A stretch of DNA of 64,000 nt from contig OU696588.1 of the NCBI GenBank assembly GCA_916048095.2, forward strand, positions 3,193,501-3,257,500, in the 5' to 3' direction. The stretch is from Sacculina carcini (taxonomy: Eukaryota > Arthropoda > Thecostraca > Sacculinidae). Under the pieces are notes generated by a model. The model had not been told where the DNA came from. It saw nothing but the letters and a program-made list of their open reading frames with translations, and did not search any database. The translations under genes and the position numbers were made by a program. Position 1 is the stretch's first letter. Each line of letters begins with the position of its first letter. Positions 1 to 64,000 of the stretch are shown one piece after another.

Positions 1-322
1 AAATAAAGATGTAATCAGTCGATCCGATTAATATTCCTCATATTCGGTGGTCATATTCAACAATCTCAACCTTGTAGGGCCATTTGAGGGGCTCGTTGTC
101 TCACGCACGATATTGAAATTCATCATAAACTAGCGCATAAAAGTACCGCAAGTCCCCAGGAGAACGAGGGCTGCTCATAATTGCATTTTCCCAAAGTCGG
201 ACTTTTATTATAATGGTGCTATACTTATAATGGGGGCACCAAGGGTTTCCTCTGAGGAGACCCCTCAACACTCGGCGCCCCCCCCCCCGGCCGGGGTTCG
301 GGGAGCGGCTGCTACAACTCTG
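1..322. mobile_element. Truncated hAT-like repeat, right end
   Basis: The stretch ends in a C/G-rich segment and GCTACAACTCTG. The same end (GCTACGGCTCTG) closes a related repeat at 59057-59242, and its complement (CAGAGCCGTTGC) opens another at 8527. A CAGAG-type terminus fits a hAT-like non-autonomous element. The left end lies outside the window. No coding potential is seen. Confidence 0.45.
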
Positions 323-541
323 AAGTGCATTATTGCAACAAAAACAACGAAAGCACGCCCAGTTTACTACTATTAGCCCATCAAGCTACACGTCACTAGA
401 CTATATGTCGCTACACGTCACTAGACTATATGTCCTATCCACAGCGGGAACTCCCGTATACGCAAGCGGAGTTGTTGAAAAACAAGCCAGAATCAGGACT
501 CGAATCGCGAATTTTTGGAAGGATATATATATATATATATA

Positions 542-947
542 CCGTAAATGCTGTATTTATCCGACATGCTCTAATAATTCGGCAGGCTCTAATAATCCGG
601 CAGCTTCAGGTATGGGTTGAAAAATAATCCGGCAGGCTCTAATAATCCGGCACTTCCTGGAAAGGCTTATTGAAACTGCAACCACGATTCAGTTATAGTT
701 CAGCAACAGTTTATTTAGCAATGGGCGATTACTACACAGAACAATACACTGTGGAGATACGCGTCTTCTCTCGTCCCTTTTATCAGTGCACTATTTTTTG
801 TGTTGTAGTTTTTGCGCAATCCCACCGTGCGAAGTGACCAAAAATAATCCGACAGGCTCTAATAATCCGGCAGGCTCTTATAATCCAGCACCGTACGCAA
901 GGGGTCGAAAAATAATCCGGCATGTCGGATAAAAAGAGCATTTACGG
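542..947. mobile_element. Pogo/Tigger-like MITE with an internal minisatellite
   Basis: The ends are inverted repeats of about 30 bp (CCGTAAATGCTGTATTTATC at the left, its near complement at the right) and are flanked by TA on both sides, the TSD of the Tc1/mariner/pogo group. Inside, an 18-bp motif (consensus AATAATCCGGCAGGCTCT) recurs at about 570-655 and 842-890. There is no transposase. Confidence 0.6.
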
Positions 948-957
948 TATATATACT

Positions 958-3197
958 CAGTGGCGGCGCCAGGATTCGTCTGATGGGGGGCAGAGGGGGA
1001 CTAAGCAAAAAGTTGTGGGGGCTTGGCGAAGCATGAAGAGCTACACTCAAACGCTGACTACGTAATATTATAATAAGGGACTGGGGCACACTGATTCAGT
1101 CCTCAAACTTGAACCAAAATTTCAGGGCTTCATTTGCAGGGGAGTACTACAATATTGCCCTATGAACATATTGGCAAAAAATATGTATATGCGGCCATAT
1201 TATAAAATATGATATATATAATAATGATATATATAATGATATATATAATGATTAGGGCTGTCAAAAAAGTAACCTAAAAATCAGAAAAAAGTAACTTTAT
1301 TTTCAAGAAAAAGTAACCTAAAAAAGTAACCTAAAAATAACCTGAGTTTTAAAGTTATCATCACTTTTGTATCGTTTTATCACATGTTTATCACGCCTTT
1401 GCTGATTAGTGCGCTGTGTGAAATACACGGTTTGTTTGTTGTTTGTTTGTGAACATATAAAGTAACATAACAACCAATAAAAAGGTAACCTAAAAATAAC
1501 CTCCTTCAAAAAAGGTCAATTTCTGTTTGCAGTTCTGAAGGAAGAAAATACACCAGTCCTTCTTTTTTATCATCTTTCCGAGTTGGTACTACTTTCCACC
1601 CTCTCCGATCTGGTAACATTTTTACAAAAAACAACCAAAAGTGACTTAAAATAATTTAGCTAACATCGAAAAAAGGAACATAACTATCAAAATATAATTT
1701 TAAGTGGAAAGCTCATACAAATGCGAAATACACTAATTGCAAATGTAAATATTTTTAGTAATGGTCGCAATAATGTTCGTTATATTTTTTAATGGAACTT
1801 TTTATCAAATAGCACGTACTACAGTAGCGTAAACACTGCATGTGTGAATGCCCCCCGTCATCCCATATGTCAAACGAGGGATAATGGCGCTATCTCACGC
1901 CCTGAAAATCACGTGCAAATTCCTGTTCAAGTAAATACGTACTTTCAAGTGCTACACTGCAGTATCTGGTATAGAGAGCTCACACACCTCGTACTATACC
2001 ACGCTCCAAACATCTCACGACACCCTCCGGTTCGTGGACATTTCCTAAAATGGAATTACACTATCCTGCGTACCCAAAAACGTATAAATATCGAGTAGCA
2101 CGGATATTAAGATGAATATCAATTGCTAAATCCTAACAACAGAAATGTTGACATTTCTTGATCTTCAGACCTAATATTCCATCTCTTTTCCTATTTTATC
2201 CTCATATATACCGTTTTTGTGCCTCTTATCTGCAAAAAGTCACCAAACTTCATGGTAAACTTACCTAATAACAAGAGAAATAACAAAAGGGAGCCTGACG
2301 ATAAAAAAGTAACCTAAAAAGCAAAAAAGTAACCTAACGATGAAAAAGTAACTTTTGGTAACCTAATAACTTTTTTAACATTTATCGTACGCAACTTTTT
2401 CATGCAGTTTTAGGCATCTTATGAAAAAGTGACCTTTAGGTGAAAAAGTACCTTTATTAACTTTTGACAGCCCTAATAATGATATATAATGATATATAAT
2501 GATATATATAATGATATATAATGATATATATAATATGATATATAAAATATAAAATATGCGGCCATATTGGCCGCATGCTCCCATACTCTGCAATAGGGCA
2601 ATATGTTCACCTCGGCCAGTGTAGTGTCAAAGGCGTATCAAAAGCGGTGAGTGCGACTGCGGCTTGTGGCCAATATGTTCACTCTTCACCATAGCATAAT
2701 TTTAGTGGTTTTCAACACAACGCACGAGTTTCTATACAACAAGTAGCTAGCACCTAACATACTGTGCGGCTAGGTTTAGTCTTGGCTAGGTTAGGTGAGG
2801 TCAGGTCAGGTTAAGTCAATTTAGATTACTGAGCCTAGCCAATAACCACACAGTATGTGAGGTGCTAGCTACTTGTTGTGTATAAACTCGTGTCTTGTGT
2901 TGAAAACCACTGAAATTACGCTATGGGAAAAGTGAACATATTGGCCACATGCCGCAGTCGCACTCACCGCTCTTGATACGCCTTTGACACTACACTGGCC
3001 GAGGTGAACATATTGCCCTATTGCAGAGTATGGGAGCATGCGGGCGTTTTTGACCAATATGTTCATAGGACAATATTGTACTAGATCCATTTGCAGTGGT
3101 GATAAATTTTAATGTCCATGATCATGATTTTTGGTGGGGCTTGGCATATGTTTGAGGGGGCTGCAGCCCCCCAAGCCTCCCCTTGGCGCCGCCACTG
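958..3197. mobile_element. hAT-like foldback element carrying a second hAT-like insertion
   Basis: It starts CAGTGGCGGCGCCA and ends TTGGCGCCGCCACTG, and is flanked by the perfect 8-bp direct repeat TATATACT at 950-957 and 3198-3205. The ends and the 8-bp TSD are hAT-like. The interior folds back: sequence around 1140-1200 and 2580-2770 reappears inverted at about 2840-3090. The element at 1253-2475 sits in its left half. No transposase is visible. Confidence 0.75.
1253..2475. mobile_element. Nested hAT-like MITE, TAGGGCTGTC type
   Basis: Terminal inverted repeats TAGGGCTGTCAAAA/TTTTGACAGCCCTA bound the element. The 8-bp repeat ATAATGAT lies on both sides (1245-1252, 2476-2483), although the flank itself is a (TAATGATA)-type repeat, so the TSD could be partly fortuitous. 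Near both ends it carries many AAAAAGTAACCT motifs. A second, right-truncated copy is at 60687-61371. An 84-codon ORF inside (1844-2098) has no recognisable features. Confidence 0.65.
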
Positions 3198-4169
3198 TAT
3201 ATACTCGAGCCACTGAGCTATTCGGGACTGAACACATGAACCTAAATACGCGGCAACATTTTTTTTTCAAGTATAACTACTTTGATTATATTGACTATAT
3301 TGATACTATAAAAAAAATTCTATTGATTGCCAATTTGCATAGTTTCGCTGCGAAAATGCATTAAATTATATGTATGTGTCTAGAAATTGATATTCTTCAT
3401 ATCTGGCGTCATCCTAAAATTGAGATTGTCGGCATTTCAGAAGAATGATTGCTGTTGGTATTTGTTTTTGGTTGACATTTTTGTTTTTTGTTCAATGTAG
3501 GCGTTGTTGATTGGTGTAGTGTTTTTCAGGCATGGAAGGCGAATATTTTTTTGCTTCATCTGATGTGCTCGTTCATTGAGATTGATTAATGAGTTTATGT
3601 ATTTGTGTGTCCTACCGCTGTTGTAACCACATCAGATTGTTGGATCTTGAAAGGTATGTTAACGTTTTATGTGGCCGAACTACTTTAAACATTGCTGCTG
3701 GCTTTCTTTCATTCAGTTGTGTGCATTTAGCCTCAACGATTGAATTAGGCTTGTATTCGAGGTGCTACTATTGCAATACCGCCGGCTTATCATTTATATT
3801 ATTTGTATACGCATGCATGATTTTTGATCACTTGTAGGATATAATTCTATTCAGACAAACAAAGTGTGATGCACAAGATTTTCTTTCTTTTATACCTACC
3901 CTCCCCTGACTAATGGACATTCATTTGTGCCTATGTTTATAACGTTTGAGTTCCGGTCACTGTTGCATATGTAAAGGGTTTTTGACCCAGTTCCTGCCCG
4001 ACTGCAAGAGCGACGGCAATGTCTTGCGTCTAACGGCAGGTGTGTATCGCAAACACATACATAACAACAAGTGCTGTTGATTTCTGCTGTGTGTACGTGT
4101 GTGCGTGTGTATGTGCGCGTGTGTACGATGACCCCGCACCGCCAGTGAGCTCGCCAGTGTCGTACCACC
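3198..4169. other. AT-rich spacer and probable hippo promoter/5' UTR
   Basis: No protein-coding gene is recognised. A GT-rich tract at about 4083-4130 lies just upstream of the kinase ATG. A short segment at about 3991-4039 is bounded by TTTTTGACCCAG before and GTGTGT after, so it could be a 5' UTR exon; this is only a suggestion. Confidence 0.35.
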
Positions 4170-5954
4170 ATGTCGACTGCTGACGGTGATGGCGGCGGAC
4201 TCACCAAGCTGTCGGAAGAGAGCCTGGCGCGTCAGCCGGAGGAGGTGTTCGATGTTATCTGCAAGCTGGGCGAAGGATCATATGGCTCCGTGTACAAGGC
4301 GTTGCACAAGGAGTCCGGGCAAGTGCTGGCTATCAAACAGGTTCCTGTCGACGCTGATCTGCAGGAGATCATCAAGGAGATCTCCATCATGCAGCAGTGC
4401 GACTCGCCCTACGTGGTGAAGTACTACGGCAGTTATTTCAAGAACACGGACCTGTGGATTGTGATGGAGTATTGCGGTGCCGGCTCGGTCAGCGACATCA
4501 TCAAACTGCGGCGCAAAACGCTCACCGAAGTCGAGATTGCCACCATTCTGGCGGACACACTGCGCGGACTGCAGTACCTGCACCTGCGACGCAAGATTCA
4601 TCGAGACATCAAGGCCGGTAACATTCTGCTCAACAGTCAGGGTCACGCCAAGCTGGCCGACTTTGGAGTGGCCGGCCAGTTGACCGATACCATGGCCAAG
4701 CGGAACACGGTGATTGGCACTCCGTTCTGGATGGCGCCCGAGGTGATTCAGGAGATTGGCTACGACTGCATGGCCGACATTTGGTCGCTGGGCATCACGG
4801 CTCTGGAGATGGCCGAGGGTCGGCCGCCGTACGGAGACATTCACCCGATGCGCGCCATTTTTATGATTCCCACCAAGCCGCCGCCCAGTTTCCGCGACCT
4901 GAACTTGTGGTCGGCCGATTTTATCGAGTTTGTGCGACGCTGCTTGGTAAAGAGTCCTGACGACCGCGCCACGGCCACCGAGCTGCTTGAGCACGCGTTC
5001 ATCGGTTACGCGCAGCCGGCCGCCGCCACGCTGGGCCACATCATTACCGAGGCAAATGCGGCGCGCGAGCAGCAGCTGGCTGCCAAGCGTCAAAACAGAC
5101 TCATTCAGATTATGCCGACAGCCACCGCTCCCGACACCGACCAGTTGAATCAGCAGCCAGCGGCGACGGCGGGCGTGGAGGATAATCGCGACGGCACGCT
5201 GGTACCTGGCGGACGGCAGGAGCAAGACACACTGGTGGTGCCAGCGACGACGACGACGGCGACGGCTGGCCTGTGTGACAGTACACTGGTGTCTGTGTCG
5301 TCCAGTCTCAACACGATGCTCATCAACACTGACTCGGATTGCGACGACACGCTCAAACGACACGACACCGACTCGCGCGGTCACGAAGCCGCCAGGTACC
5401 GTCCCCAGTTTCTCGACCACTTTGAGAAGGTCGACAATCACCATCAGCAGCAGCAGCAGCGGAGACAGCAACAGGCGTTGGACAGTCAAGAGGATGGAGA
5501 TGCAGCGCAGGCGCCGGCGCTCTCGAGCGTGCTGCAGTCGGAGTGTGACGGAGCGGCCGCCGTCGAGAGATGGGCGTCACCACAACAACAGCAGCATTAT
5601 GCTACGCCCCGACCTGACCAGCTGCCCGTGTGCCAGCCGGGCCCGCAAACACCCGCCCTGTTACACGCGCATCATTACCTCCAGCAGCCGCAGCCGCAGC
5701 AGTCCTCGGAAGCTGTGGCGATGGAGACGGCCGCCGTGGCACACAGACCGATGCGTTACCAGTTTCTCGACCCGTCGTTTGAGTACATTCGCTTCATGAG
5801 TTACGACCAGCTGCAGACGCGCATGGGCAGCCTTGACTCGGAGATGGAGCGCGAGATTGACGAGCTGCGGCGCCGCTATATGGCCAAGCGACAGCCCATC
5901 CTCGACGCCATCGACTCCAAGCGGAAACGGCAGCTGAACAGTCAGAATTTCTAG
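4170..5954 (+). CDS. hpo: Hippo/MST-type serine/threonine kinase, intronless
   Basis: A 594-residue germinal-centre kinase of the Hippo/MST1/2 family, the upstream kinase of the Hippo growth-control cascade. The kinase domain (about 27-280) is complete: glycine loop LGEGSYGSV at 33-41, catalytic Lys56 in AIK, HRDIKAGN at 144-151, DFG at 164-166, activation-loop threonine in AKRNTVIGTPFW (Thr180, the position autophosphorylated in MST2), and APE at 189-191. A low-complexity linker with Gln and Ala/Thr runs follows. The C-terminal SARAH dimerisation domain (about 537-594) contains EMEREIDELRRRYMAKRQP. The ATG has a strong Kozak context (ACCACCATGT). The whole gene is one exon, unlike the spliced genes later in the window. 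Rabenosyn follows on the same strand, and a truncated copy lies at 12582-13781. Family assignment is firm. Confidence 0.96.
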   Translation: MSTADGDGGGLTKLSEESLARQPEEVFDVICKLGEGSYGSVYKALHKESGQVLAIKQVPVDADLQEIIKEISIMQQCDSPYVVKYYGSYFKNTDLWIVMEYCGAGSVSDIIKLRRKTLTEVEIATILADTLRGLQYLHLRRKIHRDIKAGNILLNSQGHAKLADFGVAGQLTDTMAKRNTVIGTPFWMAPEVIQEIGYDCMADIWSLGITALEMAEGRPPYGDIHPMRAIFMIPTKPPPSFRDLNLWSADFIEFVRRCLVKSPDDRATATELLEHAFIGYAQPAAATLGHIITEANAAREQQLAAKRQNRLIQIMPTATAPDTDQLNQQPAATAGVEDNRDGTLVPGGRQEQDTLVVPATTTTATAGLCDSTLVSVSSSLNTMLINTDSDCDDTLKRHDTDSRGHEAARYRPQFLDHFEKVDNHHQQQQQRRQQQALDSQEDGDAAQAPALSSVLQSECDGAAAVERWASPQQQQHYATPRPDQLPVCQPGPQTPALLHAHHYLQQPQPQQSSEAVAMETAAVAHRPMRYQFLDPSFEYIRFMSYDQLQTRMGSLDSEMEREIDELRRRYMAKRQPILDAIDSKRKRQLNSQNF

Positions 5955-6608
5955 CCGCACGTGTGTGAGAGACTAGTTTCAGCAGTGTGTTGCTATTTTT
6001 GGTCCGTACTGCCACAAGAGGCTATTTCGTCGTCCTCTTCACGTGCCAAATTTGATTGATGTATTATGATTGATGCTGGACTTTGTTTTCCAAGCAGCCA
6101 ACATGGCAGGAATTGACATATGTGGATCATGTGAGTTAATTTTGCCACAACTCGAATGCGTATTACAATTCGACTACTGTTGTGGTTTTTTTCTAGAATT
6201 TTCATTGTTGAATACCAAAATGTGATGTGTTTGACTGACGATGAAACCCATGTGGGTGTATGTTTGTGTGCGTGTGTGGTGTAGGAATGAGTGTGTTGGC
6301 AGTGTGTGTTGTTTGTGATCATGAAATATATTGGATACTTTTTTGTCGCAAATCAATGTTTATGGAGTCATGAGACTATTTCATTAGCATCTAGTATTAA
6401 GGTCGTTGGAGGTAGGGCTTTTGGAGTTTGCTGATGTGCATGTAATAACGAGTGAAGCGTGGAGTGTGCTTACCAACGATGTATACCACCCATGTGTGGA
6501 TGCAATAGAGAATAGGTGTAATACGCTTGCTACACCGCCAAAATATATGGGTGTGTACGAACGCTCCACTTGTCTCTTGGCGTTTCACAGATCAATCACA
6601 CGTGCGTC
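5955..6608 (+). other. Kinase 3' UTR and spacer before rabenosyn
   Basis: No AATAAA is seen here. Just before the rabenosyn ATG the sequence CTTGTCTCTTGGCGTTTCACAG (6568-6589) reads as a good 3' splice or trans-splice acceptor. The segment is repeated almost unchanged at 13785-14439. The short ORFs in it are not supported. Confidence 0.4.
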
Positions 6609-7838
6609 ATGGAGGAGGCTCAGATGAAAGAGGGTTTCCTCTGTCCCGTGTGCATCAAGGACTTGGGATCAATCATCGAACTTCAGACTCACTTCGACTC
6701 GGCGCACAGTCACGAGGACTCGGACATCAAGCAAGCGCTGTTTGAGTTCATCAACCGCGCGCGTTCTCGTCTCGTCAAGGATGCTGACGACGTTACGACT
6801 TCCTCTTCATCTTCATCCTGTCTGGTCACCGTTCCGTTCCTGCCCTACATGTACCGCTTGCCGCACTGGCAGACCGACGTGCAGGACTGCGGCGCAATCA
6901 CCTCTCACACGGCTGTCTTCCGTGCGACGCGTGATGAGCGCACCAGTCACTGGGCGGCGCACGCCATGCGTATCGCCGTGCGTGTGCGTACTCTCACCGC
7001 TCACATGCCCGCCGACCCACTGAAGCGCCGGGCATTCGAGCAGCGCGTGGTGCCGTGGGCCGACGACACGCACGTCGACCAATGTCCAGACTGCGGCCGT
7101 CGCTTCGACGTGCTGCGGCGCAAGCATCACTGCCGTGCCTGCGGTTTTGTTATGTGCGGCCGCTGCTCGCTGCACGTGCGTCTCAGTGAGGCTGCCCGGC
7201 TGGTGAGCGACTGTGAAGACGCCACGACGACGACGGCCGGCGTTGGCGACGCGACGGAGTCTAAGAACAGTGCAGTTGCTCGAGCCGCACGGGCCATCGA
7301 CTCTCTGCTGCTGACAATCAACCGGCAGTCTGTCAGTCTGGATTCCACGCTGGATTCGTCGCTTGCCACCGCCGACACGGACACGGACACAGCCGAGCCA
7401 CTGTTGCGGCTGTGTCGTCACTGCGGCGAGCTGCTGGCGCGCCGTCACTGGAAGCGGCATGAGCTGGTCGGACAACATACCACCGTCTCATTACAGCGCG
7501 ACTACGAGGCCATGCGCGAGCGACGCGAGCAACTGCACGATTTGTTGCATCAACACAACACACAACTGCGCTCGCTGATGGCTGGCGAGGGGCACAGCTC
7601 GTTGACGGAACTGCGACAGCTGCGCGCCGCGGTGCTGCGGGCCGTGGCCGCCGTCGATGAGCTGGTCAAGCGCGTGGCCGCCGACGGCGTCGATGAACCG
7701 CCGCGGACCCGGCAGCTGCGGCAGCGCGTGTGTGCCGCCATGTCAGCGCATGTGCAGTCAGAGGTGATGGCCAATCTGGAGCAGCTGCCCAGTACCCAGC
7801 AGCAGTTGGCCGACATGCGCGGTGCGTCACGGGCTTAG
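6609..7838 (+). CDS. RBSN: Rabenosyn-5-like FYVE protein, copy 1
   Basis: A 409-residue protein related to rabenosyn-5, a PI3P-binding Rab effector of early endosome fusion and recycling. The N-terminus has a C2H2 zinc finger (Cys12, Cys15, His28, His33). The FYVE domain starts at Cys159 and contains the PI3P-binding RRKHHCRACG core. As in rabenosyns generally, the FYVE is split by a Ser/Thr/Ala-rich insertion of about 65 residues before the last cysteine pair (RLCRHCG, about 268-274). A helical, Arg/Glu-rich C-terminus follows. It is shorter than vertebrate rabenosyn (about 780 residues), and I see no NPF motifs. The ATG at 6609 is chosen because the upstream in-frame codons begin with TTG and sit on a splice-acceptor-like sequence. 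There are no introns. Confidence 0.9.
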   Translation: MEEAQMKEGFLCPVCIKDLGSIIELQTHFDSAHSHEDSDIKQALFEFINRARSRLVKDADDVTTSSSSSSCLVTVPFLPYMYRLPHWQTDVQDCGAITSHTAVFRATRDERTSHWAAHAMRIAVRVRTLTAHMPADPLKRRAFEQRVVPWADDTHVDQCPDCGRRFDVLRRKHHCRACGFVMCGRCSLHVRLSEAARLVSDCEDATTTTAGVGDATESKNSAVARAARAIDSLLLTINRQSVSLDSTLDSSLATADTDTDTAEPLLRLCRHCGELLARRHWKRHELVGQHTTVSLQRDYEAMRERREQLHDLLHQHNTQLRSLMAGEGHSSLTELRQLRAAVLRAVAAVDELVKRVAADGVDEPPRTRQLRQRVCAAMSAHVQSEVMANLEQLPSTQQQLADMRGASRA

Positions 7839-8526
7839 TTTGCCTTGTCTAAATGACGTCACAATGATGGTGTTGGTGATGTGATGGTGAAATGATGGAG
7901 GTGTTGAATGTTGATTACTACAGAGTGTCGAGTCTTTATATGTATAAGGTGCATAACACGACAACGATGTATCGGTGAAGAATTGTGTGAGAGGTGCCTG
8001 TAAAGCCCACTTGTTAGTGTTGCATACGAGAGCGCATGAGAACCATACAATTCCTGCTATACCAGGCAATTTCGCCAATATCCGAAGGCGTTTGCAGCTT
8101 GTAATAAGCTGTCAAAATAATGGCCAATGGTGAGTCAATACCCCTTTTGTGTTTTGCAACGAATTTGTAATTTCGACATTGGCTTATTTGTTTGCAATGC
8201 GCAGTGTTCAATATTACTGCTTGTTTAATATATATTTTGTCAAGAATTACACAAATTTTGAGTCATCCGTATTTGCTCATCAAGAATATTTTTCAACGGA
8301 TTTTGAACGCGCTCTACAAATCGCTAAAGATTGATTGAGATTGTTCAAGAGTTGAATAACAGTTGAAAAATTTATTTTATCAAATATAAGATTTTTCACA
8401 TAAAACGCCATTCCAAATCACGCATTTAAAATATTATGATTCACAATATTTTAAATATCTGAATATCTGAGTTGTATTGAAATATATTCTCTAGATAGTG
8501 CAGTAAGTTTAAGATGTACCTCTGAC
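7839..8526 (+). other. Rabenosyn copy 1 3' flank
   Basis: Non-coding. A TGACGTCA motif lies just after the stop codon. The flank is shared with copy 2. No protein gene or clear poly(A) signal is seen. Confidence 0.5.
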
Positions 8527-8670
8527 CAGAGCCGTTGCGAGGACTTATGAGGCCCCCCCGAAGGCAACACTTGGGGCCCCATTATAAATAAACCATCAAA
8601 TAATGAATATATTTATTATACATAATCACATAATACAAGCTCAGGTGAAAATATCTGAGCAAAAAGGTAA
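8527..8670. mobile_element. hAT-like repeat, left end
   Basis: It starts CAGAGCCGTTGCGAGG exactly where the homology between the two duplicated blocks stops. It matches 59057-59160, including the C-rich GGCAACACTTGGGGCC segment. The right end is not found, so it is truncated or overwritten. Confidence 0.5.
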
Positions 8671-8680
8671 AGGCTATACA

Positions 8681-11600
8681 TCTATATATATAAAAGAGAT
8701 CCTCTGTGTGTCTGTCTGTCTGTGTGTTTGTCTGTCCCACCCTCCTTGGTCCATTTTCAGCAAGCTGCTACTCGGTAACCACTTAATGTACCCGCCAAGA
8801 ATTTATACCATTACGCTGGAAATTTTCTTGTCTACACGATAGGATAAATTTAAAATTTTAAAAATGAAACCAAAAAAAGTTATTGAGGTGAAAAGACAAA
8901 ATTAACCCTGAAAAATGCGAAAATTTTGGTCAATATTCCTACATCTACTCCTCATAAACCAAAAATGGTACAGCCAAACAGATTATACCACTGTGTAGAA
9001 AATATTCTGTTCTACGCGATAGGCTATAATAAATATGCAAAAATTAAATATAAAATATGTAAAAATGACAAAATTTCAGTCTACATTCAAAATTATATTT
9101 AAGCTCGACGCGTCCGATTTTTTGTACTTTTTTCTCTATTTCTCAGCAACTAAATATCACACATCTAAATAAATATTACCATCATGCTGGGAATTTTGTT
9201 TTCTACAGCACCGTATAAATTTTAATTTTCCAGAGCGTATTAAGAAAAAGTTACGGCGGTGTGAAGTCAAACTGACAAAGTCAAAAAGGCACTGAAAAAC
9301 GCGAATATTTTGGTCAATATTCCGTTATCTATTCCTCTAAAACCAGCAGAGTTACAGTTATAAAAATTTTACTATTGTGTAGAAAATTTTGTGTTCTACA
9401 AGAAACGCTATAATTTATACCCACAAATGATACAAAAAACGTGTAAAATTGGAAAAACTCACAAATACATCCAAAATTACACTTGAACACCGTGCGACTA
9501 AAATTAATTCATTTTTCTACCTATTTCTGAAGAACTACTTGTTACACATAAAAATAAATTATACCATTGTGCTGGAAAGTTTGTTTTCTACAATACGGTA
9601 TAATTCTTAATTTTCCAAAGTGTATCTGAAGGAAGTTACGGCGGTGTAAAGTCAAATGGACATATTGCCAATTTGACAGCTATTATGCGCACTTGCGATT
9701 ACACAGGAATATACTACTGTGTAGAGAATTTTGTGTTCTACAAGAAAATGTATAATTTATACCCACAAATGATACAAAAAAACGTGTAAAATTGGCAAAA
9801 TTCTCAAAAACATCCAAAATTACACTTGAACACCGGGTGACTAAAATTAATTCATTTTTCTACCCATTTCTCAGGAACTGTTTGTCATACATTAAAATTA
9901 ATTATACCATCGTGCTAGAAATTTTGTTTTCTACAATACGGTAAAATTTTTAATTTTCCAAAGTGTATCTGAAGGAAGTTACGGCGGTGTAAAGTCAAAA
10001 GCACATATTACCAATTTGACAGCTATTATGCGCACTTGCGATTACACAGGAATATACACCGATTAAATTTCACTGAAGCCCAATCACAATTAAGAATGCA
10101 TCATATTAGCTCCAAGCATGGATGGTGTGGTTTTATTGGGTACAGTTTAATTAATGCTACACTATACTGAATATAAAGGCTTTATTGTCCTCAATAACGT
10201 TCCGCACGACGGGCGGGTAAAATGCTACTGGGAACAAAGTAAACTACTGAATTTTACTGTATAATTTAATTGGTTTAATTTCAAGCTGCATAAGGATATG
10301 GGTTGTAATATCATGCAATGCCAACTATATGAATATGCTGTTTAAGCGGACGCATAAATCTGGAATTATAGAGATGACAGAAAGTTTCATTGTTTTGATA
10401 GTGTTACACTTCTGAATTACTACACACGAAGGACGGGTGTGAATTTGAGCAGTGTTGAGGGAAAAACATCGTCAATAATTAAAACAAGAATTTACAAATT
10501 TGACTTTTTCTCTTGGTCGTTTTTCATCCATTTTCTTTGTGTTTGTTTCGTGCTTGAGTTCTGGATTATTCCGCACGACGGGCAGCTTTAAATAAGAGGT
10601 GGGTTGTGGAAAAACATGTTTTCTAAATTGAAACATAAATTTCACATTTCGACTTTTATATTGGCTAAAACTTTCCTATGGGTTTGTTTTTCTTTTTCAA
10701 TTTTCACTAATTTTTTTATGAATTGAATATTAATTATATTTTATGAACTGTTCCGCACGACGGGCGGGCTTAAATGTATCTATAAAGAGTGGGTTTAAAT
10801 GATAGCGAGGTATATGATATTTTGCTAGCAGTAAATATTCTAGCGATAAAAGTAGAATAGCTCTTAAGCAAATGATTTTGGAGAATGATGTGAACGCTTA
10901 AATATATTTTGCGATCTGATGATATATGTATTGAGAATAATACGTAGCAGAATATAGATTGCATAATATAATATCGGCTGTAATATCAAGGGCTGTAATA
11001 TCGGTGTAATCCAAAAAATAACAACTGTAGGAATATGATGCATTAGTGGAAGCATTAACCGGGAATCATGAGATAATATGATAATGGTGTATAATTATAT
11101 CGCATTATGCAACAAATGTGATTTAGCTGCCTTACAGTTTGGTCCCGATACTATATTGGCGGGTTGAGACAAAAGTATTGGTGGGCCGCGTGTTTGGGAC
11201 CCCTGGGGTAGATAATCCCAGTCTTCTGATTACAAATTATGATCGCCTCAGTGTATTTTGTGATCACAAACTAATAAGTTAAATCACCTCAGACTAGGCT
11301 GAGAGCGGTCAAGATTGGATGGTTGGGTTGGGTTGGGAAGGTTTGACTCAGGTTATATTGGGTTTAATGATAGCGGAAAATATATAAATTTTAACAATAA
11401 ATATTATAGCGGTAAAAGTGAAATAGTACTTAAGCAAATGATATTGGGGAATGATGTTAAGTAATATATATAGTTTGGAAACATTCTGATGAAAAGATTT
11501 GATCATCTTTCATTGTTTGTTTCGTGTTTGTGTTCTTAATTATACCACACGACGGGCAGATTTATATATCAGGCGGGTTGAGGGATAATATTTGTCAAAA

Positions 11601-12504
11601 TAAGAACAAAAATATTCACATTTAGATTTTTCTATTGGTTAAGATAGGTTATAGGTATAGGAAGATAGGTATAGGTTACATTTTTTGGTTTTCAATTTGT
11701 ATTCATTATATTTTATGGATTTGATATGAATTTTATTGTATGAATTGTTCCGCACGACGGGTGGGTTTAAAAAAGTGTTTTAGATCATTTTTTCAAATGG
11801 TTCATTTAAAAAAGGTTATTTTTTTTTTAAAATAAAAATGTTCCGCGGGCAGCAAATATAGACAATAGAACGTTCAATTTCCCCTGTAGAATTAATCCAT
11901 ACACAAAACCAATGGATTTGACTTCAAATATGAATTTTATTGTATGAATTGTTCCGCACGACGGGCGGGTTTAAAAAAGTGTTTCCATTTTTTAGTTCAT
12001 TTTTTCAAATGGTTCATATAAAAAAGGTATTTTTAACGGGCGGGTTTTAATGCTATATATATACATAAAGAAGAAATTATTAGTCTGTCTGTGTATGTAT
12101 GCTTGAATATGAGGTGACATAATTGTGCTGGTTCATGGTTCGCTGGTTCAATGATCAGGGGCTTCAAACGCAAACGAAGAGATGGCTTATTTTTATGAAA
12201 TAAAAATGTCCCGCGGGCAGCAATAAAACGTTCAATTTCACCGTGCAGAATGAATTCATATACAAAACTAATGGATTTGACTTCAAGAACCAGAACGGAT
12301 GGTGCTCGAGTTCTGAATTATTCCGCACGTCGGCCGGGTTTAAATATGAGGCGGGCTGAGTGAAAATATTTTGTCAAAATAAAATTAAAATAATGAAATT
12401 TAGACTTTTTAATTGATTAAGGTTTTTATGAGTTTGCCTTATTTATTTTTAATTTGCAATATTTTTATGAATTGCTCCGCACAACGGGCGGGTTTTAATG
12501 CTAG
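8681..12504 (+). mobile_element. Helitron-like non-autonomous region with repeated 3'-type hairpins
   Basis: It opens with TCTATATATATAAAAG followed by a TCTG-rich run, a form seen at Helitron 5' ends. Its last copy of a GC-rich motif (CCGCACAACGGGCGGG) is followed by a T/A run and CTAG at 12501-12504, as at Helitron 3' ends (hairpin, then CTRR). The CCGCACGACGGGCGGG-type motif recurs about ten times between 10199 and 12480. Three copies of a 340-390 bp unit lie at about 9150-10060, marked by GTTACGGCGG at 9250, 9635 and 9978. No Rep/helicase ORF is present. The base after CTAG is G rather than the usual T, so the exact end is uncertain. Confidence 0.45.
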
Positions 12505-12581
12505 GTTGACGGGCCGTGGCCATTTTCTGGCGGACACACCGTGGGCCGTGGCGGGCCGTGGCGGGCCACTGGCGGGCCGTG
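12505..12581 (+). repeat. GC-rich junction filler at the duplication breakpoint
   Basis: Repeats of GGGCCGTGGC alternate with a degraded copy of kinase sequence (CATTTTCTGGCGGACACACC, compare CCACCATTCTGGCGGACACA downstream). It lies exactly between the Helitron-like end and the start of duplicated kinase sequence. Confidence 0.7.
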
Positions 12582-13781
12582 GCCACCATTCTGGCGGACA
12601 CACTGCGCGGACTGCAGTACCTGCACCTGCGACGCAAGATTCATCGAGACATCAAGGCCGGTAACATTCACCCGATGCGCGCCATTTTCATGATTCCCAC
12701 CAAGCCGCCGCCCAGTTTCCGCGACCTGAACTTGTGGTCGGCCGATTTTATCGAGTTTGTGCGACGCTGCTTGGTAAAGAGTCCTGACGACCGCGCCACG
12801 GCCACCGAGCTGCTTGAGCACGCGTTCATCGGTTACGCGCAGCCGGCCGCCGCCACGCTGGGCCACATCATTACCGAGGCAAATGCGGCGCGCGAGCAGC
12901 AGCTGGCTGCCAAGCGTCAAAACAGACTCATTCAGATTATGCCGACCGCGACCGCTCCCGACACCGACCAGTTGAATCAGCAGCCAGTGGCGGCGGCGGG
13001 CGTGGAGGATAATCGCGACGGCACGCTGGTGCCTGGCGGACGGCAGGAGCAGGACACACTGGTGGTGCCAGCGACGACGACGGCGACGGCTGGCCTGTGT
13101 GACAGTACACTGGTGTCTGTGTCGTCCAGTCTCAACACGATGCTCATCAACACTGACTCGGATTGCGACGACACGCTCAAACGACACGACACCGACTCGC
13201 GCGGTCACGAAGCGGCCAGGTACCGTCCCCAGTTTCTCGACCACTTTGAGAAGGTCGACAATCACCATCAGCAGCAGCAGCAGCAGCGGAGACAGCAACA
13301 GGCGTTGGACAGTCAAGAGGATGGAGATGCAGCGCAGGCGCCGGCGCTCTCGAGCGTGCTGCAGTCGGAGTGTGACGGAGCGGCCGCCGTCGAGAGATGG
13401 GCGTCACCACAACAACAGCAGCATTATGCTACGCCCCGACCTGACCAGCTGCCCGTGTGCCAGCCGGGCCCGCAAACACCCGCCCTGTTACACGCGCATC
13501 ATTACCTCCAGCAGCCGCAGCCGCAGCAGTCCTCGGAAGCTGTGGCGATGGAGACGGCCGCCGTGGCACACAGACCGATGCGTTACCAGTTTCTCGACCC
13601 GTCGTTTGAGTACATTCGCTTCATGAGTTACGACCAGCTGCAGACGCGCATGGGCAGCCTCGACTCGGAGATGGAGCGCGAGATTGACGAGCTGCGGCGC
13701 CGCTACATGGCCAAGCGACAGCCCATCCTCGATGCCATCGACTCCAAGCGGAAACGACAGCTGAACAGTCAGAATTTCTAG
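12582..13781 (+). pseudogene. Truncated Hippo kinase copy with activation segment deleted
   Basis: This copy starts at the equivalent of residue 124 of the intact kinase, so the glycine loop and catalytic lysine are missing. It then lacks 216 bp (72 codons) in frame: the junction runs from AGN directly to IHPMRAI, so DFG, the phosphorylated threonine and APE are gone. The two ends of the deletion share ACATTC in copy 1 (4621-4626 and 4837-4842). The rest, including the linker and the full SARAH domain, is open and almost unchanged. It has no ATG at its start; the open frame enters from junction filler through a GTG at 12516. It cannot be an active kinase. If expressed it could only supply a SARAH-bearing fragment. 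Confidence 0.9.
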
Positions 13782-14439
13782 CCGCACCGTGTGTGAGAGA
13801 CTAGTTTCAGCAATGTGTTGCTATTTTTTGGTCCGTACTGCCACAAGAGGCTATTTCGTCGTCCTCTTCACGTGCCAAATTTGATTGATGTATTATGATT
13901 GATGCTGGACTTTGTTTTCCAAGCAGCCAACATGGCAGGAATTGACATATGTGGATCATGTGAGTTAATTTTGCCACAACTCGAATGCGTATTACAATTC
14001 GACTACTGTTGTGTTTTTTTTTTCTAGAATTTTCATTGTTGAATACCAAAATGTGATGTGTTTGACTGACGATGAAACCCACGTGGGTGTATGTTTGTGT
14101 GCGTGTGTGGTGTAGGAATGAGTGTGTTGGCAGTGTGTGTTGTTTGTGATCATGAAATATATTGGATACTTTTTTGTCGCAAATCAATGCTTATGGAGTC
14201 ATGAGACTATTTCATTAGCATCTAGTATTAAGGTCGTTGGAGGTAGGGCTTTTGGAGTTTGCTGATGTGCATGTAATAACGAGTGAAGCGTGGAGTGTGC
14301 TTACCAACGATGTATACCACCCATGTGTGGATGCAATAGAGAATAGGTGTAATACGCTTGCTACACCGCCAAAATATATGGGTGTGTACGAACGCTCCAC
14401 TTGTCTCTTGGCGTTTCACAGATCAATCACACGCGCGTC

Positions 14440-15690
14440 ATGGAGGAGGCTCAGATGAAAGAGGGTTTCCTCTGTCCCGTGTGCATCAAGGACTTGGGAT
14501 CAATTGTCGAACTTCAGACTCACTTCGACTCCGCGCACAGTCACGAGGACTCGGACATCAAGCAAGCGCTGTTTGAGTTCATCAACCGCGCGCGTTCTCG
14601 TCTCGTCAAGGATGCTGACGATGCTACGACTTCCTCTTCATCTTCATCCTCTCTGGTCACCGTTCCGTTCCTGCCCTACATGTACCGCTTGCCGCACTGG
14701 CAGACCGACGTGCAGGACTGCGGCGCAATCGCCTCGCACACGGCTGTCTTCCGTGCGACGCGTGATGAGCGCACCAGTCACTGGGCGGCGCACGCCATGC
14801 GTATCGCCGTGCGTGTGCGTACTCTCACCGCTCATATGCCCGCCGACCCACTGAAGCGACGGGCCTTCGAGCAGCGCGTGGTGTCGTGGGCCGACGACAC
14901 ACACGTCGACCAATGTCCAGACTGCGGCCGTCGCTTCGACGTGCTGCGGCGCAAGCATCACTGCCGTGCCTGCGGTTTTGTCATGTGCGGCCGCTGCTCG
15001 CTGCACGTGCGTCTCAGTGAGGCAGCCCGGCTGGTGAGCGACTGTGACGACGCCACGACGACGACGACGGCCGGCGTTGGCGACGCGACGGAGTCTAAGA
15101 ACAGCGCAGTTGCTCGAGCCGCACGGGCCATCGATTCTCTGCTGCTGACAATCAACCGGCAGTCTGTCAGTCTGGATTCCACGCTGGATTCGTCGCTTGC
15201 CGCCGCCGCCACCGCCGCCGCCGCCGACACGGACACGGACACAGCCGAGCCACTGTTGCGGCTGTGTCGTCACTGCGGCGAGCTGCTGGCGCGCCGTCAC
15301 TGGAAGCGGCATGAGCTGGTCGGACAACATACCACCGTCTCATTACAGCGCGACTACGAGGCCATGCGCGAGCGACGCGAACAACTGCACGATTTGTTGC
15401 ATCAACACAACACACAACTGCGCTCGCTGATGGCTGGCGAGGGGCACAGCTCGTTGACGGAGCTGCGACAGCTTCGCGCCACGGTGCTGCGGGCCGTGGC
15501 CGCCGTCGATGAGCTGGTGAAGCGCGTGGCCGCCGACGGCGTCGATGAACCGCCGCGGACCCGGCAGCTGCGGCAGCGTGTGTGTGCCGCCATGTCAGCG
15601 TATGTGCAGTCAGAGGTGATGGCCAATCTGGAGCAGCTGCCCAGTACCCAGCAGCAGTTGGCCGACATGCGCGGTGCGTCACGGGCTTAG
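14440..15690 (+). CDS. RBSN: Rabenosyn-5-like FYVE protein, copy 2
   Basis: An intact 416-residue duplicate of the protein at 6609-7838, with the same C2H2 finger, the same RRKHHCRACG FYVE core and the same C-terminus. It is longer by seven residues, all inside the FYVE insertion: one extra Thr codon, and an Ala-rich GCC run before the DTDTDT stretch. Almost all other changes are conservative. The same acceptor-like sequence precedes the ATG. Its upstream partner is the broken kinase, so it may depend on promoter sequence in the intergenic spacer. Whether it is transcribed cannot be told from sequence. Confidence 0.88.
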   Translation: MEEAQMKEGFLCPVCIKDLGSIVELQTHFDSAHSHEDSDIKQALFEFINRARSRLVKDADDATTSSSSSSSLVTVPFLPYMYRLPHWQTDVQDCGAIASHTAVFRATRDERTSHWAAHAMRIAVRVRTLTAHMPADPLKRRAFEQRVVSWADDTHVDQCPDCGRRFDVLRRKHHCRACGFVMCGRCSLHVRLSEAARLVSDCDDATTTTTAGVGDATESKNSAVARAARAIDSLLLTINRQSVSLDSTLDSSLAAAATAAAADTDTDTAEPLLRLCRHCGELLARRHWKRHELVGQHTTVSLQRDYEAMRERREQLHDLLHQHNTQLRSLMAGEGHSSLTELRQLRATVLRAVAAVDELVKRVAADGVDEPPRTRQLRQRVCAAMSAYVQSEVMANLEQLPSTQQQLADMRGASRA

Positions 15691-16464
15691 TTTGCCTTGT
15701 CTAAATGACGTCACAATGATGGTGTTGGTGATGTGATGGTGAAATGATGGAGGTGTTGAATGTTGATTACTACAGAGTGTCGAGTCTTTATATGTATAAG
15801 GTGCATAACACGACAACGATGTATCGGTGAAGAATTGTGTGAGAGGTGCCTGTAAAGCCCACTTGTTAGTGTTGCATACGAGAGCGCATGAGAACCATAC
15901 AATTCCGCTATACCAGGCAATTTCGCCAATATCCCAAGGCGTTTGCAGCTTGTAATAAGCTGTCAAAATAATGGCCAATGGTGAGTCAATACCCCTTTTG
16001 TGTTTTGCAACGAATTTGTAATTTCGACATTGGCTTATTTGTTTGCAATGCGCAGTGTTCAATATTACTGCTTGTTTAATATATATTTTGTCAAGAATTA
16101 CACAAATTTTGAGTCATCCGTATTTGCTCATCAAGAATATTTTTCAACGGATTTTGAACGCGCTCTACAGATCGCTAAAGATTGATTGAGATTGTTCAAG
16201 AGTTGAATTACAGTTGAAAAATTGATATTATCAAATATAACATTTTAACATAAAACGCCATTTTTAAGCGAAATAACAATCACACTTTCAGCGAAAAATA
16301 TTGTCCAAAAACATAATCGTATAAGTTACGCCTGGTATAATTGTAGTTACACAAATCACGCATTTAAAATGTTATGATTCACAATATTTTAAATATCTGA
16401 ATATCGGCGTTGTACTGAAATCTATTCTCCAGATAGTGCAGTAAGTTTAAAATGTACCTCTGAC

Positions 16465-16628
16465 ACAAATAAACTAGCTCATCAAAGAAGTGAGACTTCA
16501 CTCTGGCCAGGAGCCTTCAAGTATCGTGCACCTATACTATACAAGTTGCCAAATTACATCAAATATAGCTTTCTGGCTAAAAGACTTCCATACCCAAACA
16601 CTGTGTATAGAGTGCGCAACGTTCACAA
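16465..16628. other. Unique spacer after the duplication
   Basis: No gene or repeat is recognised. It joins the end of the duplicated block to the LTR-like repeat at 16629. Confidence 0.3.
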
Positions 16629-16790
16629 TATATTATAGTAACCATCAACACAAGCTCACACGATAATCCACAACACGAGTATAATCCATCACAGCAATTC
16701 ACATCACATACGCACTCACACACTGTTCAACTGCTCGGCGCAGACTGCGTTGCGCTCCACCGGAGCGCCATGTGTCCTCACATCCCCTTC
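16629..16790 (-). repeat. LTR-like direct repeat, left copy
   Basis: It shares CACAATATATTATAGTAAC and about 150 bp onward, in the same orientation, with 26306-26460. In minus orientation it would be the 3' LTR of the gypsy-like relic whose coding remains are at 25060-26304. Confidence 0.5.
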
Positions 16791-17060
16791 CTTTACGGAG
16801 AGTATCTTGCGGGTGGGCGACCTGACCTGGTGGTGCGTTGAAGTGACGAGACAGGTACAAACTCCGGACGAGATGGCGACCGAACTCTTTCTAACGAAAC
16901 AACTAAAAAACTACGTTTTCGCTCTGATGACAAAGCCTGGTTCACCAACGGATGTCGCAGCGCACGTGAATCCAAGCAGGAGGCTTACCACAAGTGGCTT
17001 CAATAACGCTCAGCCGATTAATGGAATGTCCACACTGAGGCCAGACGGTATGCTGAGCAT

Positions 17061-18842
17061 GTGTATTCAGAAGCGGAAACACGTCACTCAAAGAAACTTG
17101 CTGAAAAGCTAACATCTGCCAATGACGCCCACAAATGGTGGTCAACGTTGAAATCGTCAGTGTTTGGACATGACCTGCCTGTCCCTCCATTATTTTCAGC
17201 GAACGGTGAGCTCAAAAGCAAGCCAACAGAGAAGGCAGAGTTGCTTATGAATTACTTCAATACCAAGCAATGTCAAGGGTCCATTCCGTCTGACGATTCA
17301 TCTGTCCTCGCCCCGAAAATCAAAGGCATTGCCTTCCGATTAAAAGAAGTGGCGAATCTCATGGAAGATCTTGATGCCCACGGAGGAACAGACCCTCTGA
17401 ATATGTTTCCACTATTTTTCAAGAACACGGCAGATACTCTAGCTCCGAAGCTCAGTGCTGTTTTCAGGCGCTTGATGAAGACTGGTTCGTTTCCGTCATG
17501 TTGGCGGGTTGCGAATATCACGCCCATACCAAAAGGAACCAATTCAGCTGATGTTGCAAACTACCGGCCGATATCAATTACGCCGATTTTGTCCAAAATA
17601 TTCGAGCACTTGATATCTTCCAGACTATCCAAGTACATGGAGAACAACAATCTGCTGTCGGAAAACCAATTTGCATACCGCAAAAAACTCAACACGACTG
17701 ATGCTCTGCTTACTATCACGCAAGAACTCCAGCAAGTGCTAGACAAAGGCAGTGAAGCCTGGATTGTGCAGTTGGATTTCTCGGCAGCATTTGACCGTGT
17801 GAGCCACCAGGGTTTGTTGCAAAAACTGAGAAACATTGGAGTCGGCGGCCGCTTGCTAAGTGTTTTGCATCAATTTCTCTCCAATCGCGTGCTACGTGTT
17901 GCCATCGATGGAGCATACAGTGGCTGGCAGAGCATTGTGTCCGGTGTCCCGCAGGGAAGTGTGATGGGTCCTATTTTGTTCAACATTTACACCGCTGACC
18001 TGTACACAACCACACGCAACCCTGTATATGGATATGCTAATGATATCACCTTGATGGCTGTAATTTCATCTCCTCCGGACAGACCACAGGTGCGTCAAAC
18101 GGTCAACGACGATCTCAACAGCGTCCTGAAGTGGTGTGAGAGGTGGAATACGATGCTGAACACTTCGAAATCTAAATGCTTGTTGGTTTCTAGGTCACGT
18201 ACCGTTCAACCTTCACACGGAGCTATCCTCATAAATGACTCCCAACTCAGCGTTTGTGATGAGCTCAAAATATTGGGAGTACATGTAGACTCAAAGCTGA
18301 CGTTTGAGAGTCACATTCGGAAGCTAGTTTGTTCGGCATCGCGGAAACTGGGAATTATAAGAAAGTCATATCGGATGTTCGGTAGCAGCACAATCTCAAA
18401 AAGTTGTTTTCGCTGTTTCATTTTGCCAATTCTGGAGTACTGCGCCCCCGTGTGGTCTGCTGCGGATTGTCACCTCAATCTCATCAACAGAGTTGTTAGA
18501 ACTTGCAAGTTCCTCTGTGGTGACTTCGTTCTTGGTGATCTTTGCCATCGTCGAAAGGTCAGCAGCGTGTGCATGCTGTACAAGATCAAGCACAACGACC
18601 ATCATCCGATGAGCAAGTCACTTCCTGATGATTTCGTGGCAGCAAGAAGCACACGGTTTACATCCAAACAGCATTCCCAGTGCATGGCTCCAATTCGTTG
18701 TCGTACACAACAATTCCAACGTTGCTTTCTTCCGGCCACTGTGTCTACTTGGAAAACGTTGAAGGAGGAGCCTTTCTCGCAGAACAATTTGAAGAAATTC
18801 AAGGCCAAAGTAAATGAAATGCTACTGAAAGAGCGGAATTGA
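17061..18842 (+). pseudogene. Non-LTR reverse transcriptase with mutated catalytic motif
   Basis: About 593 codons of a LINE ORF2-type protein are open. Recognisable are NYRPISITPILSKIFE, the D-containing LDFSAAFDRV block, SGVPQGSVMGPILF, and the region that should be YADD. At 18033-18044 that motif reads Y-A-N-D: the first catalytic aspartate is asparagine (AAT), which should abolish polymerisation. The C-terminus has the usual WNTLPE-like segment in altered form. There is no endonuclease; remains of the preceding linker in another frame (about 16890-17060) show the ORF once extended upstream. Likely a jockey/RTE-type LINE; clade not certain. Confidence 0.8.
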
Positions 18843-19084
18843 CTGTTGAGTCTTATTAATTGTATATTTATTCATGTTTATTGTTATTTATTCATGCTTA
18901 TTGTTATTTATTTTCTATTGATTTATATTTATTCTTATTTTTCTCTCTATTTATTACTATTTATTATTGGTTGTTGTTATTTATTAAATTGTACTTTTAC
19001 TCAGTGTTGGCTGTTGTTGTTTATTGAATCATATTTTTTGTTGTTGCTGTTTATTGAATCATATTTATTGTTGTTGCTGTTGAT
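18843..19084 (+). repeat. LINE tail minisatellite, left part
   Basis: Repeats of TTTATTGAATCATATTTATTG and shorter TTATT units. It continues after element A at 24621-24860. TTGAT at 19080-19084 is the left TSD of element A. Confidence 0.75.
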
Positions 19085-19397
19085 TGTGGCGTTGTTGTCG
19101 AGTGGCGTGCGGTGTGACGTCATAGCGGTTCACTTGAGTCGACTGGTGCGAGGTATGACGTCGCACGTTGCTGCGCGCTGATTGGCCGCGATTTGAGCCT
19201 AGTGCCGGAGGCGTGTATCAGCTGGCGTGTGTGAAGCTGGCTTTGCGAGCGGTCGAGCGTCATTCGGTTGGTGGCCTGTGCTTTGTAAGCATCGTTGCCG
19301 TGTGTTCGAGAGATATTCGCTGTGTGGACGTATTCTCGTCGTGTGCGCGGGTTTTTCCTGCGCGAGAGGTAAGAGGGCTTTGCCCGATTACGTTACA
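19085..19397 (+). repeat. Element A 5' LTR
   Basis: 313 bp, TG...CA ends (TGTGGCG...GTTACA). It contains a perfect TGACGTCA (19115-19122), a second TGACGTCG and an inverted CCAAT (ATTGG). It appears identical base for base to the LTR at 23867-24179, so insertion was recent. Confidence 0.92.
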
Positions 19398-19410
19398 AGC
19401 TATTTCGGCT
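19398..19410 (+). promoter_or_regulatory. Element A primer-binding site, complementary to tRNA-Phe 5' end
   Basis: AGCTATTTCGGC follows the LTR with no gap. It is the exact reverse complement of GCCGAAATAGCT, the first 12 nt of animal tRNA-Phe. A usual PBS would begin TGG, matching a tRNA 3' CCA end; none is seen. The same site occupies the same place in element B (45395-45407). The gag ATG follows within 3 nt. Confidence 0.6.
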
Positions 19411-19412
19411 TT

Positions 19413-20465
19413 ATGGCTGAGGCCGTTGGCGGGGGCAAACGCGAGTTTGTCGAAGGGGATTCCGGAAGCGAATCCGATGACTTCGGTCAGGAGGGTCAGA
19501 GACCCGAGCAGCGGGCCGCAGGACCCGTGGTAGATGTTGGCCAGTTGGCCAACATCTTAATGCAGGCCCGAGGGCCGATCCTTGACAGGATAGGGTGGGC
19601 TCTACCGCGTTTCGGTGGTGACGTCACCCTTGACGTCACTGAGTGGCTGGCCGACTGTGAGCGGCTATGCCGTGTCCAGCAGGTCGATTCTTGCGAAATG
19701 GTCGACCATATGCTGGATGGGAGCGCGCGCCGGCTTTACCGGCGCATGCTCGTTGGCGACGCCTCACAGTGGGCCGTGGTGAAAGCCACGCTGGTCGCCG
19801 AGTTTGGCGTGCCTCGCCAAGAGGCGTGGAGGCGCTTTTCGACTCGTCAGCTTCGATCTGGCGAGTCAGTGGATGCCTTTGTGGACGACCTAGAGCGTCT
19901 AGGTCGCCGTGTAGGGTTAACACCCGAGAGCTTGGCGTTCCGCGTCAAATTATATGAGGGCCCACCCGACTCAATCTATGAGTGGGCTATGGCGAGAGAG
20001 GGGGCGTATACTTCCGAGTTCGACAGCGTGCTGTCGGCGGTGCGCGCCAGAATTGGTGCGCGTAGGGCTGCTGCAGCTAGAAACCGCCCATCTGGGGTGG
20101 TGGCTGCATCTAGGCAGCGAGTCAGCTACGCCCAAGTAGCGAGCAGCTCGAGGGACCGCTCTCCTGGTCCTCAAGCGTCGGACGAGCGAGACGGCTCTGT
20201 GTCTCGGTGGGCGGGCCGTCCGGAGCGCTCTTCTGCGCGCCGGACGCTCCGCTGCTACCGATGTGGCGGCGACCATCTGGTCCGCGAGTGCCCGGGAGCG
20301 CAATGCTACCGGTGTGGCAAGCACGGGCATTTCGCTCGTGATTGCGAGGAGCCTGCGTCGACGTCGACGTCACGCCGATCGCGAGCTCGGACGAGCTCGC
20401 ATTTTCATGTGGAGGGCGCAGCACGGGGCGCAGCGTCCTCCGACATGGAAGTCGACCGCAATTAA
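19413..20465 (+). CDS. Element A gag
   Basis: 350 codons from the ATG just after the primer-binding site; the frame is also open upstream through the LTR. An acidic N-terminus is followed by a capsid-like helical region (about 40-220, with EWLADCERLCRVQQ), a basic Ser/Arg-rich stretch, and two zinc knuckles: CYRCGGDHLVREC (CX2CX3HX4C, one residue short) and CYRCGKHGHFARDC (canonical CX2CX4HX4C). It overlaps the protease frame by about 120 nt in the -1 frame, which implies programmed frameshifting. I see no canonical slippery heptamer in the overlap. Confidence 0.88.
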   Translation: MAEAVGGGKREFVEGDSGSESDDFGQEGQRPEQRAAGPVVDVGQLANILMQARGPILDRIGWALPRFGGDVTLDVTEWLADCERLCRVQQVDSCEMVDHMLDGSARRLYRRMLVGDASQWAVVKATLVAEFGVPRQEAWRRFSTRQLRSGESVDAFVDDLERLGRRVGLTPESLAFRVKLYEGPPDSIYEWAMAREGAYTSEFDSVLSAVRARIGARRAAAARNRPSGVVAASRQRVSYAQVASSSRDRSPGPQASDERDGSVSRWAGRPERSSARRTLRCYRCGGDHLVRECPGAQCYRCGKHGHFARDCEEPASTSTSRRSRARTSSHFHVEGAARGAASSDMEVDRN

Positions 20466-21190
20466 GCGGCGGCCCCTGTAAAGGGGCGACGGTGAGTCCC
20501 TGCTCTGCGCGTGGACTCATCAGCGGAGCACATTTGGTGCGTCGGGCCCGCCGGGCGATTCGAGGGACGGCCGGTGTATTGACTTCGCGTCGTATGCCGG
20601 TCGTTGAAGCTGTTCTCAACGGTCGTTGCTCCCGGTGTCTGGTTGACACGGGAAGTGAGTGCACAATTGTTAGTGCACGGGTGGTGGCGGGTTCACTTCC
20701 CCGTCGGGGACGACCGTTGATTACAGCGGATGGTAGGACTTCTCATGAGACGAAGTCCTGTGACGTAGTAATAGGGCTGCAGGGACACTGTTTTAGAGCT
20801 CCCGGGCTCGTAGTTAAGGGATTAGAAAACCTTGGGGTGGAGTGCCTCCTGGGCAACGATGTTATCGACCATATGGGAGGCGTGACAGTGAAAAGGGGTG
20901 TTGACTCTAAATACACCGTTGAGTGGGGGAAACCTTACCCCGAGGGGTGCTGTCGTGCACCGGCGCGTAAGAGTGTGTCTAATAAATCGACGAAGTGTGT
21001 GAGGTTTATGTTGGCAGGTTCCACGGATAGTCCGCAGCCGCTGGAAGTTGTCGACAAGGACTTCGTAGCGTCATTCGCTGAGGGCCGATGGACGGTGAGC
21101 TGGCGGTGGTCTGACAAAGAGCCGGACCAGCTACAGAACAGCGTGGCGGAGTACAGATGTACGAGAGCTCCCGGAGTGAGCGAGAGGTAG
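20342..21190 (+). CDS. Element A pol, protease part, ended by an in-frame TAG
   Basis: The -1 frame relative to gag. A retropepsin is marked by LVDTGSECTIV (Asp-Thr-Gly at 20645-20653) and a later GNDVIDHMGG block. The region leading into reverse transcriptase follows. The frame stops at TAG (21188-21190) and continues in the same frame into RT, so this is one pol gene cut by a single nonsense codon. The start is approximate, since translation should arrive by frameshift from gag. Confidence 0.8.
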   Translation: MRGACVDVDVTPIASSDELAFSCGGRSTGRSVLRHGSRPQLSGGPCKGATVSPCSARGLISGAHLVRRARRAIRGTAGVLTSRRMPVVEAVLNGRCSRCLVDTGSECTIVSARVVAGSLPRRGRPLITADGRTSHETKSCDVVIGLQGHCFRAPGLVVKGLENLGVECLLGNDVIDHMGGVTVKRGVDSKYTVEWGKPYPEGCCRAPARKSVSNKSTKCVRFMLAGSTDSPQPLEVVDKDFVASFAEGRWTVSWRWSDKEPDQLQNSVAEYRCTRAPGVSER

Positions 21191-23899
21191 AATGCCGAGA
21201 TCCGGAGCTGGATCGAGAAAGGCTGGTTAATCACATGGCACGGCCCAGTAAAGGGGATCATCCCGCTGTTAGCCGTCGTACAGCCGACGAAAGACAAAGT
21301 TCGTCCTGTTATGGATTACCGTGAGCTGAACGGCTTTGTCGAGTGTCACACAGGAGATGACGGTGTGTCAGTGTGTGCTGACAAGATCAGAGAGTGGAGG
21401 CAATGGCAGGGGGAGATCAAGGTAGTTGATCTCAAGTCGGCGTACCTGCAGATTCACGTGAGCCGAGATCTGTGGAAGTATCAGGTCGTGAGGTATAATG
21501 GTGTGCATTATGCGTTGACGCGGCTGGGCTTCGGCCTGTCATGTGCACCAAGAATAATGACGCTGATTCTGCGAAAGGTCCTGTCATTGGACGAGAAGGT
21601 GCGAAAGGCGACAGATCATTATGTCGACGATATCATCGTGAGGACGTCCGATGTGAGCGTGCAGCAGCTTCGGGAGCATCTGCGAAGGTATGGCTTTGAG
21701 ACTAAGGAGCCGGAGGGCCTAGATGGGGGTCGATTATTGGGAATTGCTCTGAGGAAGGGACCCGATGGGTGGTTGAATATGTCGAGAGGGACAGCTCTTC
21801 GTGACGCTGCACCCGAATTTACAGGGCTGACCAAGCGTGGGTTGTTCTCCGTATGTGGTCGCTTAGTCGGCCATTACCCCGTTGCCGGGTGGTTACGCCC
21901 CCATTGCAGTTTTTTGAAACGGTTGGGGTGTGGCGGGTCGTGGGATAACCCGGTGGAGAATGTTGTGTGTGTGCTTGTGTCTGAGCTGTTGCAGCGTGTT
22001 CAGAAGGCGGACCCGGTAAGGGGTCGATGGGACGTGAACGCAGCTGGAGACGTCACTGTATGGACTGACGCGAGCACGTTGGCGCTTGGCGTGGTGGTCG
22101 AGGTGGACGGCTGCATCGTTGAGGATGCTACTTGGCTCCGTAAGAAGACCGACGTTCTACACATTAATGTGTCCGAACTGGAGGCAGTCGGTCGTGGCAT
22201 CAATATGGCGATTTCGTGGGGGTTCAAGACGTTTACCGTCGCGACAGACTCGAGGACAGTGCTTAGTTGGATGGACAGCACTGTCGAGGGGCGCAACCGT
22301 GTCCGCACTAAAGGTTCTGCCGAGATGCTGGTGAAGCGCCGACTGGCGGTGATTAAGGAGACGATCGCCGAGCATGGCCTGACAGTTTCTCTCCGGTTTG
22401 TCACGACTGTGGAGAATAAAGCTGATCAGATGACCAGGGTGGCCAAGAAGTGGCTTGTTCATCGTGACGCTGGTGAGGAGGAGGTGGCAATATCAGCAGC
22501 TATTGCTACGAAGAAGAGCATTAAGGACACCGTTTGGGCGGCTCATCTGCCCCATCATTTAGGTGTCGAGAGGACGCTGTACCTGGGTCAACAATTGCGG
22601 AGTGATTTGACGAGAGCCCATGTGAAGGCGGAGTTAGCTGGATGCGAGGCTTGTCAACGTATCGATCCAGCGGTGAGAGAGGAGAATCTCGTAGGTCAGG
22701 GTAGTCTGGCCGTGGACAGGGACTGGTATCGAGTGGCAGCGGACGTCACTCATTACGATGCCGGCGTTTACCTGTCGATGGTGGATTGTGGTCCATCACG
22801 TCTTGCCGTATGGCGCAGATTGCCGAATGAGACGGCGTTGTGCATTATAGCTCAGCTGCGGCAGATTGTGATTGAGCGTGGGCCGTTTGAGGAGCTGTTA
22901 CTGGACAACTCTACGGCGTTCCGGTCGACGGCGATGGAGCAGTTCGCCGACGAGTGGTGCATTTCTTTGCGATTCCGAGCCGCATACGCCCCGGGCGGTA
23001 ACGGGATCGTGGAGCGAAATCACCGTACGATCAAAAGGATCGCAGCGAGGGGACATATTTCCCCGGAGGAGGCGACGTTCTGGTACAACGTTACGCCGCG
23101 CAAAGAGACTCAGGTGAGCACTATTCCCTCGAGGTGTATTTTAAGATACGAGTGGCGTCTTCCATTTGAGACCGGCCGCAGGGACGCTGATGACCAGACA
23201 GCAGCGTTTGCCGTTGGTGACGAGGTGTGGGTGAAACCGCCGATCCCGTCATGTACAACGCCGTGGACCCTCGGGAAGGTGACCAGGGTCGTCTCACAGC
23301 ACGTTGTGTGCGTAGATGGCATGCCGCGCCATGTGCGCGACCTGCGCAAGCGTCGCTGTGCCGGCCATAGTGGAGCCATAGACGAGACCGGCACTCATGG
23401 CGACGTGGAACCGACCAGCGGCGGTTGGGATGTGGATGCGACCGGCAATCGCGGAGATGTGGAGCCACCCGGTGGAGCCACCCGGTGTAGCTTGGACCTG
23501 AGCGGTGATAGCGGACGGGACGAGGCGGCCGATAGTCCCGGCGGTGACAGAACACCTGACAGCCTGCCACCTGAGCGACTGGCTACTGGCGAGGGCGTGG
23601 ATGCGGACCGTGTGTCTGTGGAGCAGGAACCTGGTGAGCCCTCAGAGGGCGTGAGTGTACATACTGCTCGAGAGAATGTCGGAGAGGGCGTCGCGGCTGA
23701 GAGAGTCGAGGATGAGGCTGCAGTCGAGCAGCCGAGGCGGTCAACGAGGAGACGTCGACCGCCGGCATGGTTAAACGAGTACGTGTGTCTATCCGATGAT
23801 GAAGTTAAACCGTGCGTGTTTGCAAGCGTGTTTGTTGTGAGCTTTCAGGTGAAAAGCTGGGGGAGATGTGGCGTTGTTGTCGAGTGGCGTGCGGTGTGA
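21191..23899 (+). CDS. Element A pol, reverse transcriptase-RNase H-integrase part
   Basis: RT fingers/palm begin with PVMDYRELNG; the catalytic box is YVDD (21620-21631), preceded by LTRLGFGLSCAPRIM. RNase H has WTDAS near 22063, a conserved Glu in SELEAVGRG and ATDSRTV. Integrase has an HHCC zinc site (HLPHHLGVERTL to CEACQ) and a DDE core (ADVTHYD, LLLDNS, GNGIVERNHRTIK). A C-terminal segment (GDEVWVKPP) precedes an acidic tail with short repeats of Gly-Asp-Val-Glu-Pro type. Apart from the TAG upstream, all catalytic residues look intact. The stop lies 33 nt inside the 3' LTR. Confidence 0.88.
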   Translation, partial: NAEIRSWIEKGWLITWHGPVKGIIPLLAVVQPTKDKVRPVMDYRELNGFVECHTGDDGVSVCADKIREWRQWQGEIKVVDLKSAYLQIHVSRDLWKYQVVRYNGVHYALTRLGFGLSCAPRIMTLILRKVLSLDEKVRKATDHYVDDIIVRTSDVSVQQLREHLRRYGFETKEPEGLDGGRLLGIALRKGPDGWLNMSRGTALRDAAPEFTGLTKRGLFSVCGRLVGHYPVAGWLRPHCSFLKRLGCGGSWDNPVENVVCVLVSELLQRVQKADPVRGRWDVNAAGDVTVWTDASTLALGVVVEVDGCIVEDATWLRKKTDVLHINVSELEAVGRGINMAISWGFKTFTVATDSRTVLSWMDSTVEGRNRVRTKGSAEMLVKRRLAVIKETIAEHGLTVSLRFVTTVENKADQMTRVAKKWLVHRDAGEEEVAISAAIATKKSIKDTVWAAHLPHHLGVERTLYLGQQLRSDLTRAHVKAELAGCEACQRIDPAVREENLVGQGSLAVDRDWYRVAADVTHYDAGVYLSMVDCGPSRLAVWRRLPNETALCIIAQLRQIVIERGPFEELLLDNSTAFRSTAMEQFADEWCISLRFRAAYAPGGNGIVERNHRTIKRIAARGHISPEEATFWYNVTPRKETQVSTIPSRCILRYEWRLPFETGRRDADDQTAAFAVGDEVWVKPPIPSCTTPWTLGKVTRVVSQHVVCVDGMPRHVRDLRKRRCAGHSGAIDETGTHGDVEPTSGGWDVDATGNRGDVEPPGGATRCSLDLSGDSGRDEAADSPGGDRTPDSLPPERLATGEGVDADRVSVEQEPGEPSEGVSVHTARENVGEGVAAERVEDEAAVEQPRRSTRRRRPPAWLNEYVCLSDDEVKPCVFASVFVVSFQVKSWGRCGVVVEWRAV

Positions 23900-24179
23900 C
23901 GTCATAGCGGTTCACTTGAGTCGACTGGTGCGAGGTATGACGTCGCACGTTGCTGCGCGCTGATTGGCCGCGATTTGAGCCTAGTGCCGGAGGCGTGTAT
24001 CAGCTGGCGTGTGTGAAGCTGGCTTTGCGAGCGGTCGAGCGTCATTCGGTTGGTGGCCTGTGCTTTGTAAGCATCGTTGCCGTGTGTTCGAGAGATATTC
24101 GCTGTGTGGACGTATTCTCGTCGTGTGCGCGGGTTTTTCCTGCGCGAGAGGTAAGAGGGCTTTGCCCGATTACGTTACA
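23867..24179 (+). repeat. Element A second LTR
   Basis: Same 313 bp as 19085-19397, preceded by AGCTGGGGGAGA (polypurine tract) and followed again by the AGCTATTTCGGC site and the gag start. Confidence 0.92.
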
Positions 24180-24194
24180 AGCTATTTCGGCTTT

Positions 24195-24517
24195 ATGGCT
24201 GAGGCCGTTGGCGGGGGCAAACGCGAGTTTGTCGAAGGGGATTCCGGAAGCGAATCCGATGACTTCGGTCAGGAGGGTCAGAGACCCGAGCAGCGGGCCC
24301 CAGGACCCGTGGTAGATGTTGGCCAGTTGGCCAACATCTTAATGCAGGCCCGAGGGCCGATCCTTGACAGGATAGGGCGGGCTCTACCGCGTTTCGGTGG
24401 TGACGTCACCCTTAACGTCACTGAGTGGCTGGCCGACTTTGAGCGGCTATGCCGTGTCCAGCAGGTCGACCCTTGCGAAATGGTCGACCATATGCTGGAT
24501 GGGAGCGCGCGCCGGCT
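24195..24517 (+). pseudogene. Truncated second gag of element A
   Basis: It repeats the first ~105 codons of gag with a few substitutions, then breaks at GCCGGCTTT and joins the interior of an LTR. The open frame running past it into the LTR and flank is not a gene. Confidence 0.85.
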
Positions 24518-24620
24518 TTGCCGTGTGTTCGAGAGATATTCGCTGTGTGGACGTATTCTCGTCGTGTGCGTGGGTTTTTCCTGCGCGAGAGGTAAGAGGG
24601 CTTTGCCCGATTACGTTACA
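24518..24620 (+). repeat. Element A third LTR, 3' fragment
   Basis: The last ~103 bp of the LTR (from GCCGTGTGTTCGAGAG to GTTACA), with one substitution against the full LTRs, abutting the right TSD TTGAT. Confidence 0.88.
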
Positions 24621-25059
24621 TTGATTGAATCATATTTATTGTCGTTGTTGTTTATTGAATCATATTTATTTGTGTTGTTGTTACTTATTGAATCATATTT
24701 TTATTTATTGTTGGATGTTTCTTATTGAATCATATTTATTGTTCTTGATTGTTATTTATTACTTATTTATTAATATTTATTCTTATTTATTGATGGTTGT
24801 TATTTTCTGAATCACATATTTATTGTTGATTGCTATTATTTATTAAGGAAGGTGGGCGGAGTAACATTTGGAGTGTTATCGGATGATAGTTTACTATTTA
24901 TTGTTATTTATTCATTATTTTCTTTTCCAACTCTCTTTTTCTCTGAATCTTTTGGGCGCTTCCGGTACATGGGGCCACCTTAGAATGGTAATAGTGCTTG
25001 TACTCTTCCCATGCTACTGGATTTGCCTGCAATAAAAAATACTAATAATAATAAACATC

Positions 25060-26304
25060 GCTACTGCTCTGTGGCGAGTTATCGGCGTCCTTGCTCCGTG
25101 GTGTGTCTGCCGTGGGCGTCATGACAGGCCGTAAAAAGACTATGTTTCGTCGAAGCTCTCTGCCCGCAGCAGTCCTAACGACATAGGATCTTGGGGTGCT
25201 GTGTTGGCTAACGATTTTCACTGGCTTCCATCGGTCATCTTCTCGGCGAACATGCACTGACTGTCCAGCCTCTAGGTCTGGGCGGTTGGCGCTGGTCCGT
25301 TTGTAGTAGGTCGCTTGTTCGTTCTGTCTTTCCTGGAGTCTTTCCCGGTGTGTATCCCGATCTGTGGCGTAGTTCATGACGAGCGACGGTAAAGTTCCTC
25401 TCAGTTTGCGATTCATCAGTAGTTCTGCAGGACTTCGTAGTTTGCGATCTACCGGAGTCGACCGCAAATTCAGAAGTGCAAGATGAATATCGTCTCCGCT
25501 TTCTGTCGCTTTGTTCAAAGTATTTTTCACTGTCTGAATGGTCCGTTCTATCAACCCATTTGATTGTGGGTAGTGTGACGAGCTGGTAATGTGGCATATA
25601 TTCCATTATTCTACGAAGTGAGCAAATGTTCGGCTGCTGAACTGAGAGCCGTTGTCGCTGATGACTGTTTCTGGGATCCCAAGTTATGCGAATATCTGCT
25701 TTAGAGCATCTCTGACATCTGATGAGCTGCAATAGCTTCCCCACCCGTCTCACAATAGTGAATTGTGAGTAGTAGCCCGCCACGGCCAGAAACTTCTTGC
25801 CTTTTCAATCGAACAGGTCCACTCCGACCACTTGCCACAGGCGGGTTGGCATTTCATGTGCAATCATCGGTTATTTTTGGGTGTACTTGTTGCAGACGTA
25901 ACAATGTTGGCACATCTCTTCCATCTGCTTGTTGATTGCTTTCCAGTTAACACACTCTCTGGCAAAAAGCTTACACTTCTCTCCAAGATGATTTGATGAC
26001 TTCTCCCCAAGATGATTTCCGCGCAATTGCTTATAAACCATGCTAGTTCTCGAGGCTGAGATAACGATGCACTGGTCTCTCATGGTAATTCCGTCGATTC
26101 TTGATAGCTCGTCGCGAAAGGGCCAATAGGAAAATGTGATCTACCTGCTTTTCTGCTCGCGCGGTCTGAACAGAAAAACAGAGCTGGCACTTCTGCTTGA
26201 ACATGCTGACGGCGTTCGCGCGGTCCTCGTGGTCCCAATCCATGCCCGGCGTGAGTCGCTCCATGGTCGTCAGTCGCTGCCACCATGTGAAGAGTCCAGA
26301 ACAT
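25060..26304 (-). pseudogene. Gypsy-like gag and integrase relic
   Basis: Read on the minus strand, a gag-like N-terminal piece (about 26304-26150, with DWDHEDRANAVSMFKQKC) is followed by part of an integrase zinc site (INKQMEEMCQHCYVCNK, about 25880-25930), then the end of the DDE core (NGLIERTIQTVKNTLNK, near 25540) and the integrase C-terminus (VHVRREDDRWKPVKIV, near 25250). Protease, RT and RNase H are absent and the frame is broken several times. The LINE tail abuts it at about 25058. Clearly unrelated in detail to elements A and B. Confidence 0.8.
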
Positions 26305-26305
26305 T

Positions 26306-26460
26306 CACAATATATTATAGTAACAATCAACACACAAGATCACACGATAATCTACAACACGAGTATAATCCATAACAGCAATTCACATCACATACGCACG
26401 GATGATAGGCAGAGACTGCGTTGCACTCCACCGGAGCTTCATCTGTCCTCCTCGCACTGT
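26306..26460 (-). repeat. LTR-like direct repeat, right copy
   Basis: It matches 16629-16790. In minus orientation it precedes the gag-like piece, as a 5' LTR would. Confidence 0.5.
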
Positions 26461-26485
26461 GTTAACACACACACACACTCTAAAC

Positions 26486-26596
26486 CAGGGGTCAGCAACC
26501 CAAAATGTCAGCCATATTGGATCAAAAATGATAAAAAACGAATACACCTGAAGCCGCAAATAATTAAAAGCCATATAACAAAGCCGTGGGTTGCCG
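26486..26596. mobile_element. 111-bp hAT-like MITE
   Basis: It starts CAGGGGTCAGCAACCC and ends GGGTTGCCG, with a perfect 8-bp TSD CTCTAAAC on each side (26478-26485, 26597-26604). The right inverted repeat is about 7 nt shorter than the left. Confidence 0.75.
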
Positions 26597-26604
26597 CTCT
26601 AAAC

Positions 26605-27135
26605 ACTGCACATCCACACTGCACGTCGTCGCTCAGCACACTCCATCCGATAACGAGCTGGCTCACCCTGAGTCACACACTCACGCACACACTACAAAGA
26701 CATGCATCACGTGCACACCACTCGAACACAAAAGTAGCACGCGCGCTTCGAGGCATCGAGCACACATCCGCGGCAACTTGAACCCGATGACTCAGTGATG
26801 GCCTTGAACGCTACAGCATCCACAATGCATCCTCACGTCAAGAACAGTTTGAATATTCAAGTATCCAAGAAACGAATGAAAACGTTCATGTTTAACGAGT
26901 CATATGATCTGGTCAATCAGGCCATAAAGAATTATTTCAAATGTTGATTCTTCTTGGAATGCACGTCTTGTGACTGCCGATTGATTGAAGGCTACTGCTC
27001 ATTTTCCTAGTGTGTTCATGATCTATTGTGTTGATTGTTTCAAGCATGCCTGTTTGAGCCTATTGCTTTCTTTGAGATGCCTATTGCACTTTTTGAGATA
27101 TGATTTTTTCAATTGATAGTGTGTTGTTTATTACA
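26605..27135. other. Spacer without recognised gene
   Basis: Mixed AT-rich DNA with CAC-rich short repeats at the left. The short ORFs here show no domain. Confidence 0.3.
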
Positions 27136-27825
27136 GCTCCGTTAGTGCGTATGTCTTTGACAATGCTGGACTTTTGGAAAGGTTACAATATCCGGGATGA
27201 CATCGAAGTGGTGAAAGGGGCCTGAGACTGCGTGACAACATCGAAGCTCAACGCTTGTTGGGAAAAGCTGTGGCCAGAGGCTGTTCATCACTTCCGAGGC
27301 TTCAGCATTGACCCAACAGCCAAACAAATGGTCAGCTTGGCGCACATGATTGGTGGTGAAGGCTTCACAGACATGACTGACCATGATGTTCTAGAGCTAC
27401 TTCACTCGCATGAAGAGGAGCCAACTGATGAAGAACTGGTAAGCAGGTCTCAGGAACAAAATGAACCAGCTGATGACGGTGACGATGACGACGAAGATCG
27501 TGATGAAGAGGAAGCTACTCCACAAACTGTCACCCTTCTAAACCTTAGAGAACTCTTCAGGAAGGTTGATGAGGTGTCGTCATGGGTGGTGGAGATAGAT
27601 CCTCTCTTAGAAGTATCTGCTGAATTCAGAAGGGGATTGGAGTCCTGTTTTGCTCCTTACAGGGCTGAACATCGTCACCTAGAAATGAGGGCAAGGCAGA
27701 CTACCATCACTCAGTTCTTTCAAGTTAGTTCGTCATCATCGTCACGCCCACCACCATCAACTTCGACCAGATCAGCAACCACCCCAAGACGAGAGGAAGA
27801 TAGCGACGACCAACTCTCTTGTTGA
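27136..27825 (+). pseudogene. Tigger-type (pogo) transposase C-terminal fragment
   Basis: The C-terminal part of a TIGD1-like pogo transposase: a DFWKGYNIRDDIEV-type block, then LNACWEKLWPE, then DHDVLELLHSHEEEPTDEEL, a run of Asp/Glu, and TTITQFF near the end. One TGA (27223-27225) interrupts the frame where the family has tryptophan; after it 197 codons stay open. The DNA-binding and DDE parts are missing. No flanking inverted repeats were found, so this is a relic or exonised fragment rather than a working transposon. Confidence 0.72.
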
Positions 27826-28956
27826 CTGCCAGCTGCCATACACACATCGCCTGCCACCTGCCACCCTCCTGCCCATTGTGTCAGTGTTGACTGATGCAGT
27901 TACTTCATGTAGCTGCAGTATGTAAATATGAATAAGTGCTGAAATAATGTTTTTATCCTAGTCAGGAAACCAAATAGCTATTTTTTCACAGGCTTATAGT
28001 CGCGCCGATCACGGATTACGCCGTTCACGGCATCTTCATGGATTGTCGATTCAAGATCGTGTTTTTTTGTGTGTGTTTGATTGTCTGTTTATCTTGTTCG
28101 AGATGTAAGTAATTTACGTCAAGTCGTCACTATCAAGGCAATGTCTTTGCGGTGAAGTTCAGGAATCAACTGTCAACATTGTTTTGGTGAATTGTATATT
28201 CGTACAATAGACCCTGTAAAAGACAAATATTTTACAAGCCGCTAGGTGTGTCGTGTATTGTGTGTTGATTTTTCTCAAATTTTTCTAATATATTTCATCT
28301 TCAAATGTCAAAATCCTAACAAATGCATGCACTGTTTCCACAAAAGTTGAACAATTTTTGCTCAAGTATATGTTTTTATGTGAATGTGCACGTGGCTATA
28401 TTTGTATAGGGGGTTGCGTGTGTGTTTGCGGATGCATTGTCATTGTTGTGCTGACGAGCTCGTACACAGCGCTGTTGCTGTTGTGTATTTTCTGGACGTC
28501 AGCATAAGTACGCACTGAAATTGCAATAAGAAAAAAACCCAGTGACAACTTCGTATAATTTCACACTTGGGCAGAAACTGCAGAACCGATCTACTGCATT
28601 GAAAATGAGCCCAAATTCTGGAAAATTGAACAAAAGCAGGATCAATTCAATTCCTACTACGAATAATTGCTTTTTTCAAATATTAATGTTTTCATTGAAC
28701 TCGTGTGGACAGTTTGTTCAATTTGGGGCGTTTTATCCCCTCATCTATCGTACTGTCTGGAACCGGCATTGATGTCCACAAATACACTATGATTCATGAA
28801 CTATTTTGACCTTCAACACTAACGTCACTCTCCATAGTGACTAACAGACATGACCTTTCATATTTTCCTTATTGTTTGGGTATCTGCTGAAATTTTGCCG
28901 GTATACTCAGGCAAATTATGGTGTCATTGCGAGTTTACATGTGTCTTAATTAATTT
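27826..28956. other. Spacer without recognised gene
   Basis: AT-rich. No ORF with coding character and no clear repeat. A 76-codon ORF at 28542-28772 has no recognisable features. Confidence 0.3.
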
Positions 28957-29975
28957 ATGTTTTTAAATTTGGAAAATTCCTTGGTGATTGCTACGTCCGG
29001 TCTCTCTGATATTACGTCCTGGACCACCTCTCGTCGCCTCATTCTCAACACTTCTAAGTCTGAATTTCTTATCCTTCACCCTCCGCGCATTTCTCCTCCA
29101 TTACTCCCAATCGCTGTATCTTCCTCTGTTCGAAACTTGGGTGCTATCTTCGATTCCAACTTGTCCTTTTCAAACAATGTTGTCTCTATTTCGCGCACCT
29201 GTCGTTTGATTTTACGCAGTCTATACCCTATTCGATCCTGTTAAGACCAGCCTTCTTCTATTAAATTAATACAGTCTCTTGTTCTCTCTCGTCTTGATTA
29301 TTGCAGCTCACTCCACTACATTCTTACCAACAAATCCCTGAAAATCCTTCAAAAAATAATTAATCAATCCTGTCGTTTTGTGCTCCATCCTACTCCTTGC
29401 CGCCATACCTCTCAATTCTTGTTCCAATTCCACTGGCTTCCCATCATTCCTAGGATTCACTTTCGGCCGTGTTGTCTCATATATAAAATTCTGCACAATA
29501 GCTCTTCCCCGTCCTATCTTTCTGATCTTCTAGTTTCTTCTAATGACTTTAATTCTCGTGTTCATCGTCCTTTATTCTGTCCTCGCGCTATCAACGAGTC
29601 ACCTTGGTCCGCAAAATCCTTTTCTTTCTATGCGCCTCGGGTCTACAATGATCTTCCTTCCTCAATCACTTCCTCTTCATCCTTTAGTAGATTTTCCTCC
29701 TCACTTCGTAAATATCTTTTTGCTAAATCTTTTGATCCCACTTCTCGCACTCTTACACCTTACGCTTCCCTATGACTCTTATTTACAATTACCTATGTTT
29801 TTACTTATTTTCATTTTATTTATCTCCATTATTATTGAAAAAAAATTTCCTTTCTGTGAATTTTCTACTTCTTTTCTCACATCTTGATATCGTGTACTGT
29901 TGTTTCTAATTGTTGTCTCTTTCGCGCTTGTTTCTGTGTGAGCGCTATACAAACACATTGTTGTTGTTTTTGTAC
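28957..29975 (+). pseudogene. L2/CR1-type LINE fragment, reverse transcriptase C-terminus
   Basis: Three open pieces in shifting frames encode the end of a LINE RT and its C-terminal tail (SSVRNLGAIFDSNLSF, FQFHWLPIIPRIHF, then SPWSAKSFSFYAPRVYNDLP). It is close to the LINE at 47018-49617. It ends with GCGCTATACAAAC and a TTG repeat, the same 3' end type. The 5' two thirds are missing. Confidence 0.75.
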
Positions 29976-30189
29976 GTAAAAATACATCATACAAATACAC
30001 AGATATATATAATGAGCATCGAAAGACTTTGAATGTGCATTTCTGTCTGTTAAGCTGTTGTGCGTCCGCGTATGTGCGCTATATCAAATATACGTTTTTG
30101 CAATAAATTTGGACGTGTGTATTTTCCATATTTCTACAAAAACACCTTTGTTTGACTGTGGTTGAAATATATCTATTGATATGGATGTG

Positions 30190-30190
30190 T

Positions 30191-30232
<42 letters not shown>
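30190..30232. repeat. GT microsatellite
   Basis: About 20 GT dinucleotides with one interruption. It creates spurious Val-Cys and Thr-His ORFs on both strands. Confidence 0.95.
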
Positions 30233-31117
30233 CTGTTTGTTTCTGAGCTTATCCGCACACCAGTGTATATGTATATCTGTGTGTTGTGCGTCATTTTGCG
30301 TATGCTTAAGAATGCTGCAGTGGCGACGCCAGGATTTTTCTCCGCTGAGGGATACAAAGCGTTGTGTGTTCATATTCGGAATCTCTAAACAAATATACTT
30401 TCGTTTGCACTTCAGTATTTTATTGAAATATGACATTCCTATAGAAAATTAGCGTGTTTTAGGCACGGGCCACACCATTGTACACACGCAGAGGCAACAT
30501 ACCGAATATGACTTCTTAAACTAGATAAACCGCGGACATTGGAAGGACTATACAGAAAACCCGCATAGGCCTGACATCTCCAAAAAGAGGACATACGCGG
30601 GAAAAAGTGGATGTGTGATCACCCTACGAAACATGAACATGAAATGAAAAACATTGACATGAACATCCTACGAAACATGAACCACTACACTGCTACGTTT
30701 CCTTTCATCTGATTGTTCTCTGTGTGTGAGTGCGTGTTTGTGTGCTCGCGTGCGCGATTCCTCTTATCTGACTCCACAATGCATGCTTGTGTGCGCATTT
30801 TTGTGTGTGTGTGTGTTTGTGTGTTTGTGTTGCTTGTGGTGAGAGAGTGTTTACTTGAGCGTTTGTTGTCGCGGAGGACAATGGTGGTTATTATTACGTC
30901 TGTTTGTGTGTTTGGCTGTCTGTATGTCTGTGTGTGTGAGCGCGCGTGTGTGTTTGTGTGATGTCACATTTATGTTTAATTCATAACTGTATTCTTGTTT
31001 GATATATTCCTGTGCATGTGCTAATGTCTTGTTACTCATGTATGTGTACTCGGCTATATGTTTACCACAGGAGATGAGCTATGCTCGTACTGTCCTGTCT
31101 CCAACCCACCCTCTAAC
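30233..31117. other. Spacer with transposon terminus
   Basis: At about 30317 CAGTGGCGACGCCAGG matches the end of the hAT-like element at 958. No partner end was found. The rest is AT/GT-rich without a recognised gene. Confidence 0.3.
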
Positions 31118-31352
31118 CTATCTTCCCTGAAATTCCCAGTATTTCACGTTATCCAGTCTTTCTATAAATGCTCCTACGCTTTTGGCTCCTACAATATCCT
31201 CTCCTAACTGATTCCAGTTATCAACACACCTATATGGGAAACAATTCTTCTTAACATCTCTCAAACATCTAGTCCGTTTCAGTTTTTCCTTTGTGTGTGT
31301 GTGTGTGTGTGTGTGGGTGTGTGTGTGTGTGTGTAGGGCGCTATATAAATAA
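31118..31352 (-). pseudogene. LINE reverse transcriptase C-terminal fragment
   Basis: The minus strand encodes RTRCLRDVKKNCFPYRCVD followed by WNQLGEDIV and FIERLDNVKYW, the typical C-terminal segment of jockey-like LINE proteins. It is cut at one side by a GT run. GGCGCTATATAAATAAAT at 31335-31352 is a LINE 3'-end-like block. Confidence 0.55.
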
Positions 31353-31546
31353 ATCTCTAAATTCCTAAATATCTGTGTGTGCGTCATTGTTCATGTGTGT
31401 GTCTTGTATCCACAATGCTGTTTTCACAGTATCACACAAACACGCACGCACAGACACACACACACACACACACACGCGGACACACACACACACACACACA
31501 CACACGGACACACACACACACACGGACACACACACACACTCACACG

Positions 31547-31597
<51 letters not shown>

Positions 31598-31714
31598 ACA
31601 CACACGAACACACGGTGCACCTGCGGTATTACGGTGTCTCGATGGACAACAGTCAGATACATTCTGGCCTTCACTGAGGTTGCACACTCTCTGTTCCGTG
31701 TAATCTGATACGAG

Positions 31715-31772
<58 letters not shown>

Positions 31773-31775
31773 CGG
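31290..31775. repeat. CA/GT microsatellite cluster
   Basis: GT run at about 31293-31334, CA runs with CACGGA interruptions at 31450-31592, GT run at 31712-31772. Confidence 0.93.
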
Positions 31776-31864
31776 TGCCATGTAAGAACGTGACCTGATC
31801 GCTATATACCTTTGTGGTATGCGGCATTTTGGCATAGACCAGGTGAGTGGCATAACTCGAGGTT

Positions 31865-33705
31865 AGACCTATTCAAAAAAAGGTTGTATTTCTCTCAAAT
31901 TCATGCCGATTGATGTTTTTCCCAATTCTTTATGATCTAAATGTGCTAAATATAAGAGTTATTTTATTTTTGACTGGGGCGACACCCGCCCCCCGAGCTA
32001 TACAAGTTTTGGGTCATTTTATGTGAAAAGATACCCAAATCTGGCACACTGCATAATATATTTCATTATTTTTCCGTTTAGGTTTAAGGTACAATCTCAC
32101 AAAAAATATTAAATGAAAACTGAGGATATTTAACTGCGAATAAAGTTAAAATATAATTATTTATTAAATAGCATTAACCCAGTATACTCATTCATTAAAG
32201 CTGTGATTAATTGTAAATGTCAGAAAATCTTGTTTCACGGTGAATGTGATAGTGAATTATTGTATATTATATCACCTGTCGTCATCACATATGTGACTCA
32301 TCATTTGGAGGTGTGTGGGAAGCTGTCTTAAGCAATATGAAAAGTGCTTACAACCCAAAAATATGAACGAGAAATGATATAAGCTGTACACGAAACTTGG
32401 AAGACTTCTGCACATGACCCAACTAAATTTTATACAACACAAAATCACCGCGATTTTGTCTTCAATATGCTACTCCGAGAGCAGACTACAGAATACAGTC
32501 TACAGGCAAAATTTATCTCATTAATCGTGAGGAACGTTCATGTCATTTTCCTATATCAATCACTAGGTGACCCCATCCTTGGCTGTAAACGCGGTAACAC
32601 ATGATCCGCAGCTAGTGAGAGATATGCTACATTACCAACATCATGATGAAGAACTCGCCAGCAGGTTCAGTGGTTATTTGAGGTGCAAAGTGGCGAAATA
32701 CTCAGCACTTCTCTCAATATCGTCTCTAACATTTACGAACGTCACAAACTTGCGTGTAATCATCTGGTAACCTCTATTCCACTGCGTCTGCAGCACATTT
32801 GAGACACTCACTGTTCATACCGAGAGCACAAAACAATACGTGAAAATCCGATCCCACGCTAACACTCTCTTGAAACTTTCAGACCCTTCTTTCTATGATA
32901 TCTATTACATACAAGTTCTTCGTGGGCAAATTTGGTTATGCATTTGTGTGAGCTGAAAAGGGGAAATGCGACTACATTCTGGGTTAAATACCAATAGGTT
33001 AGATACCAATAAAGTCCTCACAATTACCAGCAGTTGCTGTAAAATGTGCCAGGAACATGCTGTCATTTGCTGTCCTCGGACAACTTTACAACTTTACATC
33101 ATTACAACTTACTTTACAACCATACAGCCACCATTAGTATTTAACCCCGAATGTAGTCGCATTTCCTTTATTCAGCTCACACTCAATTGTATAACCACAC
33201 TTGCCTAAAAGAAACTTAAAACTAAGATATCAGAAAATAAAATTCTTGAAAGTTTCAGGAGGGGCAAATCGGTATAGGAGATCAAGACAAAGGCAGGCGG
33301 GTCACCCAGTGATCAGTGAAAAACGTCAAAGACTCAACAATCAGCTTTACCTCGAAGATATTGCTGTTCTCGGCGAAGTTTTCAGCTAACATTACTTTAA
33401 TTAAATTTTAATCGCAATTAAATATCCTCCATTTTCATGTACGATTTTTTGTGAGGCAGTAGCATAAACCTAAACAGAAAAATAATGAAATATATTATGC
33501 AGTGTGCCAGATTTCTGTAATTATTCACATAAAATGATACAAAAATCTCTATTGCTCGGGAGGCAGGTGTCTCCCACGTCAAAAATAAAAACAATTATGA
33601 CATTTAGCACATTTAGACCATAGAGAATAGGAAAAACATTGATTGACATGAATTTGATTTTTTTGAGAAAAATAATTTTTAACAGATCTATTTGAGGTAA
33701 ATCAT
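31865..33705. mobile_element. Element with long (~270 bp) inverted repeats
   Basis: The left arm (about 31865-32130) reappears inverted at about 33430-33705 with moderate divergence; shared blocks include CTGGCACACTGCATAATATA (left) and its complement TATATTATGCAGTGTGCCAG (right). About 1.3 kb lies between the arms, without recognisable protein. The exact ends and any TSD are unclear. Long terminal repeats of this kind occur in MULE-like and foldback elements. Confidence 0.6.
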
Positions 33706-34407
33706 AATAACAGAGGTCGGTTTATTTCAGTATTTACGTAGTTTAATTTATTTCTTCCGTACAACGGTTAATGTAGATCATTAATGCGTAGCCTGTAGGA
33801 AATGCTCCACTGCTGGGAAACGGAGCGGTTGTCAAGTGTGTAATTAAAGGTGAGAAAGCAGAATACATGCGTGTTTGTATCAATCCAAAAATTGTTTATT
33901 CTCGTTTCTAGTGATTTTCTTACCTCCAAGTGAAATTAAGTTTAATTTACTCGTTTAAAACTATATTTCTCGCATTTTCATTTTTACATAGTGACTTATA
34001 CATTTTTTTAAGTAACTTATATTATTAACCACACGCAAATCTAGTGTCATGGAAAGAAAGTAAGCAATATTACCACCTTGCGGTAGCCCCATGTACCGGA
34101 CGCGCCCAAAAAATATAGAGAAAGACAATTAGAGAAATATAAGATTAGTTAGGAAGATGTAAGCAATAATGACGAAAGAAGCAAAAGAAGCAAAAAATGA
34201 AGGCTAACAAACGCTTAGGTAACATTTGCTTGAGTGTGTTGAATCATTTTGTGATTTATCCCCTGAAATGTATTTCAGCTGTCTTCAAGGTGCTAGTATT
34301 GAAATAGTCATAAAAGTGTTTTGAAATACAAAAAACTGGTGATTACACACCTACACATGTATGTGTGTGTGTGTGTGTGATTGTTTGATCGTTAACACAC
34401 CCGCACC

Positions 34408-34456
<49 letters not shown>

Positions 34457-35813
34457 GCTTATACGTTGGTACTTATGCTAACTTCATCATTATACGCCAA
34501 AGCACCTGCAATAAGGAACCGCACCCAGTATATACTTACACTTCATCGACGCCCGTTAGTGGATTTATTGTCGTCACTAGCATATCTCAGCTTTGTCCAT
34601 ATACTGTGGAAATTTATTTTGTTTCGATCGCGTGTGTACATCAGACAGACACCTCGTGGTTTTCAACCTGGACACGCCCGATCAGTGCTTGGAAGAGTGC
34701 GGCGATATTTGATTTTTATGAGCGCCCAAAAAGCTGTATGATTCAGTATTGAATGAAAAAGTTTTGTTATTACGTCTTTTGTATTTTATTTTTTTCTATA
34801 TAGCTATAAAGAAGCCAGTGGTGCGTGAAGTGAACGCTGATATGAAACAAATCAACGTAAACAATGAAGTAATTTTCATATATTTGAGAAATATTCCGAT
34901 AGTCTATAACTAGCCAGTATATAGGAAGTAATGGACCATTACACGACGGTGTAGTGGGGGAACATTTACCATCCAGGACAGCAAAAAATGGGACTGTTTT
35001 TTATTTTAACTAAACATTATTTGGTGCAAAATTGGTCACATGACACCAGCTATGTACATCAAATTGGTGCCTACTCAAAACTTGCATTTACCTTCAGTCT
35101 CATATCCTTCAGTCTCATCATTCAAGCATTTTCCCGCCCTCCTCTTCTAGGATATGCTGTTTGACACAGAGATCCTTCTATTCTCGTTGACTACACCATT
35201 GTGTATGAGTGTAGACAATAAGCAAAGACATCACATACTTGGCCTACTTGCGCTGTATCAAATTTTCCAACAAAATGTCCGACATGACGTGACTAAATAA
35301 GCGATGATTCACGTCTCGAAGTATTTGTGATCGCCTGCACCAGCAATGCAGACATTTAGTGAAAGGTCGCATGTTTGTGTTGAAAGACCACGTGTGTGTT
35401 GAACCACAACCACGTGTGTGTTGAAAGAAACAGCCAAATGGTGTGACTTATTGAAGCTCACTAAAAGTTTCATCGCCATGTCCGTTGTCTGCTTGTTTCA
35501 TTCGTATTTTTGTTCTAATGTGATGGGATTTATTTGTTCTTGTTAGAGTATTTGTAATACCGTGGAATAGTGGTAATTACAGCCTTCTTAATTTGCCTAA
35601 TTAAGTTGCCTAATTGCCTATCAACTAATTGAAAATTCACGAAATGTTTAGGTTTTTTTTTAATTTCTTGTATTACGATAATATATTTTGTATATAAATA
35701 AATCACTGACATTTCATAATTGGAATATTTCTGTCATTTTTCTAAATGTTTTAAAGTAATGTTTTCCAAGCAACACAGATAGGTTGATGTTTGTTTTTGA
35801 TGTTTGTCGCTAG
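33706..35813. other. Spacer upstream of the first Spaetzle-like gene
   Basis: Contains a CA run (34408-34453), an inverted piece of the LINE 3' end (about 34088-34130) and AT-rich DNA. A 5' UTR or start-codon exon of the gene at 35814 is expected here, but I could not pick it out. Confidence 0.35.
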
Positions 35814-36010
35814 ATTGTGCGTTTGGCATCATTAGTCCTGGTTGCGGTTGAGTGTCAAGAGAACCGCTGGACGCCGAACCAAGCAGGCAACCAGCCGCAG
35901 AACCATTGGAACCTTGACACAGGATGGCAAAATAGTCCGAGTGACAACGCTGAATGTTATGTGCACAGCAATCAGTACTTCTGCGAAAAACCGGGCCCCG
36001 ATTATCCAAC
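35814..36010 (+). CDS. Spaetzle-like gene 1, first recognised coding exon
   Basis: Acceptor TTTGTCGCTAG before, donor GTGAGA after; it ends in phase 2. It encodes the hydrophobic leader and the prodomain motif [10 protein letters not shown]. The codon aligned with the start ATG of gene 2 is ATT here. Confidence 0.82.
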
Positions 36011-39000
36011 GTGAGACTTCTCAGTGAATCTATGATTATTTGTCATTCATTATTTCATCTCCTACCTATTCCTCAATTTTAATTTAAGTGTAAAACATCA
36101 ATAAAATCCTAAATACACGTTCTCACTAGGGACAAGAATATAAACAAAATAGATTGGTATTAAATGACAAATGAATAGGAAATATTAGATTCTCTATGGA
36201 TTTTGTAGTGATTAAACGTAACGATTATTTAACGATCATTGATCAGTAATGCTATTAATAATAATAATATTATTAGTTCTGGTAAGCGAGACACAGGGTT
36301 CATATTACTGTCTCCAAACTGGTGTATGTTACCAGGTTGATAGTGACATGGATAGAGACATGGATAGAGACATGGATAGAGACATGGATAACACACGTTT
36401 TCGTGAATAACACCCACTCAGACAATCTGTAGAAACCGGACCTGCAACAATGCATGTTGCATGCATGAGGAGCCAGCTAGTGCAATATCACTCAGTCTAA
36501 TCTTGTGCAACGGACAATCTTTTGTGCCCGGATGTGATGACGTGCTATGTAATGCGGAATAGCACAGAATTATCACGAGGCGAGATGTGTCATCACTTTT
36601 GCATCATTGTTCTACTGCAACCACCAGTGATACGACTGAAGGCATTTCAAAAAGATTTGACTGAGTAACTTATCGTGTTCAGTGAACTTGTATTTTTTAT
36701 CGTTTAAGCTTCTTACTTGCTTGAAACATGTCAAATACAATATGCGCAAGTTTTGAACCAAAAAAATCAAATACACGTGTAATTATGTAGTACACAGCAC
36801 GGTAGAGCAGTGGTTCTCAACCTATTTCTTGCCGTGACTCCTTAAAAGCCATGTGGCCCCTCAGAAACTGTCAGTGGCCCCGTAGAAGTCCTCGTGGCTC
36901 TCATACACACATGCATAATGTCGACGCTACTTCTGCATAGGATTAGCTCATATACACCGGTGACTATTTCCACCGGCCACCGAAACAACCGGAACACACA
37001 ATTGAAATTGACAACATCGACAATGATATTAGAAAACATTAAATTGTTTCCACAAATGTTTTGTGGCCCGTGGGGAAAAACTCCGCTGGCCCCCCATTTT
37101 TGAATTTGGTCCTAGAGCCCCCCATAAAATTTCCAATTATTTTCCACGTTGAGAAACACTACGAGAGAGCATTAGAAGCCAAAAAAACGTGTGCAATCCT
37201 GAATATCCTGTATCGCCGATATAAAACGCATAGCACAACATAAACGCAGGTGGTGTAGAAACAAATTGCATTAAATGTACACAATAACAATAATATAAGA
37301 CTTGACGACTTATGTGGCTTGTTTTTACCTCCTGACATCGTACTGAATAGTGTTTTTATTGTTGGAGCTGTTTGGCGATATATCGCCAATCCAGTATTTT
37401 TTTGGTCACATTTTTCTTCAAGGCAATCAAAACATGTTTGCTGAATACTTTAGCTGTGGTTGGTTGTGAGCAATTTTGGCTTTAGAGTCGACTAACTTCC
37501 AAACTGAATTGGTGTGTGCTACTAGCCTGATTTTTCGAAGCGGTCCTCCTAAGATAGAGTACGTCGTAGCGACCACGTGTTTCCAAAACTAGGCGATGTA
37601 GACTCTTGTAGATAATGAAGAGCTTGAAGAACTCTTGCAGATTTGAAGAACACTAGCGTAAATAACACTAACAACACTGTGAATGGCTTGCACATGAACA
37701 AAGCCACGTTTTTTGAATACGTGAAAACAGTTTTAATAAAGCCTTGCCGGATCTTGATGGGACTCTCACTTGACACCGCGTCCTCATTTACTTGACCTGA
37801 CTGACTGGGTGTGACTTGTCACGCAGTTATTGGCTGACAATGACATGACGTTATCGTGACGTCATTCGGACGTGACCGCTTCGCCTCAAGCGAAAGTAAT
37901 AGCACAACAAATTGGCAATAATTTTGACTGAATAATTAATGTATGGATAAACTATTTTCCACAATGCAGGAAGTAGGATCTTCACTCCAATTCAATATTG
38001 TTGTGTGATCGTGTATGGTTTTATTGTGTGTATTGTGTGCGAGTGTGTGAGCGAGTGTGTGCAGTTATGCCCACGCGCCTGTCTTTAAATACAGTTTTTG
38101 TTTGTTTTGTTCTGCAAACATAGAAAAAGATACGATGACGCTGTATAAATGAAATCAAATAATCAAATAACAAGAAACTTTTATTGTAATGTTGTCCAAT
38201 AGGCGCACAACAAGCGTACAAACATAGTTAATGTTCATCGCCATATTTGCAAGTGTTCATCGTGTCACCCAGTGTTCAGTGTATGTATTGTGTATGCGTG
38301 TATGTGTGTATGTCACAACTGTGAGCCTTGTTACAGTCAGTCTGATGCTAGCCTCGCTCGGGTGTGCTTCAATATATCCACACGGGTGTTCTGAGTGTGT
38401 TTCTCGCCAATTAGAGGCAACACAAGAACATTACATGACTAATAATTACATTTGCAAATTATTCAGCCAATAATGTACAATTATGAATGATTTCATGCCT
38501 AATTTATTTGGATTAATTTAAATTAATTAATAAATCAAGGTAAATTTAATCGATCAATACTTAATTTAACACTTACATATTTCGTATATATATTAATTGC
38601 AATTTACATTTCTGCATTTGATTTGAGCTCAACTGCTGTTCTCACAGAGATAAAATTGAGTCGTTCATCTCCGACAATGTAGCTCTGTCGCGTCGAATGT
38701 ACGGTGAGAATGATGCCGAGACATTGGACCTCACAGCCCAAGAGCTTGCCATAGATGTGCCGCAACTACTACAACCGGCAGAGTTCCCTGCGGCGCATTC
38801 CGAACAGCCTCCTATCAAATATGGCGTGCCCAAAGTGCCGAAATCTACTACTGATTTCACGACAGAATCTAGTTTCGGATTGATGCCGCCCTTAGTCACC
38901 TCAAGACACACGATGCCTTGGCCTGGACAAAAACACATTTATGATCAAGGCTTTCGGTCCTCATCTCAGGGTTATTTGCCTCCTCGTCAAGAGGGAATGT

Positions 39001-41952
39001 CTTCTACTCCTCAGCAGGTGCCGGAATATGTCTTTCTAAATCATTTTCCGAATGAGATTTTACTGAGGAAATTCCATTTTGTGCAGAATGCATTTATTCA
39101 AGTTCGGTTTTTACATTTCAATATTGCCTAGTTGAATATCTCAATAAACTTGCTAACCAAAATCAGTATCTTGCTGTGTAATTTCATGAATAGTATGTGT
39201 TTTAAGTGTGTTTGTTTTGTGGGCCAACTCAGAGGTCGATTTCCTACGGTCACTTCGTTCATACTCGCCACAAACGCGACCTCACCAGCTCGTCTGAAAC
39301 AGTTTACGCCGCCAGCGAAAACGACAATCCCAACAGCAGCAGCCGTAATAATACCGCAAATGGTTATGGATATTTTCCCAAGCAGGACGACAACATGTGA
39401 GCAATGACGCGATCCCTCGTGTGACTAATATCAGAGTATATAATACTGGGCTTATTAACAGAACGTTGTTTGTTGATTCCTGGCCTAGACGTCTAACCTA
39501 GTCACCCAAATTATGTTCTAATCAGACATACCTGAATACGGTTACTCATATTGCTCCTTCAAAAAAATATTAAACAAATGCACAATTAGTCCAATCTACA
39601 CATGAGGAGAAGAAATACTTATTGGAGCTTTATGACATTTGCATAGCGTACTTGGATAATGTGTTTATGCGTGTGTGTGTGTGTGTGCGTGTCAAATACA
39701 GGATTGATAGCTGCACTTCACAATCGAGAACTCTGACTCCTTTTTGGGTGCACAATATCAAGGGACAGCTGCGAGCCATTGTCAACTCGAGGCATTTTCC
39801 TCAGACAGTTCACATGGAGACGTGCAAGTCAGCCAAATCTCTCTGAAATCAACTCTGTTTTGTCAATGCTGGCAATAGTTGGGCACTTGACTAACTGAAC
39901 TCGTTTCTCTCAAGCTATCATTGGCGGATCCAGGGGGGGGGGGGGGCTCGGGGGCTGAAGTCCCCTCCAAATGTTTCCATCAACTCCTCATAACTAAGGG
40001 ATTCACCAAAAGAGGTTAACGAAAATGTGTGTGTGTGTGTAGAATTTGTTGATATAAGCATTATCACAAAGCGTATTTGCGCATATTGTATGGGTAAATG
40101 TGTGTATATATCATTGAAAAATGTCCCAAGTCATGTCCTTGACACGCCACCTAGTCACTTATACATAGCTCAGCTCCCCCAAATTGCATATGGATCCGCT
40201 AATGCAAGCTATCTATATCTTGGGCGCTTCTGGTATGTGGGACGACCACATGGAAGTTATAGTGCTTGGACTAATTCCATGTCCTCGGACATGCATGTAA
40301 TTAATACTAATAATAATATCTAAAATGTAAACGCCTCTGCGGTAGGGGATATGAATACTGCCGCCGTACCCGCTGCTTGTCGTAAGAGGCGACTAAAAGC
40401 GGACCCTCTGCTTCTTCACTCCCTGTACTGCCATGTCCAAGGGGGAGCGATAATTCAACAGAGGTGGCACCCCCTTGGACTACTGCAGCTGTCTTCTTTC
40501 CTATTCCCTTTACTCGGATTAAAAAACAAAAAAACTAATAATAAGATAATAATAATTAATGCGTTTATTTTCTGTGTTATTTGAACAACTGCGGGTGTGC
40601 TCCAGTTCGCAGCACGATATTTGCGCCGATATCTGCTGGTTTGCTGGCTGGTTCAATTAAGGCGACAGACAGTTACGTAATATTAACTTGGGCGACAGTC
40701 AATTACGTACATTGCCTGGAAACAGACAGATATAATTCGTTTGTTAATTCCTCAGATATATAACGGATTTTCAACAACGGAAAGGAAAAATAGTGAAAAA
40801 ATCTGAAATAATTTTCCATGCCATTCTTTAATTCTCGACACACGCACATACATATATATACACACACGCAGACATTTAGTGCTCGTTGCAAATCTAGGAA
40901 AATCTTGTTGGTGACATTTTTAATCGGAAATCCCGTACATGTGTGTGTCTGTGTGTGCGTGTGTGTGTATGTGCGTGGGTGTGTGTGTATGTGTGTGTGT
41001 GTGTGTGTGTATGGGACTGAAAGTACAGTTGCGTGGATGTTTGTGTGTATGTCCTTGTATATTTGTGTGTGTGTGTGTGTATGTGTGTGGGTGTGTGTGT
41101 GTGTATGTACGTGGGTGTGTGTATGTTTGTGTGTGTGACGCACCCTTGTTTTGCATGAGCTGAAAAGTCATTATAATCGACGGGCCAATGCAGCACCGCA
41201 CCTCTCAGATGTTATTTCCCTCAGTGTAGAATTGATGTAGTAATGCAAATTCTCTCGAGATTATTCACCATACAACGATATAATATATTCCATCGGCAGT
41301 CGAGTAGAGAAAAACTAAAAAAAGTTGCAGAAAAATTAAAACTTCACATAACCATGAAATGAAATATTGCCAAAAAGTGTCTTGTTTTCATTGCTTCAAA
41401 TAATCACTCACATATTGCCGGTATATTCTATGCGACTGCAGTTTTCAAAAAAAAATGTGCAAATACAGTTTTCATATTTGCATATATTGCTTGCTAGAAT
41501 CATTACATATGTCAGTTAGTGCATTACACAGGCTATGATAGAGATTGAATCAATGTTTGCGCTGCACTCAAAGAAAATATTAGACGAAGGAAAATGAAAA
41601 ATTGGCTCAGAATGGGCAATCAGAAAAATGTAATGAACCTCTGTTTTAGATAAACGCACAATATACGCGTATCTAGTGGTCAAATTCTTATTCTAATAAT
41701 AACATCAATAATCAAATCAGTATAACTATCATATATTATATTACAATATTTTGTAATTATGTCAGAATTGTTGTTTGTTGTTTTTGCAGTGTTAAAACGA
41801 CAGCATACTGTCATGGAACTTGCAGTTGTGGTCAAAAATATCACCTTCATCGACTGCTGGCCTACGATCCTAACAACGAGTGCTCGGGAATTTTCGTTGA
41901 CATCTTCGTTTTTCCTTCGGCATGTGTGTGCCGATGTCCCCGGCAAGATTAG
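35814..41952 (+). CDS. Spaetzle-like cystine-knot cytokine, gene 1 (five coding exons)
   Basis: Exons 35814-36010, 38648-39017, 39233-39396, 39702-39827 and 41790-41952 give 339 residues and a TAG stop, with all phases compatible. Spaetzle proteins are secreted, proteolytically activated ligands of Toll-type receptors, with a neurotrophin-like cystine knot. Seen here: a hydrophobic start ([11 protein letters not shown]), a prodomain Cys-x-x-Pro-x-x-x-Tyr-Pro block, a furin-like RHKR site, [14 protein letters not shown] before a Glu-Thr-Cys, and a last exon with [11 protein letters not shown] and FPSACVCRC. Nine cysteines follow the cleavage site. No ATG is present at the start of exon 1, so an upstream exon is needed. 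The gene at 54587-59393 has the same exon plan, which is the strongest support. Trunk-like ligands share the fold and are the main alternative. Confidence 0.88.
36808..37161. mobile_element. hAT-like MITE in intron of Spaetzle-like gene 1
   Basis: It starts CAGTGGTTCTCAACC and ends CGTTGAGAAACACTA. The flanking 8-mers CGGTAGAG and CGAGAGAG agree at six positions, as an eroded hAT TSD would. The interior is rich in GTGGCCCC. Confidence 0.6.
38648..39017 (+). CDS. Spaetzle-like gene 1, prodomain exon
   Basis: Acceptor TGCTGTTCTCACAG, donor CAG|GTGCCG; it begins with one base of a split codon and ends in phase 0. It encodes [18 protein letters not shown], which aligns with [18 protein letters not shown] of gene 2, then about 100 Pro/Ser/Thr-rich residues that gene 2 lacks. 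The donor is the least certain boundary; the frame stays open to 39131. Confidence 0.78.
39233..39396 (+). CDS. Spaetzle-like gene 1, cleavage-site exon
   Basis: Acceptor GGGCCAACTCAG, donor GTGAGC; phase 0 to phase 2. It contains RHKR followed by Asp (furin-like site) and an Asn/Ser-rich linker. The end GAC-AAC-AT matches the end of the corresponding gene 2 exon (GAC-AAT-AT). Confidence 0.82.
39702..39827 (+). CDS. Spaetzle-like gene 1, first cystine-knot exon
   Basis: 126 nt, the same length and phases as its gene 2 counterpart. Acceptor GTGTCAAATACAG, donor GTCAGC. It encodes [14 protein letters not shown], then [14 protein letters not shown] and the conserved Glu-Thr-Cys. An alternative donor 6 nt earlier (GTGCAA) would delete that cysteine and is disfavoured by the gene 2 exon length. 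Confidence 0.87.
39913..40200. mobile_element. hAT-like repeat fragment
   Basis: A G-run follows TTGGCGGATCCAG. The block is repeated at about 53648-53930 (CACTGGCGGATCCAG), with shared sequence such as GATATAAGCATTATC. Confidence 0.5.
40205..40560 (+). repeat. Two LINE/SINE-type 3' ends
   Basis: 40215-40318 is a degraded copy of the 3' end of the LINE at 16840-25058, with an AATACTAATAATAA tail. 40328-40560 starts GTAAACGCCTCTGCGG, contains CTGCTTGTCGTAAGAGGCGA and ends in another AATAATAA tail. Neither codes for protein. Confidence 0.5.
40938..41145. repeat. GT-rich microsatellite
   Basis: Interrupted GT/GTAT repeats. They produce several spurious ORFs on both strands. Confidence 0.92.
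41790..41952 (+). CDS. Spaetzle-like gene 1, terminal cystine-knot exon
   Basis: Acceptor GTTGTTTTTGCAG; one base completes the split codon, then 53 codons and TAG. It encodes [20 protein letters not shown], then [17 protein letters not shown]. This is the family's C-terminal signature: a (Q)KY..RLLAYDP block and an FPS.CVC end. AATAAA lies at 42196. Confidence 0.9.
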
Positions 41953-42195
41953 GTGCCGACAATTACCGCCGAAATATGAAAAATACACGATGTTTCGCAA
42001 TTACTTGATGCCCAGAATGCGATACGATCTAATTTATTTCTGAGAGACCAGAATGCCGCATAAGTCACAGTCAAAGTTATGGACATCTCTAGATCCCATT
42101 AAGATGGAGCATTGTTTCAATATTAATCTATTCTGACCGCAGTAAACATTGTGTTGACAAAAAATGTGTTGTATAATATTGACATATACTGAAAC

Positions 42196-42201
42196 AATAA
42201 A
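42196..42201 (+). terminator. Candidate poly(A) signal of Spaetzle-like gene 1
   Basis: AATAAA, 244 nt after the stop codon and immediately before the pogo-like element. Confidence 0.5.
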
Positions 42202-42226
42202 ATAATCAATCAATGGTGATATATTA

Positions 42227-42924
42227 CAATCAAATCTCGCTACTACCACCCGTTGGGACCGAGCAAAAGTAGCATAATAGCGAAGATTTGTAAAAACGGC
42301 CATATTTTTTTCAACGAAGACGACTTTATTACTAAACAGTTTAAATTTCTGAACTAATCCTTCAGTTTCAGTCCGCAGATCTAAAAAATTGTCGGCTGGC
42401 GCGTCTTTTTTCGGTGAATTTCGAGTATCTCGTTGTCTAAACGATCACACGCTTGCATCCCACCTGGGTTTCCGCTACTCTGCTGCATGAACTTCCTGAT
42501 GTTGGCCCATGCGCGCTGGGCTTCTTCGCACGAAACTATTTCCTCCTCGATATTTATATCTTGGAATTCGCTTTCCATCGGTTCCTCGTGATTCAGCATT
42601 TCCTCTGCAATCTCTTCCGGCATAAAAGATCAATCAGTCGCAAGGTGATCGTCGGAAAGTTAAAAAGCTCGATTTCCTCGTTCCTGTGAATCTTCCATTC
42701 AGAAGGCAGAACTACCCAAATCTGGAACAGTTCAGAATCGTCCACTTCAAGCTGGATCTCTTCCTCGACAAACCTGTGTTTCGCAAAACAGTTCCTTACC
42801 GTCGAAAAAAGTGACACAGTAGCGATATTAGAGGTGGTACAGTAAATTGGTTTTAAATAGCAATTTGTTGGGTCGGATCAAAAGTGGCAAAGTACCGAGG
42901 TGGCACAGTAGCGAGATTTGACTG
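42227..42924 (-). mobile_element. Pogo/Tigger-like element, internally deleted
   Basis: It is bounded by TA and ends CAATCAAATCTCGCTACT / AGTAGCGAGATTTGACTG, the CAGTCAAA..TCGCTA type of pogo/Tigger. On the minus strand, between 42817 and 42381, two frames encode the end of a Tigger transposase (TVRNCFAKHRFVEEE, DDSELFQIWV, then EEAQRAWANIRKFM and CDRLDNEILEI). The catalytic part is deleted. Confidence 0.8.
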
Positions 42925-43899
42925 TATATATTTATGTTTTGGAATATTTTGAAATGGTCATATTGAACAAGTGACGTAATATTGTCGTGAACTGCATATT
43001 GTGACCATTGTGTATGTAATCACACAATCACATTTTCTTAGGCTTGTGTTTGACTTGTGGTATGAATATATAGACATGCATATACTTATGTGTTCATGTA
43101 TCACTGGCCGTTTAGAACTACTTACACAAGTGAAATTTGCAATTTGCTGACTCCGTGTTTAACCTTTATCCTCCCACGTTCCCATATGAGAAGATTTGGA
43201 GTGTGCTGTTTCATCACCATTTAATAGCATTTTACCAATACTATCTATAGTTGTTATATGTTTCAATAGAACAAAAAACGTGCAATTAGTAGATAACAAA
43301 TTTATAAGTATACAATGAATATTTTATTGTTTACTATTCCCCAAACTTGAGCATTTACATTTTCTATAGCTTATACATTCAAGAGCCCAATTTGACTACT
43401 AGTTTTATTTCAAGTTTCTTACTTTTACATGTATTCATTACCCAGATTACAACATTCGCATTGATATAAAAACGTTGACATTACATCCGAAATTCACTTT
43501 GTGAGCGTAAGGCAGACTACAATGTTCGTATATGGGCCTGTATGCAGTTTGGCGGACAAACAAACATACAGAAATTTGCCATCATACTTCACGCACGCGA
43601 TATACTCTTTCACGAGAATATAATAATTTTTGTTTGCATTGTTTTGACTGTATAATGAGTTTTATATACAGTTTTCATCACAGTGTTGGTCTGTTGTGTG
43701 TGAATGGTGTCAGACCCGTGATAGACATGAGTTATATTTGCATTTGACCTGCGATTATCGTTGTATGAGATGATTTCATATATCAATGTTTGGGTAATGG
43801 CTGCGAGAGATATTATTATTACCTTTTGTGAGGCGTTTGATGTTCTCGTGGAGAGGAAACATTAAATCAGTGAAATATCGTCATTTTACTTCCATATAG
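42925..43899. other. AT-rich spacer
   Basis: No gene or repeat recognised. Confidence 0.3.
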
Positions 43900-44050
43900 T
43901 GAACATTGTTATACTGATAGTGATATTGCGAATGTTGACCATACCATGATCAACGATGAAGACTCATTCGAGCCAGCCGGATATTTTCAAGTGGAAGAGG
44001 ACCATAACGATAACAACATGACACTGGCTACATATCCAAGATCGACATGA
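43900..44050 (+). CDS. Candidate orphan terminal exon
   Basis: A 50-codon open stretch ends in TGA and is preceded by a good acceptor (CATTTTACTTCCATATAG), with one base before the first full codon. The product is acidic (SDIANVDHTMINDEDSFEPA, later EEDHNDNN) and not recognised. Its entry phase equals that of the last exon of Spaetzle-like gene 1, so it could be an alternative 3' exon of that gene, part of another gene, or chance. Confidence 0.28.
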
Positions 44051-44383
44051 AGCAAAACCTCCAGGGTTACAACACTTATCAATGTTTTAGAGGTCACTAA
44101 GCGGATATATCCTGATCAACGGTGAGCATGATAATGAGACAAGTTTGTAATGAGACTAGAGCAGCGGTTCTTAACCTTTTGGCCTCCATTTCCCCCTTTC
44201 ACGTCAGCCCTAAGAACCATTTCCCCCTTCATTTTCAATTCCTCAACCCCCTCCTCCCAACTGCCAAAATGTAGTAATTCTTAGTATAAAACACCAAATT
44301 TTATTCGCAGTCAGAAATTCAACAGAACAAAAGAAGCTCTGCAGATCGATAGCCGCCAGTTTGGTTATCACCCAAGCAGTTAA

Positions 44384-45102
44384 TCAGTGGGAAACCTGCG
44401 CCTGTTTCTTCCTCGTCAGCTTTTCGATGTCGGGTTTGGTATTGCTTAGCGCACAGCGGAGACTCGCTTCTACTTGGATTTCGTTTCGAGCCCTCGCTTT
44501 CACGCTCACCAGCGCAGAGAAGCCGACTTCACAGAGGTAGGTTGTGGAGAACTGTACCAGAAAATCTCGGGCAATCTTCGCAGCCTTTTCGTACGGTGAA
44601 GACATCCAGAAAGTTTCGAGATCCAATGTCTTGAACGCATCTTTGGCACATCCATCTGCTTGAAGACACAAGAGCTCCTCCTGGTACCCGTCGTCCACAG
44701 TCTCAGCATTACACGTGAATGGGTTCCGAATAATTTCATGAAAAGTTATCACATCTTCCCTTACGTGAGGAAAGTACCGGAGGAAGTCCGTCTTCAAATT
44801 GGAGAGGAGGGACTTGATGTCCTGAACCACATCTTCAGGAAGGTTTCCATCTCCAAGGCAAGCTGAGATCGCACTGAAGGAGGCCGAGTTTCCCCGTTGA
44901 ATGCGTCCTTTCCAGAGGTCCAGTTTGGCCACGAAGCATCTGATCTTGTCGTCTTGAACCAAAATGTTCATTTTATTCCCCTGCATTTTGATGGTCAACT
45001 CATTGAGGGACCCAAAGATGTCGATGAGGTACGCCAGGCGAAGGTGGAAATTATCCGCCTTCAACTGATTCAGGAGAACGACGTTTCCCTTGTTCTTCGA
45101 GG
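44384..45102 (-). pseudogene. hAT transposase, C-terminal half
   Basis: 239 open codons after the insertion point, with YLIDIFGSLNELTIKMQG, PFTCNAETV and the C-terminal hAT dimerisation region (SPYEKAAKIARDFLVQFSTT, then CEVGFSALVSVKARARN). It matches the ZBED5/SCAND3/FAM200 group of hAT-derived proteins. The open frame continues upstream only into LTR sequence. Confidence 0.88.
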
Positions 45103-45394
45103 TGTTTGTGTGCGCGGTTACGATTGTTTGTGAGTGTACGTGTGTTGACATGGTGTGGAGTGGGAACAGGAGGTATGTGGCGAACGGCGAGGGTGGTTGG
45201 TGTTAAGCGTTTGTGGAAGGAGGGTGTGCGACTGCTTGGTGAATAAGAGTGTGGTTTTGGTTGTTGGGTTTTTGTGTCTGTTGGTTGGTTCTGTGATTTG
45301 CTGCTAGCACATGCATCTAATCATCATCATCATCATCATCTGACTCGTGCAATATATATGTGAAAGTTTTTTTCCCGGCATTTATTCGATTACA
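45103..45394 (+). repeat. Element B 5' LTR
   Basis: TGTTTGTGTGCG...GATTACA. It contains a short ATC microsatellite. Confidence 0.92.
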
Positions 45395-45407
45395 AGCTAT
45401 TTCGGCT
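45395..45407 (+). promoter_or_regulatory. Element B primer-binding site, complementary to tRNA-Phe 5' end
   Basis: AGCTATTTCGGC follows the LTR directly, as in element A. The gag ATG starts 3 nt later at 45411. Conservation of this site between two elements with unrelated LTR sequence argues that it is functional. Confidence 0.6.
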
Positions 45408-45410
45408 AAT

Positions 45411-46181
45411 ATGGCGAGTGTTAAGCTCACCGATGTTCTACGTCCGTTTGATGGATCGTCCAGCGTTACAGAGTGGATAGATAAGTTTGAATTGCTGGTG
45501 CAACTGAAGGAGATGAAGGATGAGGAAACGATACTGCCAATGTTTCTTGAAGGCAGTGCACTCGCTCTCTATACAGAGCTGAGTGCAGAACAGAAGAAAG
45601 ATGTGGCAGTCATCAAGAAGGCCCTTCAGAGTGCGTTTTCTCTCAACCCCTTCAGTGCGTATGAACAGTTTGTGAGACGCATATGGCGTGACGAGCCAGT
45701 TGATGTTTACATGACCGATCTGCGGAGACTGTCAAGGCAGGCAGGAATTACGTCTGATTCTGTGCTGCTGAGGGCTTTTGTTGTTGGCTTGCCATCAGTT
45801 GTCTCAAGAGAGCTGAGGGCAATGGCAAACATTGAAGCGACGTCCTTGTCAGCTGTGGTGGACCGCGCCAGAGCATTGATGTCTGAGCTCGTGGAGCGGC
45901 CTGAACCTGTGTTGTCTATGACACATGAAACGACATCAAATATTGGTCGGCGTGGGGATAAAAATGCGACCAAGAGGACACCTGAGGACAGCCGCGGTCA
46001 GATTCGGCAGTGCTATCGACGCGGTGGCCCCCACTTGATGCGTCAGTGTACGAATAATAATTCGAAGCATGTAATTTGCTGGATTTGCGGGAAACCGGGC
46101 CATATCTCGAGATCATGTTTTAGCAGGTCGGAAAACTTCATGGGAGAAACTTGTGCGCCGGAAGTTTCTCACACCCAGTAG
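45411..46181 (+). CDS. Element B gag
   Basis: 256 codons from the ATG after the primer-binding site. The capsid-like region begins LTDVLRPFDGSSSVTEWIDK. Two nucleocapsid knuckles follow: the first reads CYRRGGPHLMRQC, with the second cysteine replaced by arginine; the second, CWICGKPGHISRSC, is canonical. It overlaps pol in the -1 frame by about 58 nt (46124-46181). Confidence 0.85.
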   Translation: MASVKLTDVLRPFDGSSSVTEWIDKFELLVQLKEMKDEETILPMFLEGSALALYTELSAEQKKDVAVIKKALQSAFSLNPFSAYEQFVRRIWRDEPVDVYMTDLRRLSRQAGITSDSVLLRAFVVGLPSVVSRELRAMANIEATSLSAVVDRARALMSELVERPEPVLSMTHETTSNIGRRGDKNATKRTPEDSRGQIRQCYRRGGPHLMRQCTNNNSKHVICWICGKPGHISRSCFSRSENFMGETCAPEVSHTQ

Positions 46182-47017
46182 CAACGGCGCTTCCGATAGT
46201 TGATGGATTCGTTGATGGTCGTCCTGCGCGAATATTGGTGGACACTGGTTGCTCCAAATCTGTCGTTGGTTCCTGGATGTCGGGTCGTGTCAATTCGTGG
46301 CAAGGACGAGTGGTCGGAGTGGATGGTCATGAAGCGCGTTGTATGGGAGAAGCATCCGTGTTGATCACACTTCAGAATGTCACAAGGTCAGTGGATTGTG
46401 TTGTTATGAATAAGCTTTTAGATGGTGTTGATGTAGTGGCAGGTATTGACTTCATTGGGCTGGCGGGGGGAGTCGAGTGGAAGCAAGGGAAAATTAGATT
46501 TTTTGATGAATGTCGTGGGAAAACTACTGTTAGTTCGATTTGTAAAGTTAACACCAGGAAAAATGACAGGTTAACTCTCACAGACAAAGACTTCACGGCT
46601 ATCTTCTCTGAGGGGAAGTGGAAGGCTAAGTGGAATTGGAAATGTACGTCTCCACCAGCCCTGAAAAATACAGTTGGGGCGTACAGTAGTGTAGAGGATG
46701 AAGCCGTGAGCATAAAATGGAGAGAAGAACTTGATCAATGGATAATCAATGGTTATTTGAAAGAGTGTCCTGATCAGTCTTGCTCTAAAGGAGTGCTACC
46801 GTTAATGGCTGTTGTTCAAGCTAACAAGAGTAAGGTACGACCAGTTCTCGACTATCGAGAATTGAATGAGTACGTACAGTGTCACCCGGGGCCCGACGCC
46901 GCGGTTTGCACCGAGACTTTGCGGAAATGGCGACTGCTACCACAGAGATTGAAACTTGTCGACCTGAAATCAGCATACCTTCAGGTGCACATAGACGAGT
47001 CGTTGTGGCATTATCAA
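46124..47017 (+). pseudogene. Element B pol, protease and RT start, cut by LINE
   Basis: The -1 frame to gag; the first in-frame stop upstream is at 46121. Protease has LVDTGCSKSVV (Asp-Thr-Gly at 46241-46249). RT starts VRPVLDYRELNEYV and LKLVDLKSAYLQVHID, then breaks at LWHYQ, where the LINE begins. The open frame into CAA repeats beyond 47017 belongs to the LINE. Confidence 0.85.
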
Positions 47018-49617
47018 CAACAACAACAACAACAACATATATTTAATATAGCGCACATATTTATACACAGGCGCGAAAAAGACAACCGACAGGAACATCA
47101 CAGCGAGCAGGGAGTAGGCACAAATAGAAAAATGAAAACACGTTTGCAAACTGGAACATGCTAGATGGCCGTTGGCTATCAGATAGCTCATCCGCCCTTG
47201 AAACAGGTTTTGTTTTTTATCCTGTCGGGTGTCTAGCCACCCTCCTCACTGCAGAACAGTGGGGGAGCCGGTTTAGTCGCCGACAACTCGACCATGAATC
47301 TGGTTGTACTGGAATTACACGGTTACCAGTAGCAGGGCGAAGCCTGACCAGACAACGACGAATGCAAGAGATGCAAAAACGGGACGCAGCAACGAAAACA
47401 GATAATTCACAGTGAGTAAAAAGACAAATATCAAGCAAGAACAACGAGGGTACAACACAGGACGATCAGCACGAACAACACACATATAACCAAAGACAAA
47501 TAATACATTTAGTCATCAAGAGAACGAGTGAGCAGATATTTATGAAGATCAGCAGAAAAGGATCGGAATGAAGACTTGTGGTGAAGGTAAGATGGAAGCG
47601 AGTTATAGATACGAGGAGCAGAGAAATAAAAAGATTTGGATGACCAAGAGGATTGATTAAGAGCAGGAGGACAGACTAATGGCACAGGAATGCGACAAGA
47701 AGTGCGATTATTGAGAGTCAATAGGGAACGGAGATATGAAGGAGAAGAGGGAGAGTGTATAAGTTTGAAGACCAGACAACATACCTTATAGCGGATACGA
47801 GAAAGAGCAGGTAACCAACCGAGCTGTCGGATATGCACCGAAGTAGGGGTTCGCGGAGGAAGCCTCAGTACAAACCGACAAGCAAGGTTGATCACTGCTT
47901 GGAGTTGGCGGATGGATTTCAAGGGAAGATGGAAGAAAAGCGAGTTGCAATAGTCGATCTTAGAAAAGATATAGGAGTTTACCAGAAGACTAGCGGATGA
48001 GACATCAATCGACGAACGAATAGGGTAAAATTGTCGGAGTAAAAAGCGGCACGAGCGGATAAGCTGAGAAAAATGAGTCGAGAAAGAAAGGTTAGGATCG
48101 AACAAGACACCCAAATTGCGCATTTGATTGGCTAGCGGAAGGTTGATAGAGTGAGGAGAAATTCGAGGAGGGTGAAAGACTAGATATTCTGTTTTGTCAG
48201 GGTTGAGAACAAGTTTACGTGAAGCAGCCCAAGAAGAAATCTGGGTGAGCAGCATAGAGACCAAATTTGAAGAATGAGGAGAAAGAGGAAAATAAATTTG
48301 GATGTCGTCAGCGTATATGTGAAATGAAACTGGATAGCTGCGGAGAATAGGACAAAGGGATGATACGTATAAGTTGAAAAGTAAAGGACCAAGAAGTGAG
48401 CCTTGTGGAACCCCAGAGGTGAGAGGAAAGTCGCACGATAAAGCCGCATTACTGCGAACAGCATAGGAACGATCATTTAGATATGAGGTAAGAAGAGAAA
48501 GTGCAGTAGATGTGAGGCCTAGATGAGCAAGATCGCAGCATAAGATTTCGTGGTCGACTAGATCGAAGGCAGCAGAAAAATCTAAGGAAATCAGAAGCAC
48601 GGAATTTCCAAATGAAAAATTAGAGAATAGATCATTGGAGAGGCAGAGAAGAAGTGTTTCGGTAGAGTGCTGAGATACAAAACCAGATTGGCAGGGATCG
48701 AGAACAGGCAAGATGATAGGCCGTAATTGAACAAGGATGGCAGATTCTAGAAGCTTGGAGGACAGAGAAAGAATAGAAATTGGACGATAGTTGCATGGCA
48801 GAGAGGGATCAAGATTGGATTTTTTGAGAATCGGCAGTATAGTGGCGTGTTTGGAAGCTAAGAATGAACCGTGAAGGAAAGAAGAGTTAACCATATATGT
48901 GAAAACTGGAGTAAGGAGTATAATAGCATCAGAGAGAGCAGAAAATTGTATGGGGTCAGTGGGACATTTAGACCTCTGAAGTTTGGTAAGAAAACGTGCT
49001 GTGGTAGACGGAGCAATCGAGGAAAAAGAGGAAACAGTGCTAAGGCAAGGAGGAAATTGGAGAGGAAAAGTGCTAGTGGGTAATTTGGATTGCAAGGATG
49101 CAATTTTACAAGAGAAAAATGAGGCGAATTCACTGGCAGATATTGAGCAAGATGACTTAGAAGAGCGACCAGAAATAGATTTCAGAGTCATCCATCGTGA
49201 GCGAGATGATTGGAGTTGGCGTAATTGTGAACGATAGAAATTAGATTTTGACAAAGCAACCACAGAAAAAAGAGATTTGCGGGCACTACAGAAAGAGAAC
49301 CATGATGAAGAAGAGCGAAAGCGCCGCCAAGAACGCTCACGGGCTCTGCATTCTGAACGCAAGCGGGATAGATCGGACGACCACCAGGGAGGAGGAGGAG
49401 ATCTTGAGCGAAAGTGATGTAAGCGCAAAGGGAAGATCTGATCATTGATGAGGGAGAGAGAGTCGGATATAAACTTGGGGAGTAGGAGTGGTGGGAGGAA
49501 CAAATAGTTTGAGGGATTCAGAAGAGAGGTAACCAAACGACAAAATAATAAAGGATCAAATTTTTTGTAATCACGAAGCATCAGTGAAGCGGAAGAAGGC
49601 TTAGAAGGTGAAGGAAG
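47018..49617 (-). mobile_element. L2/CR1-type LINE inserted in element B
   Basis: 2600 bp, minus orientation, with the 8-bp TSD ATTATCAA (47010-47017, 49618-49625). Its 3' end, at low coordinates, has a TTG repeat preceded by a GCGCTATATTAAATAT block. It is 5'-truncated, with no endonuclease. Removing the insertion plus one TSD (2608 bp) restores the pol frame of element B. Confidence 0.9.
47509..49617 (-). pseudogene. LINE reverse transcriptase, 5'-truncated
   Basis: About 700 codons open. RT motifs in order: LPCNYRPISILSLSSKLLE, LISLDFSAAFDLVDHEI, TSGVPQGSLLGPLLFNLYV, and an intact YADD in HIYADDIQIYF. The C-terminal segment WSSKSFYFSAPRIYNSLP is typical of the L2/CR1/jockey side of LINEs. 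RT itself looks undamaged, but the endonuclease and 5' end are missing. Frame upstream of 49617 belongs to element B, not to this protein. Confidence 0.85.
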
Positions 49618-50786
49618 ATTATCAAAGGGTGAATTACCTAGGAAGGATATATTATTTAACCAGACTTGGCTTTGGGTTAAATGCAGCACCGAAGATTATG
49701 TCGAGTATCTTGAAAACGGTATTGGCGCAAAATGACGTCGTGAAAGCCGGCACCGATAGTTATATCGACGACGTCATTGTCAACGAGGAGATTGTATCGG
49801 TAGAGGAAGTGATAGCGCATCTGGCGAAATTTGGATTGGAAACCAAGCCGCCTGAATCTCTCGATGGTGGCAGACTACTCGGACTAGTTATTGGGCGGAG
49901 TCATCCTGGAGGAGCTCTACAATTCAGTAGAGGGAACACACTGCCAGTGCTGGGGAATGGAGAGAATATGTCAAAGCGAGAGCTGTTTTCAGCGTGCGGC
50001 CGCTTGGTAGGGCACTATCCAATCTGTGGATGGCTTCGCGTAGCCTGCAGCTACGTTAAGCGGATAAGTGATGGGAATAGGTGGAATGATAGAGTAGGAC
50101 CTAGAGCTCAAAAGTTGTTGATGGAAATACTGGACAGAGTGAAAGCTGATGACCCGGTGAAGGGTGATTTTCATGTGTCACCAGTTTATCGAGGAAGAGT
50201 GTGGTGTGACGCCAGTAGTTTGGCCCAGGGTGTTGTGGTAGAGATTGGAGGTAAACTGGTAGAAGATGCAGCTTGGCTGCGCAAACGGGATGACGCGAGC
50301 CATATCAACCTGGCGGAACTGGAGGCTGTGATTAAAGGTGTTACTCTCGCTATAAAATGGGGATTGAAACTCATTGAGGTTATGACGGATTCCGTCACAG
50401 TTGCGAAGTGGTTGAGGAGTGTGCTTGAGGATGAGGCGAGAATAAAAATAAAAGGTTTGTCAGAAGTGCTAGTGAGGAGGAGGATATCGATTCTGCGTGA
50501 CATCATCAATGAGCTGGGCGTTGAACTCATTGTGAAATATACTCCATCGTCGATGAACAAGGCGGATCGATTGACACGAGTGCCAAAGTCGTGGTTGAAG
50601 CCTACGCTCGGAGTACCTAGTGTGTGTGCAGTGACCTTGAGTGAGATGCACTCCCGGCATCATTTTGGAGTTGACAGGACGTTGTCGCTTGCCCAGATGG
50701 TGGACCCGAGAACCACGAGATCCGACGTAGAGAAGTGTGTGCGGCAATGCAAGCTGGTGCCCCGCGTGAGGAACTACCTTCTGTAG
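49618..50786 (+). pseudogene. Element B pol, RT end, RNase H and integrase zinc site
   Basis: After the LINE, RT resumes with the LTRLGFGLNAAPKIM block and YIDD (49761-49772). RNase H has WCDAS, AELEAVIKG and MTDSVTV. The integrase N-terminal zinc site (HSRHHFGVDRTL ... CVRQC) is present, then the frame ends at 50786; the whole DDE core and C-terminus of integrase are deleted. The 3' LTR follows 27 bp later with no recognisable polypurine tract. Confidence 0.85.
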
Positions 50787-50813
50787 TGGAATCAGAAGGT
50801 GTGTGTGTGTGTG

Positions 50814-51106
50814 TGTTTGTGTGCGCGGTTACGATTGTTTGTGAGTGTACGTGTGTTGACATGGTGTGGAGTGGGAACAGGAGGTATGTGGCGAACGGCG
50901 AGGGTGGTTGGTGTTAAGCGTTTGTGGAAGGAGGGTGTGTGACTGCTTGGTGAATAAGAGTGTGGTTTTGGTTGTTGGGTTTTTGTGTCTGTTGGTTGGT
51001 TCTGTGATTTGCTGCTAGCACATGCATCTAATCATCATCATCATCATCATCTGACTCGTGCAATATATATGTGAAAGTTTTTTTTCCCGGCATTTATTCG
51101 ATTACA
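50814..51106 (+). repeat. Element B 3' LTR
   Basis: 293 bp; it differs from the 5' LTR by one C/T change and one extra T in a T-run. It is preceded by a GT run. Confidence 0.92.
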
Positions 51107-52131
51107 CGAGGAAGAGGAGGATCTCGTCAAACAAGTCGAAGACCCACTGGAGCATGTTGCCCTTCGACAGCCATCGTACTTGGGTGTGGAACAACAGAAC
51201 ACTGTGTTCTGCTTCCAGATCCTCGCACAGACGACGAAACAGCCTCGTGTTGAGCGCCGACCCCTTCACGTAGTTCACAGCTTTGATTACTGCTGACAGA
51301 CTCCGCTTCAGGGCCTCCGGGAGAGTGTTTGATGCGAGTGCCTCCCGGTGAAGAACACAGTGAGTGGATTGAATCAGTGGATTCTCGTTCTTGATCAGGG
51401 CAACCAGTCCAGATCTTGCGCCCAGCATTGCAGGAGCACCACCAGTGCAGACCCCAATCATGCGATTCCAATCCAGATGATTCTCCTCAAAGAACTCAGA
51501 CAACAGCTCATGTCCGCCGCCTGGGTGGTCAGGGTAACCGGTCGACAGTGCAGGAAGTCCTCCTCAATGGCTCGATCATGAACGTATCGGACAAAGACCA
51601 TGAGTTGTGACAGATTTCCAACGTCCGTTGACTCGTCAACTTGAATGGAAAAAACCGGTGACTCACGAATATTCACGAGCAGTTGCTCCTGCATGTCCTT
51701 GGCCAAATCGTCAATTCAGCTCCGAATCGTGTCGTTCGACATAAAGATCTTCTTCATTTTTTGCACAGGCGGACTCTCCCAGCACCAGCTTCGTGCATGC
51801 TAGCAGGCAAGGCTTGACGAGATCTTCCGCGATCGTGTGGGACTTCTTCGTTTTGGCAACTTGAAAGGCGACCTCGTAGGAAGCCTTCACGATTGCGGAG
51901 CTTTGCGTTTGTAAGTCTCCGGTAGCATCCAGTCGGGCGAGTTTCATTGTTTTTTCCCGGAGAGCGAAGTACTCTCGTGTCTTGTTCTACAACTCCGGAT
52001 GTTTCTTCGTCAGGTGCTGCCGTAGCTGGAACGGCTTCATGGACCCGATTCCCAGGCATTTCGAACAGATGACACATTGAGGGTGCTCCTGACCATTCTT
52101 CACCAGACATGTGAATCCAAACTAAAGGTAC
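51107..52131 (-). pseudogene. hAT transposase, N-terminal half
   Basis: The minus strand encodes a BED-like finger (CVIC..., then QLRQHLTKKH), followed by a TAG stop, then AIVKASYEVAFQVAKTKKSH, DESTDVGNLSQLMVFVRY, and HCVLHREALASNTLP with VRWLSKGN near the element B insertion. Order and motifs match ZBED5/SCAND3-type hAT proteins. Stops and frame changes near 52000, 51711 and 51500 show it was already decaying or has decayed since. Confidence 0.85.
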
Positions 52132-52924
52132 GAATCATGATGCAACTGTTGACATCTGAGAAAATGTGAAACATGAATTAGTTGCGGATAGAGAAAATTA
52201 GAATAGTTACCAGAAAAAATGACATGAAACAGATAAATTGTGAAGAGCACTTATTTATGATAATAAAAAATACGTGAATTACAAATTTAATTGCCAATAA
52301 ATTGAGAAGTAAGAATGGAAACTAGATCGTGAAAGCGTGGGGAAAGGGGAAGTGAATATAACACACGTACTTGTTTCGGGGTGTGTGGAACACATGCAAA
52401 TGATACGACTGTAAATACACAACTGTATATTAAGCGGCATTATTGTGTGTGAGTGTGACAATTGATGGATGACGCATAAGTATGATGCAAGCTTGGACCA
52501 TGTGAGGATGTCGCTGACGTATCTGAGTCATGCTACACAGCCATTCAGCACAACACTGAACGAATTACGACGTTTGCCAGCGCAAACCGTCATACTCGCT
52601 TTGCACGTGCGCAGACATACACGCCTTGCACACTAACAAAAACCGTAGTAGTATCGATCACATGTTTGACAATTGAAATGATGATGAAACGATATCCACC
52701 ACAAACCGCCATGATGGTGATTGATGTTTCATTTTTAATTATTTGTCTGCATCAGAGGGTATTTATCAATTCCAAATGGCTTCGGTCAATTGAAATTGCA
52801 GGACGACGCCCAGACAGACCAGCCAAGCATAGACCGTCACATCGAGCTCCCATTTCCCCCCGGGAAGTGCCAAATTTCCCCCTAGGGGGAAATTTCCCCC
52901 CGGTTAAGAACCGCTGGACTAGAG

Positions 52925-53545
52925 AGACAAGAACACAGTCAATCTCATTGCGCATAATAATCCTATCAAGCCATTTCTGGCATGTCTTCATTTATGTGGA
53001 GGGTACCAGAGGAAAGCCACAGTACACAGCACACATTACACAATACAAAGTACACAGTGCACAGTACACTCACAGAGTACACAGTACACAATACACAGTA
53101 CACAGTACACTTACAGAGTACACAGTACACAATACACAGTACACCGTACACAGTACACTGTACACAGTACACAGTACACGTACAGAGTACACAGTACACA
53201 GTACACATTACACTTACAGAGTACACAGTACACTTACAGAGTACACAATACACAGTACACAGTACAAGTTGCACAGTACACAGTACACTTACATAGTACA
53301 CAGTACACTTACACAGTTCACAGTACACAACACACAGTACACAGTACACAGTACACAGTACACAGTACACTTACACAGTACACAATACACAGTTCACAGT
53401 ACACCGTGCACAGTACACATTACACTTACACAGTACACAGTACACAGTACAAAATACACAGTACACAGTATACCGTGCACAGTACACATTACACTTACAC
53501 AGTACACAGTACACAGTACACAGTACACAGTACACAGTACAGTCA
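52925..53545. repeat. ACAGTAC heptanucleotide satellite
   Basis: From about 53020 the sequence is built of 7-bp units (ACAGTAC and variants such as ACTTACAC). Because 21 nt is seven codons, several frames stay open on both strands (YTVHSTQ-type and LCTVYCV-type heptapeptides). The long ORFs here are artefacts. Confidence 0.93.
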
Positions 53546-53647
53546 ACCCGCCTCTGAATATACGCTATGATAGAATATGGTGTGGTGCATACGTATTGTG
53601 CCAGATATATAATTGCTCCTAATGCTTGACTCAACTGCACCACAACC

Positions 53648-53930
53648 ACTGGCGGATCCAGAGAGACGCTCAGGGGGTTGAAGCCCCCCCCCCCAAATGC
53701 TTCTATCAACTCCCCATAACCAAGACGTTCACTAAAAGAGGTCAAGAAAAATTGTTTTCTGTAGAATTTAATGATATAAGCATTATCGCAAAGACGTTGC
53801 ATAATGATGCATGTACATGGCTGTTCGACGTTGCATACATCGACATGATATTGCATAATGTCCCCAACATTAGGTTAGTACCTCCCAAAATTGTACTCCA
53901 AATACGCTACTGACCCCAAGAATACTCTCG
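53648..53930. mobile_element. hAT-like repeat fragment
   Basis: Starts CACTGGCGGATCCAG and matches 39913-40200. No right end found. Confidence 0.5.
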
Positions 53931-54586
53931 AAGCTTTATCATACCAAATGAGCTTGCATTTTTAGGCTGCATTGTTTAGGTCTTACACATAATTTTTGGT
54001 TTTCGTATTGCTTCATTAGATACCTATAGGGACTGGAAATTATTTATTATCTATTTGAGTCAAAAAATTAGTAGAAAGATACGCTAATAAGCACAAAAAC
54101 AGTGTTGAGGTAAATTTGTAACTTTTTTATCATTTAACGCCCAATGTTCATATATGGGAACATGCCTGTAACGCAAAAACTATTCGATGAAACTCAATGA
54201 TTTTTCAGAGAATATACATTGTGATGCCAAAACATACTTAACACATGTTCATGTCTCTATCTGAAGAATTACTATATGTAGGATAATAACGGTTAATGAA
54301 ATGAGTAAATCGGTGTTTAAATTTGCGTTTTAATGAAATATGTGAATGTTGGGCGATATATTTATTAGTGGGATGTCACTTTCCATTTGACAGAAACAAT
54401 TTTATGCACCATTCGTTCGATTATATTTGCACAGACACTTGCATTTGACTCGGTCACATGAGTTGGAGCATGTGACGCTTCTTGTCACTACAAATACGCA
54501 CATACTAATGACCTGCATACTCTGGTCTGAGCACTTCGGCAACGGCAAAGGCACCGGAGATGAATGTGTGAATGCACGCAGGTGCT
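53931..54586. other. 3' flank of Spaetzle-like gene 2
   Basis: AT-rich, then mixed sequence near 54430-54586. The minus-strand ORF at 54402-54716 is in a different frame from the real exon and is not a gene. Confidence 0.35.
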
Positions 54587-54746
54587 TCAGAAGGCTGGAC
54601 AACGACACACACAGCACGACGGAAAGAGGAACCAGTCGATAAAGATGCCTCTGCAAGCATCTGTGGGGTCGTATGCTAGCAGGCGGTGATATGCCAGCTT
54701 TTGCTGACAATGACATTGGTCACCGCAGTGCCTGGATGTATTGCCA
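54587..54746 (-). CDS. Spaetzle-like gene 2, terminal cystine-knot exon
   Basis: The acceptor lies at the edge of the CA/GT array (GTGTGTGTGTCAG on the minus strand). One base, then 52 codons and TGA. It encodes [20 protein letters not shown] and [12 protein letters not shown]. The GT repeat supplies the pyrimidine-poor acceptor tract. Confidence 0.9.
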
Positions 54747-54771
54747 CTGACACACACACATCACACACCCA

Positions 54772-54817
<46 letters not shown>

Positions 54818-54855
54818 CACACACACATCACACACACACACCCATCACACACCCA

Positions 54856-54889
<34 letters not shown>

Positions 54890-55014
54890 ATCACACACGC
54901 ACACACACACATCACACACCCATCACACACACACCCATCACACACACACCCATCACACACACACACACACCCATCACACACACACACACCCATCACACAT
55001 CACACACACACCCA

Positions 55015-55048
<34 letters not shown>

Positions 55049-58000
55049 CACACACACATCACACACACATACACGTGATATTTGATGTCATATATACACA
55101 CTATTTAAAGTGTTTGCATATGCATATGCAATTATACCCCCCGATAATTCTGCTGAGTTCAGTTCATTGGGTATATTATCATCAAAACCAGCATGGAAGG
55201 TAAATGACAATAGACCAAAAATGTAAGAAGTTATAAATATGTAAAGAAATATATCACGCATTACACCTTTCATTGGGGTATGTGTGTTGTAATTGAATAA
55301 GCTAAAAATAGTTGAGGGTCTCATGCAATTGGCCAACTGAGTCAAGTTTGAACACTAATACATGATGACTGTCATCCCCCCGAGCCTCGACATAAATTTA
55401 CGCCCTTGTGTATATATACATATATTGTTTGAAATTGTACTCAAAACCAACTTATTGGAGTGCAATATAGTAAACTAATTTACTTTACTTCACTTTACAC
55501 ACGTATACACACATACTTTCACACATAATGAGGGACCAGAATAGGTGAAGTGTATATGTGAATCTAGCGTGAATCATTCATCTTCAAATTGTAGGATAAA
55601 GCTGGTATAATGATCAACACAGGTGAAGTTATGTGTTTTCAACAGATTGCTTCGTTCAGTAGAAGAGAAAAACAGCTTACGATGCGTCTTTGAAATTGAA
55701 TGACACTGAAGTGAAATCATCGGCCGACATGACCTAAACATTGACCTAACCGGATGAAATCCTGACTCGGGTTTTCATCAACACATCCGAATGAGTCTAT
55801 TGAGAGTTTCCCAGGCGTGTTTGTGTGTGGACTCACAGCGAGGCGTGTCACATATTCTAAATAGGCTGAGGCTAAATTGATCAGAAGTTATATAAGCAAC
55901 CTGCAGATTTCCTGGTGGATGGCTTGCGGAAAGTGCTTGTTGTTGACTATTGCTCTCAATTGACCGGCAGAGTTGGCAGCCCAGTAAGGCGTGGTAACCT
56001 CGTGCGTTGACGGACAGCTATCCTTCCTGTGAAGCGCAGTTAATAAGTACGCCAGTGGGCCATTCAAAACATTTATTCTTTATAAAAGCACCGATAATGT
56101 GAAGTGAGGACCTAAACTACTCTAATCTGGTTTAACCAAATAATTAGACCTGATAATCTGATCAAATCTAAATTGAACTTGTTCTAAAATATTCTCATAT
56201 TTTATAGTTAAACAAAATTATATTGCTGTAGGCTTGACATTATGGCTGTCATGTGATTAGATTGATGTGATTTTGAAGAGTTATTCAATGATTCAAAGTT
56301 ATTCTGGTCATGACAACATTTTCTCTCATTCCTTTTTACATGCGAGGTGTTCTTGTCGATATATTTGTCCTGAAGTTGTAGTTTGAATCCGAGCGTGAAA
56401 TAATATAATTTTTCGGGTGTTACCGTGCTAAATGCTTGTAGGAAATTGAGTATGATTGTGTTGAATTAACTCACATATTGTCCAATCCTCGTTTAGCTCG
56501 ATCGTTTGACGATTGCCCTGCATCCTCCTGAAACAAACCTCATAATCTCATAACCTCACCCACCTCAAACAAACCTCCTCAAAACAAACCTCGTGGTTCA
56601 ATGTGAAAACAAAGATAAAGTTTATTTTGTCAGCTTGTGCTTTCCATTTCATTTATGCTTTCCAGATGATATACCACTAGCTCAAAGGCGAAGTTGTTGG
56701 TCGAATATTTGTTATAATATGAACACATCTATTATTGTTCTAAATAGTGAATTATTATAACGAATTCCGTTCACTTTCAGAACAGAGCTGGAAAACTACG
56801 TGAGCATCAAATTTATGATATTTTCTCCAATTACATCATTCATGCTTTCTGGTTAATTTTGTCGTGAAATTAACTGATTGCTATATCATTTGGTTATACT
56901 CTGTAATCCGGGGAATATTTTTTTATAAAGTTACTTTGGCTCTCAAGGCCATCTTGTTTTGTGATATATATTCTTAATAATAAAAAAGGAATCATTCGAT
57001 TACTAGTATCAATTAGCACACTCCTAATATAAACAATTTCGGGAACGCAATTTACAAGTAATTTAATTTGCGGAATGTAATTTATGATGAAAAGAAATTT
57101 ACTCACTTGGATCGCTCCGTGCGAAGATGTTCCGAACATTCTCCAGATGAGCGCTTTGTTAAAATCGATAAACTCATCGATTTCCTCACTAGCAAACACA
57201 ATACAATTGAAAACCTGCAGTTAAATACGTCAACAAATATTGATTAAGAATATAAGAAACGCTAAAATATATGTAAATATGACAGATGTGTAATTAAATA
57301 CTTGTTTTTTTATAGAATTTGGTTAGTAAATAGTATTTTATAGAATTTGGTTGGTAAATCGTATTTTATAGAATTTGGTTAGGCGTAATAGGCTTAATAA
57401 ACAGTATGTAGTATGTAGTAGTATGTAGTAGGTGTAATAAATATCATTATATTTCCAATATTTGCAACCACAGTGTTTTCATGCGAATCTGCATTCCGGT
57501 TTTTGAATTTGTATATCATATTAAATTCGAAGTTAAAGCACAATGTAAAATCACACGAGATGAAAAGATATACACCGCTGTGTATTCGCATTAGTAATAT
57601 AGCGTAAAACCTCTGATTAAACGACACCTTTAATTGAACAGCACCGTGGGGCAACAATTAAAATATATAACGGTAGCTCTAAATACAGTGGTTTCCAACC
57701 GGGGTGCCGTGAGATCTTTTGAGGATGCCGCCAAAATTCAGGAGAAAAATTGCATATTTTTATTATAATACCACTTTTTGTAATAGCAGGATCAGTGTAA
57801 ATAAAATTTTCATATCTATGTATAAAGTGTTGTTACACCGATGCAAAATGTCAAAATGAAAAAAATATAATACAAACAACGGATATTTTAAATATGTATT
57901 TCCTTATAAGGGTGTCGGAAACTTTTGAAAGGCTTGCCAAGGGCGTAGCAGACTATAAATGGTTGGGAACCACTGATTTAATAGAATGTCACCTAAAATA

Positions 58001-59393
58001 AAACGTCGATTTGCTGAATTATTCTCTTTTGGCAATAGCCATGCCTGAATGATTTATATTGGTCAATTTGTGATAAATTATCAGAAATCACACTGTGTTT
58101 GTGATATATGTTAAATCAATATGTATTTCGTTACCTGGTTATTTCTTTATCCATAAAATTTACCGTATCTTCTCGAAATTCCTGGCCATCTTATTGAAAA
58201 ATAGAGCGGCACCCTCTTATTGAGCAGCACCTCCAATTCAAGGGCACTACGGGGGAAGGTTTGAAAAACAGAACAGCATGAATAGAGCTGCTCAAATAGA
58301 GGTTTTACGGTAGATTAGTCTAAATTTGTTGTATGAATATAAATTTGCATTGCTGAGAATAAACGCATTTAATAATGAATTTGAACTTGAAATTTAATAC
58401 CTTTGCATTCATGCGAACAAATTGCAGCAGTGAATTATTCTTCACCGCTGTGTTCAGATGCAAAATGATACATTATCAAACCTCTATTGGAACGGAATTG
58501 AATTCTATTTTTCAAACATTTCCCCCGTAGTGCCGTTCAATTAGAGGATGCCGCTCTATTTTTCCACTAGCTGGTCAGAATCGCGAGAAGATTCGGTATA
58601 TTCTATACATGAAAATATCCAGGTAACGTATGCATACTTATATAACAAAACATACAAATACATGGTGATTGTGGTGCACCACGTGTCACTGCGTTTTGCG
58701 CCATCTGGCGGTAACTGCCAGAAGCGCAGTATCCTGTGCAGCTGTGTGTATGTCTGTGTGGCGTGATGTGTTTGTCTGTCATTATGCGTGTTTGACATAT
58801 GATCTATCAGTGATTTTAATTATAATTAATCACAGATTCACTAATAGAAATCAGTCAGTCATAGCTATCACCAAAAGAGAAGGACTCATCACTGGCATTT
58901 AATTGTAGGGTGCCGTTTTATTATAGGTGCCGTTAAAATATAAGTCTTACGGTAATTATAAGTATATATCAATATAAACAGCCTTGTCAGCGGTGAAATA
59001 CTGAGGATATTACCCCAGCATCACCAGCACAACAGGTGGCTGCTGGGAGAGCGTGGCTGCTGTGGTTGCGAGGAATTATGGGCCCCCCCCCGAAGGCAAC
59101 ACTTGGGGCCCCCATTATAAATAAATCACCAAATAATGAATGTATTTATTAGACATAATCACATGATATGTGAAGCAACGGGGCCCCTCAACATTCGGGG
59201 CCCCCCGACCGGGGGGTGCGGGGGGCGGTTGCTACGGCTCTGGTTGCTGGGGTACCCACCTGGGGTAATCATCACCCGCATCTCGGCAGTACAACTGTTT
59301 CAGGCGTCGTACACACGGAAGACGCGGAGAAAATGATTGGTTGGCAAGACACATTGCACACATCATGCACACCAGAATATACACACGTGCCAT
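54587..59393 (-). CDS. Spaetzle-like cystine-knot cytokine, gene 2 (five exons, complete)
   Basis: Minus-strand exons 59393-59260, 57188-57107, 56527-56475, 56026-55901 and 54746-54587 join in phase to 184 residues and a TGA stop. ATG at 59393-59391; residues 1-17 are a clear signal peptide ([17 protein letters not shown]). The prodomain has [10 protein letters not shown] and [18 protein letters not shown]; cleavage site RAKR followed by Gly; mature part about 99 residues with ten cysteines, close in size to the Spaetzle C106 domain. Diagnostic blocks: [32 protein letters not shown]. It matches gene 1 in every exon boundary phase. The likely role is a secreted ligand for a Toll-type receptor, processed by a furin-like or clip-type protease. 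Very short prodomain. Confidence 0.92.
54750..55070. repeat. CA / CATCACAC microsatellite array
   Basis: About 320 bp of CA repeats interspersed with CATCACAC and CCATCACAC. It abuts the last exon of Spaetzle-like gene 2. Confidence 0.95.
55076..55900. other. Last intron of Spaetzle-like gene 2 (non-repeat part)
   Basis: AT-rich. No gene or recognised repeat. Confidence 0.4.
55901..56026 (-). CDS. Spaetzle-like gene 2, first cystine-knot exon
   Basis: 126 nt, same length and phases as 39702-39827. Acceptor GCGCTTCACAG, donor GTTGCT. It encodes [28 protein letters not shown] and a conserved Glu-Ile-Cys. Confidence 0.9.
56475..56527 (-). CDS. Spaetzle-like gene 2, cleavage-site micro-exon
   Basis: 53 nt, acceptor TGTTTCAG, donor GTGAGT. 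It encodes [21 protein letters not shown] is a furin-type site at the same place as RHKR in gene 1. Too short to appear as an ORF. Confidence 0.85.
57107..57188 (-). CDS. Spaetzle-like gene 2, prodomain exon
   Basis: 82 nt, acceptor TGTGTTTGCTAG, donor GTGAGT. It encodes [19 protein letters not shown], aligned with the start of the 370-nt gene 1 exon. Confidence 0.85.
57686..57975. mobile_element. hAT-like MITE in intron of Spaetzle-like gene 2
   Basis: CAGTGGTTTCCAACC at the left and GGTTGGGAACCACTG at the right. Flanking 8-mers TCTAAATA and ATTTAATA agree at five positions (eroded TSD). Confidence 0.7.
58163..58596. mobile_element. Pogo/mariner-like foldback MITE
   Basis: TA-flanked. The arms of about 110 bp are inverted copies (CCGTATCTTCTCG / CGAGAAGATTCGG at the ends, CCCGTAGTGCC blocks inside). 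Related pieces occur near 57601-57655 and 58900-58960. Confidence 0.65.
59057..59242. mobile_element. hAT-like MITE just inside intron 1 of Spaetzle-like gene 2
   Basis: Right end GCTACGGCTCTG at 59242, only 17 nt from the splice donor (59259). Left end eroded. Same family as 8527 and 1-322. Confidence 0.6.
59260..59393 (-). CDS. Spaetzle-like gene 2, signal-peptide exon
   Basis: ATG directly follows a GT-rich tract and GTATGTAG, itself a possible acceptor. 44 codons plus two bases, donor GTGGGT. It encodes the signal peptide, a basic [11 protein letters not shown] segment and [10 protein letters not shown]. Confidence 0.87.
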
Positions 59394-60686
59394 CTACATA
59401 CACACACACGCACACGCACAAACATACACACGGACATACATGCAGACAGGGACACACAAGCCAGAATATCCGCTTGGTTATCATAAGCTCAGCGTTGAAA
59501 AATAAATCCGGGTGTATATATGTTTGATTTTAACGTTTTGAATCGTATTTTTACACTATTTCAAGATTTATTTTTGCTTTTAACATTATCTGTTTTCATA
59601 TCTGTCATTGCATTTTTTGTCATTCTAGGACGTTTTTGAAATATATTATAATAATCGCTATTTACATTTGATGCGAAAACACTTACTTCGCTCTCGACAG
59701 GCTTCGTAATTCCTATTCACAATATATAAATATATCTTCTACGGATATTTGTAGAATTACATTTAAATTAATATTGGGTTTAAATTATATTTCAATTAAT
59801 ATTATGCTAAAATTATCGTTAAAATATTAATATGATATTGATATTTTACGCGCACGTGTTTATTTAAACAATAAAATAGATCCTTAACGTTGATATAATG
59901 ACAATATATATTTGGGTTTTATATAAGCCGGTAATTGATTTAATTAATTACGCAAATACATTTGCAAATATATTCTTAATACACACACACACACACACAC
60001 ATACACACATACATACGCATGCACGCACTCACATGCACACACACCAAATTTTTGGGTGTCACAATAGACGAATATTTTAATTGGAACAAACATTTTGTGT
60101 TTTTGGTATTTGTTGGCACCTTGGCGGAAAGGCCACAGAACACATTGTCAACCTTTGTAAGGCTTTATCAAAACAACAGCTGTGATTGATTGTATTAGAC
60201 GAAAGTTGACTTCGGAAACAATGATAATAAAATTTGCCCCCAGCTGCTCGAAATTAATTTATGGAATATAAATCTGGGATTGTACATGGCCATCATTCTG
60301 AAAATGCTTCTATACTATTCAAAAATGTTTTCTTAAAATTGATATTCTTGAAGAAAAAAAAATTCTGCTGATAATATTTTCACCAACCAATTATATTTCG
60401 AACTTGGAAGCATATATGAGTATTTTATTTTTCTTCACGTATACAGGTCATTACATAATAACTAGTATTTTTTCCAAATTGACAAGCATCCCCTAACAAC
60501 CCGTAGAAACAATGTTAATCTGATAATGCCACCTTTAAGAACTATTATCTACAATAACTCAATTGGCTTTTAGATCCTCTACTGTGTAATTATCTTTCCA
60601 TTGTAATTAAATTACAATAAATATGTCGATGAGCGCTTTTAAAATCAAAATTAAAGATCATTGTGGGAACAGCTTGAAGTTATTAC
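59394..60686. other. AT-rich spacer with CA microsatellites
   Basis: CA-rich runs at about 59398-59440 and 59981-60030. Presumed promoter/5' region of Spaetzle-like gene 2 on the minus strand. No other gene recognised. Confidence 0.4.
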
Positions 60687-61371
60687 TAGGGCTGTCAAAA
60701 AAGTAACCTAAAAATCAGAAAAAGTAACTATATTTTCGAGAAAAAGTAACCTAAAAATCAGAAAAAGTAACTATATTTTCGAGAAAAAGTAACCTAAAAA
60801 TCATAAAAAGTAACTTTATTTTCGAAAAAAAGGAACCTAAAAAAGAAACCTACAAATAATCTATGAGTTTTAATGTTATTATCATTATGTTATGTATGTT
60901 TATATAATGTTATGTTTGTCGCTTTATCACATGTTTATCACGCCTTTGCTGATTAGTGCGCTGTATGTGTGTTGTTTGTTCGTAAACATAAAAATAAACC
61001 TAATAACCTATAGAAAGTAACCTGAAAATAACCAGACCTTCGTAAAAATAACCTTCAAAAAAGGTCAAATTCTCTTTGCAGTTCTGAAGGAAGAAAATAC
61101 ACCAGTACTTTTCTATCTTCTTTCCGAGTTGGTACTATTTTTCCACCCTTTCTCCGATCTGGTATCATTTTACAAAAAACCACCAAAAGTGACTTAATAT
61201 TATTTGGCTAACATCGCAAAAAAGAGCATAACCATCAAAAAAATTTAAAGTGGAAAGCTAATATAAAAGTGAAATACACTAATTGCAAATGTAAATATTT
61301 TTAGTAATGGTCGCAATAATGTTCTTTATATTGTTTCAATGGAACTTTTTATCAAATAAACACGTACTACA
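60687..61371. mobile_element. hAT-like MITE, second copy, right-truncated
   Basis: It begins TAGGGCTGTCAAAA like the element at 1253 and follows it (AAAAAGTAACCT repeats, CATGTTTATCACGCCTTTGC) until CACGTACTACAG, where similarity stops. Confidence 0.65.
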
Positions 61372-61436
61372 GCTTGTATATTAGTGTATAGACTGATCTG
61401 TAGATAGCTTGTATAGACTGATCTGTCTATAGTCAC

Positions 61437-61480
61437 TGACGAAGGTCTCAAGACCGAAACGTTTGACTAAAGTGGCAGTC
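61437..61480. other. Retroelement-like terminal motif
   Basis: TGACGAAGGTCTCAAGACCG then AAACGTTTGACT. GAAGG..CCGAAACGT blocks of this type occur near Penelope-like element ends. Low confidence; no coding region accompanies it. Confidence 0.2.
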
Positions 61481-61672
61481 ATTTGTGTTTTCTTCTCTCT
61501 CTTCATATATGTCGATAACTTCAAATATATATATACATATACATAAATGCACATACATATGTATACTTATATATGTTAATTGAACACAATGAAATATATT
61601 TAACTTCGTGAAACTATTAGAATAGAAGGCGTCAATGTGATTATATCACGAGTTTTTCTTAAGAAACTACAA

Positions 61673-62857
61673 ATGTGGCTGCATTATATCGACTGGGTCG
61701 TTGACCTGTTCAATTTCGTTGCGCCTTCTGTGCAATACGGATCTTGGCGCAAACGTTCATACGTTTATCATACGCGATTTTCTTCAACCAAACTCGGCAA
61801 AGTTGTGATGAACATGTCGTCATCACCGATTTACTACCCAGACACTGACATCCTGTGTCAACCTCACAACAACGCTAATGAAAACGCCGAATGCATTGCC
61901 CACCAAACAGCTAACAAGATCTCCACTCTGAAAAGAGCTTATCCTCGGACTATACAAGGAGGTAAGCAGTTTATCAGAGACCTGAGAAAACTGAACATGT
62001 CAAACAGCTCTTCTGGCAAGAGGAAGCGTTGTGGCTGCGTTACAAGCCCATCCCAGTCTCCTGCAGCCAAGAAATTGAGACCAAACTCGACATCATCTAC
62101 AGTGTCAAATGTATCAGAAAGTACGGACAGGAACTCCGCTGTAGCAATGAGGTCAGACATTGGACTTGTATCACCGCTAGAAGGAACGAGAGAGGACAAC
62201 AACAACACACATTTATTGTCTCCGAAAGAGAAAATATTGCCGCCGACTGAATACAGGTTTCGTGTGATATCGGCGGGGTCCAAGTCAGCCATCCCGATGA
62301 AACTGATGTCGCGAAACAAAACGAAACTTGTGTCGAGCAAAAAGAACAAGACTAATACAAGTATAAACAAGACTAAACAAGACAAATACAAGTCTCGTGT
62401 GCCTGTGACAACATCGGTCAGCACACTGCCCGCCGTAGACAGCGTGGCCAACAGCAATGACACTGGTGTATCAGCGAGTGAGACATTCGCTCTCGCTAAC
62501 AATGACACAAGTACAAACATAGACGTGGAAACATATGACACTTTTCTCAGGGAATCTCAACAGACCGACATCTTGCCCCTGCTTCACATCACCGAGGATG
62601 ACTTTCATGAAGTCAACCATCTTGATTTGTCCAGACTGTCTTCACGTGAAAATGAAAGCTCTGTTGTTCTGCCATCAACCGCCTGGGCCTCACCGACTCG
62701 CCATGAACTCACGCAATACATTTGCCCGACTGAGTCCAGCCCAAACGATGTCGCACAACTGCTGTCCAACGGCGAGAATAACATATATGTAGCCTGCAAT
62801 CCAGAGCTGTTCGATCCGCTGCCACCTGAAGATGACATTTCGTATCTTCCGTGGTGA
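61673..62857 (+). CDS. Unrecognised nuclear-type protein or terminal exon
   Basis: An open frame of 394 codons from the first ATG to TGA. Codon use and composition look coding. The product is hydrophilic and Ser/Thr/Asn-rich, with basic clusters that could be nuclear localisation signals (GKRKRCG, PAAKKLRP, KNKTNTSINKTKQDKYKSR) and an acidic, hydrophobic C-terminus (FDPLPPEDDISYLPW) like a transactivation tail. I do not recognise the family. The frame is open for some codons before the ATG, and TTTTTCTTAAG just upstream could be an acceptor, so this may be the last exon of a longer gene whose other exons I cannot see. Confidence 0.6.
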   Translation: MWLHYIDWVVDLFNFVAPSVQYGSWRKRSYVYHTRFSSTKLGKVVMNMSSSPIYYPDTDILCQPHNNANENAECIAHQTANKISTLKRAYPRTIQGGKQFIRDLRKLNMSNSSSGKRKRCGCVTSPSQSPAAKKLRPNSTSSTVSNVSESTDRNSAVAMRSDIGLVSPLEGTREDNNNTHLLSPKEKILPPTEYRFRVISAGSKSAIPMKLMSRNKTKLVSSKKNKTNTSINKTKQDKYKSRVPVTTSVSTLPAVDSVANSNDTGVSASETFALANNDTSTNIDVETYDTFLRESQQTDILPLLHITEDDFHEVNHLDLSRLSSRENESSVVLPSTAWASPTRHELTQYICPTESSPNDVAQLLSNGENNIYVACNPELFDPLPPEDDISYLPW

Positions 62858-62907
62858 ACCTCATGCGAACAGTCGCGATAGTTCTACTACACGAAAGACT
62901 GTTCGAG

Positions 62908-62939
62908 CCCTCTGCTGATAAAAACAGTACAGCAGAGGG
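62908..62939 (+). other. Perfect hairpin after the unrecognised gene
   Basis: CCCTCTGCTG and CAGCAGAGGG form a perfect 10-bp stem with a 12-nt loop, about 50 nt after the stop codon, in the likely 3' UTR. Confidence 0.6.
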
Positions 62940-63817
62940 TTGAGTGATCTGCATCAAATACTTATGTCAAGAAGTAGAATATGATGACATTTTCTGGTGC
63001 TGCCAAATTTTGTGACTTTTACGGCGCAGCGTGAAACAATAGCTGCACAACGGTATGGCTAATTCAAACATCCACAATTGAAAGTGCACGCTCTCTGCTA
63101 GTCAAGTCTGCCACTGCGAGGACAAGTAAATTATGTTTGAATCAAGTTCCTCCAGCCAATAATCTTGAAGAAGTTAAGTCACAAGGTGGAGGATCTATGA
63201 TGGTTTGCAATGATATCAACATAATGACGAGGCATCTGCTTCTCTCCAATTGACTTTAGATAGGAAGATAACTGCAAGAAGAATCGATTTGACTACAAAC
63301 ACACTGTCAGATTGCTCTTACAGTTGTTAATCTGCAAATTCGTGAGCGTGGAACAAGTGACAACCTCCAGAAATGCTAGGACAATACTAAAAGCAGGCGA
63401 CAATGAGTAGCTTGGCCGCTATGATACCCCCGCCTCTGAGCGGATAATACTTCCCATATGGAAAGGGGGACCTGTAGCCATTATGAACGATTGAATCAAC
63501 ACACAAGAAAATGTGAATTATTCAAGAAAATTAGCAGGCATCATCAAAATTTGCTCGTATCTTTAAGAATATTGGGAGCGGACAATCTTCGCTCCCTGTT
63601 AACTCTTGCTAAATCACTGATTGACACATAATAATAATAATAACAATAATCATGTTTATAATGTGTTTATGATCATATTCACTATGACTTGCCACACTCG
63701 AGGACTTCTTTAGTGAAATATGCTGACTTCTTTCATTTGCGACCGTCTTGCTGTGAGTTTGTTGTCGTAGCCGAGTGCTAATTGTATAGCATACAACATC
63801 TGTGGCCGAGGTGAACT
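62940..63817. other. Spacer without recognised gene
   Basis: Mixed AT-rich DNA; no repeat or gene recognised. Confidence 0.3.
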
Positions 63818-63922
63818 ATGTCATCAATCACTGCCACCAAACACCTGACACGTCCGGGAGCTACGGCGGCGGTGATGGCCAACCTCCGTCGCCAACACCC
63901 ACGCAATGCAATCACCTGGTGA
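63818..63922 (+). CDS. Candidate short first exon or ORF
   Basis: ATG and 34 codons in a GC-richer island (AVMANLRRQHPRN), ending TGA; CCTG|GTGATT could be a splice donor just before the stop. Not recognised. The window ends 78 bp later in a GT run. Confidence 0.2.
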   Translation: MSSITATKHLTRPGATAAVMANLRRQHPRNAITW

Positions 63923-63954
63923 TTAGCCGTGTGCAGACAAAACTCGCCAATGAC

Positions 63955-63984
63955 ATTTGTGTGTGTTTGTGTGTGTGTGTGAAG
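63955..63984. repeat. GT microsatellite at window end
   Basis: TGTGTGTGTTTGTGTGTGTG type repeat. Confidence 0.9.
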
Positions 63985-64000
63985 GAAAAGAAAGAAAGAA

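Follow-up and report, generated by a model that had tools for sequence, protein, structure and literature searches.

The window analyzed here, 64,000 nucleotides of Sacculina carcini DNA, contains two convergent genes of five predicted exons each, gene 1 on the forward strand (35814-41952) and gene 2 on the reverse strand (59393-54587). The two genes are 12.6 kb apart, and the whole pair lies within 24 kb (Table 1). The outer ends of both models are those proposed in an initial annotation of this DNA, and all eight introns of the two models together have GT-AG ends. When recomputed, the junction phases (2, 0, 2, and 2) and the length of exon 4 (126 nt) were, as that annotation had held, common to gene 1 and gene 2.

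Table 1. Predicted exons of gene 1 and gene 2 and the element between them (positions in the window)
Feature	Positions	Strand	Content	Basis or detail
Gene 1 exon 1	35814..36010	+	Last part of leader, Cys-pair block, DYP; lacks ATG, immediately preceded by an in-frame TAG	Model; tblastn only E 0.027-0.91, chance level
Gene 1 exon 2	38648..39017	+	Block of 14 residues, prodomain	Model; tblastn best E 1.7e-4
Gene 1 exon 3	39233..39396	+	RHKR basic cleavage site	Frame, splice sites; one weak tblastn match, E 0.024
Gene 1 exon 4	39702..39827	+	Cystine knot, first half; 126 nt	Model; tblastn
Gene 1 exon 5	41790..41952	+	Cystine knot, second half, stop; Ala replaces conserved Cys in FPSACVC	Model; tblastn; alignment
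LTR retroelement between the genes	45102..51106		Repeats 45102-45394 and 50813-51106	Repeats 99.3% alike
Gene 2 exon 5	54587..54746	-	Cystine knot, second half, stop	Model; tblastn
Gene 2 exon 4	55901..56026	-	Cystine knot, first half; 126 nt	Model; tblastn
Gene 2 exon 3	56475..56527	-	RAKR basic cleavage site	Frame and splice sites only
Gene 2 exon 2	57107..57188	-	Block of 19 residues	Model; tblastn best E 1e-3
Gene 2 exon 1	59260..59393	-	ATG, signal-like leader, block of 16 residues	Model; tblastn

When 11 Spz3 proteins (from a set of 187 homologues) were compared with the raw window by unspliced tblastn, the exons were recovered in the correct order. The best E values were 1.7e-4, 1.4e-14, and 4.9e-22 for exons 2, 4, and 5 of gene 1 and 8e-6, 1e-3, 7e-19, and 1.4e-24 for exons 1, 2, 4, and 5 of gene 2. 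The best match to gene 1 exon 1 (E 0.027) was no better than the chance matches found at other places in the window, the best of which had an E value of 0.004; the placement of this exon is therefore based on its frame, position, splice site, and motif. For exon 3, gene 1 gave one weak match, from a query that also gave chance matches, and gene 2 gave none with the 11 queries. As read from the sequence, the models are least secure at exon 3 of both genes and at exon 1 of gene 1. The start of gene 2 is an ATG followed by a leader judged by eye to be signal-like. An acceptor at 57214 was rejected for gene 2 exon 2; from there the frame that continues exon 1 is unlike Spz3, whereas from 57188 it reads as Spz3.

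Both genes had been described in the initial annotation as hidden from ORF scanning, with the two ORFs that overlap gene 2 in the wrong frames. This was partly wrong, as one exon of each gene is in frame in an ORF: ORF 54402-54716 (-) is indeed in the wrong frame, but ORF 56894-57199 (-) contains gene 2 exon 2 in the correct frame, and ORF 38697-39131 (+) is, by arithmetic, in frame with gene 1 exon 2. Elsewhere in the window, an ORF inside the LTR retroelement (49605-50783) passes RVT_3 and DUF7047, tblastn with the 11 queries gave no convincing third Spaetzle copy (other matches had E values of 0.004 or worse), and Rfam and tRNA scans were empty.

Both genes are closest to Spaetzle 3

Spaetzle 3 (Spz3) is a known type of arthropod signaling protein and a relative of the nerve growth factors. 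The proposal that the two genes are Spaetzle-type Toll-ligand genes is supported by the tblastn and protein matches and by the scores of both proteins against the Pfam Spaetzle model (PF16077; cut-off 27 bits), which were 71.7 bits (E 8.2e-20) for gene 1 and 73.6 bits (E 2e-20) for gene 2; more exactly, both are Spz3-like. Gene 2 also passes the Coagulogen model (PF02035; 28.1 bits, cut-off 25), and gene 1 is below the Coagulin cut-off (19.8). Coagulogen was rejected as the best model because both genes fit the Spaetzle model with much higher scores.

The nearest proteins to both genes are Spz3. Among the best 120 of 311 matches to gene 1, at least seven have a paralogue number in their name and all of these are Spaetzle 3; the same is true of at least six among the best 120 of 135 matches to gene 2, and one Spaetzle 3-named protein, P0016, is common to the two. 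No Spz4-named protein is present among the 120 of 311 gene 1 matches listed. Barnacles supply the top two matches to gene 2, Pollicipes at 53% over 86% and then Amphibalanus at 47% over 86%. The mature domain of gene 2 is 72.5% identical to that of Pollicipes, 71.4% to that of Amphibalanus, and 73.3% to that of P0123. The conserved blocks quoted in the initial annotation align between the two genes, whose mature domains are identical at 51 of 90 positions (57%). Gene 1 is 57-60% identical to other crustacean Spz3 proteins, so gene 2 is no closer to it than these are.

The Spz3 N-terminal block is present in both genes. As in the spz3 products of Pollicipes (P0121), Amphibalanus (P0122), and Daphnia pulex (P0010), it contains two Cys, YP, and F(I)D.NKAL..RM(Y/F)G, and the proteins continue with a basic cleavage site and a cystine-knot domain. 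This domain has 10 conserved Cys in arthropod Spz3; gene 2 keeps all 10, whereas gene 1 lacks the inter-subunit one and an invariant Trp, with the other nine present in both genes. The D. pulex protein is annotated simply as hypothetical, with a Spaetzle domain. Aedes aegypti Spz1C (7b1b and 7b1c) and Drosophila Spz C-106 (3e07 and 4bv4) belong to the same family by sequence and have the PSCC.C motif. The RxKR sites of gene 1 and gene 2 are of the furin type, whereas for Spz1 cleavage by a processing enzyme of the trypsin type is described (PMC9427763).

When compared with these structures, gene 2 alone matched weakly (best E 0.004), and a profile of 30 relatives matched Spz1C with an E value of 1.6e-6 and 3e07 with one of 0.0024. 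The structure prediction suggested in the initial annotation was made for Pollicipes Spz3 (30 of 189 homologues aligned) and supports the fold weakly: the AlphaFold model has a low mean confidence (65.8), and in the PDB it most resembled neurotrophin-3 and coagulogen, with Spz1C at rank 33 and no match with E < 0.001.

Based on these comparisons, gene 1 and gene 2 look like Spz3 genes, within a comparison set that contains no Spz4 sequences and so does not separate Spz3 from Spz4. Gene 2 is, as predicted from its sequence, an ordinary, complete, and conserved Spz3 copy, and gene 1 is by the same reading a fast-diverged Spz3 paralogue. We consider it highly probable that the pair are paralogous, convergent spz3 genes of a barnacle-like crustacean for furin-cut ligands, gene 2 conserved and gene 1 diverged and without the inter-subunit Cys.

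Gene 1 lacks the predicted inter-subunit cysteine

If expressed, each gene would give a secreted precursor with a leader, a short N-terminal Cys-pair/helical block, and a prodomain. Cleavage at the predicted furin-type site (RHKR in gene 1 and RAKR in gene 2) would release the C-terminal domain, a neurotrophin-like cystine knot that may signal via a Toll receptor, most likely one of the Toll-8/Tollo type. According to PMC9427763, the structurally solved members of this class of Toll ligand are disulphide-linked dimers; in Aedes Spz1C the bond between the Cys-94 residues is given there as the central disulphide between the subunits, and as one that Drosophila Spz also has.

Gene 1 has Ala330 at the first Cys of PSCC, a site that the alignment places at residue 94 in chain D of 7b1b (E 0.12 with gene 1 alone and 1.7e-6 with the 30-relative profile). 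The same site is Cys in 186 of the 187 homologues, the single exception being P0156 (Ser), and gene 2 keeps it as Cys176. The codon is GCA in gene 1 and TGC in gene 2, so one misread base would not account for the difference. Gene 1 also departs from the family at Trp324 (to Ile) and Leu326 (to Val), each invariant in 187/187 homologues, and it keeps 11 other conserved Cys, 9 of them in the mature domain. Because the inter-subunit Cys is absent, we class the gene 1 product as a Spaetzle-domain protein rather than a covalent-dimer ligand; it is expected to be a non-covalent dimer, a dimer linked via another cysteine, or a monomer or modulator.

One credible explanation, which we place somewhat short of an even chance, is that these are ordinary spz3 paralogues in which the Cys change is neutral, the dimer being held by another cysteine or by non-covalent contacts. 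The nine other mature-domain cysteines of gene 1, the Ser of P0156, and the several Spaetzle genes per species described in malacostracans (PMC5437397) agree with this, but the near-universal Cys at the site argues against it. Our more tentative proposal, itself rather doubtful, is that the product of gene 1 is a Toll ligand of the Spz3 class without the inter-subunit disulphide, whose non-covalent or monomeric form would compete with, buffer, or redirect the Toll signal.

Origin of the pair and state of gene 1

The initial annotation held that the pair must have arisen when one Toll-ligand gene was duplicated in inverted orientation. The data support descent of gene 1 and gene 2 from the same Spz3 ancestor. 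The Pro of HFPQ is found in both genes, in 5/5 homologues of barnacle type (three of the five grouped by similarity), and in 0/182 others, which by sequence points to a duplication inside the barnacle lineage. GQL is also present in both genes, its Leu occurring in 2/182 others and 0/5 of the barnacle-type homologues. The common exon plan carries less weight than the initial annotation gave it: according to PMC8296651, Spz, Spz2, Spz3, and Spz5 have an intron in the knot, so the plan alone is no proof of a local inverted duplication, although this literature point covers one of the four junctions. A local inversion at the locus is conjectural, as no intron or flank similarity above chance was detected between 35000-43000 and 53700-60700 compared in gene orientation. 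In this comparison exon 5 matched with an E value of 0.16, three 20-25-base non-exon matches had the same E value, and the rest were weaker; an inverted-repeat scan of 42000-54500 gave 0 pairs of at least 40 bases.

For the mature-domain tree, 8 of the 187 homologues, whose mature domain was missed by the pattern, were dropped and the remaining 179 were thinned to 47; later trees used 26 hand-chosen homologues of the 187. When gene 1 was omitted, a single clade united gene 2 with the five barnacle-type homologues (97/96, starred; 26 of 187 homologues). With gene 1 included, the barnacle clade had values of 100/99 on the mature domain, 83/96 (unstarred) on both blocks, where the gene 1 branch is long, and 63/69 when P0123 was left out. 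With gene 2 left out, the free search did not recover the barnacle clade, and the clade was not rejected (p-AU 0.64). A sister relationship between the two genes was mildly rejected in the two-block tree (p-AU 0.04) and not significantly so with P0123 left out (p-AU 0.24).

The two genes might instead be a Spz3/Spz4-like pair, or old or whole-genome duplicates that later came to lie side by side. The mild rejection of sister genes and the lack of detected intron similarity favor such an origin, as do the closeness of the Spz3 and Spz4 families (PMC2772990 and PMC8296651) and the whole-genome duplication reported in barnacles (PMC11331182). We regard it as possible but unlikely, as both genes lie within 24 kb and share the barnacle-type Pro and the rare GQL, the sister test loses significance without P0123, and no Spz4 name occurs among the 120 of 311 gene 1 matches listed. 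In the spider Parasteatoda, spz3 is duplicated like this pair (Spz3-A and Spz3-B); those copies are on chromosomes 6 and 8 and are treated as whole-genome duplicates in PMC12717030, whereas here the genes are convergent and 12.6 kb apart.

The first visible exon of gene 1 has no ATG and is directly preceded by an in-frame TAG, so either an upstream exon is missing from the model or the start is lost. A search of 30001-35790 with restrictive criteria (GTRAG donor, phase 0, <90 bases) gave four ATG-to-donor stretches, none convincing as a start exon. The gene 1 branch is extremely long (4.93 in the mature-domain tree and 3.94 in the two-block tree), which, with the changes at invariant sites, also fits decay. 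The reading frame is nevertheless open over 339 codons. In simulations of neutral drift that ignored indels, it stayed stop-free in 9/2000 runs at 29% amino-acid change (a three-way estimate) and 43/2000 at 20%. Runs that were stop-free and also kept 10 or more of the 11 Cys numbered 1/2000 and 12/2000, respectively, the choice of open exons biasing the comparison toward an open frame. A narrow search with the mature part gave two candidate gene 1 orthologues, both with PSCC. That gene 1 is a decaying spz3 pseudogene, having lost its start and invariant residues, including a Cys kept in 186/187 homologues and a Trp kept in 187/187, is improbable given these rare stop-free runs, the frame open across five exons, the canonical dinucleotides at 4/4 introns, and the 11 other conserved Cys.

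Gene 1 and gene 2 are new members of the known Spz3 kind, gene 1 being a notable variant, and they extend the Spz3 copies annotated in crustaceans to a group that has had little study. If gene 1 does encode a ligand without the inter-subunit disulphide, the animal would make a normal Spz3 dimer plus a non-covalent or monomeric Spz3. A natural paralogue that keeps the knot without the linking Cys would then be a ready-made test of how far this link is needed.

Two facing genes of the Spaetzle family

When the spliced models of gene 1 (plus strand) and gene 2 (minus strand), two convergent Spaetzle-like genes, were searched against Pfam, both matched the Spaetzle domain (71.7 and 73.6 bits, respectively, cut-off 27). 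Because hand splicing could favor this result, 11 relatives were also compared by tblastn with the raw, unspliced window, where chance matches elsewhere had E values down to 0.004; the match to gene 1 exon 1 was weaker than these. The initial annotation described two facing five-exon genes with running phases of 2, 0, 2, and 2 and a 126-nt exon 4 in each, and this plan held in our models, with GT-AG borders in 8 of 8 introns. The predicted products have 339 residues, without a start methionine (gene 1), and 184 residues, with an ATG and a stop codon (gene 2). For the Pollicipes relative, a low-confidence structure model weakly resembled neurotrophins and coagulogen. From these results, we conclude that the gene pair was correctly observed and is of a known kind.

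Exons of the two genes, with tblastn best E values, and other features of the window
Feature	Position	Strand	Support or description
Gene 1 exon 1	35814-36010	+	frame, position, motif; E 0.027
Gene 1 exon 2	38648-39017	+	E 1.7e-4
Gene 1 exon 3	39233-39396	+	frame, splice sites, basic RxKR motif; one weak match, E 0.024
Gene 1 exon 4	39702-39827	+	126 nt; E 1.4e-14
Gene 1 exon 5	41790-41952	+	E 4.9e-22
Gene 2 exon 1	59393-59260	-	E 8e-6
Gene 2 exon 2	57188-57107	-	E 1e-3
Gene 2 exon 3	56527-56475	-	frame, splice sites, basic RxKR motif; no tblastn match
Gene 2 exon 4	56026-55901	-	126 nt; E 7e-19
Gene 2 exon 5	54746-54587	-	E 1.4e-24
GT-rich microsatellite	54757-55080	-	reaches gene 2 exon 5 at its acceptor; splicing or assembly at that point may be affected
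LTR retroelement	45102-51106		young, between the two genes; repeats 99.3% alike
ORFs flanking retroelement	44387-45202, 51105-51563	-	nothing above Pfam cut-off; possibly two pieces of a single older ORF
Mst/Hippo-like kinase with SARAH domain	4149-5951, 12510-13778	+	one long ORF
3.6-kb direct repeat	4837-8412, 12664-16262		97.7% alike; second kinase copy without kinase start; one FYVE-domain ORF in each repeat copy
Reverse-transcriptase ORF	17022-18839	+	
DUF7047 ORF	21191-23896	+	RT and integrase matches below threshold
657-bp direct repeat	19085-19741, 23867-24523		98.9% alike

Among the matches listed, most of them nameless, every paralogue-numbered name was Spaetzle 3 (seven for gene 1, best 120 of 311; six for gene 2, best 120 of 135), and the Spz3 N-terminal block is present in both genes. 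Judged by sequence, both are most likely Spz3-class, in a comparison that does not separate Spz3 from Spz4, which PMC2772990 and PMC8296651 describe as very close to Spz3.

Barnacle affinity and origin of the pair

The top two matches of gene 2 are barnacles (among the matches listed, best 120 of 135), and its mature domain is 72.5, 71.4, and 73.3% identical to those of Pollicipes, Amphibalanus, and P0123, a metagenome protein, respectively. Its distance to Pollicipes and Amphibalanus suggests a lineage outside both. The proline of HFPQ occurs in gene 1, gene 2, and all five barnacle-type rows (three of them grouped by similarity) but in 0 of the 182 other homologues. When gene 1 was left out of the tree, the five rows grouped with gene 2 in a clade (support 97/96). 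Support was 63/69 in a tree lacking P0123, and in one lacking gene 2 the barnacle-type clade was absent from the free search, yet not rejected (p-AU 0.64). The Leu-Ala of KLAYH is found only in gene 2 and P0123 (0/182 others, 0/4 remaining barnacle-type rows), and P0123, presumably from a related animal, is probably orthologous to gene 2.

The mature parts of gene 1 and gene 2 share 51 of 90 residues, about the same as the 57-60% identity of gene 1 to other crustaceans. At the KLAYH site gene 1 keeps the common Tyr, unlike gene 2 and P0123, suggesting that the duplication predates the gene 2/P0123 split. Against so early a duplication stands the GQL common to both genes, whose Leu occurs in 2/182 others and 0/5 barnacle-type rows, P0123 included. 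A sister grouping of the two genes gave p-AU values of 0.04 with P0123 and 0.24 without it; the gene 1 branch is very long, so no tree placement of it is safe.

The pair had been said to necessarily descend from an inverted duplication. A local event of this kind within the barnacle lineage is still the simplest reading, but it falls short of proof: no similarity between the loci was detected outside the exons, and, according to PMC8296651 (citing Parker 2001), the knot is interrupted by an intron in Spz, Spz2, Spz3, and Spz5, so that part of the exon plan predates the pair.

Among the 10 papers listed of 218 open-access matches to a broad search, we found none with "spatzle" (the accented spelling is not searchable); the sole match for barnacle/spatzle/Toll was a spiny lobster paper, and the available text of the Sacculina genome and barnacle whole-genome-duplication papers contains no "toll-" word. 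This is weak evidence, with the accented spelling outside the search, that the open-access literature holds no prior report of the pair.

A lost cysteine in gene 1

Gene 1 reads FPSACVCRC, with Ala at a site that is Cys in 186 of 187 relatives and Ser in the other one. Counted in alignments, this site falls on residue 94 of 7b1b chain D, the Aedes aegypti Spz1C structure (E 0.12 for gene 1 alone, 1.7e-6 for a profile of 30 relatives); residue 59 is also Cys in the same numbering, which supports the mapping. PMC9427763 describes a central Cys-94-Cys-94 disulfide between subunits, conserved in Drosophila Spz, and Cys-59 as the other inter-subunit cysteine. The remaining 11 conserved cysteines are kept in gene 1, so its subunits could be linked through another cysteine. 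Gene 1 also has Ile for Trp and Val for Leu at sites invariant in 187/187 relatives.

Its missing start codon and fast divergence could mark gene 1 as a pseudogene, but this is unlikely, as neutral drift would seldom leave a frame open over 339 codons: stop-free runs numbered 9/2000 at 29% change (our own estimate from pairwise identities) and 43/2000 at 20%, in a simulation that ignores indels and for exons whose choice favors open frames.

By analogy with the family, the products of both genes are most likely secreted as Spz3-class ligands; the precursor would be cleaved at the furin-type site, and the knot dimer would then act on a Toll receptor. On present sequence comparisons, gene 1 would be a good lead within an otherwise known kind of gene pair.
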